A stretch of DNA of 64,000 bases from Buxus sempervirens. Taxonomy: Eukaryota > Streptophyta > Magnoliopsida > Buxales > Buxaceae. This document shows positions 1 to 64,000 of this stretch, in pieces. The stretch spans positions 44,535,220 to 44,599,219 of the forward strand of contig OX387186.1 in NCBI GenBank assembly GCA_947561395.2. The letters run 5' to 3'. The translations under genes and the position numbers were made by a program. Below the pieces are notes generated by a model, which worked only from the letters and a program-made list of their open reading frames with translations, had not been told where the DNA came from and made no database searches. Each line of letters opens with the position of its first letter. Within the stretch, counting starts at the first letter, position 1.

Positions 1-1836
1 TCTATTTGAATGCTACTGCAATAAAATCATCAGCTTCCAAATACACAAAGTAACACTACGTTTCCAGAATCATCCCTTACAGAACCAAAAGATTCTATCC
101 AAGAGTGCACAAGCAAAGGACAAGGTATAAATCAGTCTCCAACAGATTCAAAGAAGCAAAACTAAAAAAGGATACTAATATTAATAAAAAATTTCTACAC
201 TAACGAATTTAAGAAAAATCCAAGATCCAACCAAGTAATTTGCAGATACTAAAACATACCTCCATTAAGCAGCCATGAAAGAAATAGATATCATCTTACA
301 AATAGATATGCATGTCAATTTGGTAAAATTCAGATAAACGTGTTATCTTTTCCCCATAGTTCAATCCATCATGCTTAAATTAGTTTTTCACTAGCAGACG
401 AAAATGCTACATGAATTTCAAGAATGCCCTTGTGAATGGATATTTACAGATTGTAAATTATTTACAGATGTTAAATCAATTGTGTACCTAAGTTCAGGAA
501 GGCATTTAATATTAAGATTCACTGACTATTTTTGTGAACAAGCAACAATTCATCATCAAGCCATTTCTGCATCCTAAAGAATCAATAACTAGGACACCAT
601 TACAGCTGTAATCCACATGTTCATACCTTTTCAATATTCTCCATCCTAACACCTTTAACTTCTGAAACCTGGGCCTTCACCTTTGCAAGCTTGCTTATTT
701 CCTCAGGATGATCAACGCAGTACAGAATATGCTCGTTAAGTTTTGACCTGTAATATATGGATGTTCCAGAAATAGATATTAATACAAGCCAAGAACACTC
801 TAGCATTACTGTTCATGTTTGATCTGTCTGAAATACCCGAATTCTTTGTTGAGACTGTTAGCAGTGGCTGTTGCAGCTTTTCCACCTCCGTATCTTGCAA
901 CAAATTCAACCTTTATACGCTCCAGGAAAGCTACTGGGACCTGTCTTCCCACTGATCCATCTGCAACTACACAATACGCTGCAATACCAAACAAAAGTAA
1001 ACAAAAATGAATAGTAATTTTATTATATAATACATATAAAAATGGTAGCAACTGAATTATCAGAAAAACTTCAACAAGTTTCTAAGTTCCAACAAAGACA
1101 ACAAATCCATCAAAAAGCTGATATGTCTCTACAGTAATTTCCTATGCTAGCTTAACTACTACTACTTAATAAGTTTGATCACCAAGATGAAAACCAGGCA
1201 ACGAAGACATTGCATGGATTTTCAGCAACCTCAGATGAAGAGCAGAAAATGGTAAAAAAATCAATTATCCATGATACATCAATCCTTATGGGCAAAACAT
1301 CAGAATAACAGTCATACTAGGGTGCCCTAGCAATGCAACAAGGCGACAGTAACTTCTACTTGTGTATCGCTTTGATCACTCATAGAACCCTCAGACAAAA
1401 GGCAAAGAGCAAATAACTCTTTAAGACTTTAGCTATCTAAAACGACAGTAGTCCATGTAAGATTCTGTCCAACAACAAAAATTTGTCATTTCAATTTTTC
1501 TACCTAAATTCCCTTTTAAAGGATTTAAATCAAGCCCGTTATTGAAGTAAATAAATATCCGCCATAAACAGTGATGAATTAGAAACTAAAGAAGGAAAGC
1601 CAGTGGAAACTTTTAAGCTCATTAAAAGGTTTTTGGTAAGTTATAACTAGTTTCTCAACAAAGAAACTCGTCTTGGATGTATAAACCAAACTCGGCTTCT
1701 TACAGAACTACCACAGGAACAACAACAAACATGATTCGCAGGATCATTAACCTGAAAAGAATTTCAAACAAAAAACTAGCAATTTAACAGATCTCGACCT
1801 CATCAAGCCGAACAAAAGCACAACAAGCAAACCAGA
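1..1836. repeat. Direct segmental duplication, copy 1 (partner 11513-13348)
   Basis: The sequence matches 11513-13348 in the same orientation with only scattered substitutions and one-base indels, at an offset of about 11512. Homology is already present at base 1, so the duplication continues beyond the left edge. On the right it stops abruptly near 1836, where the partner continues towards VAMP exon 1 and this copy enters unrelated sequence. The break lies inside VAMP intron 1. The low divergence suggests a recent event; I did not compute an identity. Confidence 0.95.
627..978 (-). pseudogene. VAMP72-like gene fragment (exons 2 and 3), 5'-truncated copy
   Basis: Two exons are recognisable at 837-978 and 627-747, with splice borders like those of the complete gene at 12349-12490 and 12139-12259. 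They encode the end of the longin domain ([10 protein letters not shown]) and the first part of the R-SNARE helix ([17 protein letters not shown]). Exon 1 and the promoter are missing because the duplication ends in intron 1. Exons 4 and 5, if present, lie left of the window. Differences from the intact copy fall at conserved positions: D to V in the IKDEF stretch, MQ to IL before YCVDHP, and M to R before MENIEKV. Missing start plus changes at conserved sites point to a pseudogene. An alternative upstream promoter cannot be excluded, but none is evident between 1836 and 2100. Confidence 0.85.
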
Positions 1837-2192
1837 GAGATTTCTTCCCCAAAATAAAAAACACGATGAAAGAGGAGAAATTGCACAAGAAATTTAAACT
1901 GCAAGGGAAGTATTCTTGCAGCCCATAACCCAGAATCAAAAAACGGATGAAACAACGCGTGATCAACAGAAAAAAAGAGTTGAACGACCAAGCTCACGCG
2001 CGAATTCTTGCAGCCAACGTCATCCTGTGTGTCAAAACCTTGTAATGTTCGGTGCTGGTCATGTGATGGCCATGTGAAGCTATTACTACGCAACCGCCTT
2101 CTTATTTTATCTTCTCGATAAAACTAAACCTAACTCTCTTCAAGTTTCTCACAACTACTTTTTTTTTTGTTTTTTTAATAAAAAGGTTTCTC

Positions 2193-2664
2193 GCAACTAC
2201 AAATACCCCTCTTTAAGTTTCTGAAATAACTTTAATCTCCGGAAACCAATGTTAACAAAAGCAATAATTTGACCATTTTATCCCCTTATTAATTTTAATT
2301 TAAAATAATAAAAGTATAAATTTTAAATTAAACATGTTCGCTAAATTAATTATTATTTTTAAGTCTTAGAAAAATCATTTATCCGTCCCAAAAAAAATTT
2401 TTCAGAACCTGAGACATTCTATACTTAAATAAGGGAAAGAGTAAAAAATAACACCCTACCTAACCAGAAGTCTTTTGAGAAGAAGAACAAAACCTTACGG
2501 ATTGAGCCTCAAGCGAACAATATCTCGCTGGATTGGGTTGTTACATCACACCCCTAACATCAATATTATTATAACACCATTGGATTCTGGGACCAAAGGA
2601 AATGCATTCTAAGAAAAGAGGGTAGTTATCATTTCAGAAACCTAAAAAGATGTATTTGCAGTTG
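2193..2664. mobile_element. MITE-like inverted-repeat element (family A)
   Basis: The left end, from GCAACTACAAATACC through GTTTCTGAAATAAC, returns as an imperfect inverted repeat of about 40 bp at the right end near 2626-2664. The interior is AT-rich and has no coding potential. Internal phrases (GTTTCTGAAATAAC, 'aatttgaccattttg') recur in the elements at 3097-3527 and 14890-15270, so the three look like one broad family. The ends are approximate and I did not identify a target duplication. Confidence 0.55.
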
Positions 2665-2770
2665 TCAAAAGGCAAGTAATTTTTTTTTAATTAAGTGAAA
2701 GGAAAAGTGGGGGTGTGTCAATTAATTAAGTGGAAGGAAAACCCTGTTCTATAGTTCCCTTAATATCAGA

Positions 2771-2942
2771 CTAGGGGGCTACACGCGCTACGCGTGTAGA
2801 AACGTGGGCCCACTTAGATAAACAATCCAAGTTAAAAATAGTGAGGGATTGTTTTATTTGGGGAGGACAATGTTTGAAAAAAGAAAGGGGGTCAGAATCT
2901 AGAGGGAATATTCCCCCATCTTCTCTTTATTAATAGTATAGA
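2771..2942 (-). mobile_element. Short non-autonomous Helitron
   Basis: Read on the minus strand, the element begins with TCTATACTATTAATAAAG directly after an A and ends in CTAG directly before a T, the A|T target expected for Helitrons. A perfect 10-bp hairpin (GCTACACGCG, loop CTA, CGCGTGTAGC; 2778-2800) lies a few bases before the CTAG end. At 172 bp it carries no genes and must depend on an autonomous relative. The 5' TC, subterminal hairpin, 3' CTRR and A/T flanks are all present. Confidence 0.8.
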
Positions 2943-3096
2943 TATAGATAAATAGATTCAACAACAGGATAAAAATCCTATCCCATATCTTTTGCAACGA
3001 AAATCCCATTACAGCACGACTACGATTGGACTTGAATATTAAGCAAATTTAATTAAAATTCAATATATGAGGCTAGTTGAATTCTTTTAAATTAAA

Positions 3097-3527
3097 CGGT
3101 AAATTACACTTACCTCTCTTGAGGTATGCTATAATTACACCTACCTCCCTTGAGGTTTCTGAAATAACACTTTCCCCCCTTGAGATTTGTGTATGAGCCA
3201 AAATAACACTTTTTCATTGAAGTTTCCGTCAAAACAGTAGTGATAGTTAGTAAAATAATTTAAACTGGACAAGATTACCCCTTCATAAAGTTTAGAACAA
3301 AAATTTTAATGGCCTAAGGTATAACTATCATTTAACTTAAATGAGGGTAATCTTGTCAAGTTCAAATTATTTTATTAACTATTATTACTGTTTTGATGGA
3401 AACTTCAATAAAATAGTATTATTTTGACCCATATACAAATCTCAAAAGGGAAAGTGTTATTTCAGAAACCTCAAAGAATATAAGTGTAATTATAGTATAC
3501 CTCGAGGGAGGTAAGTGTAATTTACCC
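3097..3527. mobile_element. Foldback MITE, Mutator-like, with 9-bp target duplication
   Basis: The 431-bp element is mostly two inverted repeats of roughly 200 bp. The left end (GGTAAATTACACTTACCTC) is mirrored at the right end (GAGGTAAGTGTAATTTACC). It is flanked on both sides by TAAATTAAA (3088-3096 and 3528-3536). A 9-bp duplication with long terminal inverted repeats is typical of Mutator-like elements. There is no coding capacity. The whole transcript could fold into a near-complete hairpin and so might be a small-RNA source. Confidence 0.85.
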
Positions 3528-3830
3528 TAAATTAAATTGACCAATTTACTTTGCTAGAATTTTCTCGCATTACAAAACCTTCCGAACTCCATAATCAAAT
3601 CTAATGGCATGTTGAGTTGACCGTTGACGCAGGGACTGAAATATTTTAGCTTTTAAAAAATCAGGAAAATAACAAATAATTAATTTGTTAGAAAATAAGT
3701 GAATGGCCCGTTTACTTAACATCGAAGGATCCGATTTGTTGGAAGGTTCAACTACCAGCTCGGCCCATTTAAGTCTAACAAATAATTAATTAATTTAGAT
3801 CTTACGCTGATAATTCCCAAAGAATCTGAC

Positions 3831-3882
3831 AAAGACAGGTCACCCGCAATTTTCGCCAAAGACAGGCCACCCGCAATTTCCG
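3831..3882. repeat. 27-bp tandem duplication
   Basis: AAAGACAGGTCACCCGCAAT and the following bases are repeated once with two substitutions. No function is seen. The surrounding 3528-4091 interval is otherwise AT-rich and holds no gene I can recognise. Confidence 0.8.
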
Positions 3883-4091
3883 TTACTCATATCATAGGGC
3901 TGCACGGCACGTGCATACTGCATGCATGTTGATAAAAAGATCAAGATATAAAAGAGATAAGAAATTATCGAAAAGTATTTTTTGAAAAATAAAAATGAAA
4001 TAGATAAAAAGGTTAGGAATAAAATATATTATTAAAGAATATCTTTTAGAAAGTGAAAAATGAAAAGGACAAAATTACCCATCTAAATGTA

Positions 4092-4521
4092 ATTGGTTTT
4101 TAATGGTGTTTTTGAACATAATTCAAATTTAGTCATCCAATTCTTCGTAATTGATAATCAGTGATTTTTTTTTTCAAATAATTGAGAACAAATATCATTT
4201 TACTATTCACAAAAATTTATTGCAAAAGTACCCTTAAAACTTATAAACCTTTTTAAATAATTGTAACAAAAAAATTGACAGGATCCATAGAATCTAAAAA
4301 GATTGAAATATTCTCATTGTGAATTGACAAGCGCTAGTGTTTTTGCAAGAAATCTCTAGCCAACCTTCCTGCAAGATATCTTATCCTTCCTTAACACTAA
4401 GCATGTTGGTAATAGATAGAAATGAAATGGTTACTCCAATGGGTATTTTTGGAAGAACGTCTCTGTGAACAATAAAATGACAAATCTGAATTATTTTTAA
4501 AAACCACCACTAAAAACCAAT
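4092..4521. mobile_element. MITE-like element (family B)
   Basis: The left end ATTGGTTTTTAATGGTGTTT is matched in inverted orientation by the right end, ending ACTAAAAACCAAT. The interior is AT-rich and non-coding, with words such as AATAATTGAGAA shared with the second copy at 13849-14165. I could not fix a target duplication. It is probably a non-autonomous DNA transposon. Confidence 0.6.
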
Positions 4522-5130
4522 CTCCCCAATACAAAATGACGTTAGAAGTTATTTTCAGAAAGAAGCTTTCCTAAAAACTTCATAGGAGACCAACTACCTA
4601 ACATACAACAACTTCAACTGACCTGTAAAGTCTTGCCGACTTATAAAGTCTCAGCCGAAGGCAACTTGTCTAACACACCGCCTTCTAAAACGCCCCCAAA
4701 AACCACTAGTTTCCAAAGAGTCATGGTTTTTAACGAGTTGAAATCGTCAGATTTCATACTCTTTTGAATGAGGGAGGAATTTTTGGCTCTGAAATTATAA
4801 GTGGTCACGATTACTAGAGCAATTTTCCCTCCATCTAATATTTGACGCAAGACTCGTGTGGGTGGCCTGATGGTTTGCACCATGCACAACCTCCGCTCTT
4901 GCCCTGCCCTCACTGCTTGAAAGGGAGAATATTTTCTTGCAGTATCATCTTTATCACATGAAAGTTTGTTACTAGTCTCAACAAATATACCTTTCCTGTG
5001 ACATATATATATGGCAAATCACATTTAGTTCCTAGCTTCTTCTAGATTCATACACAAAAATCACAGCATGTCGACAATAGCAAAAGCACAAAACTCCGAG
5101 CTTACAACAAATTCTTGTACGAATTAATGC
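4522..5130. other. Intergenic sequence downstream of the VAMP gene
   Basis: No gene is recognisable. A 90-codon open frame on the minus strand at 4641-4913 has no family resemblance I know and no supporting context. The last part should contain the 3' UTR of the minus-strand VAMP gene, whose stop codon is at 5131-5133. Confidence 0.5.
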
Positions 5131-7971
5131 TCACTTCCCACCACAATTGAACCCACGGCAAACAGAGAGGACTATGATTAAGATCAATGCAATCAGAATG
5201 CCCAGCACAATCAGCTTGATCTTCATGTTTTGAAACCACATTTTTCGGCGCATCTGTGTTCCTTTGTTCCTGAAATCTTGTGCCTGCAACAACATTATTT
5301 CCCAGCAAAATACGAACATTTGTAAGGGAAATGGTGTGTTAAGCCTTCCAAATCACATTTTGAAAATTCGAATAATGGATAAAAAGCATAGTTGTGAATC
5401 AATAGAGACGAGTAACCTGGTCATGGAGGGTCGCAGTCTTGTCCACCAAAAGCTCTATTTTTTCCCCCCGATCGAGAACCTGCACCAGAACAGCATAATA
5501 AACTACATCTGTCATTACATTGGCACATCCTGTTAAGTTAGAGTCAAAGACTACCCTTTAAACAACAGTCCTTTTCACTTGTATGCCTGACATCACTGAT
5601 GCAAGATTACTTGTAATATGACGTAACTAAAGTCACCAGAGCACAGAGAAAGAGCCAGAAAAAAAATTTGAAAGAATCACAAGGTCAGCATTGGCTCCAG
5701 TGTGTGCGTGTAGCAAGAGAGACAGATGTGTTGATGATATTACATATATTAACAGAAATTTATGTAACTCAAAATTAATCTCAAGAAAGTGTAATATAAT
5801 ATACACAAAGAACTCCAATTTCAGTAATAAGATCATACAGATAGCAATTTCTTCTTTTTACAATAACTGACAAAGATAAAGTAGAAGAAACAGTACAGTA
5901 CAGCTAGAAAGGAAACCACCCATGAGAAGTGGATGTATATGATACACCACAGACTTGTATTCCCTTGGAATCCTTGCTTGAAGCTATCCAAACAGCCACT
6001 GTTGCAATGTTATTGTCAATGGTTGCCGCTACCACCGTGGTTGCATCCTCAAATATATACATGTTCCTTGCTCTCTATACTACCATGGTATAGCATAACA
6101 GGTAGCATGATACATGCTTCTTCCCATCTGAAACCCCTGTCAACTGTACTCACAATGAATCATAGATTCCCCTTAACTTCCCCCACACGCACAAACCAAT
6201 CAACCCCCAAAACAAACCCCACCCAGCGCGGCGCCCCCCCCCCCCCAAAAAAAAAAAAAAAAAAAACTTACCAACAACCCCCCTTTCCTCCTCTTCCTCA
6301 AGCACAGTACACAAGCATTGGGTGGTAGTGCCCAAGTTTTCCTCTTCCACTGCAGATTACCAAAGTAATAATTTTACTGTGAAGGGCAGCTCATGCAAAA
6401 GCATTCACCCTCGGAGGTGCTGGGGCATTCCAAGGGGGCAGAACTGAGAAGGATGGTGAGCAAGACATATGGTCAACAGAAGATACAGGAAAAAGGATTT
6501 GGACATGAAAAGTCCTAAGGGATCAGTCAGGAATTAACTCGATATTCTTTGGATCCACCAAAAGCATACAAAGTTCCTCGAGATCTGTAGGATGAAAGTT
6601 CTCCATGGGAAGGTAGGTTCCAAGTATGATATGTATCTCATGGTTTCTTAACTCCATACATAAATTCCTCTAGGGTTATCATATTGATAACCCTGATTAT
6701 ACAGATTGTACAAGATATGATTCATATCTTCACTCCCTCACCCTATCTTATATCATATACCATTCCTACAGATGTTATACATATCTCTCTTCCTCCCATC
6801 CGGTATATAATACATATCTTCCTCCTCCTACTTCCAATATATGACACGTATCTCCCTTCATCCCTCCCGAGCAACTCATTTATTTTTCTTCCTTTTCCTC
6901 CTTTCCTCCTCCTTATGTTTATAGAGAAATATTTCAGTACATTCTTCTTCTTTTTTTCTTTGGAGATAAGAAAAAAAAAACAGCATAAGCAAAAAATAGG
7001 CTTTCCTTACAACTTCTTCCTCCTCTCCTTTCTTTTTTTGGCCCTTCATCCTTTTTTCGTCTCTTGAAAAGATAGATATGCATTTTTCTCCCCTTATTTT
7101 TTTTTCTTGAAAAAATAGATGTACATCATCTTTTTAAGTGGAATGATGAGGGAAATGTGGAGGCTCCGGATCTTTTGATCCACATGTTTAAATAAAATCC
7201 ACACTTGGAACAAGAATTTGTGCTCTAAGAAAAAAGTTTCCCACCCTTTCATAAGGATCCTGCAATTATGCTGTAAAAAAATACTTAAGGAAACACTAAA
7301 TGTGGCCCTTTCCCCGGGAAGCAATCATCCTAAACTTGTGATAACAGGCAATATACCAGTAGTGTCAGAGGTTCATCTTAAGTTTGAGGAACAAAAGAAG
7401 TGCATCAGGCAGAAGAGCAACCTTGTCAGGTTAAGACAAACAAAAAGGCAAAAGTGCACTCCATGGCGACAACAAAGACATATTGAAGGGAAACTATCTA
7501 AGATCATCTCTTTGAACCAAGACCAAGTTTCCCAAATAACTCAGGCTGTTTGTTAACATTTTTTTTTCTTCCCGAAAAAAACAATTCAAAACGAAAAAAA
7601 TTTCTAATTCTTTTTGTTATTTGGGAACAGGTGAATAGAAAACCCATTTGGAAACTATTCGTTAGAATCCACTATGGTTTTACAAAACAGCAAAAAATGC
7701 ATTTGATAAGTCTAATGATCATTGATCTAGACATTGTTGTGATCATAGTGGTGGTGCCAGCATGATTTTGGTGGTAGTGGTATTAGTCATAGTAGTGGCA
7801 ACAATTCTGGCAATGGTGTTACTGGTATGTTGGCAGTGGTAAATGAAGCCTTAAGTAATTAGATTAATCCATAAGAAAACGCCAACGGAAACTGGAAAAA
7901 CAATTCTTTTTGAAAGCCGACATTTTCAGCTTTTGAAAAACCAGGCTTCTTTTAGATTCCCGATCAACACC

Positions 7972-8007
<36 letters not shown>

Positions 8008-11000
8008 ACACAAAAATGAACTGTCATTGCCAATCACAAATTTTGTGTTTCTGTTTAAAAAACAGGAAAAACTGTTTTTAAAAGGTTAAAAAACAGCCAG
8101 CGATATATGCAGAAAAAGAGAACTCGGGCTTCTAACAACAACACCATCAACAGGGATTAAACAGAAGAACATATACTGTATGTTACAGGTCCAGAGATGA
8201 AACGTCAGAAATTAGAGAACACGTTCGGATCAAGAATATAATCCGCTATCTGGGTTCCCCAGCTTAACAAGCCCGAAAAAAGACCATGTAGAGCTCTTTT
8301 TTTGGTGGCTATATTGAGGCTCATTCTTCGGAGAGAATGTATAACAAAAAAAAAGGAACTAAATTATATCAATTATCACAACCAAAAACCAACACCAAAT
8401 TAATTTGATTACTTTGAACAATATAAAGAAAAACAAGATAAAAACCATTTCACAAGAAGTTCCTCCTTCCCACCAAGGTTGTGATTGTGATCCTCAAATG
8501 ATTATGATCCTCAAACACCAACAAGCCACAGCTATTTTATCAGACTGAATTTCACATGTTATATTTCTTGAATAAATTAGCAACCAGTGGATCCTAATCA
8601 CAAAAGATCTTAGTTGAAAGCTCTAAACTTCTTTCTTCGTGAGGAAAACACTCAAAACCATTTAAAGGACATGCTATGAAGTTCACCTAAAAATATATAT
8701 TAGGAACTACAAGTAAAATTTTACAATATCTTGCATAATTCTTTTTTATCTTCTTGTTAACAGAATATTACAATAAAAGTTAAAGCAGCCATGTTAGATG
8801 CCAATGAGGAGAGCTCCCTTAGGTCCACTTCACTATTATTATGAAGGAAAAGATAAGACTAAAGTGCTTCTGTCAGACCATAGATGATATTGAGTCTACA
8901 TAAATCAAGGAAACTGAAACTGCAGACCGAAATTTTATTTTGGCATTCTAAAACTTTGCTCAGAACACAAGAGAAGAAAGATTCACTGTTTATGGGAGAG
9001 AACTCCCAGATGACACAGAAAGCAAGCAAAGAGATGAAGTAATCTACCTCCATGCTGGCATCCAAATCCATCATTCATGTCTTCCCAAAATCATCCACAA
9101 TATATTTACCAAAGGCAATGCCGCAATGGCATTCAGCATTCTGCCGGAAAGTGAATATCGCATGTCAAAGCCACAATGACTCAAGTGGAAGGCCCTCCAA
9201 GATGACATAGAAAGCAAGCAAAGTGAAGTAATCTACCTCCACGCAGTTATCCAAATCCATCAATTATGCATTATCAAAATCATTCACAACATATTTACCT
9301 AAGGCAACTGCATTCAGCATCCCATCAGAAAGTGAATATCTCATGACAAAGCCACAATGATATTAAGTGGATACCTTCCCCTAAACAACATTTCACATTT
9401 TGATTTTGCCCGAATACAAAGCATGTACAGAGTGCTTCGTTAGAAACTCTCAATATGCATAAAGTATGATCAATGTTATTGATACTTATTATAAAAACTG
9501 GTTGTTTGATACTTACTGTAAACATTGGTTGTTTGGTAGAAAAAAACTGAAACTACTATTCTTTCACCCTTTCTTCTTCCCTAACCACAAGTCATTTTAG
9601 AAATCCCTTAAACCAATTGAAATTATACTAAAAACTGACTTGGGCACTACTGATTCAAAAGCAATGGAGAGATCGTAGTTCCCAATGCATGAAAGGATGC
9701 AAGTGGCAACTCTGGTCCTCTTCCTTAAAAACAGTGTAGAAGTAGCCAATGCATGAGATGGTGCCTTTTTTCAGATCATCTAACCACTTCTTCCTGTATC
9801 AAAGAACCTGTAGTCATTCATTCACATGAAACTTCCAAGATATAACTAGGCTTCAACTGTTAGGTATCTAATATTTTCCAATGAGCATATCTTGCTTTCA
9901 TCTCTCTTTTCCAGAAATCAGCAACATCCAGTGGCTGCTAATTTCTCAATTCTTCTCATCATTTATGTCAAAAGTGTATCTTTCATAAAAACAACAAACT
10001 AAGACTTTGGCTAGATTCAAAAAATAGAATAGCAACCATTGGATCATTGAAGCTGTTGTGTGATGGCCATCTATGGTACAATTTGGTATTATCTTACTAG
10101 TAAGTGCAGCATAATTTGCATTTTATCCAACAAGACACTGATGGCTGAAGGTTTAAAATAAGACTTGTGGAACTTAGATTGTTCTATCAAAAAATCTGTC
10201 ATACGCTGCAATGGAAGATTTTTCCTTTTTCCTGAGGCAAATGTTGGGCTCATATGTGAGATACCCAAAGCAGTCAACAGGTACATGCTGGCTAGTATGG
10301 TCAAAATTAGAATTTACTAGCTGATCCAAAGTGATTGCCAAATTTAGTTGATCAAACCCTGAAATCCTGGCCATGTTCAATACTAGTTCGAACCAATGCC
10401 ATCTCATACTTAAAACCATGCAAATCATCATTTCAAATTCCAAATAATGGGGCTCAGATGATGAAAAAATTATTAGAAATGTTATAGGTTGAGGATATCC
10501 TGCATGGCTCATATAAGTCCTTTGTCAAGGGCATTTTTGTCTCTTCAATTTCTATAAACAGGATTATCATTACTAAACAAGACTGAGATATATAATATCA
10601 TATAATTAAGGCAGTACGACATCCAGCTCATTAAGTGGATTTATCCCCAAATTGTTTCATCTCCTATATTTTCCTATCTTCCTTTCCTTTTATGTACCAA
10701 GATATTCAACAAGGTTTGCAACATATGTACTCTAGTTAGATGATTGTTGTTTGGGTTTCGAATTGACTCTTTCCTCTCAAAATAAGTTACATCAATATAA
10801 GGATGTCAGTTAACACAGTCTCATCTGTTATTTCCAGAAATTATGATGCTATATTACACGTGGATAGACATAATCATTCTCTAGAAATACATGACAACCA
10901 AGACGAATGAGAATAACTATCATGATGTTTATTGGAGGGAAAAGTAGACTAAGATGGGGTTTACAATCAAACATACGAGGTCCTACCCATGACAAGTGAG

Positions 11001-13559
11001 GGCTAAAAACCTGATGGTTATGCAGGCTGCATAACCTCATGGATCCAGAAATTAATAAAGCCTTTTTTATTCCTCGACAGAAAAAGAAATTTGAGATTAG
11101 TAGGCAAGTAGCTCAGACCTATCCAGGGTAGTAGGCAAGTAGCTCAGACCTATCCAGGGGTAAAGCTCTTGTAATGTGCTAACTAAGCCAAGCTCCCAAT
11201 ATTGACAGGGATACAAAGCATTGGCCAATTACTTTTCCAACTCTCAGGAGTACATGGGAAGAATTTAACTAGTGTGAACTTCCATCAAACTAGCCAGTCA
11301 GATGCAGTATCATATAAGAAGTTAGAACATATAGGCATCATCCAGATCTTGACAAGTCACAATCCAGCGTTTCAATTCTTCGGATTTCAAATTTTCAGTA
11401 GAAAGGGCAAATCTATCCTCAACAACAAACTCTGGCTAGATAGCACCAATGTCATGCAACGAGCTGCTAGAGATGCTTCATAAAAACCATAAAGAAAAAA
11501 CTTAACATATCATCTATTTGAATGCTAAGGCAATAAAATCATCAGCTTCCAAATACACAAAGTAACACTACGTTTCCAGAATCATCCCTTACAGAACCAA
11601 AAGATTCTATCCAAGAGTTCACAAGCAAAGGACAAGGTATAAATCGGTCTCCAACAGATTCAAAGAAGCAAAACTAAAAAATAATATTAATATTAATAAA
11701 AATTTTCTACACTAACGAATTTAAGAAAAATCCAAGATCCAACCAAGTAACTTGCAGATACTAAAACATACCTCCCATAAGCAGCCATGAAAGAAATAGA
11801 TATCATCTTACAAATAGATATGCATGTCAATTTGGTAAACTTCAGAGAAACGTGTTATCTTTTCCCCATAGTTCAATCCATCATGCTTAAATTAGTTTTT
11901 CACTAGCAGACGAAAATGCTACATGAATTTCAAGAATGCTCTTGTGAATGGATATTTACAGATTGTAAATTAGGTACAGATATTAAATCAATTGTGCACC
12001 TAAGTGCAGGAAGGCATTTAATATTAAGATTCACTGACTATTTTTGTGAACAAGCAACAATTCATCATCAAGCCATTTCTGCATCCTAAAGAATCAATAA
12101 CTAGGACACCATTACAGCATTAATCCACATGTTCATACCTTTTCAATATTCTCCATCATAACACCTTTAACTTCTGAAACCTGGGCCTTCACCTTTGCAA
12201 GCTTGCTTATTTCCTCAGGATGATCAACGCAGTACTGCATATGCTCGTTAAGTTTTGACCTGTAATATATGGATGTTCCAGAAATAGATATTAATACAAG
12301 CCAAGAACACTCTAGCATTACTGTTCATGTTTGATCTGTCTGAAATACCCGAATTCTTTGTTGAGACTGTTAGCAGTGGCTGTTGCAGCTTTTCCACCTC
12401 CGTATCTTGCAACAAATTCATCCTTTATACGCTCCAGGAAAGCTACTGGTACCTGTCTTCCTACTGATCCATCTGCAACTACACAATACGCTGCAATACC
12501 AAACAAAAGTAAACAAAAATGAATAGTAATTTTATTATATAATACATATAAAAATGGTAGCAACTGAATTATCAGAAAAACTTCAACAAGTTTCTGAGTT
12601 CCAACAAAGACAACAAATCCATCAAAAAGCTGATATGTCTCTGCAGTAATTTCCTATGCTAGCTTAACTACTACTACTTAAGAAGTTTGATCACCAAGAT
12701 GAAAACCAGGCAACGAAGACATTGCATGGATTTTCAGCAACCTCAGATGAACAGCAGAAAATGGTAAAAAATCAATTATCCATGATACGTCAATCCTTAT
12801 GGGCAAAATATCAGAATAACAGTCATACTAGGGTGCCCTAGCAATGCAACAAGGCGACAATAACTTCTACTTTTGTATCGCTTCGATCACTCATAGAACC
12901 CTCAGACAAAAGGCAAAGAGCAAATAACTCTTTAAGACTTTAGCTATCTAAAACGACGGTAGTCTATGTAAGATTCTGTCCAACAACAAAAATTTGTCAT
13001 TTCAATTTTTCTACTTAAATTCCCTTTTAAAGGATTTAAATCAAGCCCGTTATTGAAGTAAATAAATATCCGCCATAAACAGTGATGAATTAGAAACTAA
13101 AGAAGGAAAGCCAGTAGAAACTTTTAAGCTCATTAAACGGTTTTTGGTAAGTTATAACTAGTTTCTCAACAAAGAAACTCGTCTTGGATATATAAACCAA
13201 ACTCGGCTTCTTACAGAACTACCACAGGAACAACAACAAACATGATTCACAGGATCATTAACCTGAAAAGAATTTCAAACAAAAAAACTAGCAATTCAAC
13301 AGATCTCGACCTCATCAAACCGAACAAAAGCACAACAAGCGAACCAGATCGGAGAACAAGAACACTCACTGTAACCGTTTTCGACGAGATAATTGAACGT
13401 ATGGCCGTCACACTCGTACGTGAACTTGTTACTGCTGGCGGGCAGCTTCTCAAGGCATTGAAACGCAATAGACTTGAAATTTCCACTGAATTCAGTGTAT
13501 TCTGCAAGGATTATGGTGCCGCGAGCAACGAAGGCGTAGATCAGAGATTTCTGGCCCAT
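5131..13559 (-). CDS. VAMP721: VAMP721/722-like R-SNARE, five exons
   Basis: The product is a vesicle-associated membrane protein of the plant VAMP72 class, which pairs with plasma-membrane Qa-SNAREs in secretion and cell-plate formation. Exons are 13370-13559, 12349-12490, 12139-12259, 5417-5479 and 5131-5283. All borders are GT/AG and the joined frame gives 222 aa, the usual size for the family. Residues 1 to about 125 form the longin domain ([15 protein letters not shown], then [19 protein letters not shown]). The R-SNARE helix follows, with the zero-layer arginine at about residue 155 ([15 protein letters not shown]). [11 protein letters not shown] precedes a membrane anchor at about 195-214 and a short lumenal tail. 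The start is the only methionine that opens the longin domain. Intron 3 (5480-12138) is unusually long at about 6.66 kb. Exons 2 and 3 lie inside the segment duplicated at 1-1836. Whether it is the 721 or 722 orthologue cannot be decided. Confidence 0.92.
6234..6266. repeat. C13-A20 homopolymer junction
   Basis: Thirteen C residues are followed directly by twenty A residues inside VAMP intron 3. Length is likely to vary between individuals and may be mis-called in assembly. No function is seen. Confidence 0.9.
7973..8007. repeat. 35-base poly-C tract
   Basis: An uninterrupted run of 35 C lies in VAMP intron 3, flanked by CACCA and ACACA. On the minus (transcribed) strand it is poly-G and could form G-quadruplex RNA in the pre-mRNA. 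Its exact length should be doubted. Confidence 0.9.
9007..9371. repeat. Diverged tandem duplication of about 190 bp
   Basis: The block from CAGATGACACAGAAAGCAAG to AAGCCACAATGACTCAAGTGG is followed by a diverged second copy beginning near 9198 and ending near 9371. Both contain GAAGTAATCTACCTCCA and the AAAGTGAATATC stretch. It lies in VAMP intron 3 and has no coding potential. Confidence 0.8.
11098..11159. repeat. 31-bp perfect tandem duplication
   Basis: The 31-bp unit beginning TAGTAGGCAAGTAGCTCAGA occurs twice head to tail. It lies in VAMP intron 3, about 350 bp before the segment shared with copy 1. No role is evident. Confidence 0.9.
11513..13348. repeat. Direct segmental duplication, copy 2 (partner 1-1836)
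   Basis: This is the parental-looking copy. It runs from intron 3 through exons 3 and 2 into intron 1 of the VAMP gene, stopping about 20 bp short of exon 1's donor site at 13369. The left limit is at or before 11513, because the partner is cut by the window edge. Confidence 0.95.
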
Positions 13560-13848
13560 CTTCGAAGATATTCTCGTTTAGGGCAGCTTCGGAGCTTCTT
13601 CTTCTCGTCTTCGCTCTTCCCCTTTGGGATTGCTTGCTTTTGCGGAGAAGCAAGAGAGAGAAGAACAGCAGGCCGAAAAAGAAAAAGTTGGGATTTATTT
13701 GAAAGAGAGAGAGAGAGAGGTCTTTTTTCTTTTTGCCGCAACTCACAAGAAAAGGATTGAAAGTCGGTCGAAACCGGTCTCGGCTAACGTCACGCGCAAT
13801 TGAGTTTTCCTTTTTTTTTTTTTTTTTTTTTCTTGCTTTTTTTTTTAA
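13560..13848 (-). promoter_or_regulatory. Upstream region of the VAMP gene with GA repeat
   Basis: On the minus strand this is the 5' leader and proximal promoter. It contains an AG/GA microsatellite at about 13702-13720, which on the sense strand is a CT-rich run typical of plant 5' UTRs. A T-rich run lies at about 13811-13846. The promoter is limited at about 13849 by a MITE. I see no clear TATA box. Confidence 0.5.
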
Positions 13849-14165
13849 ATTGGTTTTTAGTAATACTTCTTCTCGATCAACTCTTGATAATTGATCATTA
13901 GTGATATTTTTTTAAAATAATTGAGAAACAGTTTCATTAAAGAATTTTTTTAAAAATACCCTCAAAAAGACTTACAATCCTCCCTTATACCTAAATGAAT
14001 TAAAAGGTTTTCAAAGTCTTTTGAGGTCATTTTTGGAAGAAACTCTTTGCAACATTAAGATGACACTTATTTCTAATTATTTTAAAAAGTATTATTAATT
14101 ATCAATTACTAAGAATTTTCCGACTGAATATGAATTATGTTGAAAAAGCATCACTAAAAATCAAT
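13849..14165. mobile_element. MITE-like element (family B), second copy
   Basis: The left end ATTGGTTTTTAGTAATACTT pairs with the right end AAGCATCACTAAAAATCAAT in inverted orientation. It shares interior words with 4092-4521. It lies about 290 bp upstream of the VAMP start codon and so bounds or contributes to its promoter. Confidence 0.65.
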
Positions 14166-14889
14166 TTCTCCTTCTTCTTTTTTCCCTCTTAATAAACACA
14201 AATCATTAAGTAAACTAACAGGGGGGAGGGATTAACTAAAGTAACAAGGAAGGGAATAGTTTTGCAGCTATCCATGTTTAGACAAATAGGCAAAATTTTG
14301 ACTGTTTTACCCTTATATTAATTATGCCTTCACAACAAATGGTAAGAGCTTTTTGGGGAAGTCGTGCATAGTTGTTGTCGTGTTTCCTGATGACCTACTC
14401 TTGTTATATATAGTATAAATTGCGCATCACGTTGTCCTATAATATCTTCTCATGGTAACTTTCATATACCCCTTAAAAAAATTTCCTCGCATTTTACATA
14501 TCTATCTATACTATTTTATAGCCAACCCCTATTTTCTCATTGACATTCGATTCCCAAAAAACCCTCCAATTATTTTCAATTTTACTCTAATACCCTTATT
14601 AGTTACCACCACTATATCAGTATTATAATTAACTGCCCACGTAACACTTCTTTGTTTATAATTTGTTTCTACGCGCATATGTCTTTCCCTAATTCATTAA
14701 AAACATAACCCATCTTCATTAACCTATCTGTTACTTTGTTCCCTTCTCTATCTACATGATTAATATATACTTCTGTAAAGGAATTCCCAATCATCTCTTT
14801 TATCTCGTCCATAATTGAGTCTAGGTATCTTTCTTTTTGTTCCTTTTTTTTTTGTTAAACTCTGAGGTGTTTTTTAGATAAAATTATAC

Positions 14890-15270
14890 TTAATTACTTA
14901 ATACCTTTCTTAAGATTTCAGAAATAACACTACCTTCTCGTTAGGGTTTGAAATCAACACAAGTAGTAATTTGACCATTTTGACCTTCCTTAATTTTTTA
15001 TAATTAAGTTTTAGTTGAAGTTATAAAAAATTAATGATTAAATCAACCTTGAATTTTAAATTGATTATTTTTATATTGAAACCTTAAAATATCATTTTCT
15101 TATGATAAAAGTTCTAAAATCATAAATTTTTTTTACGGGTAAATTCATCAAAGAACATTCAAATTTAAATAACATCAATACAAAAGGCAGGAACGTGTAG
15201 CAAGTAACAAAACTAGAAGGAAGGTTAGTGTCAATTCTGAAATCTTAAGAGAGCTACTTGTAGTTGCTGA
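14890..15270. mobile_element. MITE-like inverted-repeat element (family A), third copy
   Basis: TTCTTAAGATTTCAGAAATAACACTACCTT near the left end is mirrored by the right-end block ending TCTGAAATCTTAAGAGAGC. The interior has the same style of text as the elements at 2193-2664 and 3097-3527. Ends are approximate and there is no coding capacity. Confidence 0.55.
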
Positions 15271-15521
15271 AAACTAGAAGTTATTTTCTCCCTTTGTCTT
15301 TTTTTCCCTCCTTTTTACAAAGACAATGCTAGCATCACTAAATGCTTTTGGATACCAAGAACACATGTTACAGGATTTTGGCATTTCTCCTCAGCCAAAT
15401 ACCCTTCCAACCAACTATTTATTTGCATTTTCTTAAAAAAATATGTAAGTGTCACTCACTTTTCCCGCATTTAAATGCATGCAAAGTGCAAGAAATGTTT
15501 TGTTTCCTCCTATTTCCTTTA

Positions 15522-15737
15522 TCTATACTATATATAATGGGAATAGGCTCCTTGGAAAGCGTGCCAAACAAAATATGCAGCTTTTCAAAATAGCCCTTAC
15601 ACACTTGTTGAGAAGATTTATTAATTAAGGGTACAATGGTCAAAACTTACAATCAATTTTAAAAACTATCCTCACACACGTTCTCCCTCTCTCCCTTCCT
15701 TTTACATACGTGCAGTACTACACGTGCATCTTGCTAG
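15522..15737 (+). mobile_element. Short non-autonomous Helitron
   Basis: It begins TCTATACTATATATAATG after an A and ends in CTAG before a T. A subterminal near-perfect inverted repeat (ACGTGCAGT/ACTACACGT, 15708-15725) lies about ten bases before the end. The 216-bp element has no gene. Its 5' end resembles those of the elements at 2771-2942 and 63402. Confidence 0.7.
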
Positions 15738-16456
15738 TTCTCCTTATATGGAATGCAAATAACTTAATGATCTAAAAAATCTTATCCATATCAACTTGCT
15801 TAATAAATTAGATATTACATATTACAAAATGTAAGATTTATTGCTTAAGGTTTAAATTTTGTCAATATAACGCCTAAGAAGATTTGTTTCAAGTGGGGAT
15901 CCCACCAAACCACATGAGAAGATTATAAAGTTAAATCGACCCAATGCAAGCCCTTTTTTTAATCATATTCTGAAAAGATTAAGCTACCTAGTGAGATATA
16001 TATTTTTCTAACATGCATGATTTTGAAGATAATGCTGTCATTTTAGACTATCCACCCGGTAGAGGACTCCATAATAATACAAGTTAAGATAGTGTAGTCA
16101 TTTTTGACCATCCACCTCGTAAGGGACTCTATAATAATAAGCTATTGAATTTTTTGATATTTTTATATTCTTATACATCTATACAAGCCAAGTCGCTCTT
16201 TTCTTGCTGACATTTCATGCCCAAAATACACTTCATTATTTTTTCAAATTAGCTTCCCGTTTGTTAACTAACTATCTAACATTCTATACCCAATACACCC
16301 TCCTTTTTTTTTAAAAATTGATACGTACGTGCATTCCCTTGGTAAAAAAAAGGGATAATCTTTTAGAAAAATATTTTTTGTTATATAAAAAATGCATTTG
16401 TAATTAAAATTTTAATGTAATGGGTAAAGTGAAATTACATGAGAAGACATGAAGTT
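15738..16456. other. AT-rich intergenic sequence with a diverged local repeat
   Basis: No gene is seen. Two similar phrases, GACTATCCACCCGGTAGAGG and GACCATCCACCTCGTAAGGG, lie about 65 bp apart near 16046 and 16108, a small diverged duplication. Confidence 0.5.
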
Positions 16457-19400
16457 TGTAACATCCAGTTTTAAGTGTTTCTGTGATTTGGTTTACTTTC
16501 GATGCTATAGGAATTATCTTGAATTGTTTTTTTAATTCGTGGATTAATTGATAGATACTAAAGGTATTATTTGGCTTAATTGCAAATTATTGCATGCATA
16601 TAATTGGATGCAAGAATACTCATAGTTTAAGTTTAATAATTTTCTATTGATTGTAGCCAATTTTTTGGTATTTATTGGATTTTATTTGATTTTGGATAGA
16701 TTAAAATATCACTAAAGGATTTAGTTTATTCTTATTGGGTAAAGGTTTTGGAGGATAGTTTTATGGTGTTTTGTTTTTGGACCCAGTTATATTTGGGTTC
16801 ACGGGTCATTTGAATTAAATGGGTTGAAATACGGATGGGTTAGGTGGTATGGCACCACATATCATCAAATTTCATAAGTTTATTTGGGGCTTTCTGGAGA
16901 CGTCTTGAACATGTTGGAATAGTCAAATCAGACCACAGTTTTTCCCTGTTTCTTCTTCCAGTTTCACCCTCCTCTAATGCTTGTGTTGGAGTTGAGTTTT
17001 AATATGTAATCAGGTGGGGTGATGCTGTGAGAAGGGTAATTCTTTCATTTTTCTATTGAGTTTGATTCCTTGGTGTTCTAAATTTGATTGAGTTGGTCTG
17101 AGAAGATTTTATTGATTGCTCCTTGTATGCACGGATGGAAGAGGTAAGCTATCATATTATTTAATTTGTGGTTTTAGTCTATTGTATGTGTTAGATAAAC
17201 TAGTATTTTGGTTGTTGAGTTGTAATAGTTGTAGTGAGTTATCTGATTTTTGTGGTTTTAAGTATGAATTATTTTGTATTAAATGATGCTTAATTAAAGC
17301 TTGAAAGTGAATAGTTACTATCACTTGGGTTTTAGTTACAGTAGATTTCAGCAGTCCCTGTTTCATTCATTATCTTCAATTTGACAAAATCTGGTACAAT
17401 AGATTTCAGTAGTCCCTGTTTCATTTTGTTATCTTTAATTTGGCAAAATCTCATGCTTTACGTATTTACAGATTTCAATTTAAAATCAATGGTTTATCAT
17501 GGGTGCCTTGAATAGTTTAGTACTTGGAATTGAAATGATGTGGGGATGATGGTTATCATGGGTGCCTGAATAGTACGAAGTGTTGTGTAAGTGCTATTGT
17601 AATAAATTTATTAAAACACTGCACTTGAATAGTTGAATTTGTGAGGTGGATGGTTATGATGGGTGCCCTTGAATTGTTTATCACAGGGGTTTGTAGCTAT
17701 CATTGATTTCAGCAAGTAGTTGTTTCATTTATCATCTTTGAAGTGGTACAACCCCATGTTTTATGTATCTTTGGGTTCTATTTTAAACTCAACGATACCA
17801 AGGTGTTATAACCATGTCAGCATATAGACAAGTTTTGCAGAAATCTTTCTAAGACCTGTATAGAATTGGGGTTGCCTATTTCCAAAAGCTATAAAGATGA
17901 TATAGGTAATAAACAGTTATAACTGTCAGACAAGTGTCTACATGTATGCAAAGTCCATGCCATTTTATATGCCCATAGTGAATCTATGTGTTAGTAATTA
18001 CCATGTCAATGGCCTAAATAAAATGAAATCTAATGTTTTAATTCAGTTATTTACAATGAGTGTAGACTTAACAAATCTGCATGCAAAGTCTCTATGCATT
18101 CAAAGTCAAAAGCATGCATGGTTTAATTCTATGCATGCCATGTCCTATACTTGTACATGCCTTTAGCATGGGTATTAGATAACTTGGTTCATAGCTTAGG
18201 TCTCATAGTTGAGAAGTGGCTAGACTTAGGTAACTTGATGACTTATGTGGGTTAAAGGATTAGAATGGTAGTTTATAAACTGCTTAGAAAATAGCTTAAA
18301 ATTAAAGGGATTAATAAGTTAATTCATTTCTAAGCATAGATTTAGAACAAAATTTGGTATTTGATCATATTATTGCATGAAAGAGAATTTTGGGAAATTG
18401 GAACAAAATAGGAAATTTATTCATGAATGTGTTGTATAACTTCGCGGTTAATTCCTTTATTGTAGTTGATTCTCATAAATTGTGTTTTTTATCGATTATA
18501 TAAAAGTAAAAAGTTTCAAACAATGATGTTTATCCTTGTTATTAAATATTTCATGTGAATTCCACTAGCATAATTTCCAAATTGCATTTATATTATAATA
18601 TTATTATTTTGAGAAAAATATGCATATTTGAATAAGATGACACACACATGAGTATTCATAGTTTTGATTTGTGTATATTGCACCATAATTAAATTTGTTT
18701 TACCCTGCAATAAGTTTAACTTATCAATAGCGGGTTAGCACTTTACTGGTATGTAAGGTAGAAAGATGAATTTTACTATTTGATCTTAATGAGATCCTTA
18801 TTATGTTTTGAATATGGAATTATTGTGTGAATGTTAAAAAGATAATTAAAACTTGAGTGTGTGAGGGCTCGTCAGTATGGGAGTAGAGGGAGTCGTACCG
18901 ATTGTAGCGACGAAGCTGGTTGAGTTGATGATTCCTCCCGGCATGTTTTTATTTATTTTGTGATGAGAGCCAATCGAGATGTGTGATTCCTCCTGGCATT
19001 GAGAGCGATGTGATTGGTATTTCCCCGGTAGAAGGGGATTTACCCGAAACGTGTGTGTGTGGTGATCTTATGATCCAAGGACTGTGCATCCCAGTCTAAA
19101 TAGTATAGTTGTAGTCTGGGCAATGTCTATAGTTCTGGCAAGATATTATTTTTATTAGCCTTGTGATATAATATGATATGTTTTATCGGATTGATTGGAT
19201 TGATTCGGTTTTAAGTTATGAAATGATTGCTATATTCCAGTTGATGATTATTGTAAGTTTTTTTAACCTTATTATGAATTCCTGTTATTTAGCGAAATAT
19301 ATGTTTCTCTCACTTGCATATAGTAATTTCTAATGTATCGTGGTTTGGATTATATGCTACATTGTTTATTTAAGTTATATAAATGATGGCTTGCTAGGAT

Positions 19401-19974
19401 CTACGATCTCATTTAGTTTATATTTATAGACCGTGCAGATGTATCAGAGGAGGACCCTAGTGATGTGGTGATTCCTGAGAGTATTCCTGAGTCGATCCAT
19501 GCATCTAACGATTGGTATGAGACAGATTGGGAAGAGGTGGACATTTAGTCTACTTCCTACTGTTATCTTTTGGTTTGTTTCCTTTCAGTCAGAGTCTGTA
19601 TATTCTAAGATTCCCGAGTTGTGGGAATTCTCCTTTCTAGTTACCTTTCAATTTGGTGTTGTATATATTTGATTTCCGCTGTATATATGTATTTTGGTAT
19701 TGTATCTTCGTTGAGATGATACTTTATATGTTAGTTTTTTTTTTACCAGTGGTTTATTGGTGATTAATCTCTTCTATTGCGCACTCTGATATATGTTTTG
19801 GACATTGATTATCTAGATTATCAGGTAACAAGATATGTCTTAGATGAGTGATTTCGAATCTTATAAATCATGTTTCCTAATTAAGGTCTGGGTTTACTTG
19901 TCGCCTGGCATACCAATTCTAGGAATCTTGTGGTTAATCTATAAAATACTGGAATTGAACTAGTGTATGTCACA
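16457..19974 (+). mobile_element. Solo LTR of a Ty3/gypsy-like element
   Basis: The element begins TGTAACATCC and ends TATGTCACA, giving imperfect terminal inverted repeats (TGTRACAT). It is flanked by AAGTT on both sides (16452-16456 and 19975-19979), a 5-bp target duplication as expected for LTR-element integration. It is 3.5 kb and has no gag-pol text. Near the 3' end it has GCACTCTGATAT, also found near the end of the solo LTR at 29810-32115, so the two are distantly related families. Loss of the interior by LTR-LTR recombination is the likely history. Confidence 0.65.
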
Positions 19975-19979
19975 AAGTT

Positions 19980-20278
19980 TGGTGTTTAACTTGACATATA
20001 TGAAATCCACATCTCCCTGAGTTTCCAGTTCTATACATCTAAGCAAGAAACTCGGCTGTAAAATAAACCTAGTATTTAATACAACACCTTGCAAAAATGT
20101 AAGTTGTTTAAAATATAAAGTCAGCTCTCAAGACTGTAACTACTCAAACTTTTTTTTTGGTGGAGCTATAACTACTCAAACAAAGCTCCCAACAGCTACG
20201 TTGATAATTAACTGACAGTCTTCTTAGCTAGAAAGTTATTTTGTCGGTACGGTTTGATATATTATTGCCTTTGTTATC

Positions 20279-20310
<32 letters not shown>

Positions 20311-21504
20311 GAAAAAAACTGAGATTATATTTGAGTAGCCATCAAACAACACTTACACGGTCACACTTACACACGAAGGTGCCGTTTGGGTTTGGGCTGA
20401 TGGTAAGATCATGTCCTGGTCAAAACCAAACCAAGACTTGGTTTCCCCTCCCGCCCTCGTTAAAAGGAAGTACAACTCAACCTATGGTCCCCCTATTGCC
20501 ACGCTTCCCAGGAGAGGCAATAAGGATAAGTGGATGTGTGCGTTTGTTAACAATTAGATTTTCTTTTATGAACGACTTCAAATGTTTCCTTTTTTTTTTT
20601 TTTTTTGGTTTTTAATACTTGGTTTTCCTTCCTCTAAATTTCTACCTAATCTAAAATATGTTATACATCGATTTATGTAAGTACCCTAATTTTGCACAAG
20701 GATTTGAAAGGAAATTGAAAAAAGTAAAAAAAATAAAATTATTAGACATAGGGGTAAAATAATAATTTTGTAGCAAAGAGTTCCTAAAATTCATAGATTG
20801 AAATGATAGAAGACTGAGAATTGCCAAAAACCCATGCCTGAAAAGCCCTAAAAATTGAGCAAGAAATCGTGCCAATTGACTTACAATGTGTTTGTCTGTT
20901 CGCCTTTGCTTAAGCAAAAATCAAGCTTTTTGCAACAGAAAACATGTTTTATTAATGGTTACTTTTTAACCCACAAGATGAAGCAAATTTATCTTCGCAT
21001 GAGAAGCAAAAAAATTATTGTGTTCTATCTTTTTCTATTTTTTTTTTTCATTGCTTCTAATACTAACCACCATCACCCACTAACACCTATTATCCACCTC
21101 CACCTCCACCCGCAGCCCCAAGACCAAGAGTGGGGGTGGGGGCGCCTTTGTACCAAGAGTACGATGGATCTAACCTGTAGGACTACCGTTAATAAAGATG
21201 CCGAAATTAACTGAATACACATTGCAATGTCAACCTTACCCATTGATGGCAGAAACCAAAGCCCTTGAGAGTTTATTCAATAAATTGCCAATTAAGTCTA
21301 TGTTAAGCCTTGATCAGATAAACTTTCATGGCAAAAAGGCCTTTTGTTTCCCTTTTTCTTTTGATTTATCATCCGTACTTGTTTTTTATGTGTCGTGTTT
21401 GTTCTACATGATCAAGACCGCCAGGAGTCTGAATATCACAAATCTTGATGGCCTCCCCAGCAACTTTACACAAGGAGATGTTATACAAATCGCAAGAAAC
21501 CATA
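19980..21504. other. Intergenic sequence with a TA microsatellite
   Basis: No gene is recognised between the solo LTR and the FKBP stop codon. It contains a (TA)n tract at about 20283-20308 and T-rich runs near 20590 and 21040. The last part should be the 3' UTR and downstream region of the minus-strand FKBP gene. Short open frames at 20331-21214 show no family features. Confidence 0.5.
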
Positions 21505-24500
21505 TTACTTATGCTTCAAGCCTGCCAGTTCAATGTCAAATATAAGAGTTCCCAATGTGGAGCCTTCTCCATTGGCAAGACGAGTTGGATTAAAAATGGT
21601 AGTGAACAGCCTCTGCCTGTCAAAAAACTGAAAAATAGAGAAGGAAAAATCAAACCTTCAGAACAGCACGCCCAAAAAATGGCGTAGTAGTGATTGTAAG
21701 TTCTATGCGTGCCCTAAAGTAAAGATTGGATCTACTGTACTATGACTATGAACAAAGTAAATAATGAGGCTTAATTAATTACTGCTTTGCATCAATCAAT
21801 AAGGACATGAAACAATGTATAGATGCATGTCTGCAGCAATTTTCTTTCTCCTAGAAAAACCCAGTACATATGTGGAATTTATGTAAAAAATTATTCCATA
21901 TCATAAATAACGGATGGTTCTGGATTAAATTCATTTTGGAATCTATAAGAAGCATCTAAGACAACATCAAAATTTCATAGATTGAAACCAACCAAATAAT
22001 GGACCATGATGGATTAAAATGTTTAAGGTACTAATCTAAAATTATTGTTTCTCACTACTCAAGATAACCTCCCTCACCAAATCCATCTTTCATTATTGAA
22101 TCTTCAAGTTTAATTTAGCTGGTGGTAATGTTTTATTTTGATTATGAGTTAAAAGAAAACCTTAGTATGTGATCAATTTTACATTATATTATTCAAACAA
22201 AGTAACAAAGGTGAATAAACAAAATACAGTTATGAGCAAAAAGTTCAGAAATAATGACATACGTTGGGAGGTATGGGCTCCTGCAACATGTTTTGATATC
22301 CTTGAGAAGGTGGAATAATGAGTCGACGAATACCACCTACTTTCATTGATCTTACAGCTGAATCGATTCCTGAAATGACCTACAGAAGCTATTCTCATAT
22401 CAATATAAAGTGATTTGCCAATTTAATTGCAGAAGCACTTGAGAAAATTTTGTTTTCAATTCAGCTGCTGGTACAAAACCTTTTTCCATATGGAGTTAAC
22501 TTTTTATGCATGCAAAGTCCCAGACCCAGTAAATTCAGCTGTTGGTACAAAACCTTACCAGGTAACTCAAAATCATGGATTCTAAACCATTATTTTGATT
22601 ATATGCTTGCTCTAAACAATACATGCATTTGCAAGCGGGTAACACAGTTTTAAATATTGGAGTGCTATATCCCCTTTCCTAGGGTGAAACTTAAATCCTA
22701 GGTGTTATTTTTGTTTTACAATTTATCAGGGCATATACTGTGATATCACACAACATATCACAAAAATAATGATGCATAATATCCCTTTCACTAACGTCTT
22801 AGACCATTATGTGAGGTCAAATATGGGATTGTTTCCCCCATTTTGATGCACAAAAAACTCTTCAATATTCTTCCAAACAATCAGAATTTTTATTTTTAAA
22901 TAATTTATTTTGTAAATTTTGTCAACTCTTTAAATCAAGATCCATTCTGACAAATATTTGAGGAAATTAGATATGTTGCTAATCAAAAAATTACTAAAAG
23001 CAATAAGATGTTCTTCAACTTTCTTTCATTTTTCGTTTTCCCTTTGTTTGGGGTATTTCCTTTGGTTCATTTACATTGAACATAAAATTTGTTACATGAT
23101 TTACATTGAAAATAAAATTTGTTACATGCCTACTTACCTTATAAAGGAGGTTAAAGTTTTAGAAGTCCTCTTAGTTCCAAAATTTAATGTTGCATATAAA
23201 GAATGTGAAAGATACACACGCCCTTTTAGTAAATTATTTAAGGAACAATTGAATGAAAATTAGCCAAAGGCATTGAATTCTTATGCATGAAGAGGTTTCT
23301 CCCTTCAGTTACACTCTAAGAAACCTAGAGTTCAATGACAATGTATCCATAGCCAATATATTCTAACTGAATTGCTAGATACAGTTTCCCAAAAGATCAG
23401 TTTCACCAAGCACCTAAACCTTATCAGTGAGGCATAGAACTGTAAGTAGGAGGGTTGGGTCAGTTTGCAATGAGTTTGGGCTAAGTCCAATCCAAAATTT
23501 ATCAGCCCAAACACGCCATTGGCTGCCCTAACCTAAACTCATTAAACCCAAACCCAACCCAAGCATTATTATATGATTTTGGGCTGGGTTCAAGTTGGCC
23601 CAAATAAAATGTAAATTTTTGAATATTTCTTTCATTTTTTTGCTATGGAAGCAAATGTTGGAATATCACTGATTGAAATCGTCTACAACTGTTGTATGTA
23701 TAACACCCTTCTGATTGGTCCCGTGAATTTGAAAAAAAAACCATATTAATTTATTTCTTAAAATTTATTTTAAAATACAATGAGCCAATAACAAGCTCAT
23801 TGTGTTCATGGTTTCATAAACCTTATTGTAGATTATGTTCACTCAAATATCACATTCACTGTAGTGCAGAATACACACACACACCTGAGAAACAAATTCG
23901 CAAAACTGTTATCACATTTTAATAAATTTATGTTTTATAGTTGATTACATAACAACAAAGATAGCATAAAGGGAACTAAAAAACAATGATACATACATAC
24001 ACATACATATTTACTTACATGTATGTATATGTGTATACCTAAATGTATGTATGTATATGTTTATGCATGCAACTGCCAGTCTGGGTTCAAGCTTTTCTGG
24101 TTGTATTGCATGTGTCCAAACCTGACCTAAACTCAACTTTGGGCCATAAACAAAGCCCAGCCCAAATCCAAACTCAATCTAAATGCTCAGTTTGAGCTCT
24201 TATTCAGGTTGGGTTGGGTGGGATTTGGGAGGTCCTAGTTAGTTTTATAACTCCAATGGGACGATACTGGCTGAAAGATTATATTATAAGGATTTTATGA
24301 CTGGTGGTTGCACATTGAAAGATGAGACCATAATCATGACAACAGAAAGATCACTCAAAGCTTTCATATGAAAAAGGAAAAAAAGACACATACATACAAA
24401 CACACGAACACACATATACATGTGTGTTCATACACATACATGCACGCCTATACATTTATGCATATCATAGGATTTAGGCATAAAATTTCACTTTTAAGTG

Positions 24501-25997
24501 TAAATATCACAAAATTGATTTCCAAGCTTACTTTTCCAGATCCAAGGACAAAAACAAAAGGAACCGGTTCACCCATTTCATCTTTGTGATCATATGTTGA
24601 ATCAAATCGCCATCCTTGTTTTGCCGCCAACCTTCCATAGTAATGAATGGCAACCTTCACGGTATAAAATTGAAGGAATGTGTTAGATAATACTGGTCGA
24701 GAAAGAGAACCTTTGGTGACTGCAGCCCAAATATAAAATGCGGGTTGAGGAACTATATGTGGAGCAATTAGGACACCAACTTGTATCAGATGTTCGACCA
24801 TATTATCCTATAATTGACCGCGTTCAAAGTTTTACGTAACATATATTTTGATTATTGATGTCATGATGACTCAAATGTTGCACAATGCTGTTGGATTCAC
24901 AAGGAAATCCACTGTGACCATCAGCAGCCATTTTCCTCATCAATGATCATTAATAAGTTAATAACCGTGATAAAAATGTCAACAGGTGTACACTGCAAAC
25001 GACCAATTTCATGCAAGAACTCCCTCAAGAATTTGATTAGAAAGCTTCAATATTAATTAATATTTAGGTATGTTTAATTAGAAAAACTAAATTTCTTTAA
25101 ACAATTTAACAGAAGTACGAAATTTTCTTGAAATTAATTCAAAGATAAGAAAATCTCTTCAAATAAATCTATCTGAACAGTCGTAAGCTTAAACAAGTTG
25201 ACAGAAACTGCAAGAATTTTGACAGATTGTCAAACCAAAACTTGATATAAGATAAATTACTCTAAAAAAGACATAAAACGTTCTTGCTCTTATATGAAAC
25301 TTTCTTCTTCTCCAAAAAAAAAATTCGTATCAGAGCGTTTCGACCTATCCAATTGTCTCAAAGGCATTTCAAGTGATTCGACTCAAATTGTTGGAAGTAA
25401 CGAAATCTAAAAGCAGATTAGACTCGATTTTTCATTCTACGTTCGAATTCATCCTGCGTGGTAACGTTCAACGACACACGTTCGAGAAAATAAATTGCAG
25501 ATCTCAGAAAGTTAATCTAACAAAACATGAGAAACCCTAAAATCCTAAAGGTACGTTGTACACATCTGAAGAAGAATACGGTTCTTACTGACTCGCCAAC
25601 GAAGAATATGTCCTGACCCACAGTATTAACGAAAGAAAGAAACATAAAAACAAAAATAAAATGGATTCACCTGATCGCCATTAACGGGGACATCTCCATC
25701 TCCTGTTCGGAGGTCCAAAGCCTTTACACCGCCCGAGCCTTGGAGCTCGTAGAACTCAGAAATGGCAGCAGCTTCTGATGCAGGAGTGGCTAAGGAGAAT
25801 ATGAAGAGAGAACTCGTTGCAGAGATGGCAGCAAGAGAAAAAGCTCTTCGTGTACGGAAGGAAGAAGAAGAGGACGGTGCTGCAGAGAGGATGGACGGCG
25901 ATTTGGTAGTCGAGCAACGGATGGTCAGATGTGGGAGAACAGGGGAAGCAGCAACTGACGCACAGCACTGGATCATCTTCGCTAAGGGCAGTGGCAT
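21505..25997 (-). CDS. FKBP16-4: Thylakoid-lumen FKBP-type peptidyl-prolyl isomerase, four exons
   Basis: It is a member of the FKBP family (peptidyl-prolyl cis-trans isomerase fold), destined for the chloroplast lumen. Exons are 25671-25997, 24532-24654, 22263-22379 and 21505-21627; all introns are phase 0 with GT/AG ends, and the product is 229 aa. Residues 1-48 are Ser/Ala-rich, like a transit peptide. RTRRAFSLAA (RR at 50-51) followed by a hydrophobic run and SEAAA gives a twin-arginine lumenal signal. The FKBP domain follows, with HYYGRLAAKQGWRFDSTYDH, PFVFVLGSGK, GIDSAVRSMKVGG and the C-terminal TLGTLIFDIEL. I chose the methionine at 25997; an in-frame methionine at 26027 would add ten residues but falls only 12 bp after the tRNA's T-run. 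The FKBP16-4 name rests on remembered similarity. Expression is probably nuclear and light-linked like its family, which the sequence does not show. Confidence 0.88.
22380..24531 (-). repeat. FKBP intron 2 with an inserted GGGTT/AACCC-rich repeat and CA/TA microsatellites
   Basis: The 2.15 kb intron contains two blocks (about 23450-23610 and 24120-24235) rich in GGGTTGGGT and its complement AACCCAACCC. They resemble the inverted arms of a non-autonomous transposon, but I could not define ends. Between them is a self-complementary microsatellite (CATACATAC against GTATGTATG, about 23988-24062). A CACATA-rich stretch lies at about 24391-24450. Confidence 0.5.
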
Positions 25998-26038
25998 GAC
26001 ACGGTGAGAGCACAAAACCAGATACACCTTTAACTATC

Positions 26039-26042
26039 AAAA
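26039..26042 (-). terminator. RNA polymerase III T-run after tRNA-Lys
   Basis: Four consecutive T on the minus strand begin four bases after the last nucleotide of the tRNA. This is the minimal Pol III termination signal. Confidence 0.7.
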
Positions 26043-26046
26043 CAAC

Positions 26047-26118
26047 GCCGTCTGTGGGAATCGAACCCACGACCACGTGGTTAAAAGCCACGCGCTCTAC
26101 CAGCTGAGCTAAGACGGC
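26047..26118 (-). tRNA. tRNA-Lys (anticodon UUU)
   Basis: The minus strand folds as a complete 72-nt cloverleaf: acceptor GCCGTCT/AGACGGC (7 bp), D arm with GCTC/GAGC, anticodon stem CGTGG/CCACG around loop CTTTTAA, variable loop TGGTC, and T arm GTGGG-TTCGATT-CCCAC. Box A (TAGCTCAGCTGG) and box B (GGTTCGATTCC) are intact. CCA is not encoded, as in nuclear genes, and there is no intron. It is transcribed towards the FKBP gene, whose start codon begins 49 bp further on. Confidence 0.97.
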
Positions 26119-26282
26119 TTACGACAGATAAGGGAAATGATTAATTTTACCCTTTTTTTTAACACATCATAGCGTTGTATTAATTAAGAAACCATACGTT
26201 ACCCATTGCTTTGTAAAAAGAAAATTTGTGAGGAAAGATGGATAAAACAACTGCAGACAAGAGAAATAGTCAAGAGCATGAT

Positions 26283-27498
26283 TAGCTAATCGATTTGCGA
26301 CTTGGATTCTCTCGAAACACATGGGAAAATTGGACAACTGAAATTGGCACAACAACCCTTTAGCTGATTGAGAATTGAACGAATTCTCAAAGGGAACTCT
26401 GTCGATGTAGATGAAAGTAACTCAACAATCACCTTGGAATCACCTTCAAGAATGAGATTGGGTATGTTGAGTCTTGAAGCTAATTTCATTACTTCCAGAG
26501 CAGCTAAAGCTTCATCTAGGATACTCGAATCACAGACAATTTTTGAAGCAAACCCAACTAGGAACTTGCCATTTCCATCTTTGATGACTCCACCCATGGA
26601 TGCTTGATTCTCAGAACATCTGAACCCCCCATCAAAGTCAACTTTATAGAAGGGGGGATGAGGTAAATGCCAGGAAACTTCAATCAGATCAGAAACTTTC
26701 CTCAATAGAGACTTCCGGTCCTTTGCAATGATCATCAAATCTAATTCCGCCTTCTCAAGGTTGCAACAAATTCAATTCTTTCGATCGAAGGGCTCTTCTT
26801 GTTGAAAATTGCTTCAATTCGTTCTTTCCATAACATCTAAGCAAAATTAGCCACCTGAGACAAAAGTTTAATTTTGTCAACATTTTCACTAGGAACAGGT
26901 GCCTTCCATAGATGATTGAACAACTGAAAATACGACTGTTGAGGTCCATAGGATTGGGTGGATCCTCCAATCACTCTAAGCCAAACAACTCTTGCAAATG
27001 GGCACTGAATAAGCAAGTGTTAGATGTCTTCATCAACTTCATGGCAAAGGGCGCATCTGGTTTCTTGAAGTCCAATTATAGCATGCAACATCTTTGCCGT
27101 CAGCACACCATTAGTCAAGCATTTCCAAATAAATAACTTTGTTTTGTTGGGGTAGTAAAGATGCCAAACCTTGAGTTAAATAGGGTGAGTTTCAAAGAGC
27201 TTAATGTTATGGATCATCCGGTAAGTGGAGGCCACTGAAAATTTCCCGAAAGAAGTACTTGCTGAATGACGCTGATCTCTTCCAAGACTCGGCTTAGGCT
27301 GAACAACAATAATTAAACTAACCATATGAGGCTCCCAAAAGGTATTGGGAATATGCAAATTCCACTCACCTGTCTCCTGAATTATAAGATCATTTACTGA
27401 AGAGAGGTGGAATAACTCAGGATTTTTTTTGAATTTCAACACGTCCTGAAGCAACTTGGACCCAATTATCTTCCAAAATACTAATTTTATGCATGTCA
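26283..27498 (-). pseudogene. LINE (non-LTR retrotransposon) 3' remnant: zinc-binding RT tail and RNase H
   Basis: Read on the minus strand, degenerate coding text starts at about 27498 with a zf-RVT-like segment (FGKFSVASTYRMIHN, then ETRCALCHEVDE). It continues to an RNase H domain at 26286-26738 with FYKVDFDGGF, ASMGGVIKDGNGKFLVGFA, DEALAALEVMKLA and ILEGDSKVIVELL. That order is the C-terminal end of plant L1-type LINE ORF2. Frameshifts and stops interrupt it, and the reverse transcriptase core is absent. The right edge is cut by an LTR element beginning at 27499. Confidence 0.8.
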
Positions 27499-28970
27499 TG
27501 TAATGCCACAGATCCAAGTTACGTAATAAACCATAACTCGACTTCGAAGTGTTCGTTAAAACACAATATCTATATCAGAGTAAAGGAAACATGAATATAA
27601 CATGATTAAATCATTAAAGCCATCAATATCAAAGTCTAACTAAAACCAATCACCAAACCATATGAATTAATGTCAATACTAAAATCAACTAACAATATCA
27701 AAATACAATCCAACAATGTCTATATGAATCAAAACAATACTACTACTCCACATAGTAATCATCCTCTCTATACTCCGAGTAATCACCAGTAATGTCTACC
27801 TTCTGAGTATCGTCCACACCAAGATCTGAAAACAAAACAAAACCAAATGAGATACGAATATCTCAGCAAGTAGTACATGCATACTCCAAAACAATTTATA
27901 CAATTCTAAAATATGAATCAATGATAAATCATATAATGGTGACGATAACACGGATAATTCGAATAATCCATCAATCAATACGTGATAAACCCAAGTAATC
28001 CAACATATAAATCAAATCAATAATATATATGTATATATCAAATCATTTTGTCGTAGTGGGACTCATGAAATTTGACTACTTTGCAAGGTTAAGACTTAGC
28101 TCCAAACAATCCAGTTTAAGAACAACTGCAACATCTCTGGTACCAATGTCATCACCCTCATGGTGGAAATATACGAAACCTCACCCTCATGATGGAAACG
28201 GAGTTGCTGCAACACATTCCTACATGGAAGGCCTCCCCATTTTGGAGGAAACGCATTAAAGAGACTAGACTTAATCCAAACTATCAGAACCTCATTTTTG
28301 CACCTCCAAAAACGAAAGAATAAAAAATTAATTGGAAAAGTCAAACCTTGAGGGGTCAAAAAGTTGACTTTTTGATTTGGTATGAATTTACCACCATACT
28401 TCTTCCCATTGAATAACAAATTCCGACACGACTCCAACGCAACTGAGTTTGCTCAAATCGGAATCCGGATGAAGAAGTTATGAGTTGGTCAAATCTGGGG
28501 AGAGCAGAAATTGCCTTTCTACCCGAGCCCAATTCAGCTGCCCAACTTAATCCTGGAAGGTAGAGGATCCCGTCACAATTCCGACGCAACTGAGTTTGCT
28601 GGAATCGGGGTCCCGAAGAGGAAGATATAAGCAACACTAGATTCTGGGATGCTGTTTTGCATTCTGCTAAAAACTTGAATTTGCTGTCAAACTTTAGCTC
28701 AGTAGATAGAGAATCTCGATCTGATTCCAACGCCACTGAGTTTGCTAAAATCGGACATCGGACGAGAAAGTTATGGCAAGTCAAAATTTCAGAAAACTGC
28801 CCGCGTGGCAAAAGAGCAGAAAATGACAAAACAAATAAAAATCGGGAATAAAATAATAATATTTATAAAAATATCTCCTTTTTACATTTAAAATAAATGA
28901 AAAACAAAATAAAAATCGGATAAATATAAAAAATTTCATCAAAATGGGGAAATATTTGAAATCTGTCCAT
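27499..28970 (-). mobile_element. Minus-strand LTR fragment with three 141-bp tandem repeats
   Basis: At 27499 the plus strand reads TGTAATGCCACAGATCC. This matches the reverse complement of the end of the solo LTR at 32115 (TGTAACGCCCCGGATCC), so an LTR 3' end lies here, pointing left. About 350 bp inside is GCTGAGATATTCGTATCTCA, shared with that solo LTR. From about 28436 to 28860 a unit containing CAACGCAACTGAGTTTGC occurs three times (about 28442, 28583 and 28725). I could not find the LTR's other end, so the right limit is approximate. Confidence 0.6.
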
Positions 28971-29809
28971 TTAAAACGTGCGTGTCCGCATTGTATGTGC
29001 GGGCGCGCCTCGTCCGCACATACAATGCAGATTTGTGCTTATCCGTTCAGACAGCTGGCAGATTGCGTATTAATTTCACACGAGCAAATTTCGTCCTCAC
29101 TTTAAGTGTGGATCAAGCCAATCCGCACTATATGTGCGGATCCGAAATTTTTGCCTATAAATAGAGGCCAATAGCCATTGTTTGGGGGACCTTCTCCTAC
29201 TTTGTCGTTACTCTGCCTCTCCGACGACCTATAACCACCTGAACTCTCTCTAACACTCTAAACTCCATAAAATCCCCAAAATACCCTCCTATACCCTCTT
29301 TTCATTGTTTTCTCCTCTCATCCACATCAAGTATACAAAAGGAGGATTTTTGGAGCTCTCCAAGTTGTTGTCAACATTCGTTTGGGGACCATCGCACTAC
29401 CAAGAGAGAAGGTAAAACCAAGGTGAGATTTCTTGTTATCTTTCATTTGATATATATTGAAAGGAATCTTTTTAAGCTTGTTTCTTTGTGAGTTATTTTG
29501 AGTTTACTCTTTATTACGTATCTCTAATTGTTTTGCTCTTTGTGTGCATGCTATAGGAGTCCCCATGGTAAGGGGGACTCCTTGTACGTAAAGATGGGAG
29601 GGGAGTTCCGTGTAAATCAAAGAGTCTTGTTTTAATGTTCTTGAACTAACTTTTTTTTTATGATGATTTATCTATAAGAGGGATTTGTCCTCTTCGAACA
29701 TCCGCTGTACCCTTAAGTCCCCCTCTTTCCCTTCATTTAAATTACATTTTTCTTTCCTTATGGTATACTTGTTAGCTTTCTCATGATCATGCACATATAA
29801 TAGAAGCAC
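28971..29809 (+). mobile_element. Second LTR type with TATA promoter, left part (split by a solo LTR)
   Basis: Repeated palindromes based on TCCGCAC/GTGCGGA lead into the TATA box at 29156. A pyrimidine-rich leader and a donor-like CCAAG|GTGAGA near 29420 follow. A strong hairpin (GGAGTCCCC ... GGGGACTCC, 29556-29581) lies in the leader. Similar GTGCGGATCAAGCC text reappears at about 32608 beyond the inserted solo LTR. I therefore infer one older LTR that continues from 32121 to about 33370. No LTR ends were proven. Confidence 0.5.
29121..29163 (+). promoter_or_regulatory. Palindrome plus TATA box of the second LTR type
   Basis: A perfect palindrome, ATCCGCAC-tatat-GTGCGGAT (29121-29141), is followed 14 bp later by TATAAATA (29156-29163). 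The arrangement resembles the CCGG palindromes beside TATA boxes in the large element downstream (52066-52110, 56533-56572). Confidence 0.7.
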
Positions 29810-30530
29810 TGTAAAACCCCAATATTTGCTAAGAATTAATTTTTTTAATTATTATTTTATGTGGACGAATCAATGTAAGGAGCTGTGTGTATATGTAGGA
29901 GTTTCGGTGGGCAAGCACGCACGGAATCAAGGAAGTTCAAAAGTTCGTCGAGTGGCAATTTACTTATGGAAGGTATAAATACTTAAGGAAAATTAGGTTT
30001 TAGGTTTTTAGAATACTCGTATAATTGTAACTGAAGGCTATTGGCGATTGCGGCTACCCAATTGATTTAGGTTTTATTTGGGAGAGAAGAGGAACTGTGG
30101 GAGTTCCTACCGTTTGGTGTGTTCGTGATCAAGGATTTCAGAAGGGTTTTTCCTCTTGCGATCAGAGGAGCATCTGGGCGGCGATAGCAACCAGACGAAC
30201 GACTGCTGGTGATCAGCCATGGTTCGAGTAGTTATTGTTGCTGGGATATAAGCGTGCAAGACGTGAGTAGCATCGTTTTAAAACTGGGTTTTTGGATTGA
30301 ATCGTGGGTTTAAATCTTGATGCATATGTTTTCTTGAAGAAGATAGTCCGAGCGTGAGTTTTTTTAAGAACTGTTAGAGATGAATAAAAAGTTGTTTAGA
30401 ATAATTTCAAAACTGGTTTAACTGTCTTCTAGGGATAGTAGGAAACTAAGAAAATTGTTACAGAGAGAAAAATCTCGGTCAGTGGTGTAGATCTGGAAAT
30501 AACAGAGAGTTGAAAAACGAAGGTAGTATC

Positions 30531-30780
30531 CGTCGGGTTGGCGCCTACCTAGCGCCAACTACCTGTAGTCGGCGAAAGGCCGAAGTTGACTATCCGCTGA
30601 GCTTGCGCTCATCGCGCGCCTAGCTCGCGCCCACAGATTTCCTTACCGCCGATCACGCGTTAAGCGTGCGCCTATCGTGCGCTTACCTCGCGCCTACCCT
30701 ATATTAAGTAAGCACGACTTATATTTTTAACCAATGACTATTCGCCGACCTCGCGCCTAGCGCTGGAGGTCAGCGCAAGG
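30531..30780 (+). repeat. GC-rich block of repeated GCGCC words in the solo LTR
   Basis: Short phrases such as GGCGCCTACC, TAGCGCC, CTCGCGCC and GTGCGCCTA recur at irregular spacing within 250 bp of otherwise AT-rich LTR. Many are CG-rich and partly self-complementary. It could be a methylation target or a regulatory island; no protein frame is seen. Confidence 0.7.
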
Positions 30781-31385
30781 CCCAAAATTTTGCCGAAGTG
30801 GAGTTTTGACTAAACTAAGCTGGATTTGATGATTTTGAGGGTTCAAGCACTTGACTAATGAGTTGTTTAGGACTTTAGAAACATTATTCCCTATTAAATT
30901 TTCTATGAGAATATAAGTGGAAATTCTTAGGAGCATCCAAGGTTAATTCTAAAGGGCTAATGATAGATGATCTCATTGAACCTAACACTAGGAGTTCCTG
31001 ATTTAGTTTCCTGTTGTTTATATACTGTACTTGAATGCGAATTTATTTAATCTGATTTTACTTGATTGCAAGTTCTGAAACATATTGTAAATATTTCTCT
31101 TGGTGTGAGTAAATGAGTTTATTACCAATGGGCATGTGTTATGAGATTTGAGGAAATACTGAAAGTACATGAGGTACTGTTTTGGTCTAGAGAGACATGT
31201 GGTGAACTGGTTGAGTTATACATGATGTTGAACGTATTGTTTCATTTTGATGTCAGAGTTGTGATTTTATGTTGGTTTACTGTTTTGGTAGCTTGTCCTG
31301 GATCCATGCTTAAGCTTAGTAATGAACTGTTATTGTTGGTTGTTGAAATTGCATGGCCTTATGTGTTGCCATGACTAGTGTAGAG

Positions 31386-31510
31386 CAGCCAAAAACCCTG
31401 AGTAAACCTGGTTGTCAATGCCGAAACCCGGGGAGTAGGCCGGCATTGGATGACGAAACCCTGAGTAGGCCGTCATTTCAAAGTTTCCGAAACCCTGAGT
31501 AGGCTGGAAC
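31386..31510 (+). repeat. Four hairpins with constant loop and variable arms
   Basis: The phrase AAACCCTGAGTAGGC (with small variants) occurs four times, each time between complementary arms that differ from unit to unit: CAGCCA/TGGTTG, CAATGCCG/CGGCATTG, ATGACG/CGTCAT and AGTTTCC/GGAACT. The second and third arms are perfect, the others nearly so. Arms change while pairing is kept. Confidence 0.75.
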
Positions 31511-32120
31511 TGTGTACATAGAGGTGTGGAGTGTCTACTTGGCATGTTTAATTTATCAACTTAACAATAGTCATGACATTGACCAATCGATGTGTTGTCA
31601 GTATTGAATTGAAATGTGTTTGGAAATAATTATTGGTTTTGGTTTAACTTAAAGATTGTATTTGGTTGCTTAAGCGTACCGGTTTATTTATCGACGCATG
31701 ACTTGAACTATGTTAACTATTTCCTGCATGCATATGCTACTCGCTGAGATATTCGTATCTCACTCTTTTGTTTTGTTTTGTTTTTTAGATACTCGAGGTG
31801 AGGCGACTACTGGGGTAGATCCGACTGAGACATATAGGAAGGAAGATTACTATTACATCCCTTAGACCTGTAGGTTATTTTGAATTGAACTTTGAATTAA
31901 TTGAATGATTGAGGTGTAATAAAGTAGATTGAGGTTGTACCACTTGAATCTTAGTTAAGTTTTGAATATTGAATTCTTAGATAAAGTATGATTGTGCACT
32001 CTGATATGATTTAGTTAGGTGATTATCCAGCGATCACAAATGATTAAGATCCTTACCTAAACCTCAGTGAGACGTGTTATATCTTTATTGAACAACACGG
32101 ATCCGGGGCGTTACAAGCAC

Positions 32121-33370
32121 CCACACACATACATGTTCTTATTTCACTCCACTTATTGTTTTAACACCCTTTTTTTAGAGAAAGTAAGAACACTACACAC
32201 ATCCATATATAGCGCACGTATGGATATACTCAAGGTATGTTTTAGTTCATATCTACATGCATCTGTCATCTAAAGCACTTTAAGTAGTTGAAATCTCTTT
32301 TAAGCATGGTAGATTTTCTTATTAGGTTCCTTTTTTATATTTGCTATCCATAACTTGCATGCATGTTACTTATTATTTTGATTGTTTCATATGCTTCATA
32401 TGTGAATGTTTCAATCGATTGTGGCTTGTCTGAATGAATGATTGAATGGGATGTAATGGAGGCCAGTTGAGCTAAAATCAAGGTATTGATACCACTGTGG
32501 GTCTGCTCAGAGACCCACAGCAAGTCGCAGAGGTCCCTAGAAGAAGGGCGAACAGGTTCCCATGGCAGTTTTGGCCATTTTAGGTTTCCGGGCCGGATCC
32601 ACATACATAGTGCGGATCAAGCCTTGTCCGTACAGTGTATGTGGATAGACCTGTTACCCCCTTTTTTTTTGTTTCCTTTGGACCCATATCCATCCGGTTA
32701 GGCCCATTTCATGCTAATTTGAACCATTTGGGCCTTTGGGTCAACCCTAAGCCCATTTTTGAGACTTGGGCCCAATACGATTTTGTGGGCCTTCCAACGG
32801 GGCCCACACCAAGGTCCATTTCAATAATGGACCCCAAGGCTATTTGGATAATTACCCATGGGCCACCTCCAAGCCCATTGGGCCTTAAAAATCTTAACCC
32901 ATTAATTTTGTAAATATAAGTAATTCCTAAACCCAATAGTCAAATCCAATAAGGGTTACTTAATTTAACCCTGGATGGGCCTTGGGCTCAACTTAAGCCC
33001 AACTTGGTATCCAACGGGCTTTCCAACGGGGCCTGTATCAAACCCACTTCATTGAGGGATAAAAAGATGAAATCAATAAAAAGAAAGGGGACCCACACCG
33101 CTTTGGTGGTCCCCACTCAGACCTAACATAAAGTGTGCATGTTGGTCTAGGAATAGGGTGAGACTAAGTTGACTCGAACCAGGGAGACCCGAGGGACCCG
33201 TCAACCGACGGAGCGGACCGGAGTGTTTTAGGACTTCCCCGGACCATAACTGAGAACTTAGCCGGAATCTCTAAAAAGCCGCAGACCATTCAAATAGACC
33301 TATATAGATACCCTAGTGTCTGCCTGCACCTCTCAGGCAGTGGTGACTCCTAGTTCTCTGAGGCGCGCAC
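32121..33370 (+). mobile_element. Probable right part of the second LTR type
   Basis: This stretch has palindromic words like those left of the solo LTR (GGATCCACATAC, GTGCGGATCAAGCC, TATGTGGATAG; about 32594-32648). Many GGGCC/GGCCC phrases follow (32700-33060), then a GC-rich end with CAGTGGTGACTCC at about 33338, reminiscent of the TGGCGACTC primer site of the large element. Assignment to one element is inference. No gene is seen. Confidence 0.4.
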
Positions 33371-36056
33371 TCCCACGTACACCTCGTTGTGCGAAATCAC
33401 ATGCGCACACAAACAAAAATAAACAATCTTCACTTACTAGCTAAACTATGGACGTAGCGCTCTTGAACCGAGTCTGTCCTATCACGGCACCAACTCATCC
33501 CCGAGACCTACTTATGGGTCCAAAAGAACTTAATTATTACAATTAACCTGGGCAATTACAAAGTAATTATCAGAGTACATAAGCAATAAGAAGCATGGAA
33601 TAAAATTTTCCATCTAACAAAAAGGTCACCTGTATAATAACCTCAAAAAGATGATATCTATGAATACGAAAAGGCAAATAAGATGCTCACTGTCACTGTC
33701 TCTCATATATACAAACATATACAAAAATCAACTCCCAAGTGTATAGGTCCAAAAGAATATTTACAATCCCATTTATGGTTTCCAAAAACTAAATACAATA
33801 ACACAAGGAGAACCCTACTATGGGTGGTAGTAATCCTCTGGCCTGTACTCAAGCTCACCTTCAATATCTCCCCCAATGCGTAACTCAGCAGGAGGATCTG
33901 AAAACAAATCCGGTAAAACAAAGCACGCGTGAGACTTAAAGTCCCAGTAAGTAGCAAACATGCATGTCTAGAAACAGTTTATGCAGTTTTATAACATCAT
34001 GATAATATTCACAAATATAAAGTGTAAATCTCAAGTCAAAGTATCTCAATCGGATAACACATGAAATCAGTTCAATAAAAGCAATCAAATATAGCAAGCA
34101 TGTCTTGTTAGAACGCGTGGATTAGAGTGTCTCTAAATTAGATTAATGACCACTGTCCATTTGCCACCTACACGATTTACAGAGAGAAGCCTAGCTAGGG
34201 ACATCTTAGCAAGCGTAGTACCCACGTATGGGTTGGCAAGTGACAACCAAACCAATAATCAAGGCCAAGAGGAATACCCCATCCACTGCCAAACCAAACC
34301 ATATGAATCACAAGAACTCCCATCGATACCCCACGGCGGGTGGTTGCCGCAACACCTCTATGCCCCAAGAGGATCTCACTGATACCCCTCAATGGAAAGC
34401 TATATAGACAAGGACATTAAGGTTAACAAGCCAACACTAACACACTGACCAGACTCACTGTGGATCCACACTAAGAACAACGTCCAATTAGACGATTCAC
34501 AACTCAAAACCAAACCGTTCAAATCTATGAGTAAAACCAGTGTTCAAATCAGGGCCAATTGAATTCTCCATCCACCGCCAAATCATAACATATGCCAAGT
34601 GGAATTCCCTATCCACTACCAAATCAACTGTGACCTAATGGAATTCTCCATCCACCACCGATAAAACCATAGGCCAAGAGCCTTGTCAAATCACATAAGA
34701 GTTTTTCAACCTTGCTTTCATAAATCCAAATCAATCAAAACGGATACCATAAAATCCTTAAAATAAGTATTTGATGAGTGGGATAGTCTTAGGATTTCTA
34801 ATAAAGTCACCATACCAAAAATCAATGGATTTTGAGATGAAAAGTTTTCAGCCTTGAGAAATATTTCAAGTCTGGTTAAAATCGTTGACTTTTTGGGTAT
34901 ATGATTTTTCTAAACAAGTCTACGAGGAGTTTAGGGCTCAAATTCTGGTTGTAGTCTAAAGAAGGGTAGACAAATTTTTTGGAATTTTATGGGCTTCTGA
35001 ATCACTCATTTGAGTGTCAAACTCAAAACGTGGTTTTTGATGAAAATCGGGCAAAACTGGAAATTTAGGCATGAACTGAAAAGTTGACTTTTTATTGGTG
35101 AGGAATTAGGTCTTTGGAGTATTTTTAATGGTTCCAAATAGGGGGTAAAACCTTATGTACATGTAAAGACTTAAGTAAATGGAAACATAAAATACACATG
35201 ACATTTATTTGGGGCTCACGATTAATCGACCAGTGGCGATTAGCTCCCACGATTAAGTCCGTGATTAGTCGCCGACCTAATCCTGATTCGCGATTAGTCT
35301 CGCGATTAATCACCGAGACCAATCCTGTGCTAACAAAGACTGATTTTTAGGGCGTTTTGGATCAAGATTAAATTGCCAATTTCAAGATTAATCGCCACCT
35401 CGAGTTTTGAAATATTTTTGGCTATTTTCAACACAAAACTCATACAAATCATTTTTAACACCAAATGGGATGATCATAAAACATCCTAACATGCTCAAAA
35501 ACACCTTCCAAAACAGGAATCCATCCAAAATATGTATAAACACAAGTCCAACCACATGAAACCTCGTTCCACCCACTAAACTCAAACCCTAGTCTGAAAT
35601 ATGATCAATTTAAGTTGGAAATCCATAGCAAAACAATAGAAAACTAAACAAGATTGTTATACAACCAAAATCGTGCGAATTTTTGAAGCAAAAACCAACA
35701 TGCAAGATCATTTCTTCAAATAAATCAAACTCTAGAGAGAATACGAATTTTTACAATACATTTTGGTTTGCTACTTACTTGTTTAATGAAGAAGCTTACT
35801 TCTCTTCTATCTCTCCCCTTCTTCTCCTTCTTCTTCAAGCTTTCAAGCAAGCTCCCGCACTTCTTCTTATTCTATACATCCAATACAAGAGAGGGAGGGG
35901 GGGGGGGGGGGGTTCAAAACACTTAATATTTTAGTTAGGGCATCCTTTTAAATGCCCTACTTTTGATCTTTCAAATTTGACCATAAACAAAGCCTTTATT
36001 CCACAAAATCCTTAGGGTGTACCTAAGATATACTAGGGGGTACCTTAGTGTTAAGT
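33371..36056 (-). mobile_element. LTR-derived sequence on the minus strand, unresolved
   Basis: There are no coding domains. Features are an approximate repeat of ATTCTCCATCCACC phrases (34560-34670) and a block of CGATTAATCGCC-type words (about 35215-35400). A G-rich run lies at 35889-35912. TACCTAAGATATACTAGGGG near 36014 belongs to the same minisatellite as 59488-60000. GTGAGACTTAAAGTCCCAGTAAG at about 33928 matches, in reverse, the position of the GCTGAGATATTCG motif in the other LTRs. This was probably the landing site of the large element. Confidence 0.45.
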
Positions 36057-36080
36057 GGGGGGGGGGGGGGGGGGGGGGGG
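36057..36080. repeat. 24-base poly-G at the left junction of the large element
   Basis: An uninterrupted G run abuts the 5' LTR. A shorter G10 run (59488-59497) abuts the 3' LTR. The target duplication is therefore hidden in poly-G (any GGGGG), and the exact insertion point within the run cannot be placed. Confidence 0.9.
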
Positions 36081-38384
36081 TGTAGACACCCCAAATTGCA
36101 CAATAATCATCAAAAATCATTATCTCCTTGAAAGCCAGCACAAAAATTGAAGAAAATAAGTTTTTACCTGTATCCGACAACTCAGGCCGGATACAAGTAC
36201 TCCTCTTTGTATCCGGTGAAGCATACTGGATACAAGAAGGCTTTAGTGTATCCGGTATTATATACCGGATACCTTAAGGCCCTTGTCTATCCGGCCTGAT
36301 ATACCGGATACATAAGTTTTGCTCAAAATTAGGGTTTTCCGAGAGCTTTCACTTTTTACTATCATGTCCTTCATTAAATGAAGGGAAATCTCGGAAATAG
36401 CCTTAGGGTTAAGGTTGGTGGGCTATAGACATTATGTTGTGTCTACCATTCTCACTAACCCTAACCCTAGCCTTTGCCTATAAATAGGAGGCTCCTACTT
36501 AAGCAAATGGCCATTAACTCTTGCTTTGAATTCTTGCCAAGAAAAGCTCCAAGAGAAGAGGGAAACCACTGCGGGATCGCTTCCAGAACCCAGGTAAGCC
36601 TCAAACTTTTCTTTTATTTTCTGTTTTTACATTTCTAGATCTAGATCTCTTCTTCTACCTTTCTGTAGAATAAGGCCTTTCTATGTGTGTGAAAACCCTT
36701 CCCCGGCTCAAAGTATCTCGAGACTCCCCCTAGCCGTAAAACGTGAAGGCAGGATCTAGGAGAAACGAGATTGGGGATTGACCCTAGTGCTAGAACCTAT
36801 GTAGCATAAAGCCTTTTTGAATGATTGAAAACAGTTTCATATTCAAAGTACCCCATGATTATCTTGAAGAACCGTGTTTAACGGGGAGAGAGAATAAAGG
36901 GAAACGATAATGGAACGGAACCCTAGGTTGTTTTAGAACCTTATTTTGATGAATATGTATGCATGCTATATTGTTATATTGATCTTGTATGATTTTTCAC
37001 ACTTGCACATACATATCACTATTTTGGCGAGATAGGCTCACATTTGAGGATTTATTACATTCATTGTGATAAATCACAAACAAATGGCCTCAATCAATTC
37101 TGGAATGTTGTTAAATGATTTTTAAAGGTTTTGTGTTCATTTTGCACGAATTACACACACTTGGTCACAGTTTTGCATTGGCTTTACTCAAAATGGCTTA
37201 GCTTGACAGCAACTGTACCCTTACTTCGGACGCTCATAACTTCATCGTCCGGATGAATTTTGGAGCGATTCCAGAACCATGGGAAAGGTGAGGCTGTCTA
37301 GTTTATGTCCATAAAATTTCATTAATTTCTATCAAGTAGATTTTTGACACCTTTCTGTCAAAGTTGATTGGACAGTTCAGGTTTAAATACGGAACTTGTC
37401 ACTTCGACGGAGCGCCATGTGTTCGTTTTAAGTCCGATTCGAATGATTTTTTTTTCTGGGCACTCCTTTATGAGTCTATTTTCAAACCCAATTAGTTTCA
37501 TAATTTTTTGACTCCATTTGAATTATTGATAACGGATTTACTCAGAACTATTCATCAATACTTTTCTGAGTAAATTTGTGATCTTCGGGGCCTGTTCGGG
37601 AGACCACCCAAGGCACATCCGAATGAGTTTTTGTATGAGGCTAGTTTCTTTTGAAATATGGCCATACAGACTTCATTGACACCAAATTTCGTGGGTTTTT
37701 ATGGAGTAGATTTTTCTAGGTGATTTTACAAAGTTGCCTACTTGCTACTTTTGATTTTCTCCGGCAGCAACTTTAAAAGAGCCATAACTCTTAGGATTTC
37801 AACCGGAATTAATTGAAATTTTGCATGAGACTATTGTTTACCCTAATCTTTCAAATGGATTTGGTTTGATTTAATTTAAAATTGGATTTGATTAATTTAT
37901 AGAGAAATGGCCTTACTTTTTACCAAATTTCCCGGATTTGCCTCAACTTGGTTTTGTGCAAATTTTGCTGTGATTTCCATCTTTTTGTGATATTAACATA
38001 AAAGAAGATCTGGAATTCATTTGGATTTTCATGTGAAGATATCATATATTTGTCCTTTTTCAAGGTTTTCATGATTTTTTAGCAAGCTTTCTATTTTCTT
38101 TTTGCATGAACAAACACTTGGCAACCACCTAGTGTGGGTGAATGGGGGTGCCTAACACCTTTCCTTGTTCATAATCTAATCCCCTTACCCATCTCTGGAT
38201 TTGATTTTCAAGTAGAGTTATTTTTACTCTAGAATTTGTCTTTTGGCTATTTTTGCTTATTTTTAAACTTTTGGTGCCCATTCACACCCAAAATCTGAAT
38301 GGTGGCGACTCTCCCAATTTTACGTTGAGCCCCATGTGTCGACGGGGGGATGATCATTCCGGTGATTTTTTCCCGTGTCATACA
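36081..38384 (+). repeat. 5' LTR (2304 bp)
   Basis: Nearly identical to 57171-59487. It holds the four-unit palindromic cassette (36171-36311), a telobox-like run CTAACCCTAACCCTAG (36455-36470) and TATAAATA (36479-36486). A splice-donor-like CCCAG|GTAAGCC lies near 36592. It lacks 14 bp present in the 3' LTR, lost (or gained there) between 8-bp GTGATATT repeats near 37990. Most other differences I saw are C/T or G/A. Confidence 0.95.
36171..36486 (+). promoter_or_regulatory. 5' LTR promoter: palindromic cassette, telobox, TATA
   Basis: Four palindromes with arms TATCCGG and CCGGATA start at 36171, 36210, 36249 and 36288, exactly 39 bp apart. The telobox-like repeat and TATAAATA follow, the TATA box lying about 167 bp after the last palindrome. 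TATA position and orientation fit transcription of the element's plus-strand RNA. Confidence 0.8.
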
Positions 38385-38386
38385 AC

Positions 38387-38404
38387 TGGCGACTCTGCTG
38401 GGGA
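38387..38404 (+). other. Primer-binding site
   Basis: TGGCGACTCTGCTGGGGA lies two bases after the 5' LTR. It starts with TGG, complementary to a tRNA CCA end, and is the type of site seen in TAT-lineage elements, for which tRNA-Arg has been reported as primer. I did not match it to a tRNA here. Confidence 0.8.
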
Positions 38405-39887
38405 CTTGTGGATTTAAGCCATTTTGTGTATATTCATGCTTTTTCTTCACTTTTGAATGCTTGCTATTTTGCTTATCTTATTTGTGCATATTGTTGTATC
38501 TTAAATCTGAATGGGATGTTTAAAAATTTGCATGGATAAAGGCATGGGCATGTTGCTTGATTTTTGTTTAAGGGAAAAACCCATATTGTTATATGACTTT
38601 GCTATATTATGTGTTAGCATTTATTTTGGGGTTTCAATGCCATGAGCTAAAAAAAAATTACAATATTTGAAATCTGGAAATTTTGTGTTGAGTATTCAAG
38701 CATGTTTCATATGAATAAAGCTTTTTTGTGCTTAATGTTTGTTTTATGCCATGCTTTGGATTTGGGGGGTATAGGATGACATGATTTGAGCATGAAAACC
38801 ATGAGCATGAAATCTGGAATTCAGAAGTTAATTTGGAGGTTTTCAAGCATGTTTTTACCATCAAAACTCTCCTTATACCATGTCAAGTAATTGCTAAATT
38901 TTTAGGCATTAATTTGGGGTATGAGTGATGCACTTTTGAACATGAAAAATCTGGAAATTTGAGTGTATTTCGGGGGAGATTTCAAGCATGTTTTACCTAA
39001 TTGAAACACTTTTGGACCATGTCAAGTAGTTACTAAAATTTTTTAGGCCTCAACTTGGGTAGAAATGGTACACTTTGAGCATGAAAATCTGGAATTTTAG
39101 GGAATGCTTTTGGGTTTCAAGCATGCTTCCATGGTTTAATTGTTGTTTGCACCAAATAACATGTTTGTATACCACTTTTTGGGCATGTAATATTTTTGTG
39201 CATATTTGGTTGCTTTGGCTCTTGCTTGCTTGTATTTAGCTTCATTATATTGTCATATGTGCCTTGGCTTGAAATTGAATGCATGGCTACGAAAAAGAGT
39301 GGCAAGGGGCTGGGACGTTGTGAATGTTACCTCAATTTTAAATTGCACTTGAGCACTTTAAACTATTTGCACAGCCTACCCATTACCTATAAGAAGTTGA
39401 ACCATGAATGTGTGTAGCTTGGCGCACCGAGGTCGTGACTTCGGAAAGCGAAAGTGAAAACATTTACCTTAGAATTTGAGTCAATGATGTGATGACAATG
39501 GGATCTGTGATTTGATTCCGGGCACCACTAGACTTGAGTTCTAAGTTGCCAATTAAGCCAAAACCCAAAAACCATGCGCTTGAAGGTGGAGAAACACGTT
39601 TTTAGCTAAAAGTACACAATTGCGTTTGGGGAATTGGGTGTAAATGTGGGAAGGCCGTTTGCATGTTTTACAGGCCAAGGTATAATGTGAATACCATATT
39701 GAATGAAGGTAATACAAGGTGGCAAGGTAATGCCATGTTCTTTTCATGAATTTGGGGAATTTTGCAAGTATGATGTCCAAGCCCAATTTGGGGCAAGTTT
39801 TGAAGGTCAAGTTAAGGTGAACATCAAGTGGGAATGAAAAAAAACCTAATCTGGTGAAAAAATGAGTCAAAAATGGCCATTTCGGCA
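38405..39887 (+). other. Untranslated leader of the large element, first part
   Basis: AT-rich text with loosely repeated phrases (GAAATCTGGAATT and TTTCAAGCATG recur about every 100-150 bp between 38660 and 39130). No gene is supported. Open frames of 60-110 codons on the minus strand, such as 39553-39888, lack recognisable domains. Confidence 0.5.
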
Positions 39888-40030
39888 TTAACCAGCAACT
39901 CAGGCCGGTTAAGAATAATTTTCTTCATATCCGGTATATATTGCCGGATACAAAGGCTTATGCGTGTATCCGGTCATTGTTGCCGGATACAATAAGACAT
40001 ATGCTTAGCCGGCACTTAATGCCGGATACA
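39888..40030. promoter_or_regulatory. Palindromic cassette in the leader, four units
   Basis: Units start at 39888, 39928, 39967 and 40006 (spacing 40, 39 and 39 bp). Unit 1 shares GCAACTCAGGCCGG with LTR unit 1, but its arms read TTAACC/GGTTAA instead of TATCC/GGATA, so both arms changed together. Spacer text such as TTTTCTTCA matches the cassette at 52087. No TATA box sits directly beside this copy. Confidence 0.8.
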
Positions 40031-40316
40031 TGCAGAAAATGAATAAATTGGCTTTTTCAGCCCGAATTTTCAGAATAAAATGCCTAAACACTGTGGATAA
40101 TCCTTAGGCACCCCAAAGAAAATATAAAAATGTCTAAAAAAAAAATAAAAATAAAAAAAATATATTCCTTTAAGATTAAACATAATGTTGAAACTCAAAG
40201 AACAAGCTAAGGTGTCATATTTTTTGATATCAACTCAATTCAAACATGTGTCAATCAACTTTTGAACTTGAAAACTGAGAAAATTCAGCAAATTTGAAAA
40301 AAAATAAAAAAAAACC

Positions 40317-40950
40317 TTGGTTGATTATTTTTATCAATCAAAATCAAAAAAAGTGGGACCTCTGGAAGCCCTAAAATATTCCATAAAAACCCTTGGTTGG
40401 TCTTTTTTGTACCAATCAAGTCAAAAAAAAAGTGGGACCTCTGGAAGCCCTAAACTATTCCATGAAACCCTTAGTTGGTCTTTTTTGTACCAATCAAATC
40501 AAAAATTGTGGGACCTCTGGAAGCCCTAAAATATTCCATAAAACCCTTGGTTGGTTATTTTTATCAATCAAATCAACATTTGTGGGACACTTGGAAGCCC
40601 TAGAATATTCCAAGAAACCTTTGATTGGTTATTTTTATCAATCAAATCAAAACATTTGTGGGACACTTGGAAGCCCTAGAATATTCCAAGAAATCTTTGG
40701 TTGGTTATTTTTATCAATCAAATCAACATTTGTGAGACACTTGGAAGCCCTAGAATATTCCAAGAAACCTTTGATTGGTTATTTTTATCAATCAAATCAA
40801 AACATTTGTGGGACACTTGGAAGCCCTAGAATATTCCAAAAAACCTTTGATTGGTTATTTTTATCAATCAAATCAAAACATTTGTGGGACACTTGGAAGC
40901 CCTAGAATATTCCAAAAAACCTTTGGTTGGTCTTTTTCGTACCAATCAAT
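40317..40950 (+). repeat. Tandem array A: about 8.5 units of 73-79 bp
   Basis: Each unit reads roughly TTGGTTGGTTATTTTTATCA, then CAAATCAA, then GGGAC...TGGAAGCCCTAGAATATTCCA. Two hairpins recur per unit: TTGATTG with CAATCAA, and TGGAA with TTCCA (extended to CTTGGAA/TTCCAAG in the later units). One more partial unit (GGGACCTTTGGAAGCCC) closes array B at about 41744. Confidence 0.9.
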
Positions 40951-41743
40951 TGATTTTTTTGGTCTCTCTAAAAGCCTCTGAATTTTAGACACATATCTCT
41001 GGGCCTTCTAAAAGCCTCTGAATGACATAACCTTTTTGGGCCATTTGAAAGCCTCTGAATTTCAAACGTCAATCTCTTTGGGCCATCTATAAGCCTCTGA
41101 ATTATAGACACATATCCTTTGGGCCGTCTAAAAGCCTCTAAATTTTAGACACAACCTTTTTGGGCCATTTGAAAGCCTCTGAATTTCAAACATCAATCTC
41201 TTTGGGCAAATCTATAAGCCTCTGAATTATAGACACATATCCTTTGGGCCGTCTAAAAGCCTCTAAATTTTAGACATAACCTTTTTGGGCCATTTAAAAG
41301 CCTCTGAATTTCAAACATCAATCTCTTTGAGCCATCTATAAGCCTCTGAATTATAGACACATATCCTTTGGGCCGTCTAAAAGCCTCTAAATTTTAGACA
41401 CAACCTTTTTGGGCCATTTGAAAGCCTCTGAATTTCAAACATCAACCTATTTTGGGCCGTCTATAAGCTTCAGAATTATAGACACATATCCTTTGGGCCG
41501 TCTAAAAGCCTCTGAATTTTAGACACAACCTTTTTGGGCCATCTAAAAGCCTCTGAATTTTAGACAAATCATTTCCTTGGGCCGTCTAAAAGCCTCTGAA
41601 TTTTAGACACAACCTTTTTGGGCCGTCTAAAAGCCTATGAATTTTACACACAACTTTTTTGGGCCGTCTATAAGCCTCTGAATTATAGACACGTATCCTT
41701 TGGGCCGTCTAATAGCCTTTGAATTTTATACATTTCTCATTCT
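40951..41743 (+). repeat. Tandem array B: about 19 hairpin monomers of about 41 bp
   Basis: Monomers begin GGGCC and contain AGCCTCTGAA between complementary arms. Three arm types alternate in a higher-order pattern: TCTAAAA/TTTTAGA, TTTGAAA/TTTCAAA and TCTATAA/TTATAGA. The loop and flanks are nearly constant. The monomer resembles the TGGAAGCC...TTCCA half of array A, so B probably grew out of A. Confidence 0.9.
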
Positions 41744-41905
41744 TTGGGACCTTTGGAAGCCCTAAAATATTCCAAGAATCAAAAAAATATATATAAATAA
41801 ATAAATAAAAATAAAAATAAAAAAAATCGGACTTGTGTTCACCTAACCCACTTGTCCACATTTATAGGGGTGTGTCTCAAATTAAATGGAAGCTGACTTG
41901 TCTCC

Positions 41906-44134
41906 TTGTTTTTCTTACCCCAGGTACACTTATTTGCAATCATTGCTCCCGTGACCAGATCCAAAGCCAGAGCCATGAACACTGAAGAGAACCAAGCCCA
42001 AGCTACCGTGCCCGCCCAAGACTTTGCTCAGCTGCAAGAGCAAGTGGCTGGTCTGGCCAAGATGCTGGGGGACTTACTGACGGCTCAGGCCCAACATGCC
42101 CAGGCCCAAAACCAGGCCTCTACCTCCCATCTAGCACCACCACCTCAGGCCTATATTCCGCCTCTGGCTCAACCCATGCCTGAGCCCATTTCTGAACCGG
42201 TCCCTGAACCTATTCTGATCAGGGAGAATACAGCAGAATCTGAGAAAGAACTGGAGAAGGAAAAAGCCAGGGAAGAAATGGAAAGAAAGATGCTACTCAG
42301 GATAGAGAGAATTCAGGAAGAATTGAAGGAGGTAAAGGGGGGAAACAGCTATGGAGGCACCACTTTTGATGAGCTCTGCATGTACCCGGATGTATGCCTA
42401 CCGGCCAAATTCAAGTGCCCGGATTTCGACAAATTTGACTGCACAGGCTGCCCTATGAGCCACTTGAAGCTATACTGCGGGGCCCTATGCCAATTTGGCC
42501 GGGATGACGGCATACTGATCCAACTCTTCCAGAGGAGTTTGACCGGGTCAGCTCTTAGGTGGTTCGCCACAGTGGACCACGGCAGGATTAGGAGGTGGAA
42601 GGACTTGGCCGACGCCTTCTTAGATCAATACAAGTTCAACGCTAAGATCGTGCCTGACCGGTACGACATGATGAGGATGAGTAAGGGGAAGGATGAGTCT
42701 GTACGGCAGTATGCCAAGAGGTGGAGAGAGGCCGCCTCCCAGGTCAGGCCGCCTATGCTGGAGCCTGAAATGATCTCGACGTTCATGGGTACACTGGGGC
42801 AGCCCTTCTACAACCATTTGGTGGGGCAGATCACCACCAATTTTGCAGCCCTGGTCCAGGTGGCAGACTGGATCGAGGAGGGGATTAGATTAGGAAGGCT
42901 TATCGACTATTCTACTTTGACTGGGCATTCTGATTCCGCTGCTTCCCTGGCATAGAAAAAGGGAACTGGGTTCAAAAATACAGGGGCCCGAAAGGAAGGA
43001 GAAGTGAACCTGGTCCAGGGGCCTCCTGCCAAGAAACCACTCCATGTTAACATCTCTGCACCCCAGCAGGCCCAACAGGCCCAGCAGTTGTACCAGACCT
43101 CGCATAATGTCAATTTCTCCCCTTCCGTGCCTGCAAACCAGAGGAGGACCTTTACTAAGGAGGAGCGGGAGGCCTAGATGGCAGCAAGGAGGAGTAGAGT
43201 CTTTACTCATCTCCCGATATCGCTGTCCCAACTGCTGCCAACCCTGCTGAAGGGGGAATATTTGACTCTGAAAGAGCCCAACCCGAATGCCCCGAAGGGG
43301 AGGAATTTTGATCCAGCCATCACATGCGACTATCACATGGGTGCACCGGGGCACTCTACTGACACTTGCTGGATGTTGAAGCATGCGGTCCAGGACCTGT
43401 TGGACCAGAAGGCCTTGGTGTTCAACACTGCTGCACCCACCCCGTTGGGAATTGATATTGGGCAGAACCCTCTGCCGTACCACAATGGGGCAGGCCCATC
43501 CAACTCTATCACAGCCATATCCACTGCAAGAAGGGCCTTTGACCCATCTCAGCTCATAGCTCCTGTAGGGACCACGGTCCAAGTCCGATTTTTCCAAGAA
43601 GAGGAAGAAGAGGAGATCAACATGGTCTCCCAGAAAAACAATCTTGCTGCTGAGGACATTAGCTCCTCTTTAAACCGGGTCTCCTCTCTTATGGCCCAAA
43701 TAAACACTGCAAGGCCTCCATTGGTCTTTAATTGCAGTCCACCTACTTATTCACCATCCAAGCCATCAAAGGCTCCACTGGTCATCAACCTTGACCCCAC
43801 CACTGCTTCCATCACTTCTTCTGTCCCCAAAAAATCCAAGCTCCAGCCCTTGGTTGTAAATATTCAGCCATCCCACAGTATCCCTAAACCGGCCCATACA
43901 TCCCGGTCCAAACTCCAGCCGTTGGTGGTTAACGTCCCTAAATTAGCCTATTCTAAGGCCGCTGTACCATGGAATTACAGCGAGGGAATCACGGCTACGG
44001 TTCCAGTGGTTAGGAACCAGGAGGAGGTGAACCTCATGACGAGGTCGGGGAAATGTGTAGGGGGTGAAGAGAAGGAGAAGGAAACAGAAGCAGAAAATGA
44101 AAAAAAAGAAAACAGAAAGGAAAGGCAAAAATAG
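41906..44134 (+). pseudogene. gag region of the large element
   Basis: This is the capsid-type polyprotein of a Ty3/gypsy element. After an acceptor-like CTTACCCCAG, the frame reads PVTRSKARAM, the usual gag opening, but the expected initiator before APVTRSK is ATT, so the first usable methionine is at 41975. Then come a Gln/Pro-rich stretch, a Glu/Lys coiled-coil region and a retrotransposon gag domain at about 42360-42900 (FDKFDCTGCPMSHLKLYC, GSALRWF, EYRDMMRM-like core). TAG codons interrupt it at 42953 and 43175. The frame continues through a zinc-knuckle-like CDYHMGAPGHSTDTC segment (43326-43372) and ends in Lys/Glu-rich text with an A8 tract near 44101, where the frame is lost. Confidence 0.85.
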
Positions 44135-45654
44135 GAGAAGACACCCCCAGGGTGCAGAAAATGAGGCAGCAGACCTCATAAAAATAATCAAAAAAAGTGA
44201 ATTCAATCTTGTGGATCAGCTGAACAAGGTCCCGGCCCAGATTTCAATACTGGGCCTTTTGCTGAATTCTGAAAAGCACAAGAATGCATTGTTAAGGGTG
44301 CTACAGAGTGCACACGTACCCCAGACAATCGATCCAGACCAGCTTGGCAAAATGGTTGGTCAAATCTTGTCACATAATGTGATAAGTTTCTCTGAGGGTG
44401 AGATCAGCCCAGGTGGGTGTTATCATGTTGACCCTTTGCACATCACAGTGCTTTGTAAGGGCTGCATGATTGCACGGGTACTAATTGACAACGGGTCGGC
44501 GTTAAACGTTTGCCTGTTAATCACTTTTACCAAGCTTGGTCTGGACTAGTCAAGGATCAAGCAGAATGGGAGGATAGTGAGGGCTTTTGATAGCTCCAAG
44601 ACCCACTCCCTAGGGGAGATTGAACTGCCGGTCACAATTGGGCAGAATATCTTCAACATCACATTTGAGGTGATGGATATACCCGCAGCTTTCAATCTGC
44701 TCCTAGGGAGGCCATGGATACATTCGGCTAGGGCAATACCATCCACGCTCCACCAGAGGGTGAAATACGTAAGAAGACAAAGGGTGATAACAGTCCTAGC
44801 CGAAAACGTGGTGCCTCCCATTTTGTCACCTAACGTACCCTTGATAAATGTGGACTTAACTGTCGACAAGATTGCATTCCACTCATTCCAGTTCGAGACG
44901 GTCAATTACATACCTGGGGGGTGTGAGAAAGAAGAAAGAAAGGGGACTACTGCAGAGAAAATGATAAAGAAAGTGATGGAGAAATACCACTTTCACCCGA
45001 GGAAAGGCCTGTGAATCAATTTGTAGGGGATGGTGGAGCCAATCACGGCTAAGAAACTGATCCCTATAGTAGGGTTGGGCTTCAAGCCCAGAGGGTGGAG
45101 GAGGATGAAGCATGAAGAAGGAGAGGAAAGAAGCAAAGGAAAACTCCCTCATTTAAGGGAAAGCTTCCCTAAACCCTCATGTACTATCCAAATATCTCCT
45201 CCTACGGACCAGTCCAAGCCTCCCTACTACAACACCAACCCATTTCAAAAGCCTTTGCGTTGGTCTTGCAACCATACAACCCATCTCCAATACTGGAAGC
45301 AGCAAATGGGCCTGGGCCACAACCAGAGCAGCGGACAGACTTCTCTAAAGATGTGGGGGCTTTCTTCGCCATGACTGAAGGCGAGAAAACTGGTAGTGAC
45401 AACGAGCTACCATTCATTGACTGGGCCGCGGTGAAAATCCCAGATGAGGTCATATCTGGACTGGGCCCCGTAGCAGAAAAGAGCAGTACCCACCCGGTGA
45501 TGATGGCATCGGATTCTGGGCTGGAGGAGCAGGATTGCACAATTTCCCCTGCTCCCAAAAATTTTGTATTAAGCAATTGGGAGGAAACTCCCCTTACCTT
45601 TGAAGCAGCGTTTGTTCGGCAAACTAACGCGGCTTCCAAAAAAAAACTCCAATA
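44135..45654 (+). pseudogene. Protease region and linker of the large element
   Basis: An aspartic-protease active-site segment, LIDNGSALNVC, is at about 44484-44517, followed by the PVTIGQNIFN and LLLGRPWIH segments of a retropepsin fold. TAG at 44547 and TGA/TAG at 45012 and 45024 break the frame. Another frame change occurs near 45175-45200. An A9 run at 45638-45646 causes a further shift into the reverse-transcriptase frame. The linker (45179-45650) has acidic and Pro-rich text and no known domain. Confidence 0.8.
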
Positions 45655-47607
45655 GTGGAATGCCATTTCCCTGAAGGTTCTAATGGGCCTTTGTCTTCAG
45701 GGGAATTATGTTTAGAAGGCTTACAAAAAACCCAAAAAGATTTTTCTATTTTTTCTAAAAAATTTAAATTTTTCAAAAGAGTCCAAACCACTTATGAACC
45801 ATATAATCAGACCGAATTGGACCAGGTTGAATATGACTTCGACCTTGAGCTCGACTTTGACCTCATGGGGATCGAAGAAGAGACCGAGGTCGAAGAAGAA
45901 GACATTCCAAGAGAAATTGAATACCAATTGGAATGTTATGAAAAGGGGGTCCAACCTAATATTGAGGAGACCATATCCATAAATCTTGGGACCGAAGAGG
46001 ACCCAAAAATTGTGAAAATCGGGTCATGCTTCTCTGATGTGCAGAAAAATGAAATGTCACAATTCTTGGCAGACTACAAAGATGTGTTCGCTTGGTCATA
46101 TCGGGACATGCCGGGGTTGGACACGGACATGGTGGTGCATAAGTTGCCAATTTTGCCAGGGGTTAAGCCAATTAAACAGAAGATGAGAAGATTGAAGCCA
46201 GAATGGACCTTGAAGGTCAAGGACGAAGTGGTCAAACAATTTCAAGCCGGATTTTTGGCAGTCTCTACGTACCCTGAGTGGCTCGCAAACATAGTGCCAG
46301 TACCAAAGAAGGACGGGAAAGTCAAAATGTGCGTGGACTACAGAGATTTGAATAAGGCAAGCCCTAAGGATGATTTTCCGCTTCCACACATCGACATTCT
46401 GGTCGATAATACTGCTGTACATAGCCTATTTTCCTTCATGGATGGTTTCTCGGGGTACAATCAGATCAAGATGGCTAAGGAAGATCAAGAGAAAACAGCA
46501 TTTATCACACCTTGTGGCACATTCCACTATACAGTCATGCCGTTTGGGCTTAAAAACGCAGGGCAACATATCAGCGGGCCATGACAGCACTATTCCATGA
46601 CATGATCCACAAGGAGATGGAGGTCTACGTGGATGATATGATCGCCCAAGTCGTGCAAAGAAGAGGACCACTTGATCAATCTGAAGAAAGTGTTTGATCG
46701 GCTCAGGAAGTACAGTCTACGGCTTAACCCGGCTAAGTGCGTCTTTGGAGCTACATCAGGGAAGTTATTGGGATTTATTGTGAGCCGAAGAGGAATTGAA
46801 ATTGACCCGGCTAAGGCCAAGGCCATAATTGAAATGCTAGCACCCAGAACCGAGAAGGAGGTTCGTGGTTTTCTCGGGAGGATTCAATACATAAGCCGGT
46901 TCATAGCACAACTCACTGCAATCTGTGAACCTATTTTCAAGCTTCTAAGGAAGGATAACCCAACGGTCTGGAATGAGGATTGCCAGCAGGCCTTCGATAC
47001 GATCAAGGAATATTTACTGAACCCACCTGTGCTAGTGCCACCAACCCCAGGAAGACCACTGATCCTGTACTTGTCAGTGTTGGAAACGTCGATGGGATGT
47101 GTCTTGGGGCAGCATGATGAGACTGGTAGAAAAGAAAGGGCCATTTACTATCTGAGTAAAAAATTCATGGAATATGAAGCCAAGTATTCACCATTGGAGA
47201 AGACTTGCTGTGCTCTAGTGTGGGCCACTCAGAGGCTAAGGCATTACTTCCTTAGTCATTCCACACTATTGATATCCCGGATGGACCTGCTAAAGTATTT
47301 ATTTGAGAAACCGGCATTGACTGGCGGGACGACAAAATGGCAACTGCTACTGTCCGAATTTGACCTCACATACATCACCCAGAAGGCGATTAAGGGTCAA
47401 GCCATAGCTGATCACCTGGCCGCACATCCTCTGCCAAAATACCAACCCTTGAAGACCAACTTCCCAGATGAGGCAATTCTATACACTAAAGAGGAGGAAA
47501 GTGAGAGTTCTTGGCAGATGTTCTTTGATGGGGCCGCCAACATGAATGGTAATGGAATAGGGCAGTTTTGGTTAAACCAGATAGTTCACATATCCCGATT
47601 GCAGTAA
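45655..47607 (+). pseudogene. Reverse transcriptase and first RNase H of the large element
   Basis: RT motifs are in order: MPGLDTDMVVHKLPI, PVPKKDGKVKMCVDYRDLNK, FSFMDGFSGYNQIKM, FHYTVMPFGLKNAG and YVDD (46626-46637). The RT thumb and a Ty3-type RNase H follow (TSMGCVLGQHDE, KYSPLEKTCCALVWA, about 47085-47290). One G is missing in the GGGG-type run at about 46562, an extra C lies near 46650 and another G is missing near 47561, each shifting the frame. The protein cannot be made as written. Confidence 0.88.
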
Positions 47608-47905
47608 AGCTGAGATTCCAGTGCACCAATAATATCGCAGAATATGAAGCATGCATAATTGGGTTACAAGCCGCCATGGATCATGAAGTAGAGGAACTTG
47701 ACTTATACGGGGATTCGAGTCTTATTATCTTCCAAACAACTGGTGAGTGGAAAACCAAGGATCAAAAATTGATCCCCTATCACCAGTATTTGGAAGAAAT
47801 AAGCACAAATTTCACTCGAATTTCCTTCAACTATATGCCAAGGGCCAAGAATCAGTTTGCGGATGCTCTAGAAACATTGGCTTCAATGGTCAGCATACCA
47901 GAAGG
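47500..47905 (+). pseudogene. Second, archaeal-type RNase H domain (aRNH)
   Basis: WQMFFDGAANMNGNGIG is followed, after a one-base deletion near 47561, by NNIAEYEACIIGLQAA, LDLYGDSSLIIFQ and a final NQFADAL. The D-E-D-D pattern of an RNase H fold is visible. A second RNase H downstream of the Ty3 type is diagnostic for the TAT lineage. Confidence 0.85.
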
Positions 47906-49241
47906 AGTAGACATCAGACCACTGGAAATTGAAGTCAGAGATGAACCGGCTTACTGTCTCGTTCTAGAGGGAGCACCAGAAGAAGAAACACCATGGTTTC
48001 AAGATATCAAAAATTTCTTGAACAATCGGAGTCTACCAGAAAATGCCACGTCTACTGAGAAGATGACAATACAGAGGTTGGCGGGTCAGTTTCTGCTAAG
48101 TGGTGGACATTTGTACAAGAGGTCACATAACGATATTCTGCTCAGATGTGTAGCCAAGGCTGAATCGGAAAGACTGATTGAAACTGTACATGGAGGAGTT
48201 TGTGGGCCCCAATTGAGCGCGCACATGCTGGCAAAGAAGATCTTGAGGCTGGGCTACTACTGATCGACCATGGAACATGATTGCTGTATACATGTCAGGA
48301 GGTGCCATCAATGTCAAATCTATGCAGATAATAAGCATGCACCCCCGGGTGAGTTGCACAACATGACGTCCCCATGACCTTTCTCTATGTGGGGCATAGA
48401 TGTTATTGGCATGATCTCCCCTAAGGCATCGAACGGGCACAGATTCATCCTGGTGGCGATTGATTACTTCACTAAATGGGTGGAAGCAGCATCATATGCA
48501 AATATCACAAGCAACCATGTTATTAAGTTTTTGAAGCACAATATCATTTGTCACTATGGACTGCCAAGTGCCATAGTATCAGACAACGCTTCAAATATTA
48601 AGAACAAGGACATGAAGAAAATGTGTGAGCAGTTTCAGATCACCCACCATAAGTCAGCTCCATACAGGCCAAAGATGAATGAGGCAGTGGAAGCAGCAAA
48701 TAAGAATATAAAGAAAATCATTCAAAAGATGGTAGTAAGCTACAAGGATTGGCACGAAATGCTGCCACTTGCTCTACATGCCTACAGAACCTCAATCCGG
48801 ACTTCAACTGGGGCAACCCCATATTCCCTAGTCTATGGGATGGAAGCAGTCTTGCCCGTGGAAGTAGAGATCCCATCACTCAGAGTGCTCATGGAAGCAG
48901 AACTGGAAGAAGCCGAATGGATACAGTCAAGACATGATCAACTCAACTTGATAGAAGAAAAGCGGTTGAAAGCGCTTTGTCATGGACAGTTGTACCAGAA
49001 AAGAATGGCCCGGGCCTACAATAAGAAAGTGAGGCCCAGAACTTTCCAAGAAGGAAATCTAGTTCTAAAGAAAATTCTACTATTTTTGGAAGACCCTCGT
49101 GGTAAGTTCAAGCCCAATTGGGAAGGGCCTTATGTCGTCAAGAAGGTCCTGTCAGGGGGTGCACTCATCTTAGCAGAAATGGATGGGACAGATTTTCCTG
49201 AGCCAATTAACTCTGATGCCGTAAAAAGGTATTTTCCTTGA
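47906..49241 (+). pseudogene. Integrase of the large element
   Basis: The N-terminal HHCC zinc-binding text spans about 48188-48330 (ending RRCHQCQIYAD). The catalytic core starts at WGIDVIG (48399), continues with a second Asp in SDNASNIKN, and the final Glu lies in EAANKNIKK. The C-terminal part has the typical PRTFQEGNLVLKK and GPYVVKKVL. Two TGA codons (48261 and 48375) stand where tryptophan is expected, and SDNAS replaces the usual SDNGT-type text. The frame ends at 49241 and marks the end of pol. Confidence 0.88.
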
Positions 49242-50231
49242 GTGAACATTACTAAGAAATGATCCGAGGCCATTTTTCTTCATTTCCTTCAAAATTGTAA
49301 ATCCCTAGTCTAGCCAAGTTGAGTCGGTTCGTTTCTTTGACAAACCCAAACCGGATTTACAGTCTTATACTAGGGCAAAGCAAATTAGGGCAAAGCCAAT
49401 TGGGGCAAAGTTAAGGAAAAAAGAAAAAAAAAGAGAAAAAAGCATTGAAAGTGGCAAATGAAAGCCAAATGTGAAAAAGATGCAAAAAATGCAATTTGGG
49501 GGAAAAGGGTTAAATTCATCATGACTATAAGTCTAGTTGACCTATTTCCACATTTGAAAATGTTTGGGCCTTTAATACCCTTTCTTTCATAAACCAAACC
49601 TAGTCTTTGTTTCGTCCTATTTTTAAGCCCTCGGTGATCTTAGTTTGTTCATTCAAATTTTAGAGTGAAATTGGTAATGACGGAATGCAGAAGTCGGCCC
49701 TAGTGAAAACCGTAACTGGCGCTAGGGGCAATACTGGCAAGAAGGAAAGAAAGAAAAAATAAAAAGAAAGAAAAAAATTAAAGGTTGAGTTGATCATGGA
49801 TCCAAGCTTGAAGAAAAATCAGCACAAGTACTGAGACAAAGCAGATTGGGTAACACGGTCAATTTTGGAAGAAATAGCATTTGGGGATGACTCTAAAGGT
49901 CCTAAGATGGACGGTTCTGATCCCTCATTATTTTTTGGACTACCCTTTTCATTATTTAACCTGGTTCTAATTCCTTTAATTATAGGTGATTAAGTGCATG
50001 GACCAAATTTCAAAAAAAATATAAAAAAATATAAAAAGGAAAAACTATACTTTGGCCAGTGATGATAAATCAAATACTTTTCATAAAACCTTTGTTTTAC
50101 AAGCATCTGAGCATTCTGAGGCCAATAATATAAAAATTTTATTTTGAATTAAATCCTTTGTCTTTCCACTATTGGAGTTTGCTTTTGTACAAAGGTAGAA
50201 AAAAAGAAAAAAATGTATGCAGGAAATAAGG
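49242..50231. other. Spacer between convergent pol and antisense gene 1
   Basis: No gene is seen. A/G-rich stretches lie at about 49413-49445 and 49738-49780. Transcripts from pol and from the antisense gene meet here, so it should contain both 3' UTRs or overlap zones. Confidence 0.6.
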
Positions 50232-51956
50232 CTAATCTCTGTCTCCTAGCCGCTCCTCAAGCTCCTGAATCCGAGCTGCCTGAGCTGCAATAACTTCTAA
50301 AGCCCCCTTTGTAGCGGGATCACTCAAAAAGGAAATAACCTCATCTGAAAGAGTCTGCCTAATCCGCATGCTCCTAAGGCTGGCTAAAGCATCCTAATGT
50401 TTCTGCCTCAGTGCTCGGACTTCAAGACAGCGGGCCTGCCTATGCTCCTCAAGTTGCTTTTCCATAGCCAGACGGCGAGATACCTGCTCTGCAAGTTGCC
50501 TTTCCATATCAAGGCCCCGTATCCTAAGCTCCTGGGCCTCTCGTACCCATATCTGCTGAAGTTGCTTGTGGGAGGCTCTCTCAGACTCTAAAATATCCTC
50601 ATAAGTAGGAGCCAAGACTGCAGGAGGATCTTCAGGTACTGGAGCCTGACTCTGTATCTGCTCCCTGATCCAGAAGAGATAATCCTTCACATGGGCTTCT
50701 GAGAAGACGGGGCCACGCATAAAGCGAACATAGGACCACTCCCTCATCAACCAGGCATTCAGCTTCATGGTAGCTGGAGAAAGGGGCCCAAGATGATCTT
50801 CGTACCCATTTGGGACTATAATCCCCTGGGTCGCTCTAAACTGGCGAAGGACCCGCAAAGGAAGATAAAGCACTGCATATCTCAGGCCAGCTAGAATCAG
50901 AAAGTTGCGGTCTCGGAAGCTAATCACAGTCTCTGCATTGGGTTGATAAGTATCAGGCCATCTCACCTGGTCATCCTGGAGTGAACCCAAGAAAGTGAAC
51001 CAACCCTGTTTGCCCCCTAGAATATCGGGACACCCCCGGTTGCTCATCAAGATGGGGACTTTCAAGCTCGGGAAGAAGTGTCGATTAATTTCCTCAATTT
51101 GACTCAGATGATCAAGTAGCCAAAGCTTCAAAGGAAGAGAGATATATCAGCACATTGTAAAAGAAAAAAAAAGCAAAAAAGCAAGAAAAAAGCAAAAAGA
51201 AAGAAAAAAGCAAAAATAACAAAAAAATAAAAAAAATTTTTTTTTTACCTGCAAGATCTAGGCACATGCTAGGAAGCGTTTCGACTTCCTATTGTAGCAA
51301 TCAGTCAAGGCCTGATACATCCCAGCCAAAATCATAGGGGCCAACCTCTCCCGCTCCCTAACCTGGCATATCACTGAGATCAGGGCCAAGTCCACCTCGT
51401 CATCATCTCGTGGGAAAAGTAGCTGGTTGACCACTGTCAAGGTCAAGGCGTTGAACCGGGCTTCCTTATTTTCCCCTCTCAAAAGCTTCTCAGTCAAAAA
51501 AGACTTAGACAAGGTCAATAGGGTGTCAGAATCTCCTAAGTCCTTCTTCCCTATGCCCAGAAAAGTAGAAGCCTCCTTTTTGTAACTGGGCCTAACAGGT
51601 GGATTCACCACCTTCTCATCAAACCTCAAGCCCAGGATGGTTTCCACCTCCTCGATGGTTGGGGTCATCTCATGGTTCCCAAAATGGAACAAGTTGAGGT
51701 CAGGAACCCAATGACCAATCATGGCCTCTATAATCTCCCACTTGAAGGGAACCTTTGGAATGAGCAGGATGTGGCCTAGATTAGTGGAATCCCATCTCCT
51801 CTCCTCATTAAGAGTCCTAGAGTTAACACATCTTGTGTAAAAGGAATCCACAGGGTTGTACCTAGTGAGATTTAGTGGTTTTGATCTAAAAGGTTGTTTT
51901 GCAGGGGAGGCAGTGTGGACAGACAATAATGGGGCAGAAGATGATCCGGATTCCAT
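50232..51956 (-). pseudogene. Antisense gene 1: DUF7745-like (plant-mobile-domain-related) protein, two exons
   Basis: Exon 1 is 51249-51956 and exon 2 is 50232-51125. They are joined by a 123-bp A/G-rich (sense T/C-rich) intron with GT/AAG borders, phase 0. The start is MESGSSSAPLLSVHT, about 110 bp after the TATA box at 52066-52073. Exon 1 carries FYTRCVNSRTLNEE, IEAMIGHWVPDLNLFHFG and EMTPTIEEVETILGLRFDE. Exon 2 opens LWLLDHLSQ and ends in a Glu/Arg-rich coiled coil. This is the DUF7745-type domain found in many plant retroelements and related genes; its function is unknown. TAG codons interrupt it at 51258-51260 (three codons before the donor) and at 50394-50396, so the copy is broken. 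Family name is from memory. Confidence 0.8.
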
Positions 51957-52065
51957 TGGAGTTGATGGGAGCAAGCTAGAACTCAAGGGGAGGAAGAAAA
52001 AGGCGAAAAAGGGGTTTTCTAAACTCAAAAACTCGTAAAAAATGAGCAAATCCCGATGCTGGTTG

Positions 52066-52227
52066 CATTTATAGCATGTTTTAAAGAATCCGGCATATCA
52101 GACCGGATACAAGGCATTTTCTTCATATCCGGTGAATAATGCCGGATACAAAGGATTTTTAGTGTATTCGGTATATTATGCCGGATACAAATAAAACTCA
52201 ATGTATCCGGTCTGATATGCCGGATAC
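52066..52227 (-). promoter_or_regulatory. Promoter of antisense gene 1: TATA box beside a four-unit palindromic cassette
   Basis: On the minus strand, palindromes starting (plus coordinates) at 52087, 52126, 52165 and 52204 are exactly 39 bp apart. They run up to TATAAATG at 52066-52073, which is 13 bp from the nearest unit. Arms are as in the LTR (TATCCGG/CCGGATA). Confidence 0.8.
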
Positions 52228-52431
52228 AAAGAAAAACAGCAAAAAAAGAGAGCAAAGGATAAAAAATCTGAATTTTTTTACCTGTTTTACCTGTGTACAA
52301 GTCATAATTGCATAAAATTGAAAAGAAAAGAAGTGCAACACAAGAGAGAATGAATAAAAATATTTTCTTATATATGCAAGTTTTTCTATACAAGGTGTGG
52401 TATAAATACATGGAAAAAAAATCCTAATCTA

Positions 52432-55080
52432 CTACTCCTGTGCAAGATCATCCCCGCGTCCACCTCTACGGCCTCTCCCTCGAAGCGATCGGCCCCTAGA
52501 GTAGGCCAGAATACGCTCGGCAGCGTGACGAGGAAGCTGACCCACCACTTGCTGGATCTGATACTCCAAGCAATACTCCTCAAGGTCTAGGGGCGGAGCA
52601 GGAGCAGAATCTGGAGAGGATGCCTCGGGCTCAGCACGAGCAGGCTCAACTGGACCCGTAGATCCAGAAGGCCCAGCAGCATCAAAGGAAGGGCCAGGAA
52701 CAGAAGTATCTGGGTCAATAGAAAAAAATCAGAAAATTGAGATATAAAGAGGAACCAAAGAGGGAAAAATTAAAAGAGAACGTACCAGGAATATCTGCAG
52801 TAGGAACAGGAGGATCCGGCTCAACTGGGTCAGCAACGGGGACATCCACAGGATCAGCAGCCCGAACCGGAGATAGATCAGGAGCCGGAGGAGTTGGCTC
52901 GTAAGCAGCGTCATCCGGGACTGGGCCCTGGACAAGTCAAACAAGCATATCAGAATAGCAGAAACAGGAAAATTAAAGATGTTAAATTATAAGAAGACCA
53001 GATACCTGTCTAGCCTGGAGCTCAGAAACCGGAGCCTCCAGCTCTCTGATCCTAGCATCCCTCTGGGCCACGACCGCATCATGCTCGGCGATCATATCAT
53101 CGATCGCGGCCCGCTGGCTCTCGAACCGGTCCCGGATAATATTCAGCTCGTGTACCTGCCAGCAAGAACAGAATTGGGGTCAGAAATACAGAAGGGAAGA
53201 AAAGTGGATGAAAATATGAAGATTACAAGACTCACCGTATCATCGTGGATCCGGACATAGATCCCGCCAATCTCGGTCACCCCGGCACAAGTGGGCTGAT
53301 CCATCAAGCACCCAATGGATACTCTCTGGATCCACTCGTCGTAATCTCCAGCTACTGTGAGCCCCTCTGCATCCAGGAAATGATCGAACTAATCCACATC
53401 AAAGCCCGGGAGGAGTGTGTCGGGACCCATAGGAGGAGGGGGAACGGGAATACGAAGTGTGCCTGTGTGCTGATAGTACAGGCGCTCTCCCAAATACATC
53501 ACCCTACCAAGCCTCTCAAGGAAGCACTGGTAGGGCTAACGTCGGAGGTCTCTATCAAAAGCATCCTGTACTATCATCTCACGGGCCACTTCGACATCCA
53601 CGTCATCAAAGCGTGCCAGGAGGAGCTACAAAGAAGAAAAAATAGTCAGATACAGTCAAGGTGCAGGAAAAGAAACAAAAGGAAAAAGGCAAAGAATTTA
53701 CATCGAATCGTCGGGCGCGGTCCAAGTGAACCCGAGCAGTGCGAGGCTGACTCCTATCAGCATCTCGGACCTGGGCCGACCAGTGTAAAGCAACAGGGAA
53801 ATCCGCGACCTCAGGTACCGGGGATGGGCGGAAGAAAGTCATATAGGTGTACATAAACACCTGGCAAAAGAAAATCAGTCAAGAGATAAAGAAGATAAAG
53901 CCTAAGGAAGTAAACCAGACAGATGAATTCAATACCTGTAGAATCTGCCAAAAGAACCGGCTGCTGACTCCATCACCTCTCGGGGATGCCAGGCCTCGAA
54001 CCGCTCGGCACAACTCGGCTAGGATGGTCCCATAGATGAGTCGACCCCATTCTAGCTGGCGGGTCTGATGAAAATCTCTCAAGGCGTCCAAAAAGAGCGG
54101 GCTGACGCTGGTCGTATCCTCCGGGAAGAAGCAGCTCCCGAGCATCAGCAGGAAAACATGCCGGAAGATAGGAACAAAAGCTGCATCCTCCACTGCGACA
54201 GTCGCGTGTCTCCCCCCGTAATGACGAGCCAGGCTCTCCAGCAGCCAACTAATGGAGAGACGGCCACTCCGCCCATCCCAAGCAGCGGGAGGCAGGGCCG
54301 GATATCCCAGGAGGAGGCTAATATCCTCCGCAGAAGGTCGATCCAAGACGATGGTCCGCCCCGTCAAAGGAATACCGGTAATCATCACAAAATCGGAGGG
54401 ACGGATCCCTAGCTCCACGTCCGGTAGATGGAAGGACTGCGTCTCCGGGAAATATCTCTCCATCATAGCAAAAATGAGTGGACGGTCGGCTCTAAACGAT
54501 GGAATGCTAAGAAAATGATCCAAATGGCACCTCCTAAACTCGCGTCTGAGTGCCGGAGAAAGAGACTGTGCCAACTCACTAAATCTCCCCCAACTGCCTC
54601 GCAAATGGGAGGAGTGATACGGAAGAGGCACATCGGCCCTGATGCACATGGAGGGGTGGCTATCCAAGCCACTGAGGAGCTCTGTATCATGAACAGATGC
54701 CCTCAGCTCCTCAGAGACCCCTGACAGAGCTACAGCAGCACCATCCTGAGCTGCACCTCTGGCTCTGCCACGGCCTCCCTCGCCCTCAAGGGCCTGATCC
54801 TGAACTCTCCCTCGGCCTCTGCCTCGACTTCGAGTAGGAGCGACAACGGGCTAAAATCCAAAGGGGAAATGTGAAGGTTTGTGTAGGAAGAGGATAGAAG
54901 AAAAAGGAAGAGAAGAATTTGAAAGCCTACCTCAGCAGAGCCCTCAGCAGAGCTCTCCCTGGAGACATCCAGTGGCTCCGACAGGGTGTCGCTGGGACTC
55001 GCCTCTGTCCGAGCCCGCGAAGTGGAGGGCTGATCAGCAGGGTCAGCCTCCTCTCTAACTCGAGAATGACTCCTAGCCAT
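52432..55080 (-). pseudogene. Antisense gene 2: plant mobile domain (PMD) protein, seven exons
   Basis: Exons are 54931-55080, 53936-54850, 53702-53860, 53236-53625, 53006-53155, 52786-52927 and 52432-52709. All have GT/AG borders and keep one frame of about 727 codons. The N-terminus is acidic/Ser-rich, then Arg/Gly-rich (RSRGRGRGR). The plant mobile domain fills exon 2 (FSELAQSLSPALRREFRRC, LPDVELGIRPSDFVMITGIP, PAAWDGRSGRLSISWLLESL) and continues into exon 3. Exon 5 is a coiled coil, exon 6 is Pro/Asp-rich, and the tail is RGRGRRGGRG. PMD occurs in MAIL1-type nuclear proteins and in transposons; the function here is unknown. TAG at 53536-53538 and at 53389-53391, both in exon 4, break the frame. 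A 5' UTR intron may end directly before the ATG (CCTGTGTAG|ATG). Confidence 0.82.
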
Positions 55081-56532
55081 CTACACAGGGAAGTGTTTTA
55101 TGAGTTGATCAGAAATTTTACCTTGTTTTTGGTCTAGGTTCACAAGATTATTTTTCAAAATTATCGTGAATTATGTCTCGAGGGGATTTTATCTCATTTG
55201 TGTTATCTACAAAGTTTTGGGAAGTGAGAGATATTTTCTGTTTCTAATTCTAAAACATTTCTCCTAACCCTAAAAGATTCTTACAATACTTAATATTTCC
55301 TAATATGTTGTGATTACAGGATACAGGAAAGATAAAGGCCAAAGGATCAGAAACAGGAACTGCAGAAAAAAAAATTTTCAAACTGACATGACAAGCTTTC
55401 GTCATCAGCAATACAAAAGCATGTAATCAATGATTTCAGTGGAATAATATCACTAGCAGGTCAATCCTGAAATTGCAAAGAATCGGATCAAGGTAAAGAG
55501 GTCCGAGCCAAATGTAGAAAAATCCAGCATAAGAAGCACACAAAGCATGCAATCAGCAATCCAAGGAGTACCACCGGCAGGCAATTTAAAGCTCTTGGAT
55601 ACCATCGATACAGGCATGTCGCAAGCCACCATTACATAAGCGGACAGTGTTAAAGAACCACAGTTCTGGAATGGGCAGGTTCAAGTTGAATGTCGAAGCA
55701 AAACAGACATGGCATCAACTCGGGAAAATTCTATCACCAGCAGTATTGGAAAGGCAAAATCAGGCCATTGGGAATTAGCATGGGAACAGTGGAAAAATAT
55801 GTCCAGCAGGACAATCTTAAGGAATTACAGCCAATTGGAGACCAAAGCTTGTTCCAACATGCAATCAGGAAATCTAGCATGCAATCAGGAAATCTAGCAT
55901 GCAATCAGGAAATCAGCAGTCCAGGGAACCAAAGCATCAACCATCTATACTCAAGCAAACCAATCATTTATAAGAAAGGCTGTCAAGCATGATTAATCTC
56001 AATCCATGCAACAATTCAGTTCATGCACAAACCAAAAATCAGTTAGAAATTACCATTGGAGGGTAATTCAAAGTTGCTGTCAATTTAAGGACAGAAGCAT
56101 GCAAAATTTGTCAAAGCCACAATCCAAGTATGCTGCAAACGTGCAATCGGCCAATAAAAAAAATTTTTTTTTGCTTACCAATAGTGCCGAACAGTGGAGT
56201 GCAAGGTTGGAAAAGGGATCGGCCAGGAGTTGGAAGGATGCCGAAAATCGAAGAAGGCCACCAAAGCCTGGGTAATGGCGACTAAGAGTCACTTGGGAGC
56301 AAGGACGAAAACTCCTCAACGATTCTAGGGCTCGATCGCAGCAATAAATGTGTGTAGCCGGAGTCAATCCAAGTCGCCGGAGTCAATGGAGGGTCGCCGG
56401 AGCTCGAGGACTCGTCGGAAATGACCAGAGAAGGAAGGAGGACCGTCGGTCGACGAAGAAGGAAAGAGATGTAGCCGGGGTTTGCAAACGGAGAAGGAAG
56501 AAAAGAATGTGAAAAGTCGCGGTCGCGCGCGA
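55081..56532 (-). other. Presumed 5' leader and leader intron of antisense gene 2
   Basis: There is no coding text between the TATA box at about 56536 and the ATG at 55080. An acceptor-like GTGTAG touches the ATG, so a leader exon near 56380-56505 could be spliced across about 1.2 kb. A 19-bp phrase (CATGCAATCAGGAAATCTAG) repeats in tandem at 55858-55915. This is inference from signals only. Confidence 0.45.
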
Positions 56533-56611
56533 CTTATAAAGCCGTGTGTATCCGGTGAATCAGGTCGGATACACACGAGCCCTGCCTTATCCGGTATCCT
56601 ACACCGGATAC
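56533..56611 (-). promoter_or_regulatory. Promoter of antisense gene 2: TATA box beside a two-unit palindromic cassette
   Basis: Palindromes start at 56549 and 56588, 39 bp apart. TTTATAAG (minus strand, 56533-56540) lies 8 bp from the nearer unit. The inter-unit text read on the minus strand resembles LTR units 3-4, so this cassette is inverted relative to the LTR and keeps the LTR's order towards its own TATA. Confidence 0.75.
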
Positions 56612-56762
56612 AAAAGAAAAAGAAAAAAAAAAGAGAAAAAAAAGAAAAAAAGAGAAAAAGAAATGAAAAAAGGAAAAAAAGAAAAGAAAAAAGAAGAAGG
56701 GGAAAATAGAAAAAGAAAAAAAACAGAAAAAAAAGAAGAAGAAGAAAAAAGGAAAATAGCAC
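56608..56762. repeat. 155-base purine tract upstream of antisense gene 2
   Basis: An almost pure A/G run (AAAAGAAAAAGAAAAA...), i.e. pyrimidines on the antisense-gene strand, lies just upstream of its palindromes and TATA. CT-rich upstream tracts are common at plant promoters. Lys/Glu-rich open frames here are products of the low complexity. Confidence 0.85.
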
Positions 56763-56806
56763 AAATGTGCTACAAAGTTCGCTATTTTCTCACAAAATCC
56801 TATTTT

Positions 56807-57000
56807 TGCCTTAAAATCCACCTCACAGCCACGAGAGCTCAGTGGAATTTAGGACAACTTTGGGAAATGTGCTGGTCAAAAAGGAAGATATCCACTCAAT
56901 TTTCAACTTGGTTTGATAAAAAAATCAGTTTTCAAGAAATCATATTTTCGGGCTTAAAATCCACTTCATAGCCACGAGAGCTCAGTGGAACTTAAGAACT
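56807..57000. repeat. Two copies of a conserved phrase, 140 bp apart
   Basis: AAAATCCACCTCACAGCCAC with GAGAGCTCAGTGGAA near 56813 recurs near 56955 with small changes. It lies between the antisense promoter and the 3' LTR. Role unknown. Confidence 0.75.
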
Positions 57001-57157
57001 CTTGGAGAGATGCCCCCCTTAAAGTTAGGGCTTTTTGGCAAATCTTCACCCAAAAATTGTTTTTTTACAAAATTGAATTAAATCAAGCAAATCATGCTTA
57101 AGGGAGTACAATTTGGGCTTGTCTAATCTTTGCAGCTCACTGCTTCACAGCTCCCGC

Positions 57158-57166
57158 AAAGAGGGG
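57158..57166 (+). other. Polypurine tract
   Basis: AAAGAGGGG followed by TAGT lies directly before the 3' LTR, the expected place and composition for plus-strand priming. Confidence 0.75.
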
Positions 57167-57170
57167 TAGT

Positions 57171-59487
57171 TGTAGACACCCCAAATTGCATAATAATTAT
57201 CAAAAATCATTATCTCCTTGAAAGCCAGCACAAAAATTGAAGAAAATAAGTTTTTACCTGTATCCGGCAACTCAGGCCGGATACAAGTACTCCTCTTTGT
57301 ATCCGGTGAAGCATACCGGATACAAGAAGGGTTTAGTGTATTTGGTATTATATACCGGATACCTTAAGGCCCTTGTGTATCCAGCCTGATATACCAGATA
57401 CATAAGTTTTGCTCAAAATTAGGGTTTTTCGAGAGCTTTCACTTTTTACCATCATGCCCTTCATTAAATGAAGGGAAATCTCGGAAATAGCCTTAGGGTT
57501 AAGGTTGGTGGGCTATAGACATTATGTTGTGTCTACCATTCTCACCAACCCTAACCCTAGCCTTTGCCTATAAATAGGAGGCTCCTCCTTAAGCAAATGG
57601 CCATTAACTCTTGCTTTGAATTCTTGCTAAGAAGAGCTCCAAGAGAAGAGGGAAATCGCTGCGGGATTGCTTCCAGAACCCAGGTAAGCCTCAAACTTTT
57701 CTTTTATTTTCTGTTTTTACATTTCTAGATCTAGATCTCTTCTTCTACCTTTCTGTAGAATAAGGCCTTTCTATGTGTGTGAAAACCCTTCCCCGGCTCA
57801 AAGTATCTCGAGACTCCCCTAAGCCGTAAAACGTGAAGGCGGGATCTAGGAGAAACGAGACTGGGGATTGACCCTAGTGCTAGAACCTATGTAGCATAAA
57901 GCCTTTTTGAATGATTGAAAACCGTTTCATATTCAAAGTACCCCATGATTATCTTGAAGAACCGTGTTTAATGGGGAGAGAGAACAAAGGGAAACGATAA
58001 TGGAACGGAACCCTAGGTTGTTTTAGAACCTTATTTTGATGAATATGTATGCATGCTATATTGTTATATTGATCTTGTATGATTTTTCACACTTGCACAT
58101 ACATAGCACTATTTTGGCGAGATAGGCTCACATTTGGGGATTTATTACATTCATTGTGATAAATCACAAACAAATGGCCTCAATCAATTTTGGAATGTTG
58201 TTAAATGATTTTTAAAGGTTTTGTGTTCATTTTGCACGAATTACACACACTTGGTCACATTTTTGCATTGGCTTTACTCAAAATGGCTTAGCTTGACAGC
58301 AACTGTACCCTTACTTCGGACGCTCATAACTTCATCGTCCGGATGAATTTTGGAGCGATTCCAGAACCATAGGAAAGGTGAGGCTGTCTAGTTTATGTCT
58401 ATCAAATTTCATTAATTTCTATTTAGCAGATTTTTGACACCTCTCTGTCGAAGTTGATTGGACAGTTCAGGTTTAAATACGGAACTTGTCACTTCGACGG
58501 AGCGCCATGTGTTCGTTTTAAGTCCGATTCGAATGATTTTTGTTTCTGGGCACTCCTGTATGAGTCTATTTTCAAACCCAATTGGTTTCATAATTTTTTG
58601 ACTCCATTTGAATTATTGGTAACGGATTTACTCAGAACTGTTTATCAGTACTTTTCTGGGTAAATTTGTGATCTTCGGGGCCTCTTCGGGAGACCACCCA
58701 AGGCACATCCGAATGAGTTTTTGTTTGAGGCTTGTTCCTTTTGAAAGATGGCCATACAGACTTCATTTACACCAAATTTCGTGGGTTTTTATGGAGTATA
58801 TTTTTCTAGGTGATTTTACAAAGTTGCCTATTTGCTACTTTTGATTTTCTCCGGCAGCAACTTTAAAAGAGCCATAACTCTTAGGATTTCAACCGGAATT
58901 AATTGAAATTTTGCATGAGACTATTGTTTACCCTAATCTTTCAAATGGATTTTGTTTGATTTAATTTAAAATTGGATTTGATTAATTTCAAGAGAAATGG
59001 CCTTACTTTTTACCAAATTTCCCGGATTTGCCTCAACTTGGTTTTGTGCAACTTTTGCTGTGATTTCCATCTTTTTGTGATATTCCAGAAGTGATATTAA
59101 CATAAAAGAAGATCTGGAATTCATTTGGATTTTCATGTGAAGATATCATATATTTGTCCTTTTTCAAGGTTTTCATGATTTTTTAGCAAGCTTTCTATTT
59201 TCTTTTTGCATGAACAAACACTTGGCAACCACCTAGTGTGGGTGAATGGGGGTGCCTAACACCTTTCCTTGTTCATAATCTAATCCCCTTACCCATCTCT
59301 GGATTTGATTTTCAAGTAGAGTTATTTTTATCTAGAATTTGTCTTTTGGCTATTTTTGCTTATTTTTAAACTTTTGGTGCCCATTCACACCCAAAATCTG
59401 AATGGTGGCGACTCTCCCAATTTTACGTTGAGCCCCGTGTGTCGACGGGGGGATGATCATTCCGGTGATTTTTTCCCGTGTCTCACA
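57171..59487 (+). repeat. 3' LTR (2317 bp)
   Basis: Nearly identical to the 5' LTR. Its palindromic cassette starts at 57261, 57300, 57339 and 57378 (39 bp apart), and TATAAATA is at 57569-57576. It could drive read-out transcription into the right flank. Units 3 and 4 have lost CCGG symmetry in places (TATTTGG; CCAGC...CCAGAT) relative to the 5' LTR, consistent with C-to-T or G-to-A change after insertion. Confidence 0.95.
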
Positions 59488-60000
59488 GGGGGGGGGGTAC
59501 CTTAGTGTTATTTGAAGTGTACCTTGGTGTTTCAGGGGGTTGACCTTAGTTATTCAAGGGGTTATAATTTAGGCATGCTTGGGGGTGTTCCTTAGTTAAC
59601 ACAAAGGGGTACCTTAGTTGTAGAAGGGGTGTACCTTAGTTATACAAGGGGGTTACCTTAGTTATATAAAGTGGGTACTTTAGTTATACAAAGGGGGTAC
59701 CTTAGTTATATAAGGGGGGTACTTTAGTTATACAAGGGGAGGGGGTACCTTAGGCAATACAAGTGGGGTACCTTAGGTATACAAGTGGGTACCTTGGGTA
59801 TACAAGTAGGGTACCTTAGGTATACTTAGGAGTTACTTTACCTTGGGTAATACTTGGGTGTACTTTGGGTAATGCATGGGTGTACTTTTGGTGTACTTGG
59901 GTGGTACCTTGGATAATACATGTGTGTACTTTATGCATACAATGGGGGTGTGCTCTAGGTGTACTTGGATAATACATGTGTGTACTTGGGTAATTGGTAT
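59488..60000. repeat. Degenerate GGGGTACCTTAGTTATACAA minisatellite, the insertion target
   Basis: About twenty irregular copies of a roughly 20-bp phrase (GGGGTACCTTAGTTATACAA and variants) follow the 3' LTR. The same text (GGGGGTACCTTAGTGTTA) stands left of the 5' LTR, showing that the element split this repeat. Confidence 0.85.
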
Positions 60001-62460
60001 TCATTGAGTGTTCAAGAATGATCTAGAAAGATTGCAATTTGAATCTGGGCACAAAACAGGAAATCTGGAAATTTTGTACTGGAGACGCGAACGTTAAAGT
60101 TGGACGCTCGGGCGTTAAACCTTTATCAAATGGTTTCTACAGAATTTAGCTCAACGCGCGATTCAAGGTTTGCACGTCAAGGCTAATTTTCACACTTAAT
60201 TCTAATTTTTCAAATTTTGATTTCCAATTCACTAGAATTAATTGGAGGGCATCTTAGCCAATTGAAATTGAGAAATAACATTAACTAATCTTATCTTAAT
60301 AACCTTCAATAAAGTTCACTTTGATTTCCCCAAATCCTCAAGCATGATCTACATCCACCTCACCTTCATAACACAAATACTTAATTAGTCTAATAATCTC
60401 ACTTTAATTAATTAAACTTAGCAATTAAGATATAATCCGGGTTGAGGTTTTACAATGGATCCATATCAAGCTAAGCCCAAAATAGCTTAAAACTAAACCA
60501 ACATGTAAACCAATGTAATCAATATATAATCATGGGTCCACCATGACCAAATCCACCCCATCATGGAGATCTCAAATATATGCCCTCAAGACGTATATCA
60601 ATAACCAAAACAGTTCTTATAACAATTCAATCATAAAATAAAAGCATTAATTCAAATCATTGGGATATCTCACACTTTACCAAATTCAATCCAAGTTTTA
60701 CAAACAAAGCCAAAGTAATGCAAAATAGAGCTCAAAAATCCCAATTTCTCAAATCTGACCAAGATTGTATTCTCAGAGGTTTGTTTACTTAAAAATGTAC
60801 AAATATGAGAATTTCATGGGTAGAAATCCTTAGAATCTTTACAAGTTAGTATGACACCATAAAATCCATTTTAAACCCAAAATGAGCTAATTTGGTGAAA
60901 TAGGTAGACAAATATTTGATTTAAGTTCAAATGTACAATTGGTCTATATAAACACCTTAGAATAGATCTCAGAAAGATGTTACAAGTGGTGGAATCAAAA
61001 TAAACTCATTCTATAATAATTGGGAACCAAAAGTCTCTCAAGAACTTAATTTAGTAGAATGTGCCCAAACTTTTTGTTAAATTGAATTTTAAGATAAATC
61101 CTGTGCAAATATTTTCTAAATACCTAAATCTTATTTGTACATAGGTTGGATTTGTTTAAAAACAATTCCATAGTCGAAAACACCTCAAATTGGAAAGTAG
61201 GAATTTCTGTGTTGGGCGCTCCACATGGCGCTCAAGTGTCCGTAAAGGCATTGGGATGGAGTTTAAATCTGAGAATGGACGCTCGGCAAAGTGTTCGAGT
61301 GTCAGGTTGAACGCTCAACTTATCTGGGTTTGACAACTCTCAGGTTGTGAAATTAAAATAAAACACAGATGGGGCGCTCGAGCGCGATTCCAGGCCCTCG
61401 GCCAAATCGACAATTCACGAACAGAATTGCAAATTTGCTGATTTTTTTTTTTTGAAATCTAAGTTACCAAAATCTAATTTATTCACTATAAAATCATAGA
61501 CACATCTTCTACAATACTAATAAAAGTTTTCTAACTAAATAAACCACAATTCAAATTGATTTATGGATTAGATCTACAATTTCTAATTAATTAGCTCAAA
61601 ACTCATGAAAATTGAACTCAATCTTTCATTTACAAATCTCATGCATTTAATCCAAAAATTCTAACACAGATTCATTTAGAAAGGTGCTACTTACATTGTT
61701 AAATCCTAATTCAAGCTCCACAGCCACAAATCTGAAATCAATTCCCCTACAGTTCTTCTCTAAACTCACAGCTCAATCTGTTTCAAAAATAATCGAATCC
61801 ACTCAGATTCACTCTAATTAATTCTTCATTAGTAAATTAGATGGAGATCAATAGAAACTAAATCAAAACTTACCTGTTTCAGATTTGCACTATACAATCT
61901 CCTCAAAGTCTACATGAAATTACTGCTGCTCAGAACCCATCAGCAATTCTTTTCCCTTTTAAATCAATTCAGCAACAATCAACCTTTGTTCCTTTCCTCT
62001 GCCTTGATCGACTTGCTCCAATCTTCCTCACAAACCCTAGCTCAACTCTTAGAATTTTCCAGAATCTCTAGCTCTTCTAGAGAACTCCAACTTTAACAAC
62101 CAACTAATAAAACAACTTTATTCTCCCTTTTTATAGTTGCCACCTAAATGCTTCTTAAAAATTTTATAATCCGCTACATGCCACTCCACCCAACCTTATA
62201 TACACCATCATTTAAATTAAAGGCTCATACACTATTATGTAAGGCCACCACAACAATCCTACATGCACAACCAAATAAAATTTAATCAATATGATCACAT
62301 GCAATGCCACTACACAAGATTTACATACCTAACCAATAAATTTTTAGTAATTAATTCTTACCTTTAGTAATTCAATAATCATCCTTTGACTTGGTCATAA
62401 ATCCACAATTTTACGTGTTAGCAATTCTCCCCCCACTTTTTCAACTTTCTCATTTGCTTC
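60001..62460 (-). mobile_element. LTR-derived sequence, unresolved
   Basis: The plus strand has GAGGTTTTACA at about 60445-60455, i.e. TGTAAAACCTC on the minus strand, resembling the start of the solo LTR at 29810. GC-rich words (GGACGCTCGGGCGTT; GGCGCTCGAGCGCG) lie near 60090-60180 and 61205-61410. A minus-strand TATA-like CTATAAAAAGG lies near 62135. No coding region is seen. More than one element may be nested here. Confidence 0.4.
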
Positions 62461-62499
62461 CAACCGTATGAGTATAGGGCCCTACATGGTGCATTTTGG

Positions 62500-62960
62500 A
62501 AAATCAGAATTAGGGAAGTAGGTATCTTTCATTACCTTTGCCCAAAAGCCTTGATTGTCTGTGGAGAGTTGCCACACTGCTTAAGCATCAATACTTGGTT
62601 CATATCCTTAGATATCTTCTTATTGAGTCCCCCATTCCTCCATGGCAATGAAATTTTGTCCCATCACATAGTATGTAGGCTCCTGGCTTGAGAACCTCTA
62701 CACCAAAAGAAGGATCCCGCCAATTGGTCCATCTTATTTATGGATTTCTTGGGAAGATTGAAGCAGTTCATGAAGTGACAAGGCTAGGCACTAAGAACCG
62801 ACTGAACTAATGCTAATCTTCCCATTTGAGATAAGACCAGAGATTTCCATCCTGACATACAGTCATTCATCTTTTTTAAAAACTCCTTGCAATCTCGGGC
62901 TTTTGGTTTTCCACCAAGAATCTGCTGACACAAATAATTGAATGTTTCATTTGATCTTGC
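62500..62960 (-). pseudogene. LINE reverse-transcriptase C-terminal fragment
   Basis: The minus strand encodes MNDCMSGWKSLVLSQMGRLA, then LVQSVLSA, a TAG stop, then NLPKKSINKMDQLAGSFFW and further degenerate text. This matches the conserved end of plant L1-type reverse transcriptases (GW..K.LS..GR..L..SVL). Stops and missing neighbours make it a dead fragment. Confidence 0.75.
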
Positions 62961-63401
62961 CACATTGAAACTTCGTCTAACCTGGACCTTGAGATTAAAG
63001 GAGGTGTTCTTGCTAAACTGTAGGGAAGATCTGGCTGTATTTATTTGTTAATTGGCCAGATTTCGAGCAGTATATGTGTAGCAATTGCACCATCGAGTCA
63101 ACCTCTCTTTTAGAAGTATATCCATATATCATTATGTCATATGCGTGCATAAGATTGGAGATAGGTATGCCTCCCCGTCTTATACAAATCCTATGGAACC
63201 TATTATCACATTCAACATAGTTACAAAGTATTACTTTTACCTAAAATTGGATTTGGCAAAAGTAATCATTGCAATGATGCATGAAAGCCGACTACGTAGT
63301 ATTTTCCATCGTTGAAAGCTTAAACCATATTCTTTCATTTCATTGTTACTTTTTGGAGCTGCTATAAAAATATTTTGTGCCTACACGAATCTATATCTAT
63401 A

Positions 63402-63480
63402 TCTATACTATTATTAAAAACACGAACTGGTAGAAGAGGTGACTCGTCCTCCAGGCCGAGTCTGCCTGTCCTTTCACCTA
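63402..63480 (+). mobile_element. Possible Helitron 5' end
   Basis: TCTATACTATTATTAAAAAC follows an A, the same kind of 5' end as the Helitrons at 2771-2942 and 15522-15737. I did not find a matching hairpin plus CTRR end before the window stops. Confidence 0.4.
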
Positions 63481-63874
63481 AGCCGGATATGATGTCTACC
63501 AGTGTGGAATTGGTGGCCTGAGGCACTGCGCCGGATCACATCGGTATGGAATGGAGATCTCAAGAGGCTAACGTGTCGGGTTTGGACCACAACGGTCTTG
63601 ATTCTCGCAACGGTAATATCTGGGCCGTTAACTGTGGGCCCCCTTGCTAGAAATCTCCTGGGCCTTAGCCCAATTTGTTGATGTCTAGCTTTTTCAAGTT
63701 TGGGGCCTCCCGATTGGGCTTGATCTTGCTTTAAACGCTTCCCCCCTATCTTACCCTCCGTGAGATCTGCTAGACAACCCAATTTGAGAAGCCAAAAACC
63801 TTAGCTAAATCTAAAGCCCAGGCCTGGCAACCGACCCATGATCTCATCATCAATCTAGACCACCATAGAGCTTT

Positions 63875-63877
<3 letters not shown>

Positions 63878-63922
<45 letters not shown>

Positions 63923-63930
63923 GGGGGGGG
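63878..63930. repeat. 53-base G tract with one A
   Basis: G44, A, G8. On the minus strand it would read as polyproline in one frame, which is not a gene. It is likely to be length-variable and hard to sequence. No gene is recognised in 63481-64000. Confidence 0.9.
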
Positions 63931-64000
63931 AACAAAAACTCCATAAAAAAAGAAAGTCCAACCCCAACTGTGAAGTCGACTGTGTTGCTTTAAACCCTGT

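Follow-up and report, generated by a model that had tools for sequence, protein, structure and literature searches.

The 64,000-nucleotide stretch of Buxus sempervirens DNA analyzed here (the window) contains an LTR retrotransposon, the features of which are collected in Table 1. Its two LTRs differ by 63 substitutions over 2303 aligned positions, with 15 gap columns. The pol pieces carry RVT_1, RT_RNaseH, RVT_3 and rve in that order (Pfam), which places the element in Ty3/gypsy and, when RVT_3 is read as the aRH, as we do, the aRH criterion classifies it on its predicted domains as Tat-type. In the 41-bp leader repeat we counted 19 units, including those at 41006 and 41707; the units of both the 76-bp and the 41-bp repeats contain short palindromes. 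Downstream of pol lie two minus-strand genes, both of which match plant mobile domain (PMD)-type models. The reading frame of antisense gene 1 continues beyond the stop at its 3′ end, and antisense gene 2, its exons read by eye, is interrupted in this copy by in-frame stops. It may also have an intron in its 5′ untranslated region, as suggested by a donor-like GGTAAGC at 56179. The PMD genes favour the Ogre lineage. Transposase_28, the criterion for the Retand lineage (where the available text on that lineage gives an antisense gene with this domain in 97% of recent clusters), was absent from the antisense pieces scanned, which covered part of the exons, and PMD and DUF7745 scored above the cut-off instead. 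Rfam gave no match at the gathering threshold over 36000-60000.

Table 1. Features of the retrotransposon, in window coordinates
Feature	Position	Strand	Basis
5′ LTR (TG...CA, G runs on its flanks)	36081..38384	+	self-comparison, boundaries read from sequence
Array 1, four 39-bp units, 5′ of the 5′ LTR TATA box (dyad starts 36170, 36209, 36248, 36287)	36170..36311	+	dyad search
LTR promoter TATA box TATAAATAGG	36479..36488	+	pattern search
Splice-donor-like CAG|GTAAG, 3′ of the LTR TATA box	36591..36598	+	consensus only
Putative primer binding site TGGCGACTCTGCTGGGGAC, after the 5′ LTR	38387..38405	+	read from sequence, no tRNA assigned
Array 2, four units, leader (dyad starts 39888, 39927, 39966, 40005)	39888..40029	+	dyad search
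Leader tandem repeats, 76-bp and 41-bp	40309..41732	+	repeat analysis
gag ORF, ATG at 41975	41906..42955	+	Pfam Retrotrans_gag
pol pieces across several ORFs: RT, RNase H, second RNase H-like (RVT_3), integrase core	45655..49241	+	Pfam
Antisense gene 1, DUF7745/PMD, two exons by eye	50394..51956	-	Pfam and exon reading
TATA box GCTATAAATGC, between array 3 and antisense gene 1	52066..52073	-	pattern search
Array 3, 52k, four units (dyad starts 52086, 52125, 52164, 52203)	52086..52227	.	dyad search
Antisense gene 2, PMD, several exons	52432..55080	-	Pfam and exon model by eye
TATA box GCTTTATAAGTCG, between array 4 and antisense gene 2	56533..56538	-	pattern search
Array 4, 56k, two units (dyad starts 56548, 56587)	56548..56611	.	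dyad search
3′ LTR	57171..59487	+	alignment to 5′ LTR
3′ LTR copy of array 1 (dyad starts 57260, 57299, 57338, 57377)	57260..57401	+	dyad search

Eighteen dyads of the form GTATCCGG-N9-CCGGATAC were counted in the element, in five arrays of 4, 4, 4, 2 and 4 units. An earlier note on this DNA had reported eighteen palindromes in five groups; all 18 were recovered, and its group starts were at most one base off. The 3′ LTR array duplicates that of the 5′ LTR, which reduces the independent array positions from five to four. Measured from center to center, the step is 39 bp throughout within each of the five arrays (18/18 dyads on the lattice), so the single 40-bp step noted earlier disappears; we assume that the last leader unit, whose left arm is degenerate, gave rise to it. 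Of the 18 dyads, 17 show 0 to 2 mismatches to the 16 arm bases, and the remaining one (leader, 39888) shows 5, with the same change in both arms. Twenty Markov shuffles of the window produced 2 sites in total with at most 3 mismatches. A sequence-blind scan for at least three consecutive dyads at constant spacing recovered the 5′ LTR, leader and 52k arrays together with one 41-bp tandem repeat, and found nothing in 10 shuffles; it missed the 56k array because this has two units and the 3′ LTR array because its arms have decayed. With a dyad position weight matrix (PWM) trained on 14 of the 18 sites, the 18 sites scored 17 to 40 bits and the next-best site in the window 5.7 bits, and no extra units were found on the 39-bp lattice past either end of each array. 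The best lone half-site in the window reached 12.9 bits, a score exceeded by 30 of the 36 paired half-sites. The step had been described as close to four helical turns. However, at 10.5 bp/turn 39 bp corresponds to 3.71 turns, and neighboring dyads would therefore be rotated by roughly 100 degrees; it is across the 22 bp between the facing arms of neighboring units that the separation comes near two full helical turns.

The 36 half-sites give the consensus tGTATCCGGYVW: all 36 have a pyrimidine at position 9 and none has T at position 10, and position 11 is T in 25, A in 10 and C in 1. Mismatches are spread unequally over the arms (15 in the left and 5 in the right, of 144 bases each). Whether position 9 is C or T is independent between the two halves of a dyad (Fisher p=1), and an invariant pyrimidine chosen independently in each half is more readily explained by a dimer that reads DNA than by base pairing. 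The pair formed by positions 9 and 17 includes 3 C-A mismatches among the 18 dyads. Covariation between the arms is weak, with 2 cells changed on both sides and a covariation score reached by 29/500 shuffles; on one of five measures, the number of pair types (8, reached by 10/500 shuffles), the dyads exceed most shuffles.

Comparison of the arrays with one another gave identities of 81 to 92% for arms and 45 to 69% for loops and spacers. For the LTR, leader and 52k arrays, 52-59/64 arm positions, 18-25/36 loop positions and 19-25/42 spacer positions are identical, and the difference between arms and loops plus spacers is significant (Fisher p 2e-4 or smaller). The view that arms are held while loops vary thus stands for the arms, which are the more constant part between arrays, but the loop is itself constrained at positions 9 to 11. 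The proposed homology of the arrays is borne out for these three, whose loop and spacer identity lies above that of 2000 shuffles (p 0.007 or less). That the leader and 52k arrays share the orientation of the LTR array is supported by the spacers (19-25/42 direct vs 12-14/42 inverted), but not by the loops, which are near-equal (18-25/36 direct vs 15-23/36 inverted). For the 56k group, said to be inverted, a comparison with LTR units 3-4 gave weak support, with spacers at 8/14 inverted vs 3-5/14 for the best direct matches but loops tied at 12/18. Between the 5′ and 3′ LTRs the arms have diverged more than the remainder (7/64 vs 55/2161, p 0.0016). In this comparison, which covers one element copy, the arms thus appear to decay fast once inserted and yet to be kept in the lineage.

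Not mentioned in the earlier note, and new in this analysis, are TATA boxes adjoining the arrays. The LTR TATA box follows array 1 at a distance of 168 bp, array 3 lies 13 bp upstream of a minus-strand TATA box leading into antisense gene 1, and array 4 lies 10 bp upstream of one leading into antisense gene 2. A minus-strand TATA box occurs within 20 bp at 1.3% of positions in 49300-57100, a rate to be read with the fact that the TATA pattern was chosen after seeing the sequence. No convincing TATA box was found near the leader array, the nearest being 94 bp away on the plus strand in AT-rich sequence. Two plus-strand TATA-like sites also occur at distances of 142 and 174 bp from array 3, inside the 3′ part of antisense gene 2. 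Because array 3 keeps the LTR orientation in its spacers but its gene runs in the opposite direction, the orientation of the arrays relative to transcription is not uniform.

Searches for relatives of the lattice were made in several collections. In IMG/VR we found 107 stretches with a TATCCGG-N9-CCGGATA dyad, of which 31 hold at least two dyad-like sites (at most 4 mismatches) and none (0/107) holds a pair 39 bp apart; two of them, L050 and L091, look like an unrelated repeat. The exact lattice pattern had no match in IMG/VR, where two units were sought, or in prokaryote genomes, where one and a half were, as expected of collections that are not meant to hold plants, and the LTR had no match among plasmids. 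A literature search for palindrome arrays common to the LTR and antisense promoters of Ty3/gypsy elements returned none among the matches listed, and DUF7745 was not mentioned in the literature searched.

Most likely, in our view, the arrays serve three promoters in common as a cis-regulatory array that coordinates them. The earlier suggestion of a binding array for a dimeric protein is compatible with the dyad symmetry, the constant arms, the independent pyrimidine and the adjoining TATA boxes, and the present reading builds on these together with the lattice, the distances to the TATA boxes and the homology of the arrays. From them we infer transcription start at these TATA boxes, protein occupancy, dimerization and the sign of regulation. 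The arrays would be copies of one module, upstream activating or anti-silencing, which may be occupied in its double-stranded form by a dimeric sequence-specific DNA-binding protein, with one dimer on each 39-bp unit. Placed 5′ of the LTR TATA box and of both antisense TATA boxes, the module would let a single factor govern the genomic/gag-pol promoter together with both accessory-gene promoters, and the leader array could act as an intronic or downstream enhancer. Several observations run against this explanation. The leader unit at 39888, with both arms changed alike, is not predicted by recognition of one fixed sequence, and the number of pair types exceeds that of most shuffles; the leader array is not close to a convincing TATA box, the orientation of the arrays to transcription varies, and the arrays fold strongly as RNA. 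If the arrays are cis-regulatory, the putative binder is probably a host factor, candidates being R1-type MYB (TATCC core) or LOB-domain proteins, and less likely a PMD protein encoded by the element.

This second possibility, in which one or both antisense PMD-type proteins would bind the arrays and activate or de-silence all three promoters, is a sub-case of the same explanation that we regard as doubtful, and its fullest form, in which binding of both proteins to the lattice, in the leader as well as at the LTR promoter and their own promoters, would switch or de-silence three units on two strands in concert, as a shade more doubtful. Such a self-encoded circuit can be likened to VANC and its motifs in VANDAL transposons, which are Mutator-like DNA transposons. 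Both antisense genes match PMD-type models, the Arabidopsis PMD proteins MAIN and MAIL1 are described as required for expression of genes with a promoter motif (PMC7156037), and VANC proteins are described as binding short arrayed motifs in the non-coding parts of their own element (PMC5735166). However, DNA binding by PMD proteins is presented as a hypothesis in the available text of papers including PMC7156037, and the VANC21 motifs are arrayed in a single orientation (PMC5735166), unlike the dyads here. For the proteins themselves, a single-sequence structure model of antisense exon 1 had a mean pLDDT of 37.7, neither of 2 queries had a solved relative in the PDB at E up to 1, and exon 1 of antisense gene 1, the one protein searched, returned 396 candidates, none at E 0.001 or better. 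Inspection by eye had favored dimerization through a coiled coil; since a crude heptad score did not rise above shuffles in any of the 4 pieces, out of 5, that could be scored, we do not claim it. Finally, arms of ATCCGG/CCGGAT are also present in a copia-type Sirevirus of Citrus, which points to a host factor.

Two further explanations would dispense with a DNA-binding protein or with function altogether. The arrays could matter as RNA, with transcribed hairpins feeding small-RNA production or serving the genomic RNA and closeness to promoters being secondary. We retain this explanation, which we judge improbable, because RNA folding of the arrays is strong. The plus strand gives -47 to -57 kcal/mol in the best 110-nt window of each of the five arrays and the minus strand -41 to -52 kcal/mol, all below the cut-off of -40 given for miRNA-like regions in PMC10760457, which also describes palindromic clusters in maize Sirevirus LTRs as attracting small RNAs. 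By position, the leader, 52k, 56k and 3′ LTR arrays would fall within the full-length genomic RNA, but the 5′ LTR array is upstream of the LTR TATA box. The barely covarying arms and the independence of position 9 from position 17, with its mismatches, make it less likely that selection on the 39-bp arrays acts on an RNA hairpin. Less probable still is that the arrays are functionless tandem repeats that arose once and spread by gene conversion or template switching, their palindromy reflecting template-switch correction. The homology of the arrays and the matched change in unit 39888 agree with such a history. Conversion, however, poorly explains why arms are kept while loops and spacers vary, the TATA boxes adjoining arrays 3 and 4 are not readily explained, and after insertion the arms decay faster than the remainder.

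A cis-regulatory array shared by the LTR and the likely antisense promoters would bear on what the antisense genes of the Tat clade, and PMD proteins in transposons, do. It would offer a concrete, testable target sequence that shows where to seek the binder, would predict co-expression of the sense and antisense units, and would supply a defined sequence with which to probe PMD proteins for DNA binding.

Among Tat-clade elements, Retand shares the long region from pol to the 3′ LTR with antisense genes, PMD is given for 57% of Ogre elements, with orientation not stated, and gene23 of Grande is described as transcribed from its own antisense promoter (PMC11963269, PMC6317226, PMC7264820); a palindrome array common to the LTR and antisense promoters is not named for Retand or Ogre in the available text. 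VANDALs likewise have a short arrayed motif in the non-coding parts of an element with extra genes, and their arrays evolve as tandem repeats (PMC5735166, PMC10398659). In contrast to the dyads found here in a retrotransposon with a putative binder, the VANDAL motifs are described as having one orientation, high density and a known element-encoded binder. The closest precedent is provided by the palindromic RM boxes of Sireviruses, present in the LTR and upstream of env. As described by Bousios 2010 (PMC2829016), these have a CGG...CCG core in all but one element, occur in many copies in the upper LTR half upstream of the TATA box and, where env is present, again upstream of env; they are called Sirevirus-specific there and absent from the classic retrotransposons compared. 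The Buxus element likewise carries many CGG-CCG palindromes upstream of its LTR TATA box and extra copies upstream of additional genes, as arrays 3 and 4 adjoin the antisense genes, and the Citrus Sirevirus RM (AATCCGGCTWRCCGGATT) has the same ATCCGG/CCGGAT arms. It differs in being Ty3/gypsy Tat-type by domain order whereas Sireviruses are Ty1/copia, in its 9-bp loop and strict 39-bp spacing, and in its extra genes, which are antisense PMD genes with their own TATA boxes whereas the Sirevirus env is a sense gene. If a host factor binds, the resemblance to the Sirevirus boxes would mean that two retrotransposon superfamilies have converged on one host regulator.

We searched the window for palindromes, here called dyads, of the form GTATCCGG-N9-CCGGATAC and found 18, distributed over five arrays within a single plant LTR retrotransposon (table). 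All steps within every array are 39 bp, centre to centre, which bears out the period proposed in the earlier note. Seventeen dyads have at most two mismatches and one, at 39888, has five; 20 shuffled windows gave two sites in all with at most three mismatches. A scan blind to sequence, which looked for three dyads at equal spacing, detected the arrays of the leader, the 5' LTR and the 52k region plus one 41-bp repeat and gave no detections in 10 shuffles, although it misses the 56k array (two units) and the 3' LTR array (decayed). None of the arrays is continued at either end by a further unit in phase with the lattice. In the first leader unit (39888-39912) the loop is letter-identical to that of LTR unit 1 and both arms are altered alike (TTAACC...GGTTAA), a matched change that could reflect template switching within the palindrome.

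Features of the element and its arrays (TATA boxes placed by distance)
Feature	Position	Strand	Remarks
5' LTR	36081-38384		found by self-comparison of the window
5' LTR array	36170-36311		4 dyads
LTR TATA box TATAAATAGG			168 bp 3' of LTR array
Donor match	36591	+	past LTR TATA box
Leader array	39888-40029		4 dyads
76-bp tandem repeat	40309-40949		leader; two palindromes per unit by eye
41-bp repeat	40966-41731		leader; 19 tandem palindromic units of ~41 bp, 8-base arms
Acceptor-like site	~41912-41923		only one found in 41000-42000
gag ATG	41975
Antisense gene 1	50394-51956	-	between pol and 3' LTR; ATG 51956
52k array	52086-52227		4 dyads
TATA box GCTATAAATGC		-	13 bp from 52k array; antisense gene 1 ATG ~117 bp further on
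Antisense gene 2	52432-55080	-	between pol and 3' LTR; ATG 55080
Donor-like site	56179		in putative 5' untranslated exon upstream of antisense gene 2
56k array	56548-56611		2 dyads
TATA box GCTTTATAAGTCG		-	10 bp from 56k array; then 5' untranslated exon-like stretch and antisense gene 2
3' LTR	57171-59487		found by self-comparison of the window
3' LTR array	57260-57401		4 dyads

Pfam matches to the ORFs run gag, RT, RNase H, second RNase H-like domain and integrase, a Ty3/gypsy order from which the element reads as Tat-type. The first exon of antisense gene 1 matches DUF7745 (E 6e-18) and the plant mobile domain, PMD (E 1.5e-12), and antisense gene 2 also matches PMD (E 1.5e-12); an excerpt of PMC6317226 reports PMD in 57% of Ogre elements. 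The present copy is decaying: pol is distributed across several ORFs, both antisense genes contain in-frame stops by our reading, and 63 of 2303 aligned positions differ between the LTRs, with 15 gap columns besides. The element is embedded in a run of G, with GGTACCTTAG-like repeats alongside (36060-36080 and 59488-59946; a 22-bp unit in 10.9 copies at 59582-59825), and its target-site duplication is masked by the G runs. No relatives were found in IMG/VR, prokaryote genomes, plasmids or a protein-relative search. One IMG/VR contig (L050:3480-3790) has the dyad TATCCGG-N9-CCGGATA three times along with further ATCCGG repeats, irregularly spaced (85 and 58 bp) and with no sign of kinship to the element. 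Another direct-repeat pair, 1-1836 and 11513-13348 (97% identity across 1837 bp), perhaps represents the LTRs of a second, degenerate element; positions 1-36000 contain no complete ORF of at least 200 aa, and neither the dyad search nor the sequence-blind scan found a 39-bp array in the region of this pair.

The LTR, leader and 52k arrays can be aligned unit for unit, with greater similarity in loops and spacers than shuffled sequences show (p at most 0.007); the arrays therefore share descent, as the earlier note had supposed. Its statement that arms are held and loops vary also stands, with identities between arrays of 52-59/64 for arms, 18-25/36 for loops and 19-25/42 for spacers. The common orientation it gave these arrays is supported by the spacers (19-25/42 direct, 12-14 when inverted); the loops match nearly as well inverted. 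Both LTRs are equal at insertion, so that differences between them arose later, and these fall at 7/64 arm, 0/36 loop, 1/42 spacer and 55/2161 remaining positions, the arms being more diverged (Fisher p 0.0016 versus the rest, 0.023 versus loops plus spacers). CpG arm positions changed in 4/16 cases versus 3/48 for other arm positions, with 11/108 for CpG across the whole LTR; such CpG-heavy change is in keeping with methylated, silenced copies. Quick decay of the arms in a dead copy, together with their being the best preserved between arrays, is the pattern that selection on active copies would leave. Gene conversion could mimic this pattern only by sparing loops and spacers.

Thirty-six half-site sequences give the consensus tGTATCCGGYVW. 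All 36 have a pyrimidine at position 9, and whether it is C or T is independent between halves (CC 4, CT 3, TC 6, TT 5; p=1), leaving three C-A mismatches. Two cells of the dyad helix are altered on both sides, and the covariation score was attained by 29/500 shuffles; some symmetry of change is present, since the eight pair types were attained by 10/500. The 41-bp repeat is the opposite case, with covarying arms (GTCTAAAA/TTTTAGAC, ATCTATAA/TTATAGAC, ATTTGAAA/TTTCAAAC) around a nearly constant 9-base loop, GCCTCTGAA, and a score attained by 0/500 shuffles (19 units, 12 distinct). Given the independence at position 9, the weak covariation and this contrast, the 39-bp arrays look more like double-stranded recognition sites than RNA stems. 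We also weighed an RNA role for the 41-bp repeat itself; however, the alternation of its three stem types follows a higher-order repeat and thus represents few independent events, the unit at 41006 pairs poorly, and folding of the stretch does not surpass that of shuffles (z -0.43, 7/20; best 110-nt fold -26 to -27). The 76-bp repeat folds better than 20/20 shuffles (z -2.94), and one of its palindromes has a loop, GCCCTARAMTA, resembling that of the 41-bp repeat. The 39-bp arrays fold strongly as RNA: the best plus-strand 110-nt windows reach -47 to -57 kcal/mol, and the best on the minus strand -41 to -52. The average of 583 windows taken along the element is -23 (fifth percentile -37), a comparison of best with average and so not like-for-like. 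They could therefore also act as transcribed hairpins drawing small RNAs, which part of PMC10760457 reports for palindromes of Sireviruses. DNA recognition and a small-RNA role may both be true.

A minus-strand TATA-like site lies within 20 bp of 1.3% of positions in 49300-57100, a background that serves as a guide and not a test, the pattern having been picked after the sequence had been read. At 142 and 174 bp, the 52k array also has plus-strand TATA-like sites, which fall within the 3' portion of antisense gene 2 and are taken as chance; the sole such site near the leader array is 94 bp off and AT-rich. The donor pattern [CA]AGGTAAG has two plus-strand matches in the window. Since one of these follows the LTR TATA box and gag is preceded by an acceptor-like site, the leader may, judged by consensus sites, belong to a putative intron. 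Splicing of 36591-41923 would remove the primer binding site, leader array and hairpin repeats, and the gag mRNA would then be distinct from genomic RNA.

In our reading the arrays probably form a promoter module in common for a putative dimeric protein, one dimer occupying each 39-bp unit. The spacing of four helical turns suggested earlier does not hold, as 39 bp is 3.71 turns; facing arms of adjacent units are 22 bp apart, about two turns. The binder could be an element-encoded PMD protein or a host factor. The PMD genes of the element favor the former, as do Arabidopsis PMD proteins, which an excerpt of PMC7156037 describes as needed at promoter-motif genes (a passage of PMC9899485 likewise has them required at genes bearing a promoter motif, with contact between complex and chromatin not established), and, by analogy, VANC, a VANDAL-encoded anti-silencing protein that binds arrayed motifs (PMC5735166, in part). 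A host factor is suggested by a Citrus Sirevirus box, AATCCGGCTWRCCGGATT, which has identical six-base arms in a different superfamily, but this identity could be chance, since 13 boxes are tabulated and 12 have a CGG core (both from part of PMC2829016).

PMC2829016 also describes Sireviruses in which palindromic boxes with a CGG-CCG core lie upstream both of the TATA box in the LTR and of an additional gene, so this kind of array is already known. As far as the literature matches listed go, what is new is that it occurs in a Ty3/gypsy element of Tat type, that its 39-bp lattice is strict and that arrays are placed next to the probable promoters of the antisense PMD genes.
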